DNA of 64,000 nt from Tubulanus polymorphus (Eukaryota > Nemertea > Palaeonemertea > Tubulaniformes > Tubulanidae): positions 3,097,631-3,161,630 of the forward strand of contig NC_134033.1 in NCBI RefSeq assembly GCF_964204645.1, read 5' to 3'. The position numbers and the translations under genes are program-made. This document shows, one piece after another, positions 1-64,000 of this stretch. The stretch's first letter is position 1; every line of letters starts with the position of its first letter. The notes under the pieces were generated by a model. That model saw nothing but the letters and a program-made list of their open reading frames with translations. It did not search any database and was not told the DNA's origin.

Positions 1-2283
1 TTACTACGAAGAGTGGTTCTGAAAAATGCAACAGATGTCGCCTTCGGTTAATTTACACTTGTCGTAGAGTTTTCTCAGGAGACCGAGGAGGTTAGCTCGG
101 TGGGCACAGGACGGCGCTCGGCCCACCGGCCAATTCATGACAGAAATAGACTTTTTTACTAAAATGGTTTTTGCAATTTCCGACCAACAGATGATCCCCT
201 CGTTAACCAGACTGGACACCTTGCCACTACAGTCAACTTCGCTTAAGTCATTATCAGATAAGTCATCACACTACATCAGTATTTGTATTTACAATTCTCT
301 GGAGTAATTTGTAATACGTTCTTTCGGTAAGTCATCATCTTAACGATTCTCCCAACTAAAGAAGACTTAAGCGATGTTGACTATGCTTTCTCCGAGCCGA
401 ATGAATGAAGACATAGCTATTTTGTGATGGCCCTTTCTGGTCTCCAGCGACGAATCGGCTTCTACAAGTAAATAAAGCTAGTTAGAGTATTCTTAGAAAA
501 AATGATGGCAGATTTTGAATAAAATTACCGTGGTAAACCATTATGGAAACCACTTGGCTTGGTCCAAAGTTGTTACAGCCTGTGAGCTCTGTGACTGCAC
601 CCTCACTTATTGATGTTAACTCGGCATTCTTCATTTCATTGTTATCTTAAAGTGAAAAATAAATCATATCATGTTATTGTGTTCTGTTTTAAGTTCGTAA
701 TTTTGGTTGAATCTGCGACAAGTGTAAATTACTTATTCTCTTATTGTTCTTGCTCAGTCACACGTATAAAAACAGTAAAATACATTGAAGTGAAGCTGAA
801 ATTGACCTGATGCAATTGATACGAAGTTTTTTCGAGTTGTTCCTTGAGTGAACACGAAATAGTCGGAGTCTCCCTCCACCGGCGCGAACACGTCTCCCTC
901 CATCGCCTACCACTATCTAGGCCGTCTCGTGATGCAGTTCCACATATTTGGGGACGGCGTTCTGCTTAGGGTTAGGTTTAGAGATTAAGACACTGTTAAA
1001 ACGAATTTGAGTTAGAAATACACGTTGAAAAGGTATCACTGACGTGTCTAAAGCCTAATTAACCACAACCACCTTTTCATAAATATGCCCTGCATATTTT
1101 TAAAATGTTGATGCTATTTGTTTTGTAGGGTGTCGTAGTATAAGTGAATAACGCTGTGAGGAGGTGGAATACCTGAAGATATGCGAGGTGTAAATACTGA
1201 AATTCATTGCGTGTGTTCAATGAAAATAAAGTGTTTGAAATAAAGAATTCGATTTCTGCAATTTAGGTCGGGTTTAAGAACTTTTCATAGAAATACCGAA
1301 ATAACGGGTTTCGTCAACACACCAAACACTCGAAGTTCAAGAGAATTCGAAATGGTTATAGATAAATGCATTATTTCGAAAGTGTCTTTCTTGGTTTTGA
1401 CTATTTCAAATCGCTAAACACTTCACTTACCTAGAGGAACGCGACATTGTCAAATGTATATCGTTATCGGAACCTTGAACCAGCAGCGGAGAGAAGTCCT
1501 TATACAGCACCAGCGGATGAGCAAAGCGTCGTTACAGCATCCAAACTCTACTGGGTGGTTCAACAGATGTCATTTTTTGGATATATTCATAACCGAAGAT
1601 AATAAACTGATTATAAAACTTTTTATTCAACTAAGCCAGGTATACACTCAAAGATCAGCTTCACTATTTCGATGTATTGTATTTCGTTTATTGGTTTTAT
1701 ACGTTTGACTGAGCAAGAATTATTAAAATAAAGGAGACTCGTAATTTACACTTGTTGCAGATTTAAATAAAATGACCAATTTTAAACCTTGATTCCTACA
1801 TGACTTTTATTCAAAATTGTACAAAGTTTATTCGAATGTAAAAACGGTTTCTGGGACAAAATCATTTCCGATGAGGCTCTGCTCGCTAAAGTTGATGACA
1901 TCTCCATTCATCAGCCAGATACCAGTTATAGGCACATTATTTCAACTTTTAAATCAATCTCTACAGTAATTAATTCAGTTAATAGGGAAATTAGTGGCAC
2001 GAGCTTGAGGATCTGTGAGCGAAGTTGACCGCTGACAGGACGCAAAGCGCAATAACCATCTCAGTGAAAGTCAGTTTCTAACCTCCATCAGTCTGTGGGC
2101 CGGAGCGCCGTCCTGTGCCCACCGAGCTAATCTCGTGAGTCTCCTGAGAAAACTCTACGACAAGTGTAAATTAGCGAAGGCGACATCTGTTGCGTTGTTT
2201 AGAACCACAATCTCCGGAACCGGTGACTTACACATTTATAACATTAATACAATAAGAAGCCATTCCGTGAAATAGTCAAACCC
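1..2283. mobile_element. Inverted-repeat element, copy A (left 82 bp outside the window)
   Basis: Same element as at 24105-26469. The window starts inside its left inverted repeat. The right inverted repeat ends at 2283 with the complement of GGGTTTGACTATTTC. The inner inverted pair is near 700-800 and 1690-1770. No coding potential is apparent: short frames such as 1454-1708 recur in copy B but resemble no known family. Confidence 0.6.
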
Positions 2284-3343
2284 ACACTTCATTCAAATAT
2301 ATATATATATATTGGCAACCTTTCACAAACCTTTACTCCTCGGTGCCCGTTATAGTCTAGCCAACCTTCCTATACTGCCGAATTGCCCGTATCAACTCTG
2401 GACCAGGTTAAATGTGTTTAGAATTGGTTTTATATTTTGCACTTAAAGCCAATTTAAAAGTTTGAACGGACACTTCAGTTTCAGTAAATCCCTGCAAAAG
2501 TTTTGTGTTATTGAGCGTCAAGTGACAAAGCCACAATTTTAGTTATTTCTCAATAATTTTCATATTTGTCTCGCGTCTAAATACAGAATCTAGAATGGTT
2601 TTAGTCTCAGACGATTAAAGCGGGTTACAACATATACGATGTGGATTATATGACCCAATATGCAATGAAACAAAAATGTTTTCGATTGTTTATATCTGAT
2701 AAATCGTTAGATTACTCGTTACTCGAATCTCTTCAAGTCGAATGAGCATTGAAACTCCGAAAACAAATATTGGAATACTTACATTCGATGCTGGCAATCT
2801 GATTTCCGTTAATTGGAATTCAAACACAGATCACTGAGATCACAATCGATTCGAGTTACGATTGAGTCTACTGTTTTTCAGTTTGCTATAACTAGGGTCC
2901 ATCATCTGTTCGACTAAGCTTAAACCTAACCTAACCTTAATTTCCTAAACAGAAATAATTCAAAATTTCTACTCTGCCGTTGGGTTCGAATCCCGAAACG
3001 AATGGTTCGCCGCGTTGATACGGGGATAAACATACTGGACCCGGTGGCACAGTTGTGAGTTAAAGCTAAATCCGAGATAAATACAAATTAAACGAATTAA
3101 TGAGTAATTCGGTGGATTTTACCGGATTTGCCAGACGCAATAGAAAAGAAATTCTGCAGTTTGCTGATGTAATTAAGCCACTTTTCGTCAACCAAATGTA
3201 TCTCGACAAAATACAGCATCAGATGACGTATGAAATCAGTTGCATGAATCAAATTTGAAATCGATGGTTACATGTACATGGTATATGTACATGTAACATG
3301 GTTACACGTAGTTACATGTTAGAATGTTTTCCTATCACAATCG
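2284..3343. other. Noncoding, no gene seen (copy A; copy B equivalent 26470-27518)
   Basis: AT-rich DNA with a short (AT)n run near 2300 and no credible open frame or splice-bounded exon. A box-B-like string GGGTTCGAATCCC near 2981 (27177 in copy B) may be a decayed tRNA-derived repeat. Just before the SINE there is a short run of GTACATGTAACATG-type repeats. Confidence 0.5.
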
Positions 3344-3630
3344 GGCGGACCGGATGGCTTAGTCGGTCGGCGACTAGCGTGTCACCGCTGTGGCCCGGGT
3401 TCGAGTCTCGGAGGAGGCGGGTCAGGATGTGGCAAATGATCTCCGGTAAGCGGGCGAGTCGAGAGTACTGTCCTCCCTGGAATGAGGTTGCTAATGCGTG
3501 AGTCCTACAAAATAACTGGTGTGGGGTAAATTATGTTTAATTCAGTCGTTTCTGGCTGAATTATTTATTTATCCCACAATACCGGTCCAGGTTGCGGAGT
3601 AATTCCCCCAGGGACCTTCGACTTTTTTAC
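3344..3630 (+). mobile_element. tRNA-derived SINE, copy A
   Basis: A perfect match to the internal Pol III box A (TGGCTTAGTCGG) is followed about 45 bp later by a box-B match (GGTTCGAGTCTC). After it comes a body with a short inverted stretch around TTCAGTCGTTTCTGGCTGAA and an AT-rich tail. The tRNA-like head lacks a proper acceptor stem, so it is not a functional tRNA gene. This head-plus-body design is typical of SINEs. Confidence 0.65.
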
Positions 3631-4569
3631 AATATTAGTTTGTTATTTTAAGTTTAGTGGTGAGGGTTTGGGAAATTTTTTTATATTTATTCAATTCCTC
3701 GAACTGAAGAAATCCAAGCGACTATTCGGTGCAAGCAGCGCGCGGTGATCAATCACAGTTCTTTCTCAACTGATGATAAAACTTTGATAATTTTTTTAAC
3801 TTCACCAGATTTCGGTTAAAGAAGATGTGCACTCGGCGATGTCTGGTGAACTTGTGTATAAATTCGGATTCAAAACGACTCTATCCAATAGAGAATTACT
3901 CACTGGAGACCTGCCATACGCTCTACTACACAATAGTGCCGCGTCACTGCACAAACCCTTAAGCATACTTCGATATCCTAAAGCAAAACTCGAAAATAGT
4001 AAAATTGAGCCGGTATTATAGTTCAAAAGCAGACGTAAATAGAAGGGAAATCTACACTAAAGTTTGTTGGATAGTTTAGATAAAATTTCAGCTTACAATT
4101 TTAGGCAAAAATCGTAGCATTCGATATTTCTATCTTAAACAATATGTGCCTCTATGAATAGTCGAATTAAACTCGATGACCTGTAGGCCCCATTGAAAAT
4201 GTTTGGCACGAATTGAATAGTTCTTTCGGATTAGCGTCACGGACTCGGGTCTGTCACAGGAATGCGCGATCGAGCTTTCTGATTGATCCATTCCGGTCGC
4301 ATCGATGATGCACCGTCGTTGATTGGTTGACGTAGGTATTAGAAGCGCGGTTCGAGCCGCCCGGTGCCAGTCCGAGAACCGATGTCCAGTGATGAAGAGC
4401 TCTGCAACAAGGCGTGAAGAACGTGTGGCTTCAAGCAAACAACCTACTAATAAGCGGCTGATGATGTTAGGAGAGACTGGAACGTGAAGGAATTTGTGAC
4501 GCCTAGCGATTGAGAACGCAAGATGAGACTGGCGGCTGTTGATGCTGATGATTGCGGAGGAGATCCCGA

Positions 4570-4571
<2 letters not shown>
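3631..4571. other. Noncoding, no gene seen (copy A; copy B equivalent 27806-28758)
   Basis: Contains a 64-codon frame at 3827-4021 that recurs in copy B (28001-28195) with only a few changes, but it overlaps an equally open antisense frame and resembles nothing known. The antisense frame at 4130-4621 begins with a serine run encoded by the CTG repeat and is not credible as a gene. Confidence 0.4.

Positions 4572-4604
<33 letters not shown>
4572..4604 (+). repeat. (CTG)11 microsatellite
   Basis: Eleven uninterrupted CTG triplets. The equivalent run in copy B (28759-28773) has five, so the tract has changed length since the duplication. Confidence 0.9.
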
Positions 4605-4607
<3 letters not shown>

Positions 4608-5001
4608 ATGTCTGATTTCAAACTACAAACAGATGACGGCTAATTTGCTGATGAAGACGAGTTGCTGTTGTCGCTGATTTCCGATGTTCAATTTCACACA
4701 CATTTATACATTATGAATATTGTGTCTTTTTAGGGTTAAACCGAAACCAGTTCGCTACTACTGACAACTACATGTACACAACTCGTTTGTCGCAACGTCC
4801 TAACTAGTCTGCTGCTGCTGCTGCATTGGGAACCGCATCAATCCACATTTGCTGTTTCGGTATCTTTACATTAAGGTAAGGTAATTATATTAAACTACAC
4901 CCATCCTTACATTTTGCATATTCAATCTTCTTCAATAGCTTGACGATTATCCGATTTGATTTTCAGCCGCCTATATTTGAGTTACAGCAACATCTTCAAA
5001 T

Positions 5002-5409
5002 CTCGATACGCAGACTCAACTCCGACTAAAGCACCATCTCCAAACCTCGAGATGCAGACTCCACTCCATCTCCAAACCTCGAGACGCAGACTCTACTCCG
5101 ACTAAAGCACCATCTCCAAACCTCGAGACGCAGACTCTACTCCGACTAAAGCACCATCTCCAAACCTCGAGACGCAGACTCTACTCCGACTAAAGCACCA
5201 TCTCCAAACCTCGAGACATAGACTCTACTCCGACTAAAGCACCATCTCCAAACCTCGAGACGCAGACTCTACTCCGACTAAAGCACCATCTCCAAACCTC
5301 GAGACGCAGACTCTACTCCGACTAAAGCACCATCTCCAAACCTCGAGACGCAGACTCTACTCCGACTAAAGCACCATCTCCAAACCTCGAGACGCAGACT
5401 CTACTCCGT
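5002..5409 (+). repeat. 44-bp minisatellite, copy A
   Basis: About nine head-to-tail units of a 44-bp sequence with the core CTCGAGACGCAGACTCTACT followed by CCGACTAAAGCACCATCTCC. One unit is short and two carry ATACGC or ATAG variants. Confidence 0.9.
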
Positions 5410-5689
5410 CATTATTTCGTTTTGCCGCATGTTATAAAGTAACGTAAATAAATAAACGTCCATATACATAAAATGCTCGTGTTACTAAAAATCTCTGTCT
5501 CGGGCTCCGGAAAGGACTCTTCCCCTCACAACTTCATACTCGACACTGCCCCGGAAAGGACTCTTCCGCTTACACAATCAAGGAAAGGACAAAGTCAAAT
5601 AGGAAAGGACAAACGCAAAGTACAAATCAAAGAATTTATTCCAAATTCAAAGTAGGAATTTCTTACAGCTTGTTTGCAAAAGTAAAATT

Positions 5690-5835
5690 CAAATTTTATT
5701 GAAACATCAATATTTAAATCAACTAAAATGGGATTTGAACCACCAACCATTCGACTAGCAGTCCACACCCTACCCACTACGCTATAGGGACGTACTGGCA
5801 GCACACAGAGGAACTCATATTTATCCATTGCTTAA
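5690..5835 (-). mobile_element. tRNA-derived SINE-like repeat, copy A
   Basis: On the minus strand, TAGCGTAGTGGGTAGGG matches a Pol III box A and GGTTCAAATCC matches box B, in tRNA-like spacing. The flanking sequence does not fold into an acceptor stem. The repeat recurs at 29745-29895. Confidence 0.5.
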
Positions 5836-5936
5836 GCAAATTTTATCAAAAAAATAATGCCATCTACCGGGCGAGACAGGAACTAGTTCCCATTTCAACC
5901 CGGTAGATGGTAATAGAGAATGAGACAAGAGTGGGC

Positions 5937-6075
5937 AGAGACAGAGTAAGAGAGAGGAGGAGAGATGAGAGAGAGTGAGGAGAGATGAGAGTGAAACAGA
6001 ATGAGGAGAGAGTGAGAATGAGACAGAGTGAGGAGAGAGTGAGAATGAGAGAGGATAGAAAGAGATAGAGAGGAT
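5937..6075 (+). repeat. GA-rich minisatellite, short allele (copy A)
   Basis: Units built from GAGAGTGAGAATGAGACAGA and GTGAGGAGAGATGAGAGTGA, about 50 bp each. Only two to three units are present. Confidence 0.9.
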
Positions 6076-6424
6076 AGGATTGCATATCACCTGAACTTAT
6101 GTTCCTCTTGTTTTCTATCTAGAATGCCGTTTACAGTTTCTAGTTCAAACAGATATTTATCCCATCAGCAGTAATGTTAGTCCTCGTGGACATAAAGTTC
6201 ACTATAACTGAAGTCAAGTTCTCCCAATATGAGTTCGTTTGTTTGTTTATCCTGTCGCTGAGTTTGAACACTGCCCACACCATCTGATGTAGTCCTGATC
6301 ATAGTTCCACCATATTGATGACAAACATCCTAAAAATATACATGAAACTTAATAGATTTAAGGCCATCAATCAAACATACAGAGTTAGAGTTAAGTCTAG
6401 TTACCGGTGTATCAGAGAAATGGC

Positions 6425-7110
6425 AATCTAAGGTACCCCCAAAATGAGGGTCAGGGGTCAAATATTTTTTGTCTCCGATTTCGATGAAATTCAGTATATA
6501 CATGTATTCTGGGGTGCTGATTACAAATCTGAAAGAATTTTTCGGATCCGAGGCCCCAAAAATGAGAAATTCTAATTTTTGGGGGACCCCTAAATTGTCA
6601 AAAGGCCTTGGACCCCAGAATTTTCGAGATATTCAAAATCTGATTGCAGATTTGGAATCAGCGCCCCTGAAAATAATAAGGACTAAAATTTTAAGCAAAT
6701 CGAAGAGATTCGATTTTTTGGCCAAAAACGGCAAAAATCTAAGGTGTCCAGGAGTTTTTTTTCGGCGAAAAATTTTTTTTCTCTGATTCCTTGTAAACTT
6801 GGTAGGAAGATGTATTCTGTGGTGTAGATTCCGGATATGCAATCAGATTTTGAATCGGAATTCATCTTCATTGGCAAATAAGGGTTTTAATGCCCAAAAT
6901 ATGCACCCCAAAAATGGGGTACCAAATCAAAATATTTTTTTGGCCTAATTTTTATAGAATTTGGTACAGAAATGTTTTTTGGGGTGCTGATCACGAATAT
7001 GGAGTTAGTTTTTGGATCTGAGGCCTCTAAAATGAGATATTCAGGATTTTGTATTTTGACCCTTATTTTCGTCACAAATTTTGATGAAATTTGGTCCAAA
7101 AATACAATTT
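6425..7110 (+). repeat. Dispersed degenerate repeat, two units (copy A)
   Basis: Two related stretches (about 6425-6850 and 6885-7110), each with GGGGTGCTGATNACNAATNTG, GGATCNGAGGCC and AAAATGAGAAATTC-like blocks. A third unit lies at 10740-11170. Short open frames across them share a peptide pattern but behave as repeat by-products. Confidence 0.7.
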
Positions 7111-7429
7111 TATCTATTAAGCCAAGTATTCAATTAATTTTTAAGGCAGAAATTGATACTCTCACTAAAACCCTGAATTATAATTCCTGCCACACAATTA
7201 CAGGCTGCTATAAATAACTCCATTGACAATTCTTATGATACTCAGTAAACACTATGTTTACAGATAAACTGCTCTCTTATAATTGTTTTTGAAACATAAA
7301 AGAAATTCTACTCACACAAGTCTCTCCTCCCTTGTCTAGCAGTAATAATAGTCCACTGAGTTCCACAATTCCACATACAGAGTTCCACACCTTCAGGAGT
7401 CAACCACTGATTATTTTTTACGAGTATCA

Positions 7430-7595
7430 ATCCACTTTTAGTCCAGTTAGTCCACATGTAGTTCGGTAAGTTCACATGTAGTCCAGTTAGTTCACTAGTA
7501 GTCCGGTTAGTGCACATGTAGTTCCCATGTAGTCCGGTAAGTTCACATATAGTCCGGTTAGTTCACTAGTAGTCCGGTAAGTTCACTAGTCCGGA
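7430..7595 (+). repeat. Short tandem repeat, about 20-bp unit (copy A)
   Basis: Irregular repeats of AGTCCGGTTAGTTCACTAGT / AGTTCACATGTAGTCCGGTA. The same array is at 32090-32255. Confidence 0.75.
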
Positions 7596-7854
7596 AGAAG
7601 TTGACTGAAGAAGTAAAACTGATGAATTTCAGTCGAAGTCCACATCCAGTATTTGTGATGAAGTTTACCAACGATAGTCGAGAGAGGAAAACCTGAAATA
7701 TGAAATTGAAACAGTCTCTAGAGAAACACATTAACAAACTCAAACTCAAACTCTCAGACATACTAGTAAAGGCTTATGCAAAAGTTTTCACAACTTTACT
7801 GGATTAACAGATTGTTTTTACGTAACTGATATACTCGGCCACTGTGGGAGTAAG

Positions 7855-8169
7855 ATGGTGAAACTGGTTGAGTCAGCTGGTGATGGTAACCAGCTGAACA
7901 TGTGGAAAAGAGGAGGAATTAACAGGAATTGTAACAACAGCTCATCAAGATTTGTGAAACTATCACCTGCACCATGTCGCGCATGCGGCGCCGCCTGGCT
8001 AGTGAAAGTGGTTATTGACACTGAGTGCCGAGGTCCCTGTGTCTGTGAGGTCCCCCTGTGTGTCCCTGAGGACATGAAATCTTGTGAATTCTTATTCTTA
8101 CGTATGTCTTACTTTAAACGGCCAAGTGAAAGTGACCACGGCCACAGCAAGGTTACCGTTAAACACTGA
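7855..8169 (+). CDS. Unrecognised 104-codon open frame (copy A)
   Basis: An ATG-initiated frame of 104 codons, cysteine-bearing in its middle (PCRACGAAW, then CRGPCVCEVPLCVP). It recurs in copy B at 32515-32829 with two amino-acid changes and no stop. The surrounding noncoding DNA is equally conserved, so preservation is no proof of coding. No domain is recognised. It may be a terminal exon, or part of a dispersed repeat. Confidence 0.2.
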   Translation: MVKLVESAGDGNQLNMWKRGGINRNCNNSSSRFVKLSPAPCRACGAAWLVKVVIDTECRGPCVCEVPLCVPEDMKSCEFLFLRMSYFKRPSESDHGHSKVTVKH

Positions 8170-8387
8170 CTCCAGGTCCCTGTTGTGGTGGACGTGTCTG
8201 TAAAGTCCGTGTGTCTGTGAGGGCACGAAATCTCATGAATTCTTATCTTTTAAACCAATATCAAAGCTCGTACGTTGGGAATCATTGTGGCTTTAAAGTC
8301 TTTATCAATTGAGAGACTTAGTTTCATTGTAAATAAAGAATTAGAGATTGAATTGAGCGTGCTCCACAGTGCGCGATTTCCATGTCG

Positions 8388-9004
8388 ACCGTCTAGTGCT
8401 GCCCCTACATATAACGATAGCGGGGAAAACGTGAACTAACTTAATACTCGCTTGCCAGAGTCTTCGGACGGCCGTAGTGGACGAACTAATTACCGATTTG
8501 CGGGCCGAATTCCGAGGGAATTCTCAAAATCTTTCAACTGCTCTGAAACGTTTGAACCAAACAATTATTCTATAAGAGAATTAACCTTAAAAGAGTAAAT
8601 TTGAATCGGGATATTTTTAGTATCGTCTGGCAGAGAGCGACAGGTGTTTGAATGTTCCCTGATTATTTGCGCGCAATTAAAATATATCGAAGAAAAAATA
8701 TGGAAATTTTGTCAATTCAGATGATAAATTATCATTGAAAAATATAAATGAATAACTTATTCTGAATATAAATACTAATTAATTGATAAGAAAGTGAATT
8801 TTAGCTATCAAAATTGAATATCGTTACCTAAAAAATAAGAAAATTTCATTAAAAAATTAAAGAGTATTCATAGTATCATATTTAATAGAATTAGGTGCCA
8901 CACTGGTCCGTATTGTACGTAATTGGGAAATTCATATTCCGGCGGCGCTATTTTAGTTCACAGAAATTCCGCTGTCGTTATTCATAGGGGCAGCACTGTA
9001 CGGT
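8388..9004. mobile_element. MITE-like element, 617 bp (copy A)
   Basis: The ends form imperfect terminal inverted repeats: ACCGTCTAGTGCTGCCCCTA at the left, and the complement of ACCGTACAGTGCTGCCCCTA at the right. Similarity continues inward for about 25 bp (ATAACGAYAGCGG, GTGAACTAA). The interior is AT-rich and noncoding. Size, ends and lack of coding fit a miniature inverted-repeat transposable element. No clear target-site duplication is visible. Confidence 0.65.
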
Positions 9005-10155
9005 TGATATCTTACCCAGCCTTGCAATCTTACTGTGGCATGCAAGTAATACAGATATTATTTTAGCCGAATTTCGTTCATTATTCACCACGATTCCGTT
9101 TTCTATGAATAATTCAATTAATTTTTAAGCTTTTGGAAAGGGGATCTTCTTTTTAAAACGATTTTCAAGCCATTTTTGATAGAACTCTTCTGTCAACGGA
9201 ATCTAATTGCATAAAGCGGTAAAGAGGTATACTCACATGCCACAGACAGAATCTAAAGCAAATTAAATTTTATGCTCCAAAAAAGTGCATTCATCCAACG
9301 CTACCATCAAAGTTGCAGCACGTGAACCATTAAACCTCCTATTAAGGTCGACCCTTCTTGGTCAGGGTTAAAATAAAACTCTCCCAACCACAAATTGGCG
9401 CAAACAACTGGAAAAACTTCAGTTGAACATCGTTAATACGACAAATCTGTGTAAAGACGAAACCAGTTTGATTCAACAATTGTATCCCACAAGATTCATA
9501 TCAACGAGATTCCACTAAAACTAGAACAGAAAATCAGTTACAACCACCACAAAATTAGTGAATAACCAATTCATTGTGAAATTTATTTATTTCAGTGAAA
9601 AATGTGCATCAGATTTAAATATCAAATAAAAGTCTTGCATAAAGCGAACATGTGATCAACTCCGCAATGAACTGACTGAACTTACCCAGGAATCGAAACC
9701 TGAAATCATATTTACAATATCAGATATCGGATTTATGATGCATCAGTATCACACATGTTGTTTCTGATGCGCTATGTTATTACAGTACAGTAGAGTCTGT
9801 TCCTAACTTGAATCAATGTGATACCAGAGATATCCCATTGACTGATGATTCAAGTTCTGTGGTCGAGAATTAAAACCTAGCAATCTAACTCGGAAATGTC
9901 TAAAAACTCCTGGACTTTTGTCGAATTCAGACGGAAATGAAATCATTTTCTCACTTTCTAATGGAATTTTCTGATCCTCCACTCAGATTTTTGCTTAGCA
10001 AGTATAAATTTTGCAAGTCTCCGTTTCAGTAAGACAAGGTTTACTGTTTTTGAGTTAAAAGCCGACAACTCTGCACCGTCTAGTAGAAATAAACCAAAAA
10101 TTTTGAGTGAGTGGTGCTTTAGGAGTGTTTTAAATCTTGAGAAATTGAGACTTAC
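9005..10155. other. Noncoding between MITE and RCC1 exon (copy A; copy B equivalent 33665-34807)
   Basis: Possible intron sequence of the antisense RCC1-repeat gene. Minus-strand splice-like strings (an acceptor and donor around 9690; a GTGAGTAT donor after a SVCG-coding stretch near 9245) hint at further short exons, but none can be phased confidently. Confidence 0.3.
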
Positions 10156-10241
10156 CTTAAACGGAAAGAATTGATCGTCCATGTTTCCTACACCTAAGGA
10201 GCCATGTTAATTTCTACCCCACACGTACAGATCATTGTTAT
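10156..10241 (-). pseudogene. RCC1-repeat exon with in-frame stop (copy A)
   Basis: An 86-bp minus-strand exon flanked by an acceptor (TTATATTGTAG) and a donor (GTAAGTCTC). It encodes an RCC1-type blade, DLYVWGRN then HGSLGVGNMDDQFFPFK, matching the pattern WGxNxxGxLGxG. In this copy the codon after GRN is TAA, whereas copy B has AAA (Lys). Proteins with RCC1 repeats form beta propellers used as exchange factors or scaffolds. The other exons of this gene were not found with confidence. Either copy A is dead or the exon is part of a relic in both copies. Confidence 0.5.
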
Positions 10242-10449
10242 CTACAATATAATAACATTGTAAACAATGTAACATCATTCTAGATGCTAGGGTAGGGATT
10301 GATAGAGAGAGGGAGCAGGGCCAGGGAGTTTCACACAGTAACTAGGCTTAAGAATAGAAATCCGATTTTCTTTGTACTAGCATGTCTCCAGCCTCGATTG
10401 CCTACGTACCTATTGATAACTATTAAAATGAGACATCAATTTCTAACAT

Positions 10450-10560
10450 TTCTTCCAAGTCACAACTCTACTTGGTTCATTTTGGTTTATCTGGGTTCGT
10501 CCTGGTTCATCCTGGTTTATTGGGGTTCGTCCTGGTTCATCTTGGTCCATCTGCTCCACT
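10450..10560 (+). repeat. Short tandem repeat GGTTCATCYTGGTTTATYTGG (copy A; copy B 35125-35210)
   Basis: Irregular repetition of a GGTTCRTCCTGGTTCATC-like unit of about 20 bp. The open frames that cross it are repeat by-products. Confidence 0.6.
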
Positions 10561-10739
10561 GCATCAATGTCTGTATAATGTTCAAATCAATTCTCTACTG
10601 ATTGTAGGTAAAGGGGGAATCGTCACCACCATAACATCCGTCAATAGTTCCACCATATTGATGACAAACATCCTAAAAATATACATGAAACTTAATAAAT
10701 TTGAGTTATGTTAGAGTTAAGTCTAGTTACTGGTGTATC

Positions 10740-11170
10740 ATAGAAATGGCAATCTAAGGTACCCCCCAAAATGAGGGTTAGGGGTCAAATATTTTTTGTC
10801 TCCAATTTCGGAGAAATTTAGTATAGACATGTATTCTGGGGTGCTGATCACAAATCTGAAAGAATTCTTAGGATCCGAGGCCTCAAAAATGAGAAATTCG
10901 AATTCTTAGGGGTACCCCTTAAATTTAAAAAAGGCCCTGGACCCCAGAGTTTTTGAGATATTTGGAATCTGATTGCAGATTTGGAATCAGCACCCGCGAA
11001 AATATTTAGGACTAAAATTTTAAGCAAATCGAACAGATTCGATTTTTTGGCTAAAAACGGCAAAAATCTAAGGTGTAAGTCCAGGAGTTTTTTTTTCGGC
11101 GAAAAATTTTTTTTCTCTGATTCCTTCTAAACTTGGTAGGAAGATGTATTCCGAGGTGTAGATTCCGGAT
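10740..11170 (+). repeat. Dispersed degenerate repeat, third unit (copy A)
   Basis: Same family as 6425-7110, recognisable from the TCTGGGGTGCTGATCACAAA and GGATCCGAGGCCTC blocks. It lies just upstream of the receptor promoter region. Confidence 0.7.
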
Positions 11171-11729
11171 CTACCGCTGTCATCCCCGTCTTACTTGGTT
11201 GCTGTTGTTTCTTCAAAACAATCTGTACCAAACAAGACCTTACTCACCACAATCAGATATCCACGCACTTCACTTAGCTTCAACTCAGTTATTATATTGA
11301 CTGTAGAGTGTGAATTACCAAAACAGATATTGACGAAGTGTTTTACAGAGACGCAGAATATTTCGAGGTATAGATAGAAAATGTCATAGAATATTATCAC
11401 AAACTGAACGCAGTTCGGGAGCGACAGTAAATGATTTAAAAGAAATAATTGCACATGATTATAAACACGATATATTGAAGCACGTCTAAATTTAGAAACC
11501 GCGGTAATTACAGCGAAACCGAGAACAGATGAAAGTTTCACAAATACGAGACTGGCGCCAAATACGAGACTGGCGGATTTTTTTACAAAATAATTGGACT
11601 CGATCAATTCGTCAACTTCTGACATTCTGACAACTCGTCATTACTTTGCAGCGACTCTTATGAGAAATGTCGCGCAAACTTGGAAATAGTTAGAAATGTG
11701 TTAGTTTTGAAGCGTGAATTGTGTTCAAT
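11171..11729. other. Upstream region of receptor A (copy B equivalent 35821-36371)
   Basis: Presumed promoter and 5' untranslated region of the receptor. A minus-strand frame begins with ATG at 11625 and runs 144 codons in copy A, but stops after about 27 codons in copy B because copy A has a local duplication of TACGAGACTGGCG. It is therefore not a conserved gene. A minus-strand segment near 11230-11300 is bounded by splice-like signals but does not phase with the RCC1 exon. Confidence 0.35.
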
Positions 11730-14700
11730 ATGCAGCGAATGAAAGCGTTGTTCGTAGTTTTACTGATCGCTTGCGGAGACTGTATATTTACGCGGGCTGA
11801 TCGCGCAAACTCTGTCGAGGAAGCCGCGTCAGTTACAGTCAGTTCATCTTGTAACAACACTCAATACTCCGTCGATTCTACGTCTGGTTACATCGTTTCA
11901 CCGAACTATCCGTCGTTAGTGCGCGGTGTTGAATGTCGTTGGTTCGTCAACAGCTCTTTACCGGGAAGTTTTCTCGTTCAAGTTTACTACGACATCGAGC
12001 CGTCGATATTCTGTAACGAAAACTACCTTCTCGTCGGCGAGTCCGACAACAAACTCTGCGCTACCGGAAGAAAACGACTTGATATCCGCAGTAACGGTTT
12101 GATTTCGTTGTTATTTAGGAGTAACGTCGATGGAGCGCGAGGTAGTCGGGTTTACATCATATATCGTTTTGAAGAACAGAGTCGCTTGAAAAACATACAT
12201 ACATGTCACAAACATACAGTAAAAGAATTACCAACTCAAACAGGTTATAAATTCATGATTTCTACCCGGCGATGTAAATTGTTGTTAGAATGGATCGGGA
12301 TGCCAGACGGGTTTGCAATGAATTTAACGTTTTTACAGATAGATTTCAGATTAAGACCAGGTGAGGATCCGATGAAACCTCGTCCTCAAATTTACGACGG
12401 ATGGAACAGCACCAGTGAACCTATAGCTCTTACACGAGAACAAACCGGACATCCGCCTTCATCGTTTTATACTAAAACTAATAAAGCACGTATTGAATTC
12501 ATTTCAAGTAGACAGTCGTTTAAGTCACAGTTACTCGTGCAAGTTTACAAAATATCAGATTGGAACATCTCTAACCCGTTAATTCAATTCTATAATAAAT
12601 CAGGATTGCTCACTACAATTGATGGAATACCACATATAGTAACTCAGTCTAAACACTTATACTGCTGGTCTATCACAGTCGATGTTCTGCAGTACGTCGT
12701 CTTCAACTGGACACGTGATCTCGTCTCGTCACCAGGTGTCGTTGGTGTATATAAACAGGAAGGGTTACGTATTGTGAGAACTGATATTTTACTCAGTTTT
12801 AACCATCTTGAATCCCTGAGGGTAAAATCAGACGGATTTCTCGTCATTCTGTGCGTTTTAACGACATCGGATTTTTTAAGATCGAATTTGAAAATAGAAT
12901 TTGAAGTGAAATCGATGACAATATCAGACGTCTACGTCAACAAGCCACAGATATCGGTAAGTTTATTACAGTGATTTGTAAATTAGGTTCGTGTAATAGA
13001 ATCATTGTAATAATCTATGATTTTGACCAGCGAAACTTTACCGAGAAAATTGGAATAACAATGTTATGTGTGACCCAAATTACAATATATTCGGACGCAC
13101 TTGTTGTTTACGCAGAGTAATTATGATGATTAGTGGAAGAATTTAGATTTAGTTTGGATTACAAGGAGAACTATTATCGATATTTTCAGGTTGTGATTGG
13201 TTTGAAATTGTCGTATTGTAAACGTTCAATGTTGTAATCAATTCTCTTATATTCCAGCATTCACTCACAAACTCAATATCAGATAATCGATTGTTCCCGA
13301 GAACAAAGAATACATTGTATCGTGTAACGACATTACAACTAAACTGGAAAGTGAACATCTATGAAGAACAGTTGAAACTAACAGTGCTATCAGAAAACTG
13401 TGATCGAGCTGGTTTTTATATATTTGATGGTAGTAATTTCACAGCTAGACGCTATGGTCCGTATTGTCCTGATTCATTCTCCGGTCGATCTGTCGTCAGC
13501 CTGATTACATCAGGTGGACCGGTTACTGTAGTAGCATACGCTTATTACTATAACAATCAGTTAACAGTTGGTAGCTCATCTCTTAAATTTGCTCCTACTG
13601 ATTGTGACGGTTATGTTCTACAGGAAGAAGAACGTCACATCAATATGACGTCACATTGTCTCGTGATTACACCTGAAAATCGACGCCTTCGCTTGAAAAA
13701 TATCCATATATTATCAGAACACGAATATCAAATTGATATATGTTTTCTCAAGATGTCATTATTATGTGAACAGTTTCTGAGTTTAAGTAATCGGTTTCTT
13801 AATAACAGTCTCGTATTAAACACTGTAGATTTCACAGGTAATGAGTTTGTATTCTGGCAAGAACCACTAATAGTTAAACTACGTCGTGAATGTCTAGGAG
13901 TGAAAAAAGCGGTTAGTTTTGGATATCTTGGATCCCGTCTTCCAGTTACTACTAAAGATACATGTGGACTCGTGCAGTCACCGAACTACCCGGGTTTGGC
14001 AGTACGTACATCAGAATCTATTTCATATAAATTTGAAAACCCGATACAACAAAATATATTTCAATATTACAGATTTATTGTCAAATTCATTGGATCAATT
14101 TCATGTGAAACAAACAGCGTAGGTGAGAATGATCCAATCATTTTGAAACAATCAATAATTTACGAACGCTTTCACACTCGACATGAAACTAAAATATGTG
14201 AAAATAATGCGGTTCGTGGACTTATATTTTATAGTTTAATAGATAATACTTTGCGTTTTGAAGTAAACAATTTCATTCCGATATTTCAAATACAATACAC
14301 GTTACACGAGTCGTTACCGATTAAACATTTCGATGATTTCTACTGTAAACAAGGATTTCTGGATTCCGGAATTTCTTGCATCAAATTCATCAGAGATGAA
14401 CGTCTGAATTGGGAGAACGCTGAAATATACTGTAGACAGAAGTACGCGGGACATCTACTCAGTATCAACTCAGAACAGGAAATGATTTCCATCAAAAGAT
14501 TATTCGCTACAGAACTTCTCCGATTGGTGTACACATTAAAAGCGCTCATAATGATGATTGGATTGAAATGGCAGGTAAGACTAATGTATACAATTATGAA
14601 TTAGAATATAAAGGTTTTTTAAAAATTACGATATGTTTAATTTTCTTCACGAAACAGGATGATGGTTATTACACGTGGACTGACGGTAAACCATTGAGCT

Positions 14701-17700
14701 ACACAGAGTGGTACAAACCTGTTATTAATGAAACGATACCAGAAGTTATTCGAGGATTGATATCTCCGCTAAGAAAACAACCGATAAATGACGTCAATAT
14801 GCCGTGTACGGCGATGATACTGAATAATCCACGAGGATCGGCGAACTGGGTTCGATTCCCGTGTCAAATCGAGGAGACGCACACGACATTCATTTGTGAA
14901 TCCGAGAGAATCGACACCAAAAATGAACACAATTCAACGATAAACGATGCGAACAATTCAACAAATACAGACTTAAATAAAACCATAGATCAAACGATTC
15001 CCGATATTACTTTAATTAATTCAACCTGTCCAAGAGGTTGGGTAACTAATTCTGGACAATGTTTTCAAATACTAACCGACTGGAAAAACAATCGAGGTTT
15101 GAATATTCGGAGTGCTAGAGAAATGTGTCACAGTTTCCGCGCCGAAATAGTAAAAATCACCTCAAATACAGAAAGTGACGTGAAAAACTTGGTCAGCGAA
15201 TTTCAATATCGACATCAATATGGCGCTATACTGACAATGGACCACGACGGGTTTAAAGTTATCAAACCACTGGTGACCAGAGATGAAATTACTTATATTC
15301 AATCAGTGAAATGGTCAGTGACTGCCTTCAATGATACAAAAGATAAAGTGCATTCCGTGTTGTGTACCTATAATGTAACTGCTGAAGAGTTAGCTTCTAT
15401 AAGCGGTTGTAAATCGTGGCAGTTTGAATGTAACGATCAAAGATGTATCAGCGACCATCGCTTATGTGATACCAGACACGACTGTCAACACGGTGAAGAT
15501 GAAGTCGATTGTAGGGATATCAATTTACACAGTCAGTTCCGCTGTAACGATCGACAGGTTATATCGATTAGCGGTTTCTGTGACTTTATGAGAGATTGCG
15601 TCGATGGCTCGGATGAGAACTCGTGCTATCATCCACCGTGTTTATCTACGCAATATCGCTGTTCCAATCACCAATGTATCGATAGTTATAAACGATGTGA
15701 CGGACTAGCCAACTGTAAAGACGGTTCCGATGAGATCGGATGTACTTCCGAACTTTGTCAGGGGTTCTCGTGCGCGGACGGTGAATGTATTAGTTCTCAG
15801 TTGTATCGGGATGGTGTCGTGGATTGTAGCGGAAGTCTCGAAGAAGACGAATTGGTCACTAATATGACAGTGAATCCCGAGGTTTACTGTAATAATGACA
15901 CTCACTGTACGACTCGTTTCACAGATCTGTGTAAGGAATCGGATGAACAAAGATGTTCGTTCAATTCTCCTCGCTGTTATTCCCGACACGAAAGGTGTAT
16001 TTTAGAAAGGATGCCGATTGGTTTCCCGGTATGTAGAAATCTTGAACATATAATCGCGTGTAATGACTTCGAATGCGCGGCTGGTACTGTAAAATGTCCG
16101 GCATCTTACTGTATACCGATCAGACACGTTTGTGACGGTCGATCCGATTGTCCTAATTCAGAAGATGAACGAAACTGCGAGACTTGGTCGTGTCCGGGAA
16201 TGTTTAAATGTGGCCAGGAAAACCGATGTATTCCGCAATCTGAAGTTTGCGACGGAGTCGTAAATTGTAAACATAACTCGGATGACGAGTCATTCTGTAA
16301 GGTCACGTGTCCTGAGCGTTGTAATTGCCGGGGCCATTTCATCGATTGTGAAAATGCTCTTTTATCAGATATTACTGGTCGTTTTATAGAATCAACTCGG
16401 GTTTTGATTTTGTCGAATAACCGAGTCGTATTTAACGAGTCGACGTTCAACTCTTTCATTTATCTTCGTTTTCTCGATATTTCGGGCAATAATTTGTCTT
16501 ACATCGTTCCAAACGCGTTTTCTAATCTAAACAATCTATACACATTAGACCTTACACACAACCGCATAACATCATTATCTGCTAATACATTCGCAGGTTT
16601 GATCGGTTTAAAACAACTATTTCTTATCGGAAATCCGCTGCAACATTTAGAAGACGGTAGTTTCCGAGGTCTGACGTCACTTACTGTTCTCGATCTTCAC
16701 GCACTTTCTATATCGGTTCTCGGTGAAAATGTATTTAAAGGTTTATCCGCATTACAGTCGTTAAATATCAGCGGTAACAAAATACATTATATTTCGACAT
16801 TTGCTTTTTCTGGATTGGTTGGACTTGAAATTTTAGACCTTGTCAACAATTTTGAAGTAATATCCGTACAAAGAAACGTCCTTGGCGATCTTACATCATT
16901 GAAATACCTCGCTTCGGATGCTTACAAATTTTGCTGCATGGCACCGAATGTTGACCGATGTCTTCCCGAAGCTGATCAATTTTCCACCTGCTCTGACCTG
17001 ATGGGTAACGCTGTACTGAGGGCCATCATCTGGATGATCGCATCTTTCAGTTTTCTCGCTAACAGTATCGTTATCTTATTTCGCGTTCAAGCTTTACGGA
17101 TGGAATCCTCCGGAACACGTAACACATCTTCAGATATCCTCATCATAAATATTGCCGGTTGTGATTTTCTGATGTCGGTCTATTTGTTTCTGATCGCGGG
17201 AGCTGACCACGTGTTCAAAGGCGTTTATTATCTGAATTCTGAAACCTGGACGGATAGCTCATTATGTCGTCTCGCCGGGATTATTGTCACCGTTTCGTGC
17301 GAAGGTTCCTTGACCTTTCTCTTGATTCTAACGCGTCAGAGATATTCAAATATCGTCAACCCGTTTTCTAGAAGTCCGATTATAACTCCTAAATACGTTA
17401 TCGGGATTTGCTGCATTTGTTGGCTCGTTATGAGCACAGTTTCTATTCTACCGCTGTCATCGTCGTCTTACTTCGGAGACAATTTTTACGGTACAACCGG
17501 AGTCTGTTTGCCTATGAATTTACTGACGATCGACGTCAATGGCTGGCACTATTCATTCGCTATTTTTGCCTTGTTTAATGCGGCCATATTGGCTACGATA
17601 ATGACGACGTACGCTCAGATGTATAGACTCGTATCCGGAAGTAGGTCGGGCTCGGGTAGAGCCGATCCTACCGAACTGGTTTTAGCGCGAAGGAGTTTAG

Positions 17701-17927
17701 TAATCAATCTTTGTAATCTATTTTGCTGGCTACCGATAATAATCGTTCAGTTTTGCGCCGTATTTTCGGTCGAGATACCGAACCAGGTGGCCGCTTGGCT
17801 GGCCGTTCTATTTTTACCGATCAACTCGTCTCTGAATCCGCTTCTTTATACAATACTTACAATCGATATGAAATCTATTCATGAACGCAATAAACGACGA
17901 CTAGGATTGACGGCATCCAGTAAATAA
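11730..17927 (+). CDS. CUB / C-type lectin / LDLa / LRR / 7TM receptor, copy A
   Basis: Three exons, 11730-12956, 13258-14574 and 14658-17927, all joined in phase 0 at GT-AG introns, give 1,937 residues. Order: signal peptide (1-23); CUB (about 41-147) with CUB-like segments up to 770, including CGLVQSPNYPG near 645; C-type lectin-like domain (about 770-930, split by intron 2, core TWTDGKPLSYTEW); Asn/Thr-rich linker; second, degenerate lectin-like domain (972-1083); six LDLa-like repeats (1097-1397; for example CDGLANCKDGSDEIGC); LRR N-cap and about seven leucine-rich repeats (1399-1610); 7TM (1636-1910) with NIAGCDFLMSVYL in TM2, CWLP in TM6 and NSSLNPLLY in TM7. LDLa+LRR+7TM is the GRL101 / relaxin-receptor (LGR type C) plan, so it is probably a cell-surface G-protein-coupled receptor with added CUB and lectin modules. 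The TM3 motif reads RQRY instead of E/D-R-Y. AATAAA overlaps the stop. The ATG chosen starts the signal peptide. Ligand unknown. Confidence 0.9.
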
Positions 17928-18544
17928 ACTACAGTTTGACATGAGTCCCTTTATAATGTTTGCCTATCTATAAATCGGTTTTGAACTTTGAAATCCTAAA
18001 ACTTGGGTTCGACATCGTTTGGACTCACGTGACCGCATTAGATGAACGAATACAATGATTCACAATAAATAATTTTCCAGTTTCTAGGCGCCATTTTGTG
18101 GCGGTCCCTCGAGATCCCCATTGTTGCGATAATTTGCGCTCATTTTTGAAACATAAATTTTGATTGACTATCCTACAGCTCTGCAGTGTATTGAAATTAA
18201 ATCATGGTGATTAGACATTTTGACTCCACAAAATGTCTACTCGCTATGATTCATGTGACGTGTGGAGCTCCTTAGTTTATTCCGGAAGAGTTTGAATCTT
18301 CCGGTCGATTTGGGTTGGTTTAATCGGCACGGTAGCAATCAGAGCAATTGCGAAAGGGCGACATAAAAAAAATATACAAATACTTAAAATTCTACCGGAC
18401 GATTCAAAGCGTGTTAGACCAGCGAGTGATCTCAAGGACGTTCAATTTCATGTAGAAATGCTGAATACGTCAGTATCCGCTACAGTAACTTTAGATTGTG
18501 GTCAAAGTGCTCAACTTGTGCAACACCTAACTATTTGTAAGCTG
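17928..18544. other. 3' flank of receptor A; no gene seen
   Basis: Non-duplicated DNA starting where copy A stops matching copy B. It includes a possible polyadenylation signal AATAAA at 18064 and an 11-bp hairpin (AGACATTTTG, then its complement) around 18213-18245. Confidence 0.5.
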
Positions 18545-18720
18545 GATTTGACCAATGTTTAGTAGGATTGATCCTCGAACTGATTCACTTCGAATCGAAC
18601 GGTTTACAATTCAATTCAATTTCGTGATTTCAAAGACCGAGGACAATAATAACAGGACACGATATAAACAGATTACGTCATGGTTCAATGGACACGACGA
18701 CCACCATTGGCTAGATATAA
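18545..18720 (+). repeat. Long inverted repeat in the spacer, left arm
   Basis: Matches the reverse complement of 22690-22835 over about 150 bp with moderate divergence. The best-conserved core is GATTTCAAAGACCGAGGACA followed by ATAA. The two arms bracket about 4 kb of spacer containing the FN3-like exons. Confidence 0.6.
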
Positions 18721-20084
18721 TACCAGGCTGACCCTGTACATCTTAACTTCAATATCTTAGCGAATATATTTCACTAATGTACGAAGTAGATCGCGTTGAA
18801 ATGATATATTTATGCAACGCCTCAAATCCTTTTGAAAATAGCATGAATTAGATGAAACACTAGTTTGCAATACTTTCATTAAATCGAATTTTCATTGTCT
18901 ATAACCCGAATTATCATCCATGTTAATTGGAAGAAAAATCTTTAAGAGCGTTTTCAGTAGATTTTATGAAGTTTATGTAAATTAGGAACTTCGACGTTTA
19001 ATAACATCTAGCGAAATTTATCATAATTTCAATTGTAATGAATGAATATCTAAATCACTTACCAGCTCAAAAACTCGGAAAAGTATCTCCCATTACGAAC
19101 CCGCTTGCTTCCATTCGTCTTTATCAATATAGTACATTTGCATTGATTTAGACCGTACGGTGCTGCCACCGAGGAATAGTGTCGTTTATGTGAACCAAAT
19201 GGCGGCTTTTTTAATCGCAGGGTTTACAGTTAACAGTAATGGGTCTAGAGGGACTATTATGGAGACTTTGATGAAATAATTAATGAAAATATTAGCTTCT
19301 AAGTAGATCTATGAAATTATATCAACAAGCCTTTAGGAAACACATTAGTAGGTTTCAGTTGTCAGCATTTAAACAAAATCAACAAGTAATATACAGAAGC
19401 GGGAGTTCATGGCCAGCAGTGCAGTTACCAGACAACCTGCCTGGATATGTACGTCGTACATAAACATAAATAGAAATTATATAAATAAACAAGTCTGGAA
19501 GTGACGTATGTGTCAACGTAGGAAGAGCTAATATGGTCCGGTTATGCGCTCCGTTGAGTGCGGAAATATATTTATAGAAAATTATGACGTGTGCAGATAC
19601 GTCAGCGCCCATACATGGATGGAAGAAATGTTGTGACGTATAAATACGCCACAAGCAATGAATTCCAAGCCATGTGTGGAAGAGGACCTGCACACGTTAA
19701 AGTTATATAAATAGGGAGGAATGTTGTGACGTATAAATACATCACAAGCAATGAATTCCAAGCCATGTATAGAAGAGCTCCTGCACCGGTTATACAAGAG
19801 AAAGTTAGATAAATAAGGGGGTTTTTAGTAAGCACGGGAGTTGAGCTCCGGGGAAGAATCTGTAAACAACGAGTTAAGAGATAATAAACGAATATATAAT
19901 TTAAGAAGTAGTTAAGTTATATACGGGAGCCAAAGTCAAGAACTGGGAAGAAAGACCTGGCCTAAAGACAGATCCTGCACGACATCGCTGGTAGAGAAAC
20001 GCAACCATAACAGTGGTAGAGATCACAACAGAAGCGGACAACTTCAAAATTCAACACCACAACAAGACTACCCTGGTTTTATAG
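18721..20084. other. Spacer, no gene seen; contains a local duplication
   Basis: A unit of about 115 bp with GTGACGTATAAATACRYCACA, AGCAATGAATTCCAAGCCAT and GAAGAG is repeated at about 19620-19690 and 19725-19790. Minus-strand frames over it are repeat by-products. The stretch 19800-20040 has AATAAA-type strings and may be a decayed retroelement end, but no boundaries could be fixed. Confidence 0.35.
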
Positions 20085-20965
20085 ATCGATGATGTTTATT
20101 TCGTTTTTGTTGAAGGTGGTTTCGATATCGCGATGCAGCTTCCGTCGGGCTGGATCCCGAATTCGTGGAAAATGGTGCCGTGTCCTGTTCGCGGTAACAT
20201 ACAGTACCGATTCACCGAGAAAAACAAATTCTGGACGCAATTAACATTTCACAATTACAGGTATGGAAATAGTTCTTCCGAGGGATGCACGTAGAAGCAT
20301 TTTTGTTTTTAGTTTCTTTGATGATGGAGTTTTAGGAGTAACCCCGAAGCAGTAAGAAAATAGACTTTTCTTCATATAACTGTGCGTTTTATTTTTTACG
20401 TAGAAGCATATTCAAAGAAAGAAGATTTTTACAACAAAAGTTTTGGGGCGTTCCGGGATCAGTTGCGCATCGTACCTTCAGTACAAGTGTTCCTAAATCT
20501 TGAGACTAGCCTTAAGTTATTGTATTGGTTATAGAACTAAGATGACCCTTATGATAGCGAATTTTAATGGTAATCGGGATATTGTGGTAGTGGATGTGTA
20601 AACTACGTCATTGATATTGGGGCTGGACTGGTTGGCGTTCAATATTGTCGAGGATATATTCAAATTAGAACTTTCTTGATCCTTGATATTATATCATTCA
20701 TAGTATATCATTCGTTGTCGAAGATATCGAGCAATATGTGGGTTATTCTTCAAGACGTCAATAAACTTTCATGTCAGTTTTATCTTTAGAAATGCCATTT
20801 ACGAAGTGAATTACCGATGGCCGGGAGAAGAGACGTGGCGAACGACCGAACGCGCTAAATACGGCGCGTTCTTCATCATGAAGGACGTACCCGCAGACGG
20901 CGTCATCGAGGTCAAGGTCAAGTCCATCTTCAACTACGACGTCATCGGCCGTACTACCGGCTGGA
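20085..20965 (+). CDS. Two exons of an unrecognised gene, possibly fibronectin-III-like
   Basis: Two putative exons, each 176 nt: 20085-20260 (acceptor GGTTTTATAG, donor GTATGG) and 20790-20965 (acceptor TATCTTTAG, donor GTGAGTGT). They join in matching phase through an AG|A arginine codon and read through without a stop. The first encodes a segment ending NIQYRFTEKNKFW; the second begins NAIYEVNYRWPGEETW and ends with DVIGRTTGW. The Y-x-V-x-Y, W and final G-W pattern recalls a fibronectin type III fold, but no family is recognised. No start or terminal exon was found, so the gene is partial, or a relic with only these exons left. The codons are GC-rich compared with the flanking DNA, which favours true coding. 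Confidence 0.45.
20500..20660 (-). repeat. Dispersed repeat related to the 47-bp array at 60.1 kb
   Basis: On the minus strand it reads TTAGTTCTATAACCAATACA then ACTTAAGGCTAGTCT, close to the unit of the array at 60120-60685. The neighbouring GGACTGGTTGGCGTTCA also has a counterpart near 60055. It lies in the intron between the two FN3-like exons. Confidence 0.5.
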
Positions 20966-21069
20966 GTGAGTGTTGGCGGATCTTACAGGGATCCGTCAGA
21001 AATCTACCGCCCTATTTAACACAATTTCGATGGAAATACCATTCTTAATTACTACGCTGGCAAATACGA

Positions 21070-21434
21070 CCGACCTACGCCCAGCTATCTAAAGCCGGGC
21101 GTAGGTCGGCCTTGCGACGGCTTGCGACTCACTGCGACGACGCGACTTACTGCGACCGCCAGCGACGATCGCGTCGCAACGACCAACCGACCTAAGCTAC
21201 CTTGCGACTGCCAGCGACGGTTTGCGACTGCCATCAACGCCAGTCGCAATGAGTCGCACATGTTCTACTTTCTGCGACGCGACGCGACCATCGCAACCGA
21301 TCAACGTGCTCTTGCGACTGGAGAGCAACTAGTCGCACACAGTCGCTGACAATCGCGTCGCAACCGACTTGTGCAGCCACTTGTGACGCAACGCGACGAT
21401 CTCGTCGCATCGCAAGGTCGACCTACACCCATCG
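21070..21434. repeat. GCGAC-rich element with a terminal hairpin
   Basis: Starts with a 13-bp perfect hairpin, CCGACCTACGCCC (21070-21082) and its complement (21097-21109). About 300 bp packed with TGCGAC and GTCGCA words in both orientations follows. It closes with GTCGACCTACACCC near 21417-21430, similar to the start. The region is much more GC-rich than its surroundings. A 75-codon frame through it is a repeat by-product. Confidence 0.65.
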
Positions 21435-22160
21435 TTCAAAGATGCGCCTTGCTCTGTTCAGTTCACGTACCGGTATGTTAATTTTCAATTGATTTTTTTT
21501 TTGTAGATTTGGATTACCAAGATTTCGGTGTTCAGCAGCCAGCAGTTTGCATTCAAACGACTCCCGATACTGACTGATATCAATAAATACAAATTTACGA
21601 AAGACAAGACGTGTATTTCTCATTAGTTCGTCATCGGAGAGGAGAGAGAACTTTCCGGGGCCAGTTACTGAGGGGGATGTCCACCAAAAACCAGACATTG
21701 TGCTCGGATGCTGGATTGATGCTAATTTGAACCCCTATGAAAATTCCTCGGGACGCCTGACCATCCATTGGTTAACTGTAATCAACTTTTGAGCAAAAGG
21801 CACCCCGGTGTTTTTGGCCTATTACACCAACCAGAACAGAACTTTCATCGAGAACCGCCACAGGGCATGTACCGCTGGGAACGCGAGCATACTGAGTTCG
21901 AACATTGACAATCCATGTATCGAAATACTGATCTTAACTCTGGGAGTTGAACTTAACTAAGAACGTTCGTAAATACTGTGGTTATCTTTTGTTTTTGTTT
22001 ACGTATATGGCGACTCTCTAGCGCGACATTACGTGCGCGACATCTCTTTATTTCTAACAGATTCCTGATGTTGGCTGTCAGTAAAAACCGAAATGTTGTG
22101 GGTTCATTTTCGCGATAATACGGTAGTTTTTCGTTTTATCCCGCGATAACAATTCGTGGG
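21435..22160. other. Spacer, no gene seen
   Basis: No credible exon; a minus-strand frame at 21423-21698 has no recognisable domain. Confidence 0.4.
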
Positions 22161-22164
22161 CTGG

Positions 22165-22370
22165 CGGGATGAGCTAGGTCTGAGAATGAGCTAGGTCTGG
22201 GAATGAGCTAGGTCTGGGAATGAGCTAGGCCTGGCGGGAAAGAGCTAGGTCTGGCGGGAATGAGCTAGGTCTGGGAATGAGCTAGGTCTGATAATGAGCT
22301 AGGTGTGGTGGGAATGAGCTAGGTCTAGGAATAAGCTAGGTCTGAGAATGAGCTAGGCCTGGGAATGATT
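22165..22370 (+). repeat. 18-bp tandem repeat
   Basis: About eleven units of GGGAATGAGCTAGGTCTG with small length variants (a GGC insertion, or GTGTGGTGG). Confidence 0.88.
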
Positions 22371-22689
22371 TTTGATCGAGGCATTAGTTTACAGTCTATC
22401 GCTAATAGTTCTAAGAATTCTCTTCGAATTCAGCGACAATTCGAGTCATAAACAATGGAAATTGATTATTTGAATGTAGTGCGAACTGTTCTAAGATATT
22501 TCTTGTGCATTCTAATGAGGACTGGTCCACTTCTTATATTTGACCGATGTATCCTCCAGCTAATGAATTATTGATACCCACTGGTCCACTTCTTATTCAT
22601 TGTATTTGAAATGAACATGTTTCAGTTTGTAAGAATAGTACAGAGGTTGTGGTACGTATTATCATAGAACCACGCGTTTGTAGTTCAGT

Positions 22690-22835
22690 GGTATTTTGTA
22701 GTCAGTGGTGCTCGTGTCCCATTATGACAAACTCAGCTCATATTGTGTCATGTTATTGTCCTCGGTCTTTGAAATCATGTAATACGTGTTCGATTTGAAT
22801 TGAACCAGTTTTGAGGATTAATTCTTGACGCACGT
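22690..22835 (-). repeat. Long inverted repeat in the spacer, right arm
   Basis: Inverted partner of 18545-18720; core TGTCCTCGGTCTTTGAAATC. Confidence 0.6.
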
Positions 22836-24104
22836 TGAATTCACTATACACGCACATATATGTCCAGTCCTTACGTGAGGTTAGGTGAGTTGAATCTTAA
22901 ACGGGATTTTGTAAATCTATAAGCTATAAGGGCTCGGGCTTCTTTACTTGAATATTGATTCATCAGTCAGAATTGAAACTGTAAAATATGAAATTGTTTT
23001 CTTTTTCAGATCAGCCATTCCTCATTGAGGACCTCATTGCTTCCAATACCGCGGGGCTGACTAAAACAACGCTGTTTTCAAAATAATCTATGATTCTCCA
23101 GAATTGAATTGGTGGTGAGTAGATTTGTAGGTTTTTTAATACTGGATATAACGGATTGTATGGAGTCAAATTAAAAAACATAACGGTGATCATTACGTTT
23201 TTTTCAGAGGAGCTCTACTTCCTCTGTCAATGCGTGCTGGACTTAATCAACTAATACACAGTGGACTTCAGGCCTTCCTCGCTTACTCGGGACCTGTTTG
23301 CTGTCAATACCTGCTGCGGACTAAATCAACAAATGCATAATTGGAATTCAGACATTCCTCGATTACTCCAGACCCGATTGCTGTCTGCGTGCTGGACTTT
23401 ACCAACCTGGACCAACAGACCAGTAGAATGTTGTAGCCTGCTTGGATGTCATATCTTCTAAGAAACAAACAGATAACTGATCGAAGTAATCCATGAATTG
23501 GTGAGTAGAATTTCTAATAGTTTTTCGTATAGGAAACTTAGGTTAGGTCGAGTTTAAGCCTATCTATCAAACAGATTGGTCCTCGTTACAGCAATTTCAG
23601 ATACATTAGACTCCTAAAATTCCTCTTAACTCGAATTAATTTCTGACCAGTGATTAATGTTTGAGGTGTTAGAAAAACCTGATTGATATTCTTGATATTC
23701 TTTTGTTGTAATGGTTCTAAATTATGTGTATTAAAGTTTGAAATGATAATTCCACTTGCCGGTTTTGACAAATTTGAGTTAAGAGGAGTCCTATGTGAAA
23801 CAATTTATCAGATAAAGCAATCTTGAAATTTATTCCATAAAACTGGATAATGAAATATTACTTGTAAAACCGACTTGTAACCGGTTCAATCGTCCGAGAC
23901 ATTTATACAGCACCTGAGAGTAGTCGAGCTATAGGCTTGGGAAGGTGGTCGCATTTATCAAACATATATCGCAATTTTGTTCTAAATCATTGATTCAAAT
24001 TAGTTTTGATCGTCTGCTTGCCTGGAGTTAAGAATGGAATCTCTGATCAGTCAAGGACGATTAATCCGGTTATAACGAGTAGATTTAATAGTCATATGAA
24101 TTTC
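22836..24104. other. Spacer right part; degenerate 80-bp repeats, no gene
   Basis: Around 23210-23440 a unit of roughly 80-90 bp with GTGCTGGACTTAATCAAC and TTCCTCGMTTACTC blocks is repeated about three times with heavy divergence. The pyrimidine-rich acceptor-like strings at 23000 and 23195 could not be tied to an open frame. Confidence 0.4.
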
Positions 24105-26469
24105 GGGTTTGACTATTTCACGGAATGGCTTCGTATTGTAATAATGCGTATAAATATGTAAGTTTCCGGGTCTGGGGATCGCGGTTACTACGAAGAGTGG
24201 TTCTGAAAAATGCAACAGATGTCGCCTTCGCTTAATTTACACTTGTCGTATAGTTTTCTCAGGAGACCGAGGAGGTTAGCTCGTTGGGCACAGGACGGCG
24301 CTCCGGCCCACCGGCGAATTCATGACAGAAATAGACTTTTTTACTAAAATGGTTATTTCAATTTCCGACCAACAGATGATCCCCTCGTTTACCATACCTA
24401 ACACCTTGCCACTACACACTCAACCTCGCTTAAGTCATTATCAGATAAGTCATCACACTACATCAGTATTTGTATTTCCAATTCTCTGGAGTAATTTGTA
24501 ATACGTTCTTTCGGTAAGTCATCATCTTAACGATTCTCCCAACTAAAGAGGACTTAAGCGATGTTGACTTTACTTTCTCCGAGCCGAATGAATGAAGACA
24601 TAGCTATTTTGTGATGGCCCTTTCTGGTCTCCAGCGACGAATCGGCTTCTGCAAGTAAATAAAGCTAGTGAGAGTATTCTTAGAAAAAATGATGGCAGAT
24701 TTTGAATAAAATTACCGTGGTAAACCATTGTGGAAACCACTTGGCTTGGTCCTAAGTTGTTACAGCCTGCGAGCTCTGTGACTGCACCCTCACTTATTGA
24801 TGTTAACTCGGCATTCTTTATTTCATTGTTATCTTTAAGTGACAAATAAATCATATCATGTTATTATGTTCTGTTTTAAGTTCGTAATTTTGGTTGAATC
24901 TGCGACAAGTGTAAATTACTTATTCTCTTATTGTTCTTGCTCAGTCACACGTATAAAAACAGTAAAATACATTGAAGTGAAGCTGAAAATGACCTGATGC
25001 AATTGATACGAAGTTTTTTCGAGTTGTTCCTTGAGTGAACACGAAATAGTCGGAGTCTCCCTCCACCGGCGCGAACACGTCTCCCTCCATCGCCTTCCAC
25101 TATCTAGGCCGTTTCGTGATGCAGTTCCACACATTTGGGGACGGCGTTCTGCTTAGGGTTAGGTTTAGAGATTAAGACACTGTTAAAACGAATTTGAGTT
25201 AGAAATACACGTTGAAAAGGTATCACTGACGTGTCTAAAGCCTAACAACCACAACCACCTTTTCATAAATATGCCCTGCATATTTTTAAAATGTTGATGC
25301 TATTTGTTTTGTAGGGTGTCGTAGTATAAGTGAATAACGCTGTGAGGAGGTGGAATACCTGAAGATATGCGAGGTGTAAATACTGAAATTCATTGCGTGT
25401 GTGTTCAATGAAAATAAAGTGTTTGAAATAAAGGATTCGATTTCTGCAATTTAGGTCGGGTTTAAGAACTTTTCATAGAAATACCGAAATAACGGGTTTC
25501 GTCAACACACCAAACACTCGAAGTTCAAGAGAATTCGAAATGGTTATAGATAAATGCATTATTTCGAAAGTTTCTATCTTGGTTTTGACTATTTCAAATC
25601 GCTAAACACTTCACTTACCTAGAGGAACGCGACATTGTCAAATGTATCATTATCGGAACCTTGAACCAGCAGCGGAGAGAAGTCCTTATACAGCACCAGC
25701 GGATGAGCAAAGCGTCGTTACACCATCCAAACTCTACCGGGTGGTTCAACAGATGTCATTTTTTGGATATATTCATAACCGAAGATAATAAACTGATTAT
25801 AAAACTTTTTATTCAACTAAGCCAGGTATACACTCAAAGATCAGCTTCACTATTTCGATGTATTGTATTTCGTTTATTGGTTTTATACGTTTGACTGAGC
25901 AAGAATTATTAAAATAAAGGAGACTCGTAATTTACACTTGTTGCAGATTTAAATAAAATGACCAATTTGAAACCTTGATTCCTACATGACTTTTATTCAA
26001 AATTGTACAAAGTTTATTCGAATGTAAAAACGGTTTCTGGGACAAAATCATTTCCGATGAGGCTCTGCTCGCTAAAGTTGATGACATCTCCATTCATCAG
26101 CCAGATACCACTTATAGGCACATTATTTCAACTTTTAAATCAATCTCTACAGTAATTAATTCAGTTAATAGGGAAATTAGTGGCACGAGCTTGAGGATCT
26201 GTGAGCGAAGTTGACCGCTGACAGGACGCAAAGCGCAATAACCATCTCAGTGAAAGTCAGTTTCTAACCTCCATCAGTCTGTGGGCCGGAGCGCCGTCCT
26301 GTGCCCACCGAGCTAATCTCGTGAGTCTCCTGAGAAAACTCTACGACAAGTGTAAATTAGCGAAGGCGACATCTGTTGCGTTGTTTAGAACCACAATCTC
26401 CGGAACCGGTGACTTACACATTTATAACATTAATACAATAAGAAGCCATTCCGTGAAATAGTCAAACCC
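24105..26469. mobile_element. Inverted-repeat element of about 2.37 kb, complete copy
   Basis: The two ends are long imperfect inverted repeats of roughly 210 bp. The left end begins GGGTTTGACTATTTCACGG at 24105 and the right end finishes with its complement at 26469. Both arms carry the block reading CAACAGATGTCGCC next to a run matching TTTACACTTGTCGTAGAG. A second, inner inverted pair lies near 24890-24950 and 25880-25950, so the element looks like nested fold-back DNA. No transposase-like open frame was found and no target-site duplication is obvious, so the superfamily is unknown. It is probably a non-autonomous DNA element. Confidence 0.65.
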
Positions 26470-27518
26470 ACACTTCATTCAAATATATATATATATTGGC
26501 AACCTTTCACAAACCTTTACTCGACTCCTCGGTGCCCGTTATAGTCTAGCCAACCTTCCTATACTGCCGAATTGCCCGTATCAACTCTGGACCAGGTCAA
26601 ATGTGTTTAGAATTGGTTTTATATTTTGCACTTAAAGCCAATTTAAAAGTTTGAACGGACACTTCAGTTTCAGTAAATCCCTGCAAAAGTTTTGTGTTAT
26701 TGAGTGTCAGGTGACAAAGCCACAATTTTAGTTATTTCTCAATAATTTTCATATTTGTCTCGCGTCTAAATACAGAATCTAGAATGGTTTGAGTGTCAGA
26801 CGATTAAAGCGGTTACAACATATACGATGTGGATTGTATGACCCAATATGCAATGAAACAAATGTTTTCGATTGTTTATATCTGATAAATCGTTAGATTA
26901 CTCGTTACTCGAATCTCTTACTCGAAGTCGAATAAGCATTGAAACTCCGAAAACAAATATTGGAATACTTGCATTCGATGCTGGCAATCAGATTTCCGTT
27001 GTTTAATTGGAATTCAAACACAAATCACTGATATCACAATCGATTCGAGTTAAGATTGAGTCCACTGTATTTCAGTTTGCTATAACGAGGGTCCGTCATT
27101 TCTTCGACTAAGCTTAAACCTAACCTAACCTTAATTTCCTAAACAGAAATAATTCAAAATTTCTACTCTACCGTTGGGTTCGAATCCCGAAACGAATGGT
27201 TCGCCGCGTTGATACGGGGATAAACATGCTGGACCCAGTGGCACAGTTGTGAGTTAAAGCTAAATCCGAGATAAATACAAATTACACGAATTAATGAGTA
27301 ATTCGGTGGATTTTACCGGATTTGCCAGACGCAATAGAAAAGAAATTCTGCAGTTTGCTGATGTAATTAAGCCACTTTTCGTCAACCAAATGTATCTCGA
27401 CAAAATACAGCATCATGAAATCAGTTGCATGAATCAAATTTGAAATCGATGGTTACATTTACATGTAACATGGTTACACGTAGTTACATGTTAGAATGTT
27501 TTCCAATCACAATCGGGC

Positions 27519-27805
27519 GGACCGGATGGCTTAGTCGGTCGGCGACTAGCGTGTCACCGCTGTGGCCCGGGTTCGAGTCTCGGAGGAGGCGGGTCAGGAT
27601 GTGGCAAATGATCTCCGGTAAGCGGGCGAGTCGAGAGTACTGTCCTCCCTGGAATGAGGTTGCTAATGCGTGAGTCCTACAAAATAACTGGTGTGGGGTA
27701 AATTATGTTTAATTCAGTCGTTTCTGGCTGAATTATTTATTTATCCCACAATACCGGTCCAGGCTGCGGAGTAATTCCCCCAGGGACCTTCGACTTTTTT
27801 ACAAT
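27519..27805 (+). mobile_element. tRNA-derived SINE, copy B
   Basis: Same insertion as at 3344-3630, duplicated with its flanks. Box A TGGCTTAGTCGG and box B GGTTCGAGTCTC are unchanged. Confidence 0.65.
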
Positions 27806-28758
27806 ATTAGTTTGTTATTTTAAGTTTAGTGGTGAGGGTTTGGGAAATTTTTTTATATTTATTCAATTCCTCGAACTGAAGAAATCCAAGCGACTATTCG
27901 GTACAAGCAGCGCACGCGGTGATCAATCACAGTTCTTTCTCAACTGATGATAAAACTTTGATAATTTTTTTAACTTCACCAGATTTCGGTTAAAGAAGAT
28001 GTGTACGCGGCGATGTCTGGTGAACTTGTGTATAAATTCGGATTCAAAACGACTCTATCCAATAGAGAATCACTCACTGGAGACCTGCCATACGCTCTAC
28101 TACACAATAGTGCCGCGTCACTGCACAAACCCTTAAGCAAACTTCGATATCCTAAAGCAAAACTCGAAAATAGTAAAATTGAGCCGGTATTATAGTTCAA
28201 AACCAGACGTAAATAGAAGGGAAATCTACACTAAAGTTTGTTGGATAGTTTAGATAAAATTTCAGCTTACAATTTTAGGCAAAAATCGAAGCATTCGATA
28301 TTTCTATCTTAAACAATATGTGCCTCTATGAATAGTCGAATTAAACTCGATGACCTGTAGGCCCCATTGAAAATGTTTGGCACGAATTGAATAGTTCTTT
28401 CGGATTAGCGTCACGGACTCGGGTCTGTCACAGGAATGCGCGATCGAGCTTTCTGATTGATCCATTCCGGTCGCATCGATTATGCACCGTCGTTGATTGG
28501 TTGACGTAGGTATTAGAAGCGCGGTTCGAGCCGCCCGGTGCCAGTCCGAGAACCGATGTCCAGTGATGAAGGTCGACCTATAAGAGCTCTGCAACAAGGC
28601 GTGAAGAACGTGTGGCTTCAAGCAAACAACCTACTGATAAGCGGCTGATGATGTTAGGAGAGACTGGAACGTGAAGGAATTTGTGACGCCTTGCGATTGA
28701 GAACGCAAGATGAGACTGGCGGCTGTTGATGCTGATGATTGCGGTGGAGATCCCGATA

Positions 28759-28773
28759 CTGCTGCTGCTGCTG
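28759..28773 (+). repeat. (CTG)5 microsatellite
   Basis: Copy B counterpart of the eleven-triplet run at 4572-4604. Confidence 0.85.
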
Positions 28774-29170
28774 TTGATGTCTGATTTCAACTACAAACAG
28801 ATTACGGCTAATTTGCTGATGAAGACTAGTTGCTGTTGTCGCTGATTTCCGATGTTCTATTTCGCGCACATTCATACATTATGAATATTGTGTCTTTTTA
28901 GGGTTAAACCGAAACCAGTTCGCTACTACTGACAACTACATGTACACAACTCGTTTGTCGCAACGTCCTAACTAGTCTGCTGCTGCTGCTGCATTGGGAA
29001 CCGCATCAACCCACATTTTGCTGTTTCGGTATCTTTACATTAAGATAAGGTAATTATATTAAACTACACCCATCCTTACATTTTGCATATTCAATCTTCT
29101 TCAATAGCTTGACGATTATCCGATTTGTTTTTCAGCCGGCTATATTTGAGTTACAGCAACATCTTCAAAT

Positions 29171-29489
29171 CTCGAGACGCAGACTCAACTCCGACTAAAG
29201 CACCATCTCCAAACCTCGAGATGCAGACTCCACTCCATCTCCAAACCTCGAGACGCAGACTCTACTCCGACTAAGGCACCATCTCCAAACCTCGAGACGC
29301 AGACTCTACTCCGACTAAAGCACCATCTCCAAACCTCGAGACGCAGACTCTACTCAGACTACAGAACCATCTCCAAACCTCGAGACGCAGACTCTACTCG
29401 GACTACAGAACCATCTCCAAACCTCGAGACGCAGACTCTACTCCGACTAAAGCACCATCTCCAAACCTCGAGACGCAGACTCTACTCCG
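29171..29489 (+). repeat. 44-bp minisatellite, copy B
   Basis: Same minisatellite as at 5002-5409 with about seven units. Two units carry the private variant CGGACTACAGAACC or CAGACTACAGAACC, so the arrays have diverged in both number and sequence. Confidence 0.9.
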
Positions 29490-29744
29490 TCATTATTTCG
29501 TTTTGCCGCATGTTATAAAGTAACGTAAATAAATAAACGTCCATATACATAAAATGCTCGTCTTACTAAAAATCTCTGTCTCGGGCTCCGGAAAGAACTC
29601 TTCCGCTTACAACTTCTCACACAATCAAGGAAAGGACAAAGTCAAATAGGAAAGGACAAACGCAAAGTACAAATCAAAGAATTTATTCCAAATTCAAAGT
29701 AGGAATTTCTTACAGCTTGTTTGCAAAAGTAAAATTCAACATTT

Positions 29745-29895
29745 TATTGAAACATCAATATTTAATATCAACTAAAATGGGATTTGAACCACCGATGATT
29801 CGACTAAGCAGTCCAGCACCCTACCTACTACGCTATAGGGACGTACTGACAGCACACAGAGAAACTCATATTTATCCATTGCTTAAGCAAATTTT
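29745..29895 (-). mobile_element. tRNA-derived SINE-like repeat, copy B
   Basis: Duplicate of 5690-5835, with a few substitutions in and around box B. Confidence 0.5.
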
Positions 29896-29980
29896 ATCAA
29901 AAAAATAATGCCATCTACCGGGCGAGACAGGAACTAGTTCCCATTTCAACCCGGTAGATGGTAATAGAGAATGAGACAAG

Positions 29981-30740
29981 AAGAGTAAGAGATGAGAGTG
30001 AAACAGAGTGAGGAGAGAATGAGAAAGAGACAGAGTGAGGAGAGATGAGAATGAGACAGAGTGAGGAGAGAGTGAGGAGAGATGAGAGTGAAACAGAGTG
30101 AGGAGAGAGTGAGAATGAGACAGAGTGAGGAGAGATGAGAGTGAAACAGAGTGAGGAGAGATGAGAGTGAAACAGAGTGAAGAGAGAGTGAGAATGAGAC
30201 AGAGTGAGGAGAGAGTGAGAATGAGACAGAGTGAGGAGAGATGAGAGTGAAACAGAGTGAGGAGAGAGTGAGAATGAGACAGAATGAGGAGAGATGAGAG
30301 TGAAACAGAGTGAGGAGAGAGTGAGAATGAGACAGAGTGAGGAGAGATGAGAGTGAAACAGAGTGAGGAGAGAATGAGAAAGAGACAGAGTGAGGAGAGA
30401 TGAGAGTGAAACAGAGTGAGGAGAGAGTGAGAATGAGACAGAGTGAGGAGAGAGTGAGGAGAGATGAGAGTGAAACAGAGTGAGGAGAGAGTGAGAATGA
30501 GACAGAGTGAGGAGAGATGAGAGTGAAACAGAGTGAGGAGAGAGTGAGAATGAGACAGAGTGAGGAGAGATGAGAGTGAAACAGAGTGAGGAGAGAGTGA
30601 GAATGAGACAGAATGAGGAGAGATGAGAGTGAAACAGAGTGAGGAGAGAGTGAGAATGAGACAGAGTGAGGAGAGATGAGAGTGAAACAGAGTGAGGAGA
30701 GAGTGAGAATGAGAGAGGATAGAAAGAGATAGAGAGGATA
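29981..30740 (+). repeat. GA-rich minisatellite, expanded allele (copy B)
   Basis: Same unit as 5937-6075 but about 760 bp long, roughly fifteen units. It explains most of the offset growth between the two duplication copies. Long antisense open frames across it (Ser/Leu/His repeats) are artefacts of the repeat. Confidence 0.92.
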
Positions 30741-31084
30741 GGATGGCATATCACCTGAACTTATGTTCCTCTTGTTTTCTATCTAGAATGCCGTTTACAG
30801 TTTCTAGTTCAAACAGATATTTATCCCATCAGCAGTAATGTCATTATTTTGTCCTCGTGGACATAAAGTTCACTATAACTGAAGTCAAGTTCTCCCAATA
30901 TGAGTTCGTTTGTTTGTTTATACTGTCGCTGAGTTTGAACACTGCCCACACCATCTGATGTAGTCCTGATCATAGTTCCACCATATTGATGACAAACATC
31001 CTAAAAATATACATGAAACTTAATAGCTTTAAGGCCATCAATCAAACATACAGAGTTAGAGTTAAGTCTAGTTACCAGTGTATC

Positions 31085-31775
31085 AGAGAAATGGCAATCT
31101 AAGGTACCCCCAAAATGAGGGTCAGGGGTCAAATATTTTTTGTCTCCGATTTCGATGAAATTCAGTATATACATGTATTCTGGGGTGCTGATTACAAATC
31201 TGAAAGAATTTTTCGGATCCGAGGCCCCAAAAATGAGAAATTCTAATTTTTGGGGGACCCCTAAATTGTCAAAAGGCCTTGGACCCCAGAATTTTCGAGA
31301 TATTCAAAATCTGATTGCAGATTTGGATTCAGCGCCCCTGAAAATAGTAAGGACTAAAATTTTAAGCAAATCGAAGAGATTCGATTTTTTGGCCAAAATC
31401 GGCAAAAATCAAAGAAGTTTTTTTTCGGCGAAAAATTTTTTTTCTCTGACTCCTTGTAAACTTGGTAGGAAGATGTATTCTGTGGTGTAGATTCCGGATA
31501 TGCAATCAGATTTTGAATCGGAATTCATCTTCATTGGCAAATAAGGGTTTTAATGCCCAAAATATGCACCCCAAAAATGGGGTACAAAATCAAAATATTT
31601 TTTTGCCCCAATTTTAATAAAATTTGGTACAGAAATGTTTTTTGGTGTGCTGATCACGAATATGAAGTTAGTTTTTGGATCTGAGGCCTCTAAAATGAGA
31701 TATTCAGGATTTTGTGTTTTGACCCTTATTTTCGTCACAAATTTTGATGAAATTTGGTCCAAAAATACAATTTTA
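31085..31775 (+). repeat. Dispersed degenerate repeat, two units (copy B)
   Basis: Counterpart of 6425-7110, with a small deletion near 31410. Confidence 0.7.
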
Positions 31776-32089
31776 TCTATTGAGCCAAGTATTCAATTAA
31801 TTTTTAAGGCAGAAATTGATACTCTCACTAAAACCCTGAATTATAATTCCTGCCACACAATTACAGGCTGCTATAAATAACTCCATTGACAATTCTTATG
31901 ACACTCAGTAAACACTATGTTTACAGATAAACTGCTCTCTCATAATTGTTTTTGAAACATAAAAGAAATTCTACTCACACAAGTCTCTCCTCCCTTGTCT
32001 AGCAGTAATAATAGTCCACTGAGTTCCACAATTCCACATACAGAGTTCCACACCTTCAGGAGTCAACCACTGATTTTTTACGAGTATCA

Positions 32090-32255
32090 ATCCACTTTTA
32101 GTCCAGTTAGTCCACATGTAGTTCGGTAAGTTCACATGTAGTCCAGTTAGTTCACTAGTAGTCCGGTTAGTGCACATGTAGTTCACATGTAGTCCGGTAA
32201 GTTCACATATAGTCCGGTTAGTTCACTAGTAGTCCGGTAAGTTCACTAGTCCGGA
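32090..32255 (+). repeat. Short tandem repeat, about 20-bp unit (copy B)
   Basis: Counterpart of 7430-7595; near-identical. Confidence 0.75.
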
Positions 32256-32514
32256 AGAAGTTGACTGAAGAAGTAAAACTGATGAATTTCAGTCGAAGTC
32301 CACATCCAGTATTTGTGATGAAGTTTACCAACGATAGTCGAGAGAGGAAAACCTGAAATATGAAATTGAAACAGTCTCTAGAGAAACACATTAACAAACT
32401 CAAACTCAAACTCTCAGACATACTAGTAAAGGCTTATGCAAAAGTTTTCACAACTTTACTGGATTAACAGATTGTTTTTACGTAACTGATATACTCGGCC
32501 ACTGTGGGAGTAAG

Positions 32515-32829
32515 ATGGTGAAACTGGTTGAGTCAGCTGGTGATGGTAACCTGCTGAACATGTGGAAAAGAGGAGGAATTAACAGGAATTGTAACAACAG
32601 CTCATCAAGATTTGTGAAACTATCACCTGCACCATGTCGTGCATGCGGCGCCGCCTGGCTAGTGAAAGTGGTTATTGACACTGAGTGCCGAGGTCCCTGT
32701 GTCTGTGAGGTCCCCCTGTGTGTCCCTGAGGACATGAAATCTTGTGAATTCTTATTCTTACGTATGTCTTACTTTAAACGGCCAAGTGAAAGTGACCACA
32801 GCCACAGCAAGGTTACCGTTAAACACTGA
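32515..32829 (+). CDS. Unrecognised 104-codon open frame (copy B)
   Basis: Counterpart of 7855-8169, with Gln-to-Leu and Gly-to-Ser changes and otherwise silent differences. Function unknown; it may not be a gene. Confidence 0.2.
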   Translation: MVKLVESAGDGNLLNMWKRGGINRNCNNSSSRFVKLSPAPCRACGAAWLVKVVIDTECRGPCVCEVPLCVPEDMKSCEFLFLRMSYFKRPSESDHSHSKVTVKH

Positions 32830-33047
32830 CTCCAGGTCCCTGTTGTGGTGGACGTGTCTGTAAAGTCCGTGTGTCTGTGAGGGCACGAAATCTCATGAAT
32901 TCTTATCTTTTAAACCAATATCAAAGTTCGTACGTTGGGAATCATTGTGGCTTTAAAGTCTTTATCAATTGAGAGACTTAGTTTCATTGTAAATAAAGAA
33001 TTAGAGATTGAATTGAGCGCGCTCCACAGTGCACGATTTCCATATCG

Positions 33048-33664
33048 ACCGTCTAGTGCTGCCCCTACATATAACGATAGCGGGGAAAACGTGAACTAAC
33101 TTAATACTCGCTTGCCAGAGTCTTCGGACGGCCGTAGTGGACGAACTAATTACCGATTTGCGGGCCGGATTCCGAGGGAATTCTCCAAATCTTACAACTG
33201 CTCTGAAACGTTTGAACCAAACAATTATTCTATAAGAGAATTAACCTTAAAAGAGTAAATTGAATCGGGATATTTTTAGTATCGTCTGGCAGAGAGCGAC
33301 AGGTGTTTGAATGTTCCCTGATTATTTGCGCGCAATTAAAATATATCGAAGAAAAAATATGGAAATTTTGTCAATTCAGATGATAAATTATCATTCAAAA
33401 ATATAACTGAATAACTTATTCTGAATATAAATACTAATTAATTGATAAGAAAGTGAATTTTAGCTATCAAAATTGAATATCGTTCCCTAAAAAATAAGAA
33501 AATTTCATTAAAAAGTTATAAAGTATTCATAGTATCATATTTAATCAGAATTAGGCACCACACTGGTCCGTATTGTACGTAATTGGGAAATTCATATTCC
33601 GGCGGCGCTATTTTAGTTCACAGAAATTCCGCTGTCGTTATTCATAGGGGCAGCACTGTACGGT
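33048..33664. mobile_element. MITE-like element, 617 bp (copy B)
   Basis: Counterpart of 8388-9004, same ends, a few internal substitutions. Confidence 0.65.
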
Positions 33665-34807
33665 TGATATCTAACCCAGCCTCGCAATCTTACTGTGGCA
33701 TGCAAGTAAAACAGATATTTTTTTAGCCGAATTTCGTTCATTATTCACCACGATTCCGTTTTCTATGAATAATTCAATTAATTTTTAAGCTTTTGGAAAG
33801 GGGATCTTCTTTTTAAAACGATTTTCAAGCCATTTTTGATAGAACTCTTCTGTCAACGGAATCTAATTGCATAAAGCGGTAAAGAGGTAGACTCACATGC
33901 CACAGACAGAATCTAAAGCAAATTAAATTTTATTCTCCAAAAAAGTGCATTCATCCAACGCTATCATCAAAGTTGCAGCACGTGAACCATTAAACCTCCT
34001 ATTAAGGTCGACCCTTCTTGGTCAGGGTTAAAATCAAACTCTCCCAACCACAAATTGGTGCAAACAACTGGAAAAACTTCAGTTGAACATCGTTAATACG
34101 ACAAATCTGTGTAAAGACGAAACCAGTTTGATTCAACAATTGTATCCCACAAGATTCATATCAACGAGATTCCACTTAAACTAGAACAGAAAATCAGTTA
34201 CAACCACCACAAAATTAGTGAATAATCAATTTATTGTGAAATTTATTTCTTTCAGTGAAAAATGTGCATCAGAGTTAAATATCAAATAAAAGTCTTGCAT
34301 AAAGCGAACATGTGATCAACTCCGCAAAGAACTGACTGAACTTACCCAGGAATCGAAACCTGAAATCATATTTACAATATCAGACATCAGATTTATGATG
34401 CATCAGTATCACACATGTTGTTTCTGGTGCGCTATGTTATTACAGTACAGTAGAGTCTGCTCCTAACTTGAATCAATGTGATACCAGTGATACCCCATTG
34501 ACTGATGATTCAAGTTCTGTGGTCGAGAATTAAAACCTAGCAATCTAACTCGGAAATGTCTAAAAACTCCTGGACTTTTGTCGAATTCAGACGGAAATGA
34601 AATCATTTTCTGACTTTCTAATGGAATTTTCTGATCCTCAACTCAGATTTTTGCTTAGCAAGTATAAATTTTGCAAGTCTCCGCTTCAGTAAGACAAGGT
34701 TTACTGTTTTTGAGTTAAAAGCCGACATTTCTTTGTAGAAATAAACCAAAAATTTTGAGTGACTGGTGCTTTAGGAGTGTTTTAAATCTAGAGAAATTGA
34801 GACTTAC

Positions 34808-34893
34808 CTTAAACGGAAAGAATTGATCGTCCATGTTTCCGAAACCTAAGGAGCCATGTTTATTTCTACCCCACACGTACAGATCATTGTTAT
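34808..34893 (-). CDS. RCC1-repeat exon, open (copy B)
   Basis: Same 86-bp exon as at 10156-10241 with the same splice sites. The frame is open: NNDLYVWGRNKHGSLGFGN then MDDQFFPFK, followed by GTAAGTCTC. The motif WGRNKHGSLGFG is a good RCC1 signature. It is only one blade of a usual seven, so it is a fragment of a gene whose remaining exons are not recognised here. The gene would run antisense to the receptor, beginning upstream of it. Confidence 0.5.
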
Positions 34894-35394
34894 CTACAAT
34901 ATAATAACATTGTAAACAATGTAACATCATTCTAGATGCTAGGCTAGGGATTGATAGAGAGAGGGAGCAGGGCCAGGGAGTTTCACACAGTAACTAGGCT
35001 TAAGAATAGAAATCCGATTCCCTTTGTACTAGCATGTCTCCAGCCTCGATTGCCTACGTACCTATTGATAACTATTAAAATGAGACATCAATTTCTAGCA
35101 TTTCTTCCAAATCACAACTCTACTTGGTTCATCTTGGTTTATCTGGGTTCGTCCTGGTTCATCCTGGTTTATTGGGGTTCGTCCTGGTTCATCTTGGTCC
35201 ATCTGCTCCACTGCATCAATGTCTGTATAATGTTCAAATCAATTCTCTACTGATTGTAGGTAAAGGGGGAATCGTCACCACCATAACAACCGTCAATAGT
35301 TCCGCCATATTGATGACAAACATCCTAAAAATATACATGAAACTTAATAAATTTGAGTTATGTTAGAGTTAAGTCTAGTTACTGGTGTATCATA

Positions 35395-35820
35395 GAAATG
35401 GCAATCTAAGGTACCCCCCAAAACGAGGGTTAGGGGTCAAATATTTTTTGTCTCCAATTTCGGAGAAATTTAGTATAGACATGTATTCTGGGGTGCTGAT
35501 CACAAATCTGAAAGAATTCTTAGGATCCGAGGCCTCAAAAATGAGAAATTCGAATTCTTAGGGGTAAATTTTAAAAAGGCCCTGGACCCCAGGGTTTTTG
35601 AGATATTTGAAATCTGATTGCAGATTTGGAATCAGCACCCCCGAAAATATTTAGGACTTAAATTTCAAGCAAATCGAACAGATTCGATTTTTTGGCTAAA
35701 AACGGCAAAAATCTAAGGTGTAAGTCCAGGAGTTTTTTTTCGGCGAAAAAAATTTTTCTCTGATTCCTTCTAAACTTGGTAGGAAGATGTATTCCGAGGT
35801 GTAGATTCCGGATCTACCGC
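35395..35820 (+). repeat. Dispersed degenerate repeat, third unit (copy B)
   Basis: Counterpart of 10740-11170, with a short deletion near 35563. Confidence 0.7.
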
Positions 35821-36371
35821 GGTCATCCCCGTCTTACTTTGTTGCTATTGTTTCTTCAAAACAATCTGTACCAAACAAGACCTTACTCACCACAATCAGA
35901 TATCCACGCGCTTCACTTAGCTTCAACTCAGTTATTATATTGACTGTAGAGCGAATTTAGTCAAAACAGATATTGACGAAATGTTTTACAGAGACGCAGA
36001 ATATTTCGAGGTACAGATAGAAAATGTCATAGAATATTATCACAAACTGAACGCAGTTCGGGAGCGACAGTAAATATTTTTAGAGAAATAATTGCACATG
36101 ATTATAAACACGATATATTGAAACACGTCTAAATTTAGAAACCGCGGTAATTACAGCGAAACCGAGAACAGATGAAAGTTTCACAAATACGAGACTGGCG
36201 CCAGTTTGATGGGAGATCTTTTTACAAAATAATTGGACTCGGTCAATTCGTCAACTTCTGACATTTGCGAATTCGTCATTACTTTGTTTGCAGCCACTCT
36301 TATGAGAAATGTCGTGAAAACTTGGAAATAGTTAGAAATGTGTTTGTTTTGAAGCGTGAATTGTGTTCAAT

Positions 36372-39300
36372 ATGCCGCGAATGAAAGCGTTGTTCGTAGT
36401 TTTACTGATCGCTTGCGGAGACTGTATATTTACGCGGGCTGATCGCGCAAACTCTGTCGAGGAAGCCGCGTCTGTTACAGTCAGTTCATCTTGTAACAAC
36501 ACTCAATACTCCGTCGATTCTACGTCTGGTTACATCGTTTCACCGAACTATCCGTCGTTAGTGCGCGGTGTTGAATGTCGTTGGTTCGTCAACAGCTCTT
36601 TACCGGGAAGTTTTCTCGTTCAAGTTTACTTCGACATCGAGCCGTCGATATTCTGTAACAAAAACTACCTTCTCGTCGGTGAGTCCGACAACAAACTCTG
36701 CGCTACCGGAAGAAAACAACTAGATATCCGCAGTAACGATTTGATTTCGTTGTTGTTTAGGAGTAACGTCGATGGAGCGCGAGGTAGTCGGGTTTATATC
36801 ATATATCGTTTTGAAGAACAGAGTCGCTTGAAAATCTTACATACATGTCACAAGCATGCAGTGAAAGAATTACTAACTCAAACAGGTTATGAATTCATGA
36901 TTTCTGCCTGGCGATGTAAATTGTTGTTAGAATGGATCGGGATGCCAGACAGGTTTGCAATGAATTTAACGTTTATACAGATAGATTTCAGATTATATCC
37001 AGGTGAGGATCCGATGAAAACTCGTCCTCAAATTTACGACGGATGGAACAGCACCAGTGAACCTATAGCTCTTATACGAGAACAAACCGGACATCCACCT
37101 TCATCGTTTTATACTAAAACTAATAAAGCACGTATTGAAATTATTTCAAATAGAAACCCACTTTTTAAGTCGCAGTTACTCGTGCAAGTTTACCAAATAT
37201 CAGATTGGAACATCTCTAACCCGTTAATTCAAGTCTATAATAAATCAGGACTGCTCACTACAATTGATGGAATACCACATATAGTAACTCAGTCTAAACA
37301 CTTATACTGCTGGTCTATCACAGTCGATGTTCTGCAGTACGTCGTCTTCAACTGGTCACGTGATCTCGTCTCGTCACCTGGTGTCGTTGGTGTATATAAA
37401 CAGGAAGGGTTACGTATTGTGAGAACTGATATTTTACTCAGTTTTAACCATCTTAAATCTCTAAATGTAAAATCAGACGGATTTCTCGTCATTCTGTGCG
37501 TTTTAACGACATCGGATTTTGAAAGATCCAATTTGAAAATAGAATTTGAGGTGAAATCAATGACAATATCAGACGTCTACGTCAACAAACCGAGGATATC
37601 GGTAAGTTTATTACAGTGATTTGTAAATTTGGTTCGTGTAATAGAATCAATGTAATTATCTATATTTTAATGGCTTTTTTGACCAGTGAAACTTTACCGA
37701 GAATCTTGGAATAACAACGTTATGTGTGACCCAAATTTCAATATATTCGGACGCACTTGTTGTTTACGCAGAGTAATTATGATGATTTGTGGAAGATAAG
37801 TTAAGATTTGATTGCAACATTTTGAACTATTATCAAAATATCGAGGTCGTACAGAGTTTGAAATTGCCGTTTTGTAAACATAAAATGCTGTTATCAATTT
37901 TCTTATATTTCAGCATTTATACACAAGGAAATCAATATCAGCTAATCGATTGTTCCCGAGATCAAAGAATACATTGTATCGTGTAACTACATTACAACTA
38001 AACTGGAAAGTGAACATCTATGAAGAACAGTTGAAACTAACAGTGCAATCAGAAAACTGTGATCGAGCTGGTTTTTATATATTTGATGGTAGTAATTTCA
38101 CAGCTAGACGCTATGGTCCGTATTGTCCTGGTTCATACTACGGTCGATCTGTCGTCAGCCTGATTACATCAGGTGGACCGGTTACTGTAGTAGCATACGC
38201 TTATTACTATAACAATCAGTTAACAGTTGGTTACACCGGCAACTCAATTCTTAGATTTGCTCCTACTGATTGTGATGGTTATGTTCTACAGGAAGAAGAA
38301 CGTCAGATCAATATGACGTCACAATGTCTCGCGATTACACCTGAAAATCGACGCCTTCGCTTGAAAAATATCCATATATTATCAGAACACGAATATCAAA
38401 TTGATATATGTTTTCTCAAGATGTCATTATTATGTGATCAGTTTCTGAGTTTAAGTAATCGGTTTCTTAATAACAGTCTCGTAAAAAACACTGTAGATTT
38501 CACAGGTGGGTTTGTATTCTGGCAAGAACCACTAATAGTTAAACTACGTCGTGAATGTCTAGGAGTGAAAAAAGCGGTTAGTTTTGGATTTCTTGGATCC
38601 CGTCTTCCAGTTACTACTAAAGATAAATGTGGACTCGTGCAGTCACCGAACTACCCGGGTTTGGCAGACCCTACATCAAAATCTATTTCCTATAAATTCG
38701 AAAACCCGATACAACAAAAAATATTTCAATATTACAGATTTATTGTCAAATTTATTGGATCAATTTCATGCGAAACAAACAGCAGGGTCGAGAATGATCC
38801 AATCATTTTGATACAAACAATAAATTATGACCTCTTTCTAAATGGAAAATATTACAAAACCATTTTAACCCAACATGAAACTAAAATATGTGAAAATAAC
38901 GCGGTTCGTGGACTTATATTTTATAGTTTAACAGATAATACTCTGCGTTTTGAAGTAAAAAATGGTATACCCATCTTTCAAATACAATACACTTTACACG
39001 AGTCGTTACCGATTAAACATTTCGATGATTTCTACTGTAAACAAGGATTTCTAGATTCCGGAATTTCTTGCATCAAATTCATCAGAGATGAACGTCTGAA
39101 TTGGGAGAACGCTGAAATATACTGTAGACAGAAGTTCGCGGGACATCTACTCAGTATCAACTCGGAACAGGAAATGATTTCCATCAAAAGATTATTCGCT
39201 ACAGAACTTCTCCGAATGGCGTACACATTAAAAGCGCTCATAATGATGATTGGATTGAAATGGCAGGTAAGACTAATGTATTCAAATATGAATTAGAAAA

Positions 39301-42300
39301 GAAAGGTTTTTAAAGAGAATGATATATATTTCATTTTCTTCACGAAACAGAATGATGGTTATTACACGTGGACTGACGGTAAACCATTGAGCTACACAGA
39401 GTGGTATAAACCTGTTATTAATGAAACGATACCAGAAGTTATTCGAGGATTGATATCTCCGCTAAGAAAACAACCGATAAATGACGTCAATATGCCGTGT
39501 GCGGCGATGATACTAAATAATCCACGAGGATCAGCGAACTGGGTTCGATTCCCGTGTCAAATCGAGGAGACGCACACGACATTCATTTGTGAATCTGAGA
39601 GAATCGACATCAAAAACAAACATAATTCAACGATAAACGACGCGAACAATTCAACAAATACAGGCTTAAATAAAACCAAAGATCAAATGATTCCCGATGT
39701 TACTTTAATAAATTCAACCTGTCCAAGAGGTTGGGTAACTATTACCGGACAATGTTATCACATACTAACCGACTGGAAAAACAATCGAGGTTTGAATATT
39801 CGGATTGCTAGAGAAATGTGTAACAGCATCCGCACCGAAATAGTAAGAATCAACTTAAATATAGAAAGTGATATGAAAAATTTGATCAACAAATTTCAAT
39901 ATCGCCATCAATATGGCGCTATACTGACAATGGATCGCGGCGGATTTAAAGTTATCAAACCACTGGTGACCAGAGATGAAATTACTTATATTCAGTCAGT
40001 TAAATGGTTATTGAAACCTTTCGATAATACAAAAGATAAAGTGCATTCCGTGTTGTGTACCTATAATGTAACTGGTAAAGAGTTAGCTTCTATAAGCGGT
40101 TGTAAATCGTGGCAGTTTGAATGTAACGATCGAAGATGTATCAGCGACCATCGCGTATGTGATACCAGACACGACTGTCAACACGGTGAAGATGAACTCA
40201 ATTGTACGGATATCAATTTACACAGTCAGTTCCGCTGTAACGATGGACAGGTTATATCGATTAGCGGTTTCTGTGACTTTATGAGAGATTGCGTCGATGG
40301 CTCGGATGAGAACTCGTGCTATCATCCACCGTGTTTATCTACGCAATATCGCTGTTCCAATGACCAATGCATCGATAGTTATAAACGATGTGACGGACTA
40401 GCCGACTGTAAAGACGGTTCCGATGAGATCGGATGCACTGCCGAACTTTGTCAGGGGTTCTCGTGCGCGGACGGTGAATGTATTAGTTCTCAGTTGTATC
40501 GGGATGGTGTCGTTGATTGTAGCGGAAGTCTCGAAGAAGACGAATTGGTCAATAATATGACATTGAATCCCGAGGTTTACTGTAATAATGACAATCACTG
40601 TACGACTCGTTTCACAGATCTGTGTAAACAATCGGGTGAACAAAGATGTTCGTTCAATTCTCCTCGCTGTTATTCCCGACACGAAAGGTGTATTTTAGAA
40701 AGGATGCCGATTGGTTTCCCGGTATGTCGAAATCTTGAACACATACTCGCGTGTAATGACTTCCAATGCGCGGCTGGTACTGTAAAATGTCCGGCATCTT
40801 ACTGTATACCGATCAGACACGTTTGTGACGGTCGATCCGATTGTCCTAATTCAGAAGATGAACGAAACTGCGAGACTTGGTCGTGTCCGGGAATGTTTAA
40901 ATGTGGCCAGAAAAATCGATGTATTCCGCAATCTGAAGTTTGCGACGGAGTCGTAAATTGTAAACATAACTCGGATGACGAGTCATACTGTAAGGTCACG
41001 TGTCCTGAACGTTGTAATTGCCGGGGTCATTTCATCGATTGTGAAAATGCTCTTTTATCAGATATTACCGGCCGTTTTATAGAATCAACTCGGGTTTTGA
41101 TTTTGTCGAATAACCGAGTCGTATTTAACGAGTCGACGTTCAACTCTTTCATTTATCTTCGTTTTCTCGATATTTCGGGCAATAATTTGTCTTATATCGT
41201 TCCCAACGCGTTTTCTAATCTAAACAATCTATACGCATTAGACCTTACACACAACCGCATAACATCATTATCTGCTAATACATTCGCAGGTTTGATCGGT
41301 TTAAAAGAACTATTTCTTATCGGAAATCCGCTGCAACATTTAGAAGACGGTAGTTTTCGAGGTCTGAAGTCACTTACTGTTCTCGATCTTCACGGACTTT
41401 CTATATCGGTTCTCGGTGAAAATGTATTCAAAAGTTTATCCGCATTACAGTCGTTAAATATCAGCAGTAACAGAATCCATTACATTTCGACATTTGCTTT
41501 TTCTGGATTGGTTGGACTTGAAATTCTAGATCTTGTCAAAAATGCCGAAGTGATATTTGTAAAAAGAAACGTTCTTGGCGATCTTACATCATTGAAATAC
41601 CTCGCTTCGGATGCTTACAAATTTTGCTGCATGGCACCGAATGTTGACCGATGTCTTCCCGAAGCTGATCAATTTTCGACCTGCTCTGACCTGATGGGTA
41701 ACGCTGTACTGAGAGCCATCATCTGGATGATCGCAACTTTCAGTTTTCTCGCTAACAGTATCGTTATTGTATTTCGCGTTCAAGCTTTGCGGATTGAATC
41801 CTCCGGAACACGTAACACATCTTCAGATATCTTCATCATAAATATTGCCGGTTGTGATTTTCTGATGTCGGTCTATTTGTTTTTGATCGCAGGAGCTGAC
41901 CACGCGTTCAAAGGCGTTTATTATCTGAATTCTGAAACCTGGACGGATAGCTCATTATGTCGTCTCGCCGGGGTTATTGTCACCGTTTCGTGCGAAGGTT
42001 CCTTAACTTTTCTCTTATTTCTAACGCGTCAGAGATATTCAAATATCGTCAACCCGTTTTCTAGAAGTTCGATTATAACTCCTAAATACGTTATCGGTAT
42101 TTGCTGCATTTGTTGGCTCGTTATGAGCACAGTTTCTATTCTACCGCTGTCATCGTCGTCTTACTTCGGACACAATTTTTACGGTACAACCGGAGTTTGT
42201 TTGCCTATGAATTTACTGACGATCGACGTCAATGGCTGGCACTATTCATTCGCTATTTTTGCCTTGTTTAATGCGGCCATATTGGCTACGATAATGACGA

Positions 42301-42605
42301 CGTACGCTCAGATGTATAAACTCGTATCTGGAAGTAGGTCGGGCTCGGGAAGAGCCGATCCTACCGAACTGGTTTTAGCTCGAAGGAGTTTAGTAATCAA
42401 TCTTTGTAATCTATTTTGCTGGCTACCGATAATAATCGTTCAGTTTTGCGCCGTATTTTCGGTCGAGATACCGAACCAGGTGGCCGCTTGGCTGGCCGTT
42501 CTATTTTTACCGATCAACTCGTCTCTGAATCCGCTTCTTTATACAATACTAACTATCGATATGAAATCAATTAGAACGAGATATAAACGTCAACAAAAGA
42601 AGTAG
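36372..42605 (+). CDS. CUB / C-type lectin / LDLa / LRR / 7TM receptor, copy B
   Basis: Tandem paralogue of the receptor at 11730-17927. Exons 36372-37601, 37914-39266 and 39351-42605 join in phase 0 and give 1,945 residues with the same domain order. All length differences from copy A are in frame: extra residues in the CUB-like exon 2 near GYTGNSILRF and YDLFLNGKYYKT, and a two-residue loss near TGGFV. The 7TM differs at about ten positions of 275, whereas the second lectin-like domain differs at roughly one residue in five. The last codons are unrelated to copy A (ends RTRYKRQQKK) because the duplication breakpoint falls there. TM3 again has RQRY and TM7 NSSLNPLLY. AATAAA lies at 42626. 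It is probably a surface GPCR of the GRL101 / LGR type C group with a separate ligand preference (inference). Confidence 0.9.
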
Positions 42606-43905
42606 ATTACGAACACTTCAGTAGCAATAAAGGAGCTTTTAAACGAATCGTTTTAGTGTTCATGGTCGCGCACCAAGCTCTAGTAATGAATCTAAAGAAC
42701 AAAGGACAGATATTAACGACGACCTTTGGGCCCATGGTCTATTCAGTTTTTATATCACTACTTTATCTAAACAATTCACATGAAACAGTGTTTTTTTCGT
42801 AGCTATTAGATTAATTGTAGATCGTTTGTTAAATGCAATAGTATTTACTTAAGGTGTGGATTTAAGGTGCTCGGTGAGCTCTTTACTGACCACTGCAATT
42901 GAAATAGACGATTACATAGATGACGACTTATTAATTTATAAATATATTCACTGATGTAGTGTGAGCGTGTGTGTAAGAGTGATTGGTTTGATTTTTCTTT
43001 TCGCAATATGTGATTTAAACAGAATAGTAGATTTATTTCTCTCACAATTTAATCATGTTAACCCCTTTATCAGATTTAATTTCGAAAGTTGACTATATTG
43101 CTCGCTATACAGGTATATAGTTTATGATTATTTGTCCTTGTTTAATTCCGGTCACGATACAGTTGGATTGACAGGTACTTTCGTTGATCACGCTTAATCA
43201 GTTATCAGAAAAGAACACTAACTCTCCATCTATCCACTTATTCTGGAAAATGAACAATTTGAAATTTTTTTTTAATGGCTCACAGAATTGTCGAAACGTC
43301 TCTTTTCTTACTATAGGTGGGTTTATCAACTAACAGTTTGCAGAGTTAGCCAATAGATAATGCTTTGGTACGATCATCTGGAAATGACAAAAATCGCTTT
43401 TCGATATCAACCACTTTTGTGGGTAGGTACCGAATGGATGCCCCATCTTAAGTTTTATGTAGGACCCAGTTTCGTTAACTGAATATTTTGTTTTAAATCG
43501 CTTTCAATGCGGAAAAAAAATTCAAACTCAACCGCGATTTAAAGTTAGAACTTTTTCATAAATCTCTTGCCGTTTTCGTATAAGCAAGTAAATTCCTTTA
43601 GGTAAGCGATGTTGTTATTTAGCCATATGAACTGTTCAAACCTGTCTGTTTTACGGTACCGAGTATCCATTGTATTCCGTACGCTTAATGCGGGTATCAG
43701 TTTGTATCCATGGAACCACATCGCTTCAAGCGATCACTATTGAAAGGCTGCTGATTGAATGTATCTAACGTCTGGTGCAGTTCATATTTTCCGGGGTGAC
43801 CTCTGGTTCGAAAATATATAAAAGTTTAAATTTTAGAAATATAACAGAATCAAAGTTCATTTAATTCTTACTTTCATTTGTTCATAGTTTTGATGATTGC
43901 AAAAA
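42606..43905. other. 3' flank of receptor B; no gene seen
   Basis: AT-rich DNA. The part 43060-43420 is a dispersed repeat listed separately; the rest shows no credible open frame. Confidence 0.45.
43060..43420 (+). repeat. Dispersed repeat, copy 1 of 2
   Basis: Direct match to 46920-47270: both share GTTGACTATAT, CATCTATCCACT-ATTCTGGA, AATGAACAATTTGAA, a long T run, and GGTGGGTTTATCAACTAACA with GTTTGCAGAGTTAGCC. Confidence 0.7.
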
Positions 43906-43989
43906 GCCTCTGCATCTGCCGTTGCCTGCCCCTGCCCCTGCCCCTGCCCCCTGCCCCTGCCCCTGCCCCTGCCTCTGCCTCTGCCTTTC

Positions 43990-44020
<31 letters not shown>

Positions 44021-44060
44021 CTCTGCCTCTGCCTCTGCCTCTGCCTCTTCCTTTCCCTCT
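43906..44060 (+). repeat. Hexanucleotide satellite (CTGCCC/CTGCCT)n
   Basis: About 25 units; the first half is mostly CTGCCC and the second half CTGCCT. Open frames of Pro/Leu/Ala/Ser or Arg/Gly in every register are artefacts. Confidence 0.92.
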
Positions 44061-44931
44061 CCAATAACAAATATCACAGCCAGTGATAAACATCACGGTT
44101 AGATACATCGTTTCATAGCGATGTATAAATATTTTACCACATATTATACGAACGCACCAGCGAGCCGGCGATCATATCAGCGGATAAATCACTCGTAATA
44201 AATGCAAATAAAACCGCGATGATGAGTTATAAAAACACGTTTTGAACGAATCTGTATCGATACAACACCTCTCCACACGTCAGCTCGTATGTACGTACCA
44301 GTGCGCGACGTACTTGAACAGTCATTTTAATCGCGTTTTTCATCAGTGACTGTTTGTCACACAGTTCTGTGATCTAGCTACCAGTTGTACTTTATCATCG
44401 CTAGGATTTCGTCAACTTCGGGAGCCGGTCGAACCCAGTTCCATAGTTGCCGTTACAATTTGATTATGTTGAATTTATGAATGTTAAAAAAACAACTTAA
44501 TCTCGATCGTATATGATACAAAAAAACTAAACATTTCTATGGCGACTACATTGGAAACTGGATAATGACGAGTGATTCATATATTGAAAACTGGTCGGGA
44601 TCTCGGAGGGAAAAATTGACAACTGATTTTGAATTTATTGCGAAACAATCGGAAGAAACTTAACAGTGACGTGCTAAAACTGATTGTGACATTACAGATA
44701 TCATCGTTGGACAACGATTGTGAAAAATGAAATCTGATTGTAAGTTCTAAATCGATGGAAAATTGAATTTGAATTTCTTTAGAAATTGACACATTGAAAA
44801 CTGATTGTGACTTTCTTGCCAAATCATCGAAAACTAATCGTGATTTGGAAGCGAAATCATTCTAAGCTGATTGTCACTTCGCGATCAAGTTGACTGGAGC
44901 GAACTTTTCAGGAGAATTTATCCGCGAATAA
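44061..44931. other. Upstream of channel gene; no gene seen
   Basis: 44560-44880 holds loosely repeated AACTGATTGTGA and GAAATCRT words. It probably includes the promoter and 5' untranslated region of the channel gene. Confidence 0.4.
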
Positions 44932-49773
<4,842 letters not shown>

Positions 49774-51773
49774 ACGACTCGTCGAGGAACCGGTGACAAA
49801 CACTAGATGGCGCGACTAACAGTCAGTTTTGGGACATTCCGAATATAAAAACATTTGAAATGTTTTATATATATATAGATCTTGGGTAGAGAGTCTAGAT
49901 AATTAAAAATCCATAGCAGCAAAAACAGTACAAATCTCATTTCTTATTTATCATAGCGAACGTTTTCGGGAGTTACATTAGCCCCTCTTCAGGCATAGCG
50001 CAAATGATTAAATTTACATATCATACTGGTATTTATATAGAATAAGACGAAGCTAATTACTAACGATTTCAAATTACTGAGTGACAAGATAATCATAATA
50101 TCGTCAAACATCGTCTGCGTTTCCGGTGTCGCTGTGAGCACGTGATCTAAAACGAATCGGGTCAATGTCGTACGCGCGACAATAGAGTTTACTCTTATCT
50201 GGAGACAAACAAATAAACAACGGTTCAACGATGAAGAATGTTTGTCAGATACTCGGAGTCCCTGTTCATATACCTTAACCGGTGGGCCCAAAAGCTGTCC
50301 CAATAGTTTACGTACCCCGTGCGGTCCAAATTGTACCGCCCCAAGTCGCGTCATCGCGTCAAAAGTCGCTTTACTGATTATACAGGAATCGACCTTCAAG
50401 TCGAACCCACGAATCGAACCGATACTGGACATATTGACAATATAAGCGGCAACTTAACGATCGATAGAATTCTTAGCCACGACCTTCAAAATACAAGAAA
50501 CAGAAATTACGAACGTTGATGTAAATACGTGAGAAGTGTTGTTTGTTGACTGTTTAAATATGCGAGAAGTGTTGAATCACCTGACTGTTCAAATATGTGA
50601 GAAGTAAGTGTTTGATCACGTGTTTTGATCATAAAATAGGGATTGTCCACGTTATATATTTGTTTGGCTGGTAAATTTCGTTTGATTTTTCGATTGAGTG
50701 TCCCTTACAGACCCACCACACCTGCCGGGAGCGAAACAGGGGGTTTGATTTTAAAATCGAAAATCGAAGTACAGATATAGTTGTGTGATCGGCGATCGAG
50801 TTCAAAAATTTTGTTTTGTTCAAATCGAAGTACAATTGGTAATTGGTTTCCTGAGTTACGTTAATCACTAATTTTACATTCACGTTTCATCGTGCTAGGA
50901 ATGATAAAATTAGAGGATATTTAATCTAATTACCTCATACAAACATTGGAACATTATAGATGAAATATAGATTAAGTAATGTACAAGAATTTCTGAATTA
51001 AGCTAAAAGAAAAAAAAAATTTTCAAATGTAATCTTTGGATCGAAATTAATACGATTGGATCAGTTAGCGATATACATGTATGTACGTACTTTTCTGAGA
51101 CGGGCTCTCTTAAGAAAATGCACGTACTAAGAGGAATCAAAAATCATGTCAAACAGTTATACAATTACAGAATCCTAATGTCATCGTCGCTATTGAATTC
51201 TAGCATTAAACGTCCGAGATTTCCGTTCTGGTGGGTACATGAGAGCTCATATTTGAATAATTTTTCTGTTGATGATACAATGCCATTGAGGTTATCTCTG
51301 GTCTAAGAACGGATCCAGATGTTTCACCACCTAAGGGCGGATAGGTTAACTGGATAGTCACCTACATCATGGCCAAATATGGAGGATCTGGGGGCACTCC
51401 CAAGAAGATTTTGAATGTCAAGGCCCTGAGATGCGATCTTTGAGTATATTCGGGTCATTTTCAATTAATGGTAGGTCAACAATTTGAAAAATAACCTCAT
51501 ACAATTCGTCGATTGATGGGAATAGGCTTCAAAATGAACGTATGGTTGGTCAATAAAGTAAGTACACCTCTAGATTCGGGATTAATGCCATAAGGGGGTG
51601 TGCTCACGACCGACGAGAAAGCCGGGTATTCAGCTAGTATGTATATAAAAGTGGAAAAGCACCATGGGACCGGTCTTACAGCATATTCGAATAAGCCACC
51701 CAAAAGAAACTCTGGTGGACCACGTTCTTCGACTTTTGGACTGAAGTCTTGGATGTGCATCCAGTTTTCTTTT
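49774..51773. other. Intergenic; no gene seen
   Basis: 49940-50010 contains a minus-strand CCTGAAGAGGGGC...GGGAGTTACATTAG-type stem with GAAAACG, resembling a ribozyme core only superficially. 50650-50890 is one arm of an inverted repeat listed separately. Short frames at 49989-50432 (minus) and 51497-51787 (minus) have no recognisable domain. Confidence 0.4.
50650..50890 (+). repeat. Inverted repeat flanking the intact GPCR, left arm
   Basis: Reverse complement resembles 54640-54900, sharing TCCCTTACAGACC, GGGGGTTTGATTTTRAAAT, CGAAGTACAGATA and CAAATCGAAGTACA. Similarity is patchy. Confidence 0.55.
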
Positions 51774-52859
51774 CTATTTCGAATCACAAAAATAATTTAT
51801 CAGTAAAATCTGTTTAGCTTTTTTTCTAAAGGCGCCGTTTGTCGCGCAGTAAAGGAAGAAATTTACGGAAGAATCTAAAACACTGAGCAGAATTCCTACT
51901 TTACGCATGATCATTAGCTGAGCCGTAAATAGACCGTTAGGTAATCCAAACTCTTTTCTGAAGTAACCTAGCAGACGGTCCAGTGATGCGGGAATTTCAC
52001 AGATAAAAAATATAGCTACAATTATGAGAACCAATTTTAATATTTTGAGTTCGGTGGATTTTTCACCGGGCGCCGCTGCGTCCGCGCGAAATTGTTTCTT
52101 TTGTTTTAGTTTTCTAAATATCATAATTCCGAACAAAGTTATATTGATCACAATTAGAAAAATAAAAGGTGCAAGAACAGTCATGAACATATAGGAATTA
52201 GAAACAAAGCTGGATGCTCGATTACTTTTATAAATAAAAGGTGTTCGAATTATTTCCGCTCCAAAAGGTCCCATTGTAAACAAACCTTCAAAACAGCGTC
52301 GCGTAGCCCTTCCGGGTAAACGTTTTGGAAAATAATACGGCCAGAAACAAACGGCGGAAGAAATTGCGTTCAAAACCGAGAAAAAGATGATTTGTTTTTT
52401 GTTCCAGAATCGTTTGAAATACAGCGGACTCGCGACAACCAGAAGTCTCTCGAAATTGATTATAACTACGGCCCAATTTCTGGACATGTGGAACGTATGA
52501 AACAGCGGTAGAACCCAAATTATAATTTCGTGTCCAAAAAACCAATCATCGTAATGGCCAAAGAACACAGCATCTATTTGACCAGAGATAATTATTATCC
52601 GAAGTGGATACAGAAGAAACACTGAAAATACGAACAGTAAATCAAACCAGGCGAGAACTATGATAGTTTGATAAATAGCGCGACCGATCTTTCTGAATAC
52701 TAGAATGGAAACGAAGTTTAGAAACATTCCGAAAACTGATGCCGGCAAATATCCGTACAAGTACAGATTATAGCTGAAAACGTGTGTCCATTGTTCTGGT
52801 GGAAATCGGCTGGCGAGGCAGCGCTCAATTTTAGTCGTGGAGATTGTGGTAGAATTCAT
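51774..52859 (-). CDS. Rhodopsin-class peptide GPCR, intact copy
   Basis: A single-exon frame of 361 residues from ATG 52859. Seven hydrophobic segments are readable: YGYLPASVFGMFLNFVSILV (TM1), FDLLFVFSVFLLYPLRI (TM2), WVLPLFHTFHMSRNWAVVII with FERLLVVASPL (TM3 end; ERL replaces DRY), VLNAISSAVCFWPYYF (TM4), FMTVLAPFIFLIVINITLFG (TM5), IIVAIFFICEIPASLDRLL (TM6; CEIP in place of CWLP) and LLSVLDSSVNFFLYC (TM7; replaces NPxxY). This set is typical of invertebrate FMRFamide/neuropeptide-type receptors. It should act at the plasma membrane through a G protein; the ligand is unknown. N-linked sites occur near the start (NSTT). Compared with its paralogue it has an extra base near the 3' end and so a different C-terminus. 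An upstream in-frame TTG was not used as start. Confidence 0.8.
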   Translation of the reverse strand: MNSTTISTTKIERCLASRFPPEQWTHVFSYNLYLYGYLPASVFGMFLNFVSILVFRKIGRAIYQTIIVLAWFDLLFVFSVFLLYPLRIIIISGQIDAVFFGHYDDWFFGHEIIIWVLPLFHTFHMSRNWAVVIINFERLLVVASPLYFKRFWNKKQIIFFSVLNAISSAVCFWPYYFPKRLPGRATRRCFEGLFTMGPFGAEIIRTPFIYKSNRASSFVSNSYMFMTVLAPFIFLIVINITLFGIMIFRKLKQKKQFRADAAAPGEKSTELKILKLVLIIVAIFFICEIPASLDRLLGYFRKEFGLPNGLFTAQLMIMRKVGILLSVLDSSVNFFLYCATNGAFRKKAKQILLINYFCDSK

Positions 52860-53040
52860 GTTGAAACTCAAAGAGACCCGTAATCAGTTGCTCTGCAGTT
52901 CTGCAGTAACACAACCTCTCTCTCTCTCTCTCTCTTTCTTGCTCTCTCTCTATATCTGACACCCTATTATCAATGATGAAGCTGTGCAATAAAATAACAC
53001 CCATCGTTCTCCGCGTCTCTCATCCCAACCCCTATCATCA

Positions 53041-53153
<113 letters not shown>

Positions 53154-53215
53154 TCGGTGGAAGGCAATCAAACCCTGGCAAGCGAGGATGGAGAAAACGT
53201 ACCTATAGCCCAATA

Positions 53216-53841
<626 letters not shown>

Positions 53842-54136
53842 CTAGCGACACCCGCTGGATCCTCACTTGCCACAAGTGGAATTTTCTTGCCGCAGTAGTT
53901 GATGTCCTACTGCACACTAGCGACACCTGGTGGATCCTCACTTTCCACAAGTGGAATCCTCTATTGTCGCAGTAGTTGATGTCCTACTGCACACTAGCGA
54001 CACCTGGTGGATCCTCACTTTCCACAAGTGGAATCCTCTATTGTCACAGTAGTTGATGTCCTACTGCACACTAGCGACACGTGGTGGATCCTCACTTGCC
54101 ACAGGTGGAATTTTCTTGCCGCAGTAGTTGATGTCA
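53842..54136 (+). repeat. 77-bp tandem repeat, four units
   Basis: Units begin CTAGCGACACCTGGTGGATC and end with GTTGATGTCCTACTGCACA. The first and last units share TTTTCTTGCCGCAG where the middle two have CCTCTATTGTCRCAG. Confidence 0.9.
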
Positions 54137-55061
54137 ACTGTTAATAGATCGACGTTGTTCGTGTTTGGCGTCGCTAAATCTAAAACAAATTCGAATCTGT
54201 GGTTTCGTTGTTTTCGTCGAAATGTAAATAATGTATTGTCAAGATATGCGCAGCTGCAGATAACACAGTCAGATGAGATCGTGATATGTCAGCATGGTTA
54301 TGATTTCATAGATCTCTTTTATCCTACTATTTATTCTATTGATTGATTTGAATTCTTCGTCGACATAGTTGTAGGGTGTCCCGAGTGAAGGGGCGTAGCC
54401 TCCATGTACCACTGTCCCACAAATTTTTGGCCAAGATCATTATTTTGTTCCTTTAGTTCAAATACATAAACTAGCTGGACGGGTTTCCGAGTGCATTTAA
54501 AAGTGATATCGAAATAATAAAGTGACCTTGGCCTTGGGCAAAATGTCTCTCAAATTACAGTTATTTCCGAAATCTCGATGTATTAAATTAGGCGGCCAAC
54601 ATAATTAACCCCAGTCAGTCGCTTGCCTGTTCAGGTTAGTTGGAAGATTGGTTGAATGAACCGGAATCGACATTTTACAATTATGCACTTCGATATGTAC
54701 TTCGATTTAAACAAAAAGAATTTGTAAATTCGACCGCCGATGCTATTTCTATTGTATCTGTGCTTCAATTTCCAATTTCAAAATCAACCCCCCTCCCTCC
54801 TCCCTCCCCCATTTGTTTCGTTCCCGGCACATGTCGATGGTCTGTAAGGGACACCGAATAAAAACAGAAAAGAATCAAAATCTATCAATTAAATAAATAA
54901 CATGTTCAATCCCTATTTTTAGGTAGAAAAATACGAATAAATTTTCGTGGCTGCTACTTTTAAAATCCTGACTTGGTAACCAGTTGGGAACGTGACATCT
55001 GGTTTGTTTTTTTAAACAGAATAAATAGTTCAATAAATGTCTATATACTATCATTGCGAAC
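54137..55061. other. Upstream of the astacin gene; no other gene seen
   Basis: Apart from the inverted-repeat arm at 54640-54900 nothing is recognisable. It presumably contains the promoter and 5' untranslated region of the protease gene. Confidence 0.4.
54640..54900 (-). repeat. Inverted repeat flanking the intact GPCR, right arm
   Basis: Partner of 50650-50890. It contains a pyrimidine run CCCCCCTCCCTCCTCCCTCC around 54787. Confidence 0.55.
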
Positions 55062-58000
55062 ATGTTCGGCATATTCTGGATTTTAGCAGTTTTCCGCTGC
55101 ATTGGAGGTAAAATGTAATGAATATCGCCTCTTTTTACCAATTCATTTTTGATGAAATCAATATTACCAATTTGACATTGGATTCAGTTTTCAAGGCGTA
55201 AAAGCCAAAATACCACAATCTATCAGCCATCATCACACGTGGATTGTCGATGTTTTTTGGGAACAATTGAAGTGTTGTGACATAATCAACTTTTCAATTC
55301 TTGATTATCTCTACTATTTTTCAATTGCGGAATCTTGCTTTGTTTATTACTGATTTACGCGTTTGAATAACTGTGGTAAATATTGATGACAAATTCAAAA
55401 ATTCGTTCCAACATAACTTTAAAAACTTATCTTAAGTCTGTGAGCTATTTAAACTATGTTCAACTTATTTGTGGGACTGGGCCCTGTTTGAATCATGAAA
55501 TGAGCGTTCATTTTATTTTGGAGTAATCTATAAGACGAATAAGACTATAGCTCCAAAGACGATTTCTTCAAAATTTCATCAATAGCATTCAATCTATGTT
55601 TACAGCGTTCAAGATTCCTTACGAGGATCCGCTTTATAAAGATGGTAAGTTCATTTTGTACGATTCATATACGGAAATGAAAAAGATTCCTTTCCATTAA
55701 TTGAACAGACTTTAATTAATTGCATGTGTAAAAAGGTAGCAAAAACATTAAACCAAAAAGTAAGTTCCCACACCGGGAATCGAACCCGGGCCGCCTGGGT
55801 GAAAACCAGGAATCCTAACCACTAGACCATATGGGAATCTAGTCACCAACGGCCACACATGTTCTTAAGTCTTTGTTGTTATTAAGTGATGTCTATTTGA
55901 TTTTCAAGGGTATTTCGAAGGAGATATCGTATTAGATGACGTAAGTTCGGAATAAAAGCAATTCGTTTACTTATCAATAGAGGACTTAGATTAGATTTAA
56001 ACAATCCCATTTAAGTTTAAATGTTTTATGTGAATCTTTCGTTGGCCGAAGTAAAACTGACCAATAGGAGATAACAATGCTCTAGAAATATAGAAGTAAA
56101 CGGTTAGTCCGATTGGTCAATGCGTGTACAGTACAACTTGATCACATCTGATCAAATCGAATATATTGCTTTCGCACTGACAACCTATCGATAGGTCTAT
56201 ATCCGATTTATGAAAAATTTTTTAGAATTACTTGATTTCCAATTATATTCAAATAATCTGTTGAAATCACTAGGAGGACGATTAAATGAAATTCGGCTGA
56301 AATCTTTAATCTTGTTTTTTTGTTCGTTCTGGATGTTTATATTTGTAGTACCGCACAGCTCATGCTGATAAATCGAAGAAATGGGCCGATAATACATTCT
56401 ACTACGAGTTCGACGAATCTTTAGGTAATCGGTTAATCAAACTGACTTGTTGATAGTTTTTATATACAAGAATACCACAATAATGAAGAAAAACAGTCAT
56501 CTTCCGGAATACTGAATTCCTTGAGCTAGTAGTTTATTCAACGCTTCGACTATATCCTAATAGTCATCTTCAGGAATACTGTATTCCTTGAGCTAGTGTA
56601 GTTTATTCAACGTTTCGACTATATCCTAATAGTCATCTTCAGGAATACTGTATTCATTGAGCGAGTGTAGTTTATTCAACGTTTCGACTTTATCCTAATA
56701 GTCATCTTCAGGAATACTGTATTCCGTGCGCTAGTAGTTTATTCAACGTTTCGACTTTATCCTAATAGTTATCTTCAGGAATACTGTATTCCTTGAGCTA
56801 GTAGTTTATTCAACGTTTCGACTATATCCTAATAGTCATCTTCGTGAATACTGTATTCCTTGAGCGAGTAGTTTATTCAACGTTTCGACTTTATCCTAAT
56901 AGTCATCTTCGGGAATACTGTATTCCTTGAGCTAGTAGCTTATTCAGCGTTTCGACTATATCCTTATAGTGATCTTCAGGAATACTGTATTCCTTGAGCG
57001 AGTAGTTTATTCAACGTTTAGACTTTATCCTAATAGTCATCTTCGGGAATACTGTATTCCTTGAGCTAGTAGCTTATTCAGCGTTTCGACTATATCCTTA
57101 TAGTGATCTTCAGGAATACTGTATTCCTTGAGCTAGTGTAGTTTATTCAACGCTTCGACTATATCCTAAAAGTCATCTTCAGGAATACTGTATTCTTTGA
57201 GCTAGTGTAGTTTATTCAACGTTTAGACTATATCCTAATAGTCATCTTCAGCAATACTGTACACATAATCCTGAAGATGACTATTAGAATATAGTCGAAA
57301 CATCGACTAAACTACTACATGTAGCTCAAGGAAAGATTTTCGGACTTTATTTCCTTCATTGTTGCGGGATTCTTTTATATTATTCTCACAACACGGATAC
57401 AGTAACTTATCAATGATAAGTGATGACGAAGAGATAATTTCATATGAAAAAAATATCAAAACGACAATTAGAAAACGCGAAATTTCGAAATTTCTTTTTC
57501 CGTCAAGCTTATTCCCGGAAATTGGTCGAGGCAACTCTCGTCAAGTTTGCGGAACGGATCAACTCTGCCGGCCATTGTCTGACGTTCAAGAAGGTAGATC
57601 CCAATCAAAGGAAGAAGCCCCACAACAGAGCCCTCTATTACAGGGGTTACGGGTAAGAATATTCTACGAAGAATCGCTTCGTTTTCTTGAAGTTGGCGTT
57701 AACTCAAGGCGGTCCCATCACCTCATGGAGGTGATGGGACAAGGCATGACCCATCCTCGCTTGCCAGGAGTCCGGTATCGCTCCCAAACTCGCTTCCACC
57801 AGCCCCCTGGCCTCACGACGCGCGATTTCATTACTGGCGCTTTTGCGCATGACGTCATATATCAACACGCGACAATACTTCCGCGTTCGCTACGTGTTCG
57901 CTGATTGGTCCATTTACCGGGAAATTCCATAGATGCCTAATGTCGTTTGTAACAAGCGCTGTGATTGGCCCGACCGGATTCTGGTCGGCTAGTAACGACT

Positions 58001-61000
58001 CCAACGACTCGTGAGGTCAAGGGGTTCGGGGAACGGCTTTAGCGTAGTTGGTTCGAATCCCTTGACGGGTGAAGATGGGCACGACGCGTGGTTCGGTATT
58101 TTAGACGGGGTCCAGTTATGAGCGCAAATGCCTCTCAAATCTCTCAAGCAAATGATTGTTAGATCGGCTTAGAGTAATCTTAAATCTTAAATCTGAAGGT
58201 TATCTTTAATCTAAAACATGGCGGTACAATTTACCTCGAGGTCAACTCAACGATAAGTCAATTTAGTTAAGTACGAATGGTTGAATAGTTAATCCAGTCA
58301 AACAGAACTGGTACCCCGGGTGACGGGCAATAAAGCGACCAAGGGAAATGGAAAGGGTGGTGCATCAAGGCAAATAACTTTCTTTTTGAAATATCAACAC
58401 CGTCAGTATTGTAAACAGTTGAGACAATTCCTAGTTTTGATGAATATCTAAGAGATCCACAATATCAATCTAAAAAAAACTGTTATTGTTTTTTTCATTC
58501 GTTTCGGGCGGAATCCATCGATATTGTCAAATAATCTCCGATAAGATGGGCGGAAGGATTCTGCCCGAAACGTGAGAAAAAAAAACCAACAACAACGAGC
58601 CATCAGTTGCTCAAAGATTATCATGTCAACTATATCCATTGGTTAAATCTATAACCAACTTTTGAGCAACTGACCCCAATATGTTTTCAATATTTGCAGA
58701 TGTAGTTCAAACGTTGGCAGCAATAACGGTTTACAGCGAGTATCGATCGGTCGTGGGTGCGATACAAGCGGTACTATCGTACACGAAACGATGCACGCTT
58801 TAGGATTCTGGCACGAACAGTCGCGTATGGATCGAGACGACTATATAACAATACATTGGGAAAATATGAAAACAGGTGACTATTCAGCGAAGAGTCTCGG
58901 TTCCGACGTTTCTTTCAGGAGATGAGCGGAACTATGGATCCCGGGTTAGAGTCACGCGGCTTGCCAGGTATCGGCCGCCTTACCGCTCGGTTCATACTTT
59001 AGATTTATGATGAATAAATTGAAAGTGAAATTGAAATTGAAAGTTGCAATGGGATACCGGTAACACCAGATCGCGAAACAAAACACTGGCTTATTCGTAG
59101 TGAAAATCGGTTCATTTTCGATGCAATTTGAACGCCATTTTTAGCCTTCCAAAACCGAAGATTATCAAACGAATCATTGGATAGTCCCTTTCTCACTCAG
59201 TGGCTTGTATTGATTTCACTGAAAATTGATTTACAAATCAAAAAAGTTGACTCGAATTTAATTGAAATGTAGAAGAAATTGGAGCGCGGTAACGCAGTAC
59301 CACTAGCGATCCTGGCGGATTATCGCCGAATCCACGCTTCCCAGAGTAGCCTCGCCGGTATCCCATTCTAGAGAGAATTAGATTGAACATCTTCTTAAAG
59401 TGAAAATCAAATATCTCTTGTATCCTATCGAGATATATTCATATTTTCATCCTATGTTCAGCATTCCAACAAGAGGTCAACTCAATGTTCTCAACAAAAT
59501 AGAAAACAGGGACAATCCCTGTTTTCAGATTTTAAAAAAAAGATACCGCCGCTTAGAGGATACTGGAGTACTCACAAAATCAAACCTTGCGTGACTATGT
59601 CCACTAGGAGTCATCTACGTAACATAAACGAAATGTAAATCTATAATGAGACTGAATAAAGAAATTTCCTGGTTCTTTCAGGATCGTTCGGCCAGTTTCA
59701 GAAATACGGCCCGGATAAGATCGACCATCTCGGGATCCCGTACGACCTCGACTCGGTGATGCACTACAACGAATACGCCTATTCGATGAACGGCAGAAAA
59801 ACGATCGAGTCGAAAAAACCGCTGAAAAAATGGCAGTTTATCGGGCAGAGGATCGCGGCCAGCGAGTTGGATCTGAAACGGATTCGCGTACTGTACGGGT
59901 GCGACCCGAGACCCGGTAAGTGTTAGGGAATCACCGTCCTCATTGGCGTCCTCGATTGCCAGGGTTTGATTGTCTCTCGCCGAAGCGTACGCCAACACAT
60001 AGACCCCAAAAATTCCGTCATTGGTCTTATTACATTGTCCAAGATTTCTCGGGTGGACTGGTTGCCGTTCAGCACCCAGTCTATGTTTTTGCCCATTTTG
60101 ATTTTAAAGTCACTAATACCCCAAGACTAGTCTAAGCTTATCATGATTCTGGTCATTCAACATAAGACCAGGCAAAGCTCATTTTGGTTCTATAACCAAT
60201 CAAACAACTTAAGACCAGTCTAAGCTCATTTTGGATCTATAGCCAATCAAACAACTTAAGACCAGTCTAAGCTCATTTTGGTTCTATAACCAATCAAACA
60301 ACTTAAGACCAGTCTGAGCTCATTTTGGTTCTATAGCCAATCAAACAACTTAAGACCAGTCTAAGCTCATTTTAGTTCTATAACCAATCAAACAACTTAA
60401 GACCAGTCTGAGCTCATTTTGGTTCTATAGCCAATCAAACAACTTAAGACCAGTCTAAGCTCATTTTGGTTCTATAACCAATCTAACAACTTAAGACCAG
60501 TCTAAGCTCATTTTGGTTCTATAACCAATCAAACAACTTAAGACCAGTCTGAGCTCATTTTGGTTCTATAGCCAATCTAACAACTTAAGACCAGTCTAAG
60601 CTCATTTTGGTTCTACAACCAATCTAACAACTCAAGACCAGTTTTATGCCCAATCTAACAACTTGAGACCAGTCTTAAGATCTACTTCTGGAATCAAAGT
60701 CAGCGCTCGTTTCGTAAATGCATCCCACTCATAGTTAGGTAGACGACTGACTATAAGTGGGCCACCGGCCACCGGGCTCTTTGAGCGTCTGAAATTATTT
60801 AACCTAATATTTCAGCTGAAGCGATCACCACTACTACAACTTTGCCACCAGTCTCAGGTCAGAACATAATTTCTAAAAAAATTGTTATGATTTAAAACTT
60901 CTCAAATCAGCCTAAGCTAAATAACGTATGTAATTTCTCAGCATAAAAAAACTTAAAGAAAATATGAATTTTTAAACTTCGTCAAATTGGCCACAAACTA

Positions 61001-62849
61001 CAGAACAAAGCAGATATTGTGGTGTTTTCTTCAATTTCATACATTCGCTTTGTCTATGAAAACGAATAACGGCGCTTTATCCCGTGATATTTCTGATTTT
61101 ACCGGTGTAGGTCCCGGGTTTAGTTGGAGCTGTAATTTCGAGGACGACTGGTGCGGAGTCACCCGTTCTAGAGAGGATACTTTAACTTGGACGCGACGTA
61201 AGGGCGTTTCCGATCTTAAAGATGGACCTGATAATCCTAGAGGTAAGAAGATCAATCGAAACCGCATTTTCGAGATGGCTTTTTAAAAGTCGGCCATGGT
61301 TTGCATATCAATGTTGCGCCTAACTTATAGGAAAGGTTCCTAGAGAAAATGATAATTGCAGGGCCGTACCTAGCATTTGAATTTTATAAGATATAACACT
61401 AATATTTGCAAAAAGGGCACTTTTCGGAAATATCTGGGGAACGCTACCTGCTAAATGCGGCCCTGAATTGGTGAGTTTGGTTAGTTCGTTAACACAGCAT
61501 GAGCACCAGGTCCTATAGTGGATCATCTTCACCCGTCAAGGGATTCGAACCCACTACGCTAAAGCTGTTCCCCGAACCCCTTGACCTCACGAGTCGTTGG
61601 AGTCGTTACTAGCCGACCAGAATCCGGTCGTACCAAACCGTCAGTAGACTTCTGTTGGTTTTCCCGTTAAATTGACCAATCAGCGAACGTTTTACCGAAC
61701 AAGGAAGTGTTTCGCAAATCGATATATGACGTCACGCGCGACAGCGCCAGTAATGAAATCACGCTTCGTGAGGCCAGGGGCTGGTGGAAGCGAGTTCGGG
61801 AGTGATACCGGACCCCTGGCAAGCGAGGATGATAGTGGATGAGTAATGGGAAGGGAGCTTTTTTAAATAACACGGTCAAATTAAAACAGATACTTTCAAG
61901 CAAGATAGCAATTGACCAATACACATTTGGTGTCGCGCGGCAAAAATAATCGTTCCCACACCGGGAATCGAACCCGGGCCGCCTGGGTGAAAGCCAGGAA
62001 TCCTAACCACTAGACCATATGGGAATCATGGCTACAATACAGCGCACGTGGTTCTTATTGCATATTCGATATTTCAAATAATCTTTCCTAACGATAACCC
62101 GTTATGTCTGGAAAAGCAAACTACTTGCGATTAGTAAACACGCAAGATACGTTTCAGAATCGTACGCCCAGGTGTCGCTAGTGAACGCGGATAAACAGGT
62201 AAAACTAGGTCGTCTGTACAGCCCGACGATCCCAGCCGACCCCCGGGGATACAAGATCGAATTCACCGGCTACGCTACAGGTCAGAAATCTCGTATCTAC
62301 ATCACGGCGACCGGAACCGAAGTCTCTAAAGTTCTCCGCAACGACGAAAGGACGAACGCGGGTTGGTTCAGCTTTAACCTACCCCTAGAACGACCGGCTA
62401 GCGATTTTAAGGTTCGTTCTACCCGTAATCTAAAATTTCTGGTTGGTTTCATGTTAAACCACGGTCTTTTTTACGCAAAATTTAAGGATTTTGTAACAAG
62501 TCAATTCTTTTAAAGTCAAATGCGTTCTTAATTTCAATCAGTTACATTATCATTCATGTAATTAACCAATCAGCGCTCCTTATATTGAAGTCGTACTCTT
62601 ATTGGCTAGTTAATTGAAATACCACTGCGCAAGACCAATCAGAGTGATTTTTATTTACAGCGCCACCTAGTTTGTCATTTTTGGCCCATTGCCTAATTTT
62701 GTGACGTTTTATGCCTCCGAAATTCATTTGTTCATTTAATACGATAATCGATCTACCTTTTTTTCCAGTTGAAATTCGCCGTTATTGCTGAAGAGGGCGC
62801 TGCCGGCGTTTTCGCTCTGTTTCATGTCAAAGTCACGGCGCTTCGATAG
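55062..62849 (+). CDS. Secreted astacin metalloprotease with C-terminal MAM-like domain
   Basis: Eleven exons, all at GT-AG sites and in consistent phase, total 1,257 nt (418 residues): 55062-55107, 55606-55644, 55909-55940, 56349-56424, 57508-57652, 58700-58875, 59682-59915, 60816-60857, 61111-61242, 62158-62411 and 62769-62849. Signal peptide MFGIFWILAVFRC, then a short propeptide with YFEGDIVLDD, then the catalytic domain. The zinc motif HETMHALGFWHEQSRMDR is a full HExxHxxGxxH, with the Met-turn SVMHYNEY later. The four astacin cysteines are present (HCLTF, YGC, RGC, LYGC). A short Thr-rich linker (ITTTTTLPPV) leads to a MAM-like region starting FSWSCNFEDDWCGV and ending VFALFHVKV. The MAM region lacks the usual DHT stretch after GPD, so an exon may be missing from the model or the domain is divergent. 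The product should cleave extracellular proteins. Exon 10 has a weak donor (AAG|GTTCGT). Confidence 0.85.
55765..55836 (-). tRNA. tRNA-Glu (TTC)
   Basis: 72 bp on the minus strand with a complete cloverleaf: acceptor TCCCATA paired with TGTGGGA, discriminator A, box A TGGTCTAGTGG, anticodon stem CCTGG/CCAGG with loop TTTTCAC (anticodon TTC), and box B GGTTCGATTCC. It lies antisense in intron 2 of the astacin gene. A second copy is at 61953-62024. Confidence 0.97.
56496..57265 (-). repeat. 67-69-bp tandem array with hammerhead-like units
   Basis: About eleven units in intron 4 of the astacin gene. Read on the minus strand, a good unit (56604-56647) gives stem I UAUUC/GAAUA, the core CUGAAGA, an extra U, stem II GACUAU/AUAGUC, then GAAACGUU. 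That is close to a type I hammerhead ribozyme with a very short stem III. Several units have lost GAAA (GTCTAAACG) or the CUGA (CCCGAAG). Each unit also holds the palindrome GGAATACAGTATTCC. Confidence 0.75.
57268..57332 (+). repeat. Inverted, decayed unit of the 67-bp array
   Basis: Plus-strand copy reading CCTGAAGATGACTATTAGAA, TATAGTCGAAACATCGAC and GTAGCTCAAGGAA: the same family turned around at the array's right edge. Confidence 0.8.
57700..58085 (+). mobile_element. Dispersed repeat, plus-strand copy
   Basis: Shares, in inverted orientation with 61530-61835, a series of blocks over about 330 bp: CATCCTCGCTTGCCAGG, TCGCTTCCACCAGCCCC, CATGACGTCATATATC, CGACCGGATTCTGGTCGGCT and GGTTCGAATCCCTTGACGGG. 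A box-A-like TAGCGTAGTTGG sits directly against a box-B-like GGTTCGAATCCC, suggesting a tRNA-derived head with an internal deletion. It lies in intron 5 of the astacin gene. Confidence 0.7.
59255..59375 (+). repeat. Repeat fragment shared with the 53.8-kb region
   Basis: GAAATGTAGAAGAAATTGGA, GCGCGGTAACGCAGTA and CACTAGCGATCC resemble 53800-53860 just before the 77-bp array. It lies in intron 6 of the astacin gene. Confidence 0.5.
60120..60685 (+). repeat. 47-bp tandem repeat
   Basis: About eleven units of AACAACTTAAGACCAGTCTA then AGCTCATTTTGGTTCTATAA and CCAATCA, in intron 7 of the astacin gene. Neighbouring units alternate between TCTAAGC/TAACC and TCTGAGC/TAGCC, a higher-order pattern. 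A single diverged unit occurs inverted near 20510. Confidence 0.9.
61530..61835 (-). mobile_element. Dispersed repeat, minus-strand copy
   Basis: Inverted partner of 57700-58085, in intron 9 of the same gene. About 80-85% similar by eye, with a deleted stretch between the palindrome CGACCGGATTCTGGTCG and the GTTCGCTGATTGGTC block. Confidence 0.7.
61953..62024 (-). tRNA. tRNA-Glu (TTC), second copy
   Basis: Same 72-bp tRNA as at 55765-55836 with one difference in the anticodon loop: position 32 is C (loop CTTTCAC); anticodon still TTC. Antisense in intron 9 of the astacin gene. Confidence 0.97.
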
Positions 62850-63109
62850 ACCGCGCGTATCAATCGAAACACGCTTTTAGCTTTCTTTATAAACTTTCAC
62901 CAGAAAAATCAAAACTACAAGACCCAATTCCACAGTTCTGAGCGGAGATACGTGGTTGTCGATTCGAAGAGCTAAAACTCAACAATATTGAGACGAACTT
63001 AACCACGCGGATACTGTGGAATTGAATTCAAATCTATTGTCTTGGATGTTCATGCGACATTTGTCAAAAACTGAAATAAAATACCATTCGACGTGTTACA
63101 TGTTTCTTT

Positions 63110-63112
<3 letters not shown>
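62850..63112. other. 3' flank of the astacin gene; no gene seen
   Basis: No clear AATAAA close to the stop, the nearest being GAAATAAAATACC near 63074. No open frame of note. Confidence 0.4.
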
Positions 63113-63201
<89 letters not shown>

Positions 63202-63228
63202 TATATATATATATATATATATATATAC
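63113..63228. repeat. (TA)n microsatellite
   Basis: About 115 bp of TA with two CACTA interruptions near its right end. Confidence 0.95.
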
Positions 63229-63345
63229 ACTATCGCGCGGTGTAATGAAACGTGGCATTTTCTCCGATTTACCCGTATTGGGCTATAGGTACGTTTTCTC
63301 CATCCTCGCTTGCCAGGGTTTGATTGCCTTCCACCGAAGCTCACC
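63228..63345 (-). repeat. Single-arm copy of the hairpin element
   Basis: Inverted match to 53160-53261: CTATCGCGCGGTGTAATGAA, then CGATTTACCCGTATTGGGCT, ATAGGTACGTTTTCTCCATC and GCCAGGGTTTGATTGCCTTC. It again starts at the edge of a TA tract, but here only one hairpin arm is present. Confidence 0.8.
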
Positions 63346-64000
63346 GCAAACATACCCCGTCTTATGCTAAGCTATGGTGTATATGTTCTACAGGGTCCGT
63401 ACGACTCCCTGATTCCTTGAAAACTTCTTCTAAACCAAAAATGTTTTTCAAGTCCCTGAATTTGCCAATGGGCGAAATGATTGGCAAAATGCCCAAAAGT
63501 CATTGAAAACTCCTTGAATTTACAGAAATTTGAAAATTTTTAGGTTTCAGGCCTAGATAGTAGTCATAGGCCTAATACACACAGGTTCCCCAAAATTAAA
63601 TGTTTTAGGCGAAATTACTGAATTAGGAACCGAGTTTAGTAAGTGTAAAGGATTATATTTGCTTACTGAAACACCGAATTAACGGTTTACAGAGATAAAC
63701 AGTTACCGATTTAGGAGGTGTCTACAGTAATTGAGATATAAAAGTGATGCAGACGCTTCCTCGAAATTTGAAATTTTCTCCTTGACAAGTCGTTGAATTC
63801 TGGAATGACTTATCTGTAGGGACACTGTAACTATGCAAATCAAAGCAGCATATTTGACACGTCATAAACCTTTATTTTTGCCATTTGAAACATGAAGAGC
63901 CGGTATTTAAAGCAATACCGATCGTCTTAACTATAAAACAGTTATTGTGATTGATCAGCGGCGCCTAACATGCAAAGGACACAGTGATAAAATCGGACAT
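63346..64000. other. Right edge; no gene seen
   Basis: Noncoding, with a stretch (63390-63520) of loosely repeated TCCTTGAA / TTGCCAATG words. Short frames only. Confidence 0.4.

Follow-up and report, generated by a model that had tools for sequence, protein, structure and literature searches.

The closest published case in the open-access literature is the cluster of lectin-bearing GRL101-like receptors in Biomphalaria sudanica SudRes2 (PMC12297450). As described there, these receptors resemble those reported here in being GPCRs that carry LRRs, LDL-type repeats, and, at the N-terminus, a C-type-lectin-like domain (CTLD); their genes lie together within 440 kb, differ in presence or absence, and include truncated members (PMC12297450). 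The cluster amounts to 10 genes with all domains and two missing one, with six further genes annotated elsewhere, whereas at least 230 exon-1 places are found here; in the main text of that study, with which we compare by description, CUB has zero occurrences and one lectin domain is given (PMC12297450).

The type-C2 LGR GRL101 of Lymnaea stagnalis shares several LDLa modules, LRRs, and a 7TM near the relaxin and glycoprotein hormone receptors with the genes here, but the accounts consulted describe twelve LDLa modules, six LRRs, and no CUB domain or CTLD, compared with six LDLa modules here (PMC8286064, PMC4079206, PMC11863921). LDLa modules are described as missing from type A and B LGRs (PMC11863921), and one GRL101 orthologue per species is reported for the ambulacrarians studied (PMC8286064). 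Among solved structures, RXFP1, a type-C1 LGR, is the best match both to the LRRs with the 7TM and to the 7TM alone, although in the alignment TM3 ends in QRY in the receptors here and in EKY in RXFP1. RXFP1 carries one LDLa module and is not known to have a CUB domain or a CTLD. GRL101-type receptors are orphans.

Gene models and domain architecture

The window, meaning the whole stretch of 64,000 nucleotides from Tubulanus polymorphus that was analysed, contains genes A and B and a tandem duplication:

11730..12956, plus strand: gene A exon 1 (409 aa, from the start codon; signal-peptide-like stretch, CUB1, two further unassigned segments)
13258..14574, plus strand: gene A exon 2 (439 aa; unassigned or CUB-like sequence, then the first half of CTLD1)
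14575..14657, plus strand: gene A intron 2 (83 bp, phase 0, interrupting CTLD1)
14658..17927, plus strand: gene A exon 3 (1,089 aa and stop; remainder of CTLD1, CTLD2, LDLa array, LRRs, hinge, 7TM)
36372..37601, plus strand: gene B exon 1 (410 aa)
37914..39266, plus strand: gene B exon 2 (451 aa)
39351..42605, plus strand: gene B exon 3 (1,084 aa and stop)
1..42589, unstranded: tandem segmental duplication pairing 1-17896 with 24185-42589, with a period of about 24.2-24.7 kb and in blocks of 89-97% identity

The first-pass annotation had proposed two tandem genes of about 1,940 residues with a signal peptide; the models bear out the two genes and their size. Genes A and B, of three exons each, encode products of 1,937 and 1,945 aa, with no internal stops in either reading frame, and the four introns all lie in phase 0 with GT-AG boundaries. 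An alignment of the two proteins has 1,951 columns, of which 1,785 are identical. The only hydrophobic peak of A outside the 7TM, at residues 6-24, is consistent with a signal peptide, a call made from hydrophobicity. The 3' end of gene A was also considered as a novel duplication junction, which was ruled out because the upstream copy c7 carries the same 3' flank.

The domains of A are arranged as follows:

11850..12185, plus strand: CUB1 (residues 41-152; Pfam match 48-107)
12186..12956, plus strand: segments 153-409 (cysteine-containing; CUB-like by eye only, nothing over a Pfam cut-off)
13966..14325, plus strand: segment 646-765 (opens CGLVQSPNYPG as CUBs do; no Pfam hit; among the more variable segments)
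14326..14574, plus strand: CTLD1 N-terminal half (residues 766-848)
14658..14915, plus strand: CTLD1 C-terminal half (residues 849-934)
15012..15395, plus strand: CTLD2 (residues 967-1094; degenerate, variable, without the inner cysteine pair)
15396..16289, plus strand: LDLa array (residues 1095-1392; six Pfam stretches)
16290..16919, plus strand: leucine-rich repeats with a cysteine-rich N-cap (residues 1393-1602)
17016..17876, plus strand: 7TM core (residues 1635-1921; best PDB sequence match RXFP1)

The core proposed at first, in which LDLa repeats and LRRs precede a relaxin-receptor-like 7TM, is recovered. The Pfam search with full-length A yields six Ldl_recept_a stretches (E 4.7e-32), a number also found in the paralogous copies d2 and C6, three LRR_8 stretches (E 7.4e-28), and 7tm_1 (E 9.5e-23, 81.4 bits). 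The best PDB match for the 7TM alone is RXFP1 with 161 bits (3.7e-46), followed by LHCGR (96.5), TSHR (82.8), FSHR (78.9), and LGR4 (38.8), and RXFP1 is also best for the LRRs and 7TM together (6.2e-76). The RXFP1-nearest 7TM, the adjoining LRR ectodomain, and the LDLa modules support the suggested type-C LGR relationship, and the best reading of the sequences is a GRL101-like type-C2 receptor, C2 being preferred to C1 because of the several LDLa repeats, six here, as the sole ground. The extension beyond the classic LGR plan is likewise present, as an N-terminal part of about 1,090 residues with CUB, CUB-like, and CTLD segments.

Of the two CTLDs claimed, CTLD1 is well supported once spliced. 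Its Lectin_C match reaches 27.6 bits in A and 32.8 and 35.5 bits in two distant paralogues (cut-off 22.6), whereas, unspliced, exon 2 of A gives 14.5 bits and the start of exon 3 (95 aa) has no match at an E value of 1 or below. Its six cysteines in A (772, 783, 801, 898, 917, and 928) are the long-form set, so that both domain match and cysteines place CTLD1 in the fold. CTLD2 does not reach this standard, with a Lectin_C match of 15.1 bits in A, below the cut-off, and none in B or in two distant paralogues. The CTLD2 of one distant paralogue matches the C-type-lectin-like UL45 model (E 0.031), and 13 of 14 PDB matches of a profile of both CTLD2s are C-type-lectin-like (best E 1.7e-4), among which we count the IgY receptor.

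Of the "CUB domains" of the first-pass annotation, one is supported. In exon 1 the Pfam CUB model scores 22.3 bits in A and 21.3 bits in B (cut-off 21.4), which places CUB1 of A in the family and leaves B marginally under the cut-off; the CUB1 segment of A cut out alone scores 17.0 bits, and the scan of full-length A shows neither CUB nor Lectin_C at an E value of 1 or below. All six exon-1 family members searched match CUB at that level (best 5.5e-9), and a profile of the six sequences retrieves cubilin (E 2.3e-7). Residues 153-765 of A have no Pfam CUB hit and nothing exceeding a cut-off, and when profiles of segments 2-6 were set against CUB1 no match was convincing, the best being a 14% probability over 16 aligned columns (segment 646-765). 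Structures predicted from two-sequence alignments were unusable (mean pLDDT 30.4 for exon 2 and 29.2 for exon 1). The roughly 610 residues after CUB1 appear partly CUB-like, matching no Pfam family above cut-off.

Family size and the gradient of conservation

A and B, described at first as a pair, belong to a very large and mostly clustered gene family, with at least 230 distinct exon-1 places on 10 contigs in the union of two genome searches, the copy number being a lower bound. Searches with CUB1 returned 345 and 355 first-look candidates (weakest E among the best 150 of each: 5e-37 and 2.5e-39), with TM6-7 373 (best 150: 2e-31), with the CTLD1 half 329 (best 150: 1e-46), with exon 2 382 (best 96: 1e-158), and with the whole 7TM 571 (best 124: 2e-166); these candidates were only partly scored, and every scored place matched strongly. 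Among the best 124 scored 7TM places, 108 lie inside open frames of at least 1,000 aa. In 334 kb that were read, 13 copies show parts of the three exons in order, nine being intact and four disrupted, suggesting that part of the expansion may reflect drift. The disruption of c2 and c5 was judged from broken tblastn matches, and both were dropped from the copies modelled; c8 and c9 carry stops and were excluded from divergence counts, as was the C12 copy (L029), whose exon 2 reads in two frames, from alignments.

The family combines a constant 7TM transducer with a variable ectodomain. Identity in TM6-7 is 94% or higher at every one of the 150 places scored (best 150 of 373), and the first 80 residues of the CTLD1 C-terminal half are at least 86% identical, again at all 150 (best 150 of 329). 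Between A and the copies d1, d2, and C6, identity is 97-98% in TM6-7, 76-85% in the whole 7TM, 73-78% in both CTLD1 and the LDLa array, 63-65% in the LRRs, 50-55% in CTLD2, 49-53% in segments 5 and 6, and 17-25% in the linker; segment 4 is not fast, at 60-71%, similar to the LRRs.

The constancy of the 7TM reflects selective constraint, since its dN/dS is low (0.15 in close pairs and 0.07-0.13 in distant pairs) with a dS above 1.1 in the distant pairs. For the CTLD1 C-terminal half, recent homogenisation is as good an explanation as selection, because silent divergence is likewise low in distant pairs (dS 0.20-0.35, dN/dS 0.20-0.36), while most other parts show dS values of about 0.5-1.7. Ca2+- and sugar-binding C-type lectins carry EPN or QPD and WND motifs, in place of which CTLD1 has QPI (A, B, d1, and C6) or HPI (d2) and, in all five, WVR. 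Of the three parts of the ectodomain probed across the genome, the C-terminal half also varies least, and its near invariance makes it ill-suited as a variable sugar-binding site, weakening the glycan recognition proposed earlier.

Positive selection between A and B is unsupported over the whole N-terminal part (dN/dS 0.52, below 1; bootstrap 0.40-0.71); segments 4 and 5 exceed 1 on very few silent changes, and the candidate CTLD2 was dropped (bootstrap P(w>=1) = 0.07). In seven close copies the pairwise dS values of different exons show no correlation (r -0.03 to 0.21; LRR versus 7TM, -0.34), and A and B differ by 13.4 and 14.5% in the introns and at 45 of 731 fourfold sites, compared with 1.95% in the 11.4-kb 5' flank. 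Exchange between copies probably contributes to the diversity.

Possible functions and alternative explanations

We consider it somewhat more probable than not that these genes are a massively expanded GRL101-like type-C2 LGR recognition repertoire, with a constant transducer and a variable ectodomain, whose ligands, signalling, and role can be outlined as predictions. The variable N-terminal segments, the linker, CTLD2, and the LRRs would bind different extracellular macromolecules, putatively of environmental or microbial origin or derived from other individuals; binding may be relayed through CTLD1, the LDLa array, and the hinge to the strongly constrained 7TM, which would couple to a single shared G-protein pathway. 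Diversity would arise by tandem duplication, copy loss, and probably exchange between copies. An immune or self/non-self recognition role is our first guess, predicted with a little less than even confidence. Similarly tentative is the idea that GPCRs serve here as a large innate recognition repertoire of about 330-380 loci, with CUB-like modules, CTLD2, and LRRs diversified and reshuffled among tandem copies under a constant 7TM, which if true would be a GPCR counterpart of the expanded NLR, TLR, or FREP families. Of the chemosensory or immune-type GPCR for glycans or large secreted ligands suggested initially, a diversified recognition role has gained support, given family size and the contrast between 7TM and ectodomain, and the glycan ligand does not fare as well.

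Our second guess, which we regard as rather unlikely, is a chemosensory repertoire of sensory-cell receptors for water-borne proteins or glycoproteins, like the tandem GPCR families in smell. A very large tandem family with a conserved 7TM fits this idea, but the 7TM is here the constrained part, the opposite of odorant GPCRs, in which the variable part is the 7TM pocket. A GRL101-like receptor is reported to be enriched in the sensory tentacles of the crown-of-thorns starfish (PMC6267866), whereas the sole lectin-bearing GRL101 precedent found comes from a parasite-resistance study (PMC12297450).

Ordinary receptors for relaxin- or insulin-like peptides, with the N-terminal additions as a passive stalk, are improbable: the LRRs and 7TM are nearest to RXFP1 among solved structures and an IGF-receptor role has been put forward for GRL101 (PMC8286064), but at least about 230 gene places with strongly varying ectodomains are a poor fit to few peptide hormones.

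It is very improbable that uncollapsed haplotypes or repeat mis-assembly have created the swollen family. In favour of such an artefact, the A and B copies share about 95% identity over 12 kb, C6 places occur in equal-scoring pairs about 232.3 kb apart, and C22 and C32 hold few places and are possibly unplaced pieces. Against this, the places spread over 10 contigs, identities among the copies read range from 53% (exon 2) to above 90%, flanks and lesions differ, and the gene body of A and B is more diverged than its flank. Some doubled assembly may nevertheless be contained in the place count, because C6 places are near-identical at constant offsets and C22 and C32 are small contigs, an inflation that is possible even with a real family.

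As first proposed, exons 1-3 of A and B very probably form one gene encoding a single composite chain, splicing being deduced from CTLD1, which passes Pfam only when spliced, and from paralogues that keep the order of exons 1-3 although their exons 1-2 are only 53-64% identical. Among the matches listed for C9 and C22, an exon-1 place lies upstream of 54 of 57 exon-2 places and of 48 of 53 7TM places, and a 7TM lies downstream of 48 of 57 exon-2 places. That the CUB and lectin exons instead encode a separate secreted protein, and exon 3 alone the receptor, could draw on intron 1 retention, which would yield a secreted protein that stops five codons beyond exon 1 (frame 11718-12974), and on exon-1-only fragments outside the window, but it is highly doubtful given a CTLD1 that is whole only across the exon 2/3 junction, an exon order preserved at such low identity, and an exon 3 that begins inside a CTLD without a start codon or signal-like stretch, its first Met being residue 48.

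Significance for GRL101-type receptors

To our knowledge, hundreds of strongly constrained 7TMs beneath diversified ectodomains of about 1,600 residues would be unusual as a GPCR expansion, because the ectodomain instead of the 7TM pocket would be its basis. The expansion makes the function of GRL101 testable, and the GRL101-like cluster in the Biomphalaria schistosome-resistance region gains a wider frame.

The two receptor genes and their surroundings

Two tandem receptor genes, A and B, are found in the window, as the first-pass annotation had described, each composed of three exons, with all introns being GT-AG and in phase 0:

11730-12956, 13258-14574, 14658-17927, plus strand, exons of gene A (1,937 residues, stop-free)
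36372-37601, 37914-39266, 39351-42605, plus strand, exons of gene B (1,945 residues, stop-free)

Both genes are carried by a tandem segmental duplication (1-17896 versus 24185-42589). Each duplication unit also holds two copies of a repeat of about 530 bp (6301-6836 and 10644-11170; 30972-31499 and 35296-35813), possibly a shared regulatory or mobile element; the second copy lies about 0.5 kb 5' of the receptor start. A 53-bp minisatellite in the second unit (29967-30714) is far longer than its first-unit counterpart (5938-6072).

Further downstream, two small 7TM genes lie in tandem on the minus strand (47271-48354 and 51774-52859), with 83.6% identity across about 1.1 kb. The latter encodes 361 residues and scores 30.4 bits with the 7tm_1 model, slightly below the cut-off of 30.5, and the former is probably broken, since its open frame is shorter (255 residues). 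On the plus strand, at 44932-45810 and 48847-49773, sub-cut-off ankyrin-repeat matches are followed by a multi-pass-looking open frame with no Pfam match at E<=0.1, an order that suggests a candidate TRP-like channel.

Domain content and probable continuity of the chain

In the full-length chain, Pfam recognises LDLa in six stretches, together with LRRs and a 7TM of the rhodopsin type, in agreement with the first-pass annotation, and reports neither CUB nor Lectin_C at E<=1. Among solved structures, the best match for the 7TM alone is RXFP1 (161 bits), followed by LHCGR (96.5 bits), TSHR (82.8 bits), and LGR4 (38.8 bits), which bears out the proposed likeness to relaxin receptors. Judged by its sequence, the receptor core is probably that of the type-C2 LGRs (GRL101), a placement made by the multiple LDLa repeats.

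The N-terminal modules described with this core, several CUB domains and two C-type-lectin-like domains (CTLDs), were recovered in part, and the observation as a whole is therefore partly confirmed, the plural CUBs and the second full CTLD not being shown. Scanning of exon pieces places a CUB domain (CUB1) in exon 1, with 22.3 bits in A, slightly above the Pfam cut-off of 21.4, and 21.3 bits in B, slightly below it; the excised segment alone scores 17.0 bits. We take CUB1 as real because scans of six exon-1 family members each returned CUB at E<=1 (best, 5.5e-9) and the profile built from these six matches cubilin (2.3e-7). Residues 153-765 of A gave no CUB match and no Pfam model above the cut-off, and the six exon-2 members scanned against Pfam gave nothing other than a weak Lectin_C match, located in A at the start of the first CTLD (CTLD1). 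Reading the segments of this region as further CUBs is guesswork based on motifs like CGLVQSPNYPG.

The six cysteines of CTLD1 are spaced as in a long-form CTLD, and the spliced domain scores 27.6, 32.8, and 35.5 bits with Lectin_C in three copies. Calcium-dependent sugar binding depends on particular motifs, and CTLD1 carries QPI or HPI, and WVR, in their place, so that the proposed glycan recognition is unsupported for this domain. The second domain, CTLD2, lacks the inner cysteine pair; Lectin_C gives 15.1 bits in A, and no match in B or in two distant copies, one of which matches the lectin-like UL45 model (E, 0.031). A CTLD2 profile of A and B finds C-type-lectin-like chains in 13 of its 14 PDB matches (best E, 1.7e-4).

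Three arguments from sequence favour a single chain, as claimed earlier, joining the CUB and lectin exons to the LDLa, LRR, and 7TM exon. CTLD1 is split by intron 2 and passes Pfam only when spliced, with exon 2 alone failing (14.5 bits) and the first 95 residues of exon 3 giving no match. Exon 3 starts within CTLD1, and the sole hydrophobic peak besides the 7TM is at residues 6-24. The exon order 1-2-3 is kept in copies with just 53-64% identity in exons 1 and 2. Among the matches listed on contigs C9 (that of the window) and C22, exon 1 lies upstream of 54 of the 57 exon-2 places and 48 of the 53 7TM places, and the 7TM lies downstream of 48 of the 57 exon-2 places; on all contigs, both partners are listed for 59 of 150 exon-1 places, where an absent partner may merely be an unlisted match.

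Copies across the genome and their divergence

A and B are just two members of a huge family. The window occupies positions 3097631-3161630 of contig C9. In the 334 kb around it, 13 copies include sequence from each of the three exons, nine of them intact (A, B, c1, c3, c4, c6, c7, d1, and d2) and four disrupted, by stops (c8 and c9) or broken exon-2 matches (c2 and c5); this region also holds two exon-1 fragments. The latter, at window coordinates -65082 and -6513, cover the first 300 residues, with a signal-like stretch and CUB1; the same 304-residue open frame recurs at five places, and these could be truncated copies or genes for short secreted CUB proteins.

Searches of the 267.8-Mb assembly, in which the best candidates were scored, are as follows.

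Genome searches with parts of the receptor gene
TM6-7: best 150 of 373 scored, each at least 94% identical
Exon 2: best 96 of 382, at least 60%
CUB1: best 150 of 345, at least 76%
CUB1, probe based on contig C12: best 150 of 355, at least 76%
CTLD1 C-terminal half: best 150 of 329, at least 86%
Whole 7TM: best 124 of 571, at least 78%

The agreement of the first five, made with four gene parts (329-382 first-look candidates), suggests about 330-380 loci, and the 571 whole-7TM candidates may include other GPCRs. Open frames of at least 1,000 residues surround 108 of the 124 scored 7TM places. The two CUB1 lists merge into at least 230 exon-1 places on 10 contigs and are incomplete, since the divergent copy d1 is missing. 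On contig C6, some equal-scoring places are paired about 232.3 kb apart (at least three pairs: 19827324/20059623, 19817091/20049391, and 19839697/20071996), which would fit a recent duplication of a block of several genes; a doubled assembly may also be the cause.

Between A and three distant copies (d1, d2, and one on C6), identity is 97-98% in TM6-7, 76-85% in the 7TM, 73-78% in both CTLD1 and LDLa, 66-75% in CUB1, 60-71% in segment 4 (segments 2 to 6 being the CUB-like stretches after CUB1), 63-65% in the LRRs, 50-55% in CTLD2, 49-53% in segments 5 and 6, and 17-25% in the linker, and 82 of the 88 cysteines of A are invariant across ten copies. Comparison of seven close copies gives a dN/dS of 0.15 for the hinge and 7TM, 0.27-0.30 for CTLD1, LDLa, and LRR, and 0.38-0.83 for the other N-terminal segments. 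The 7TM is held by selection, since dN/dS in distant pairs is 0.07-0.13 at dS above 1.1. For the C-terminal half of CTLD1 (dN/dS, 0.20-0.36), dS in distant pairs is just 0.20-0.35, so its constancy may stem from recent homogenisation and not from selection. The silent divergence of a copy pair in one exon shows no correlation with that in another (r, -0.03 to 0.21) and gives r = -0.34 for LRR versus 7TM (21 non-independent pairs), and A and B differ more in introns (13.4 and 14.5%) and at fourfold sites (45/731) than in the 5' flank (1.95%). Exchange between copies, among other possible causes, would explain both the uncorrelated silent divergence and the high A/B divergence.

Proposed working and role

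A lectin-bearing, clustered version of GRL101 is already published from Biomphalaria sudanica, where the cluster is part of a genomic region associated with schistosome resistance, whose validated and top variants fall in a neighbouring Zn-RING-IAP gene (PMC12297450). The receptors described here are likewise lectin-bearing, whereas their CUB-containing N-terminus and the scale of the family are new, as far as the open-access library searched shows. The variable outer modules would bind differing macromolecules, and the constant 7TM would turn binding into one G-protein signal. Both immune or self/non-self recognition and chemosensation would fit such receptors, and by analogy with the Biomphalaria sudanica cluster and its resistance-linked region we lean toward the first.
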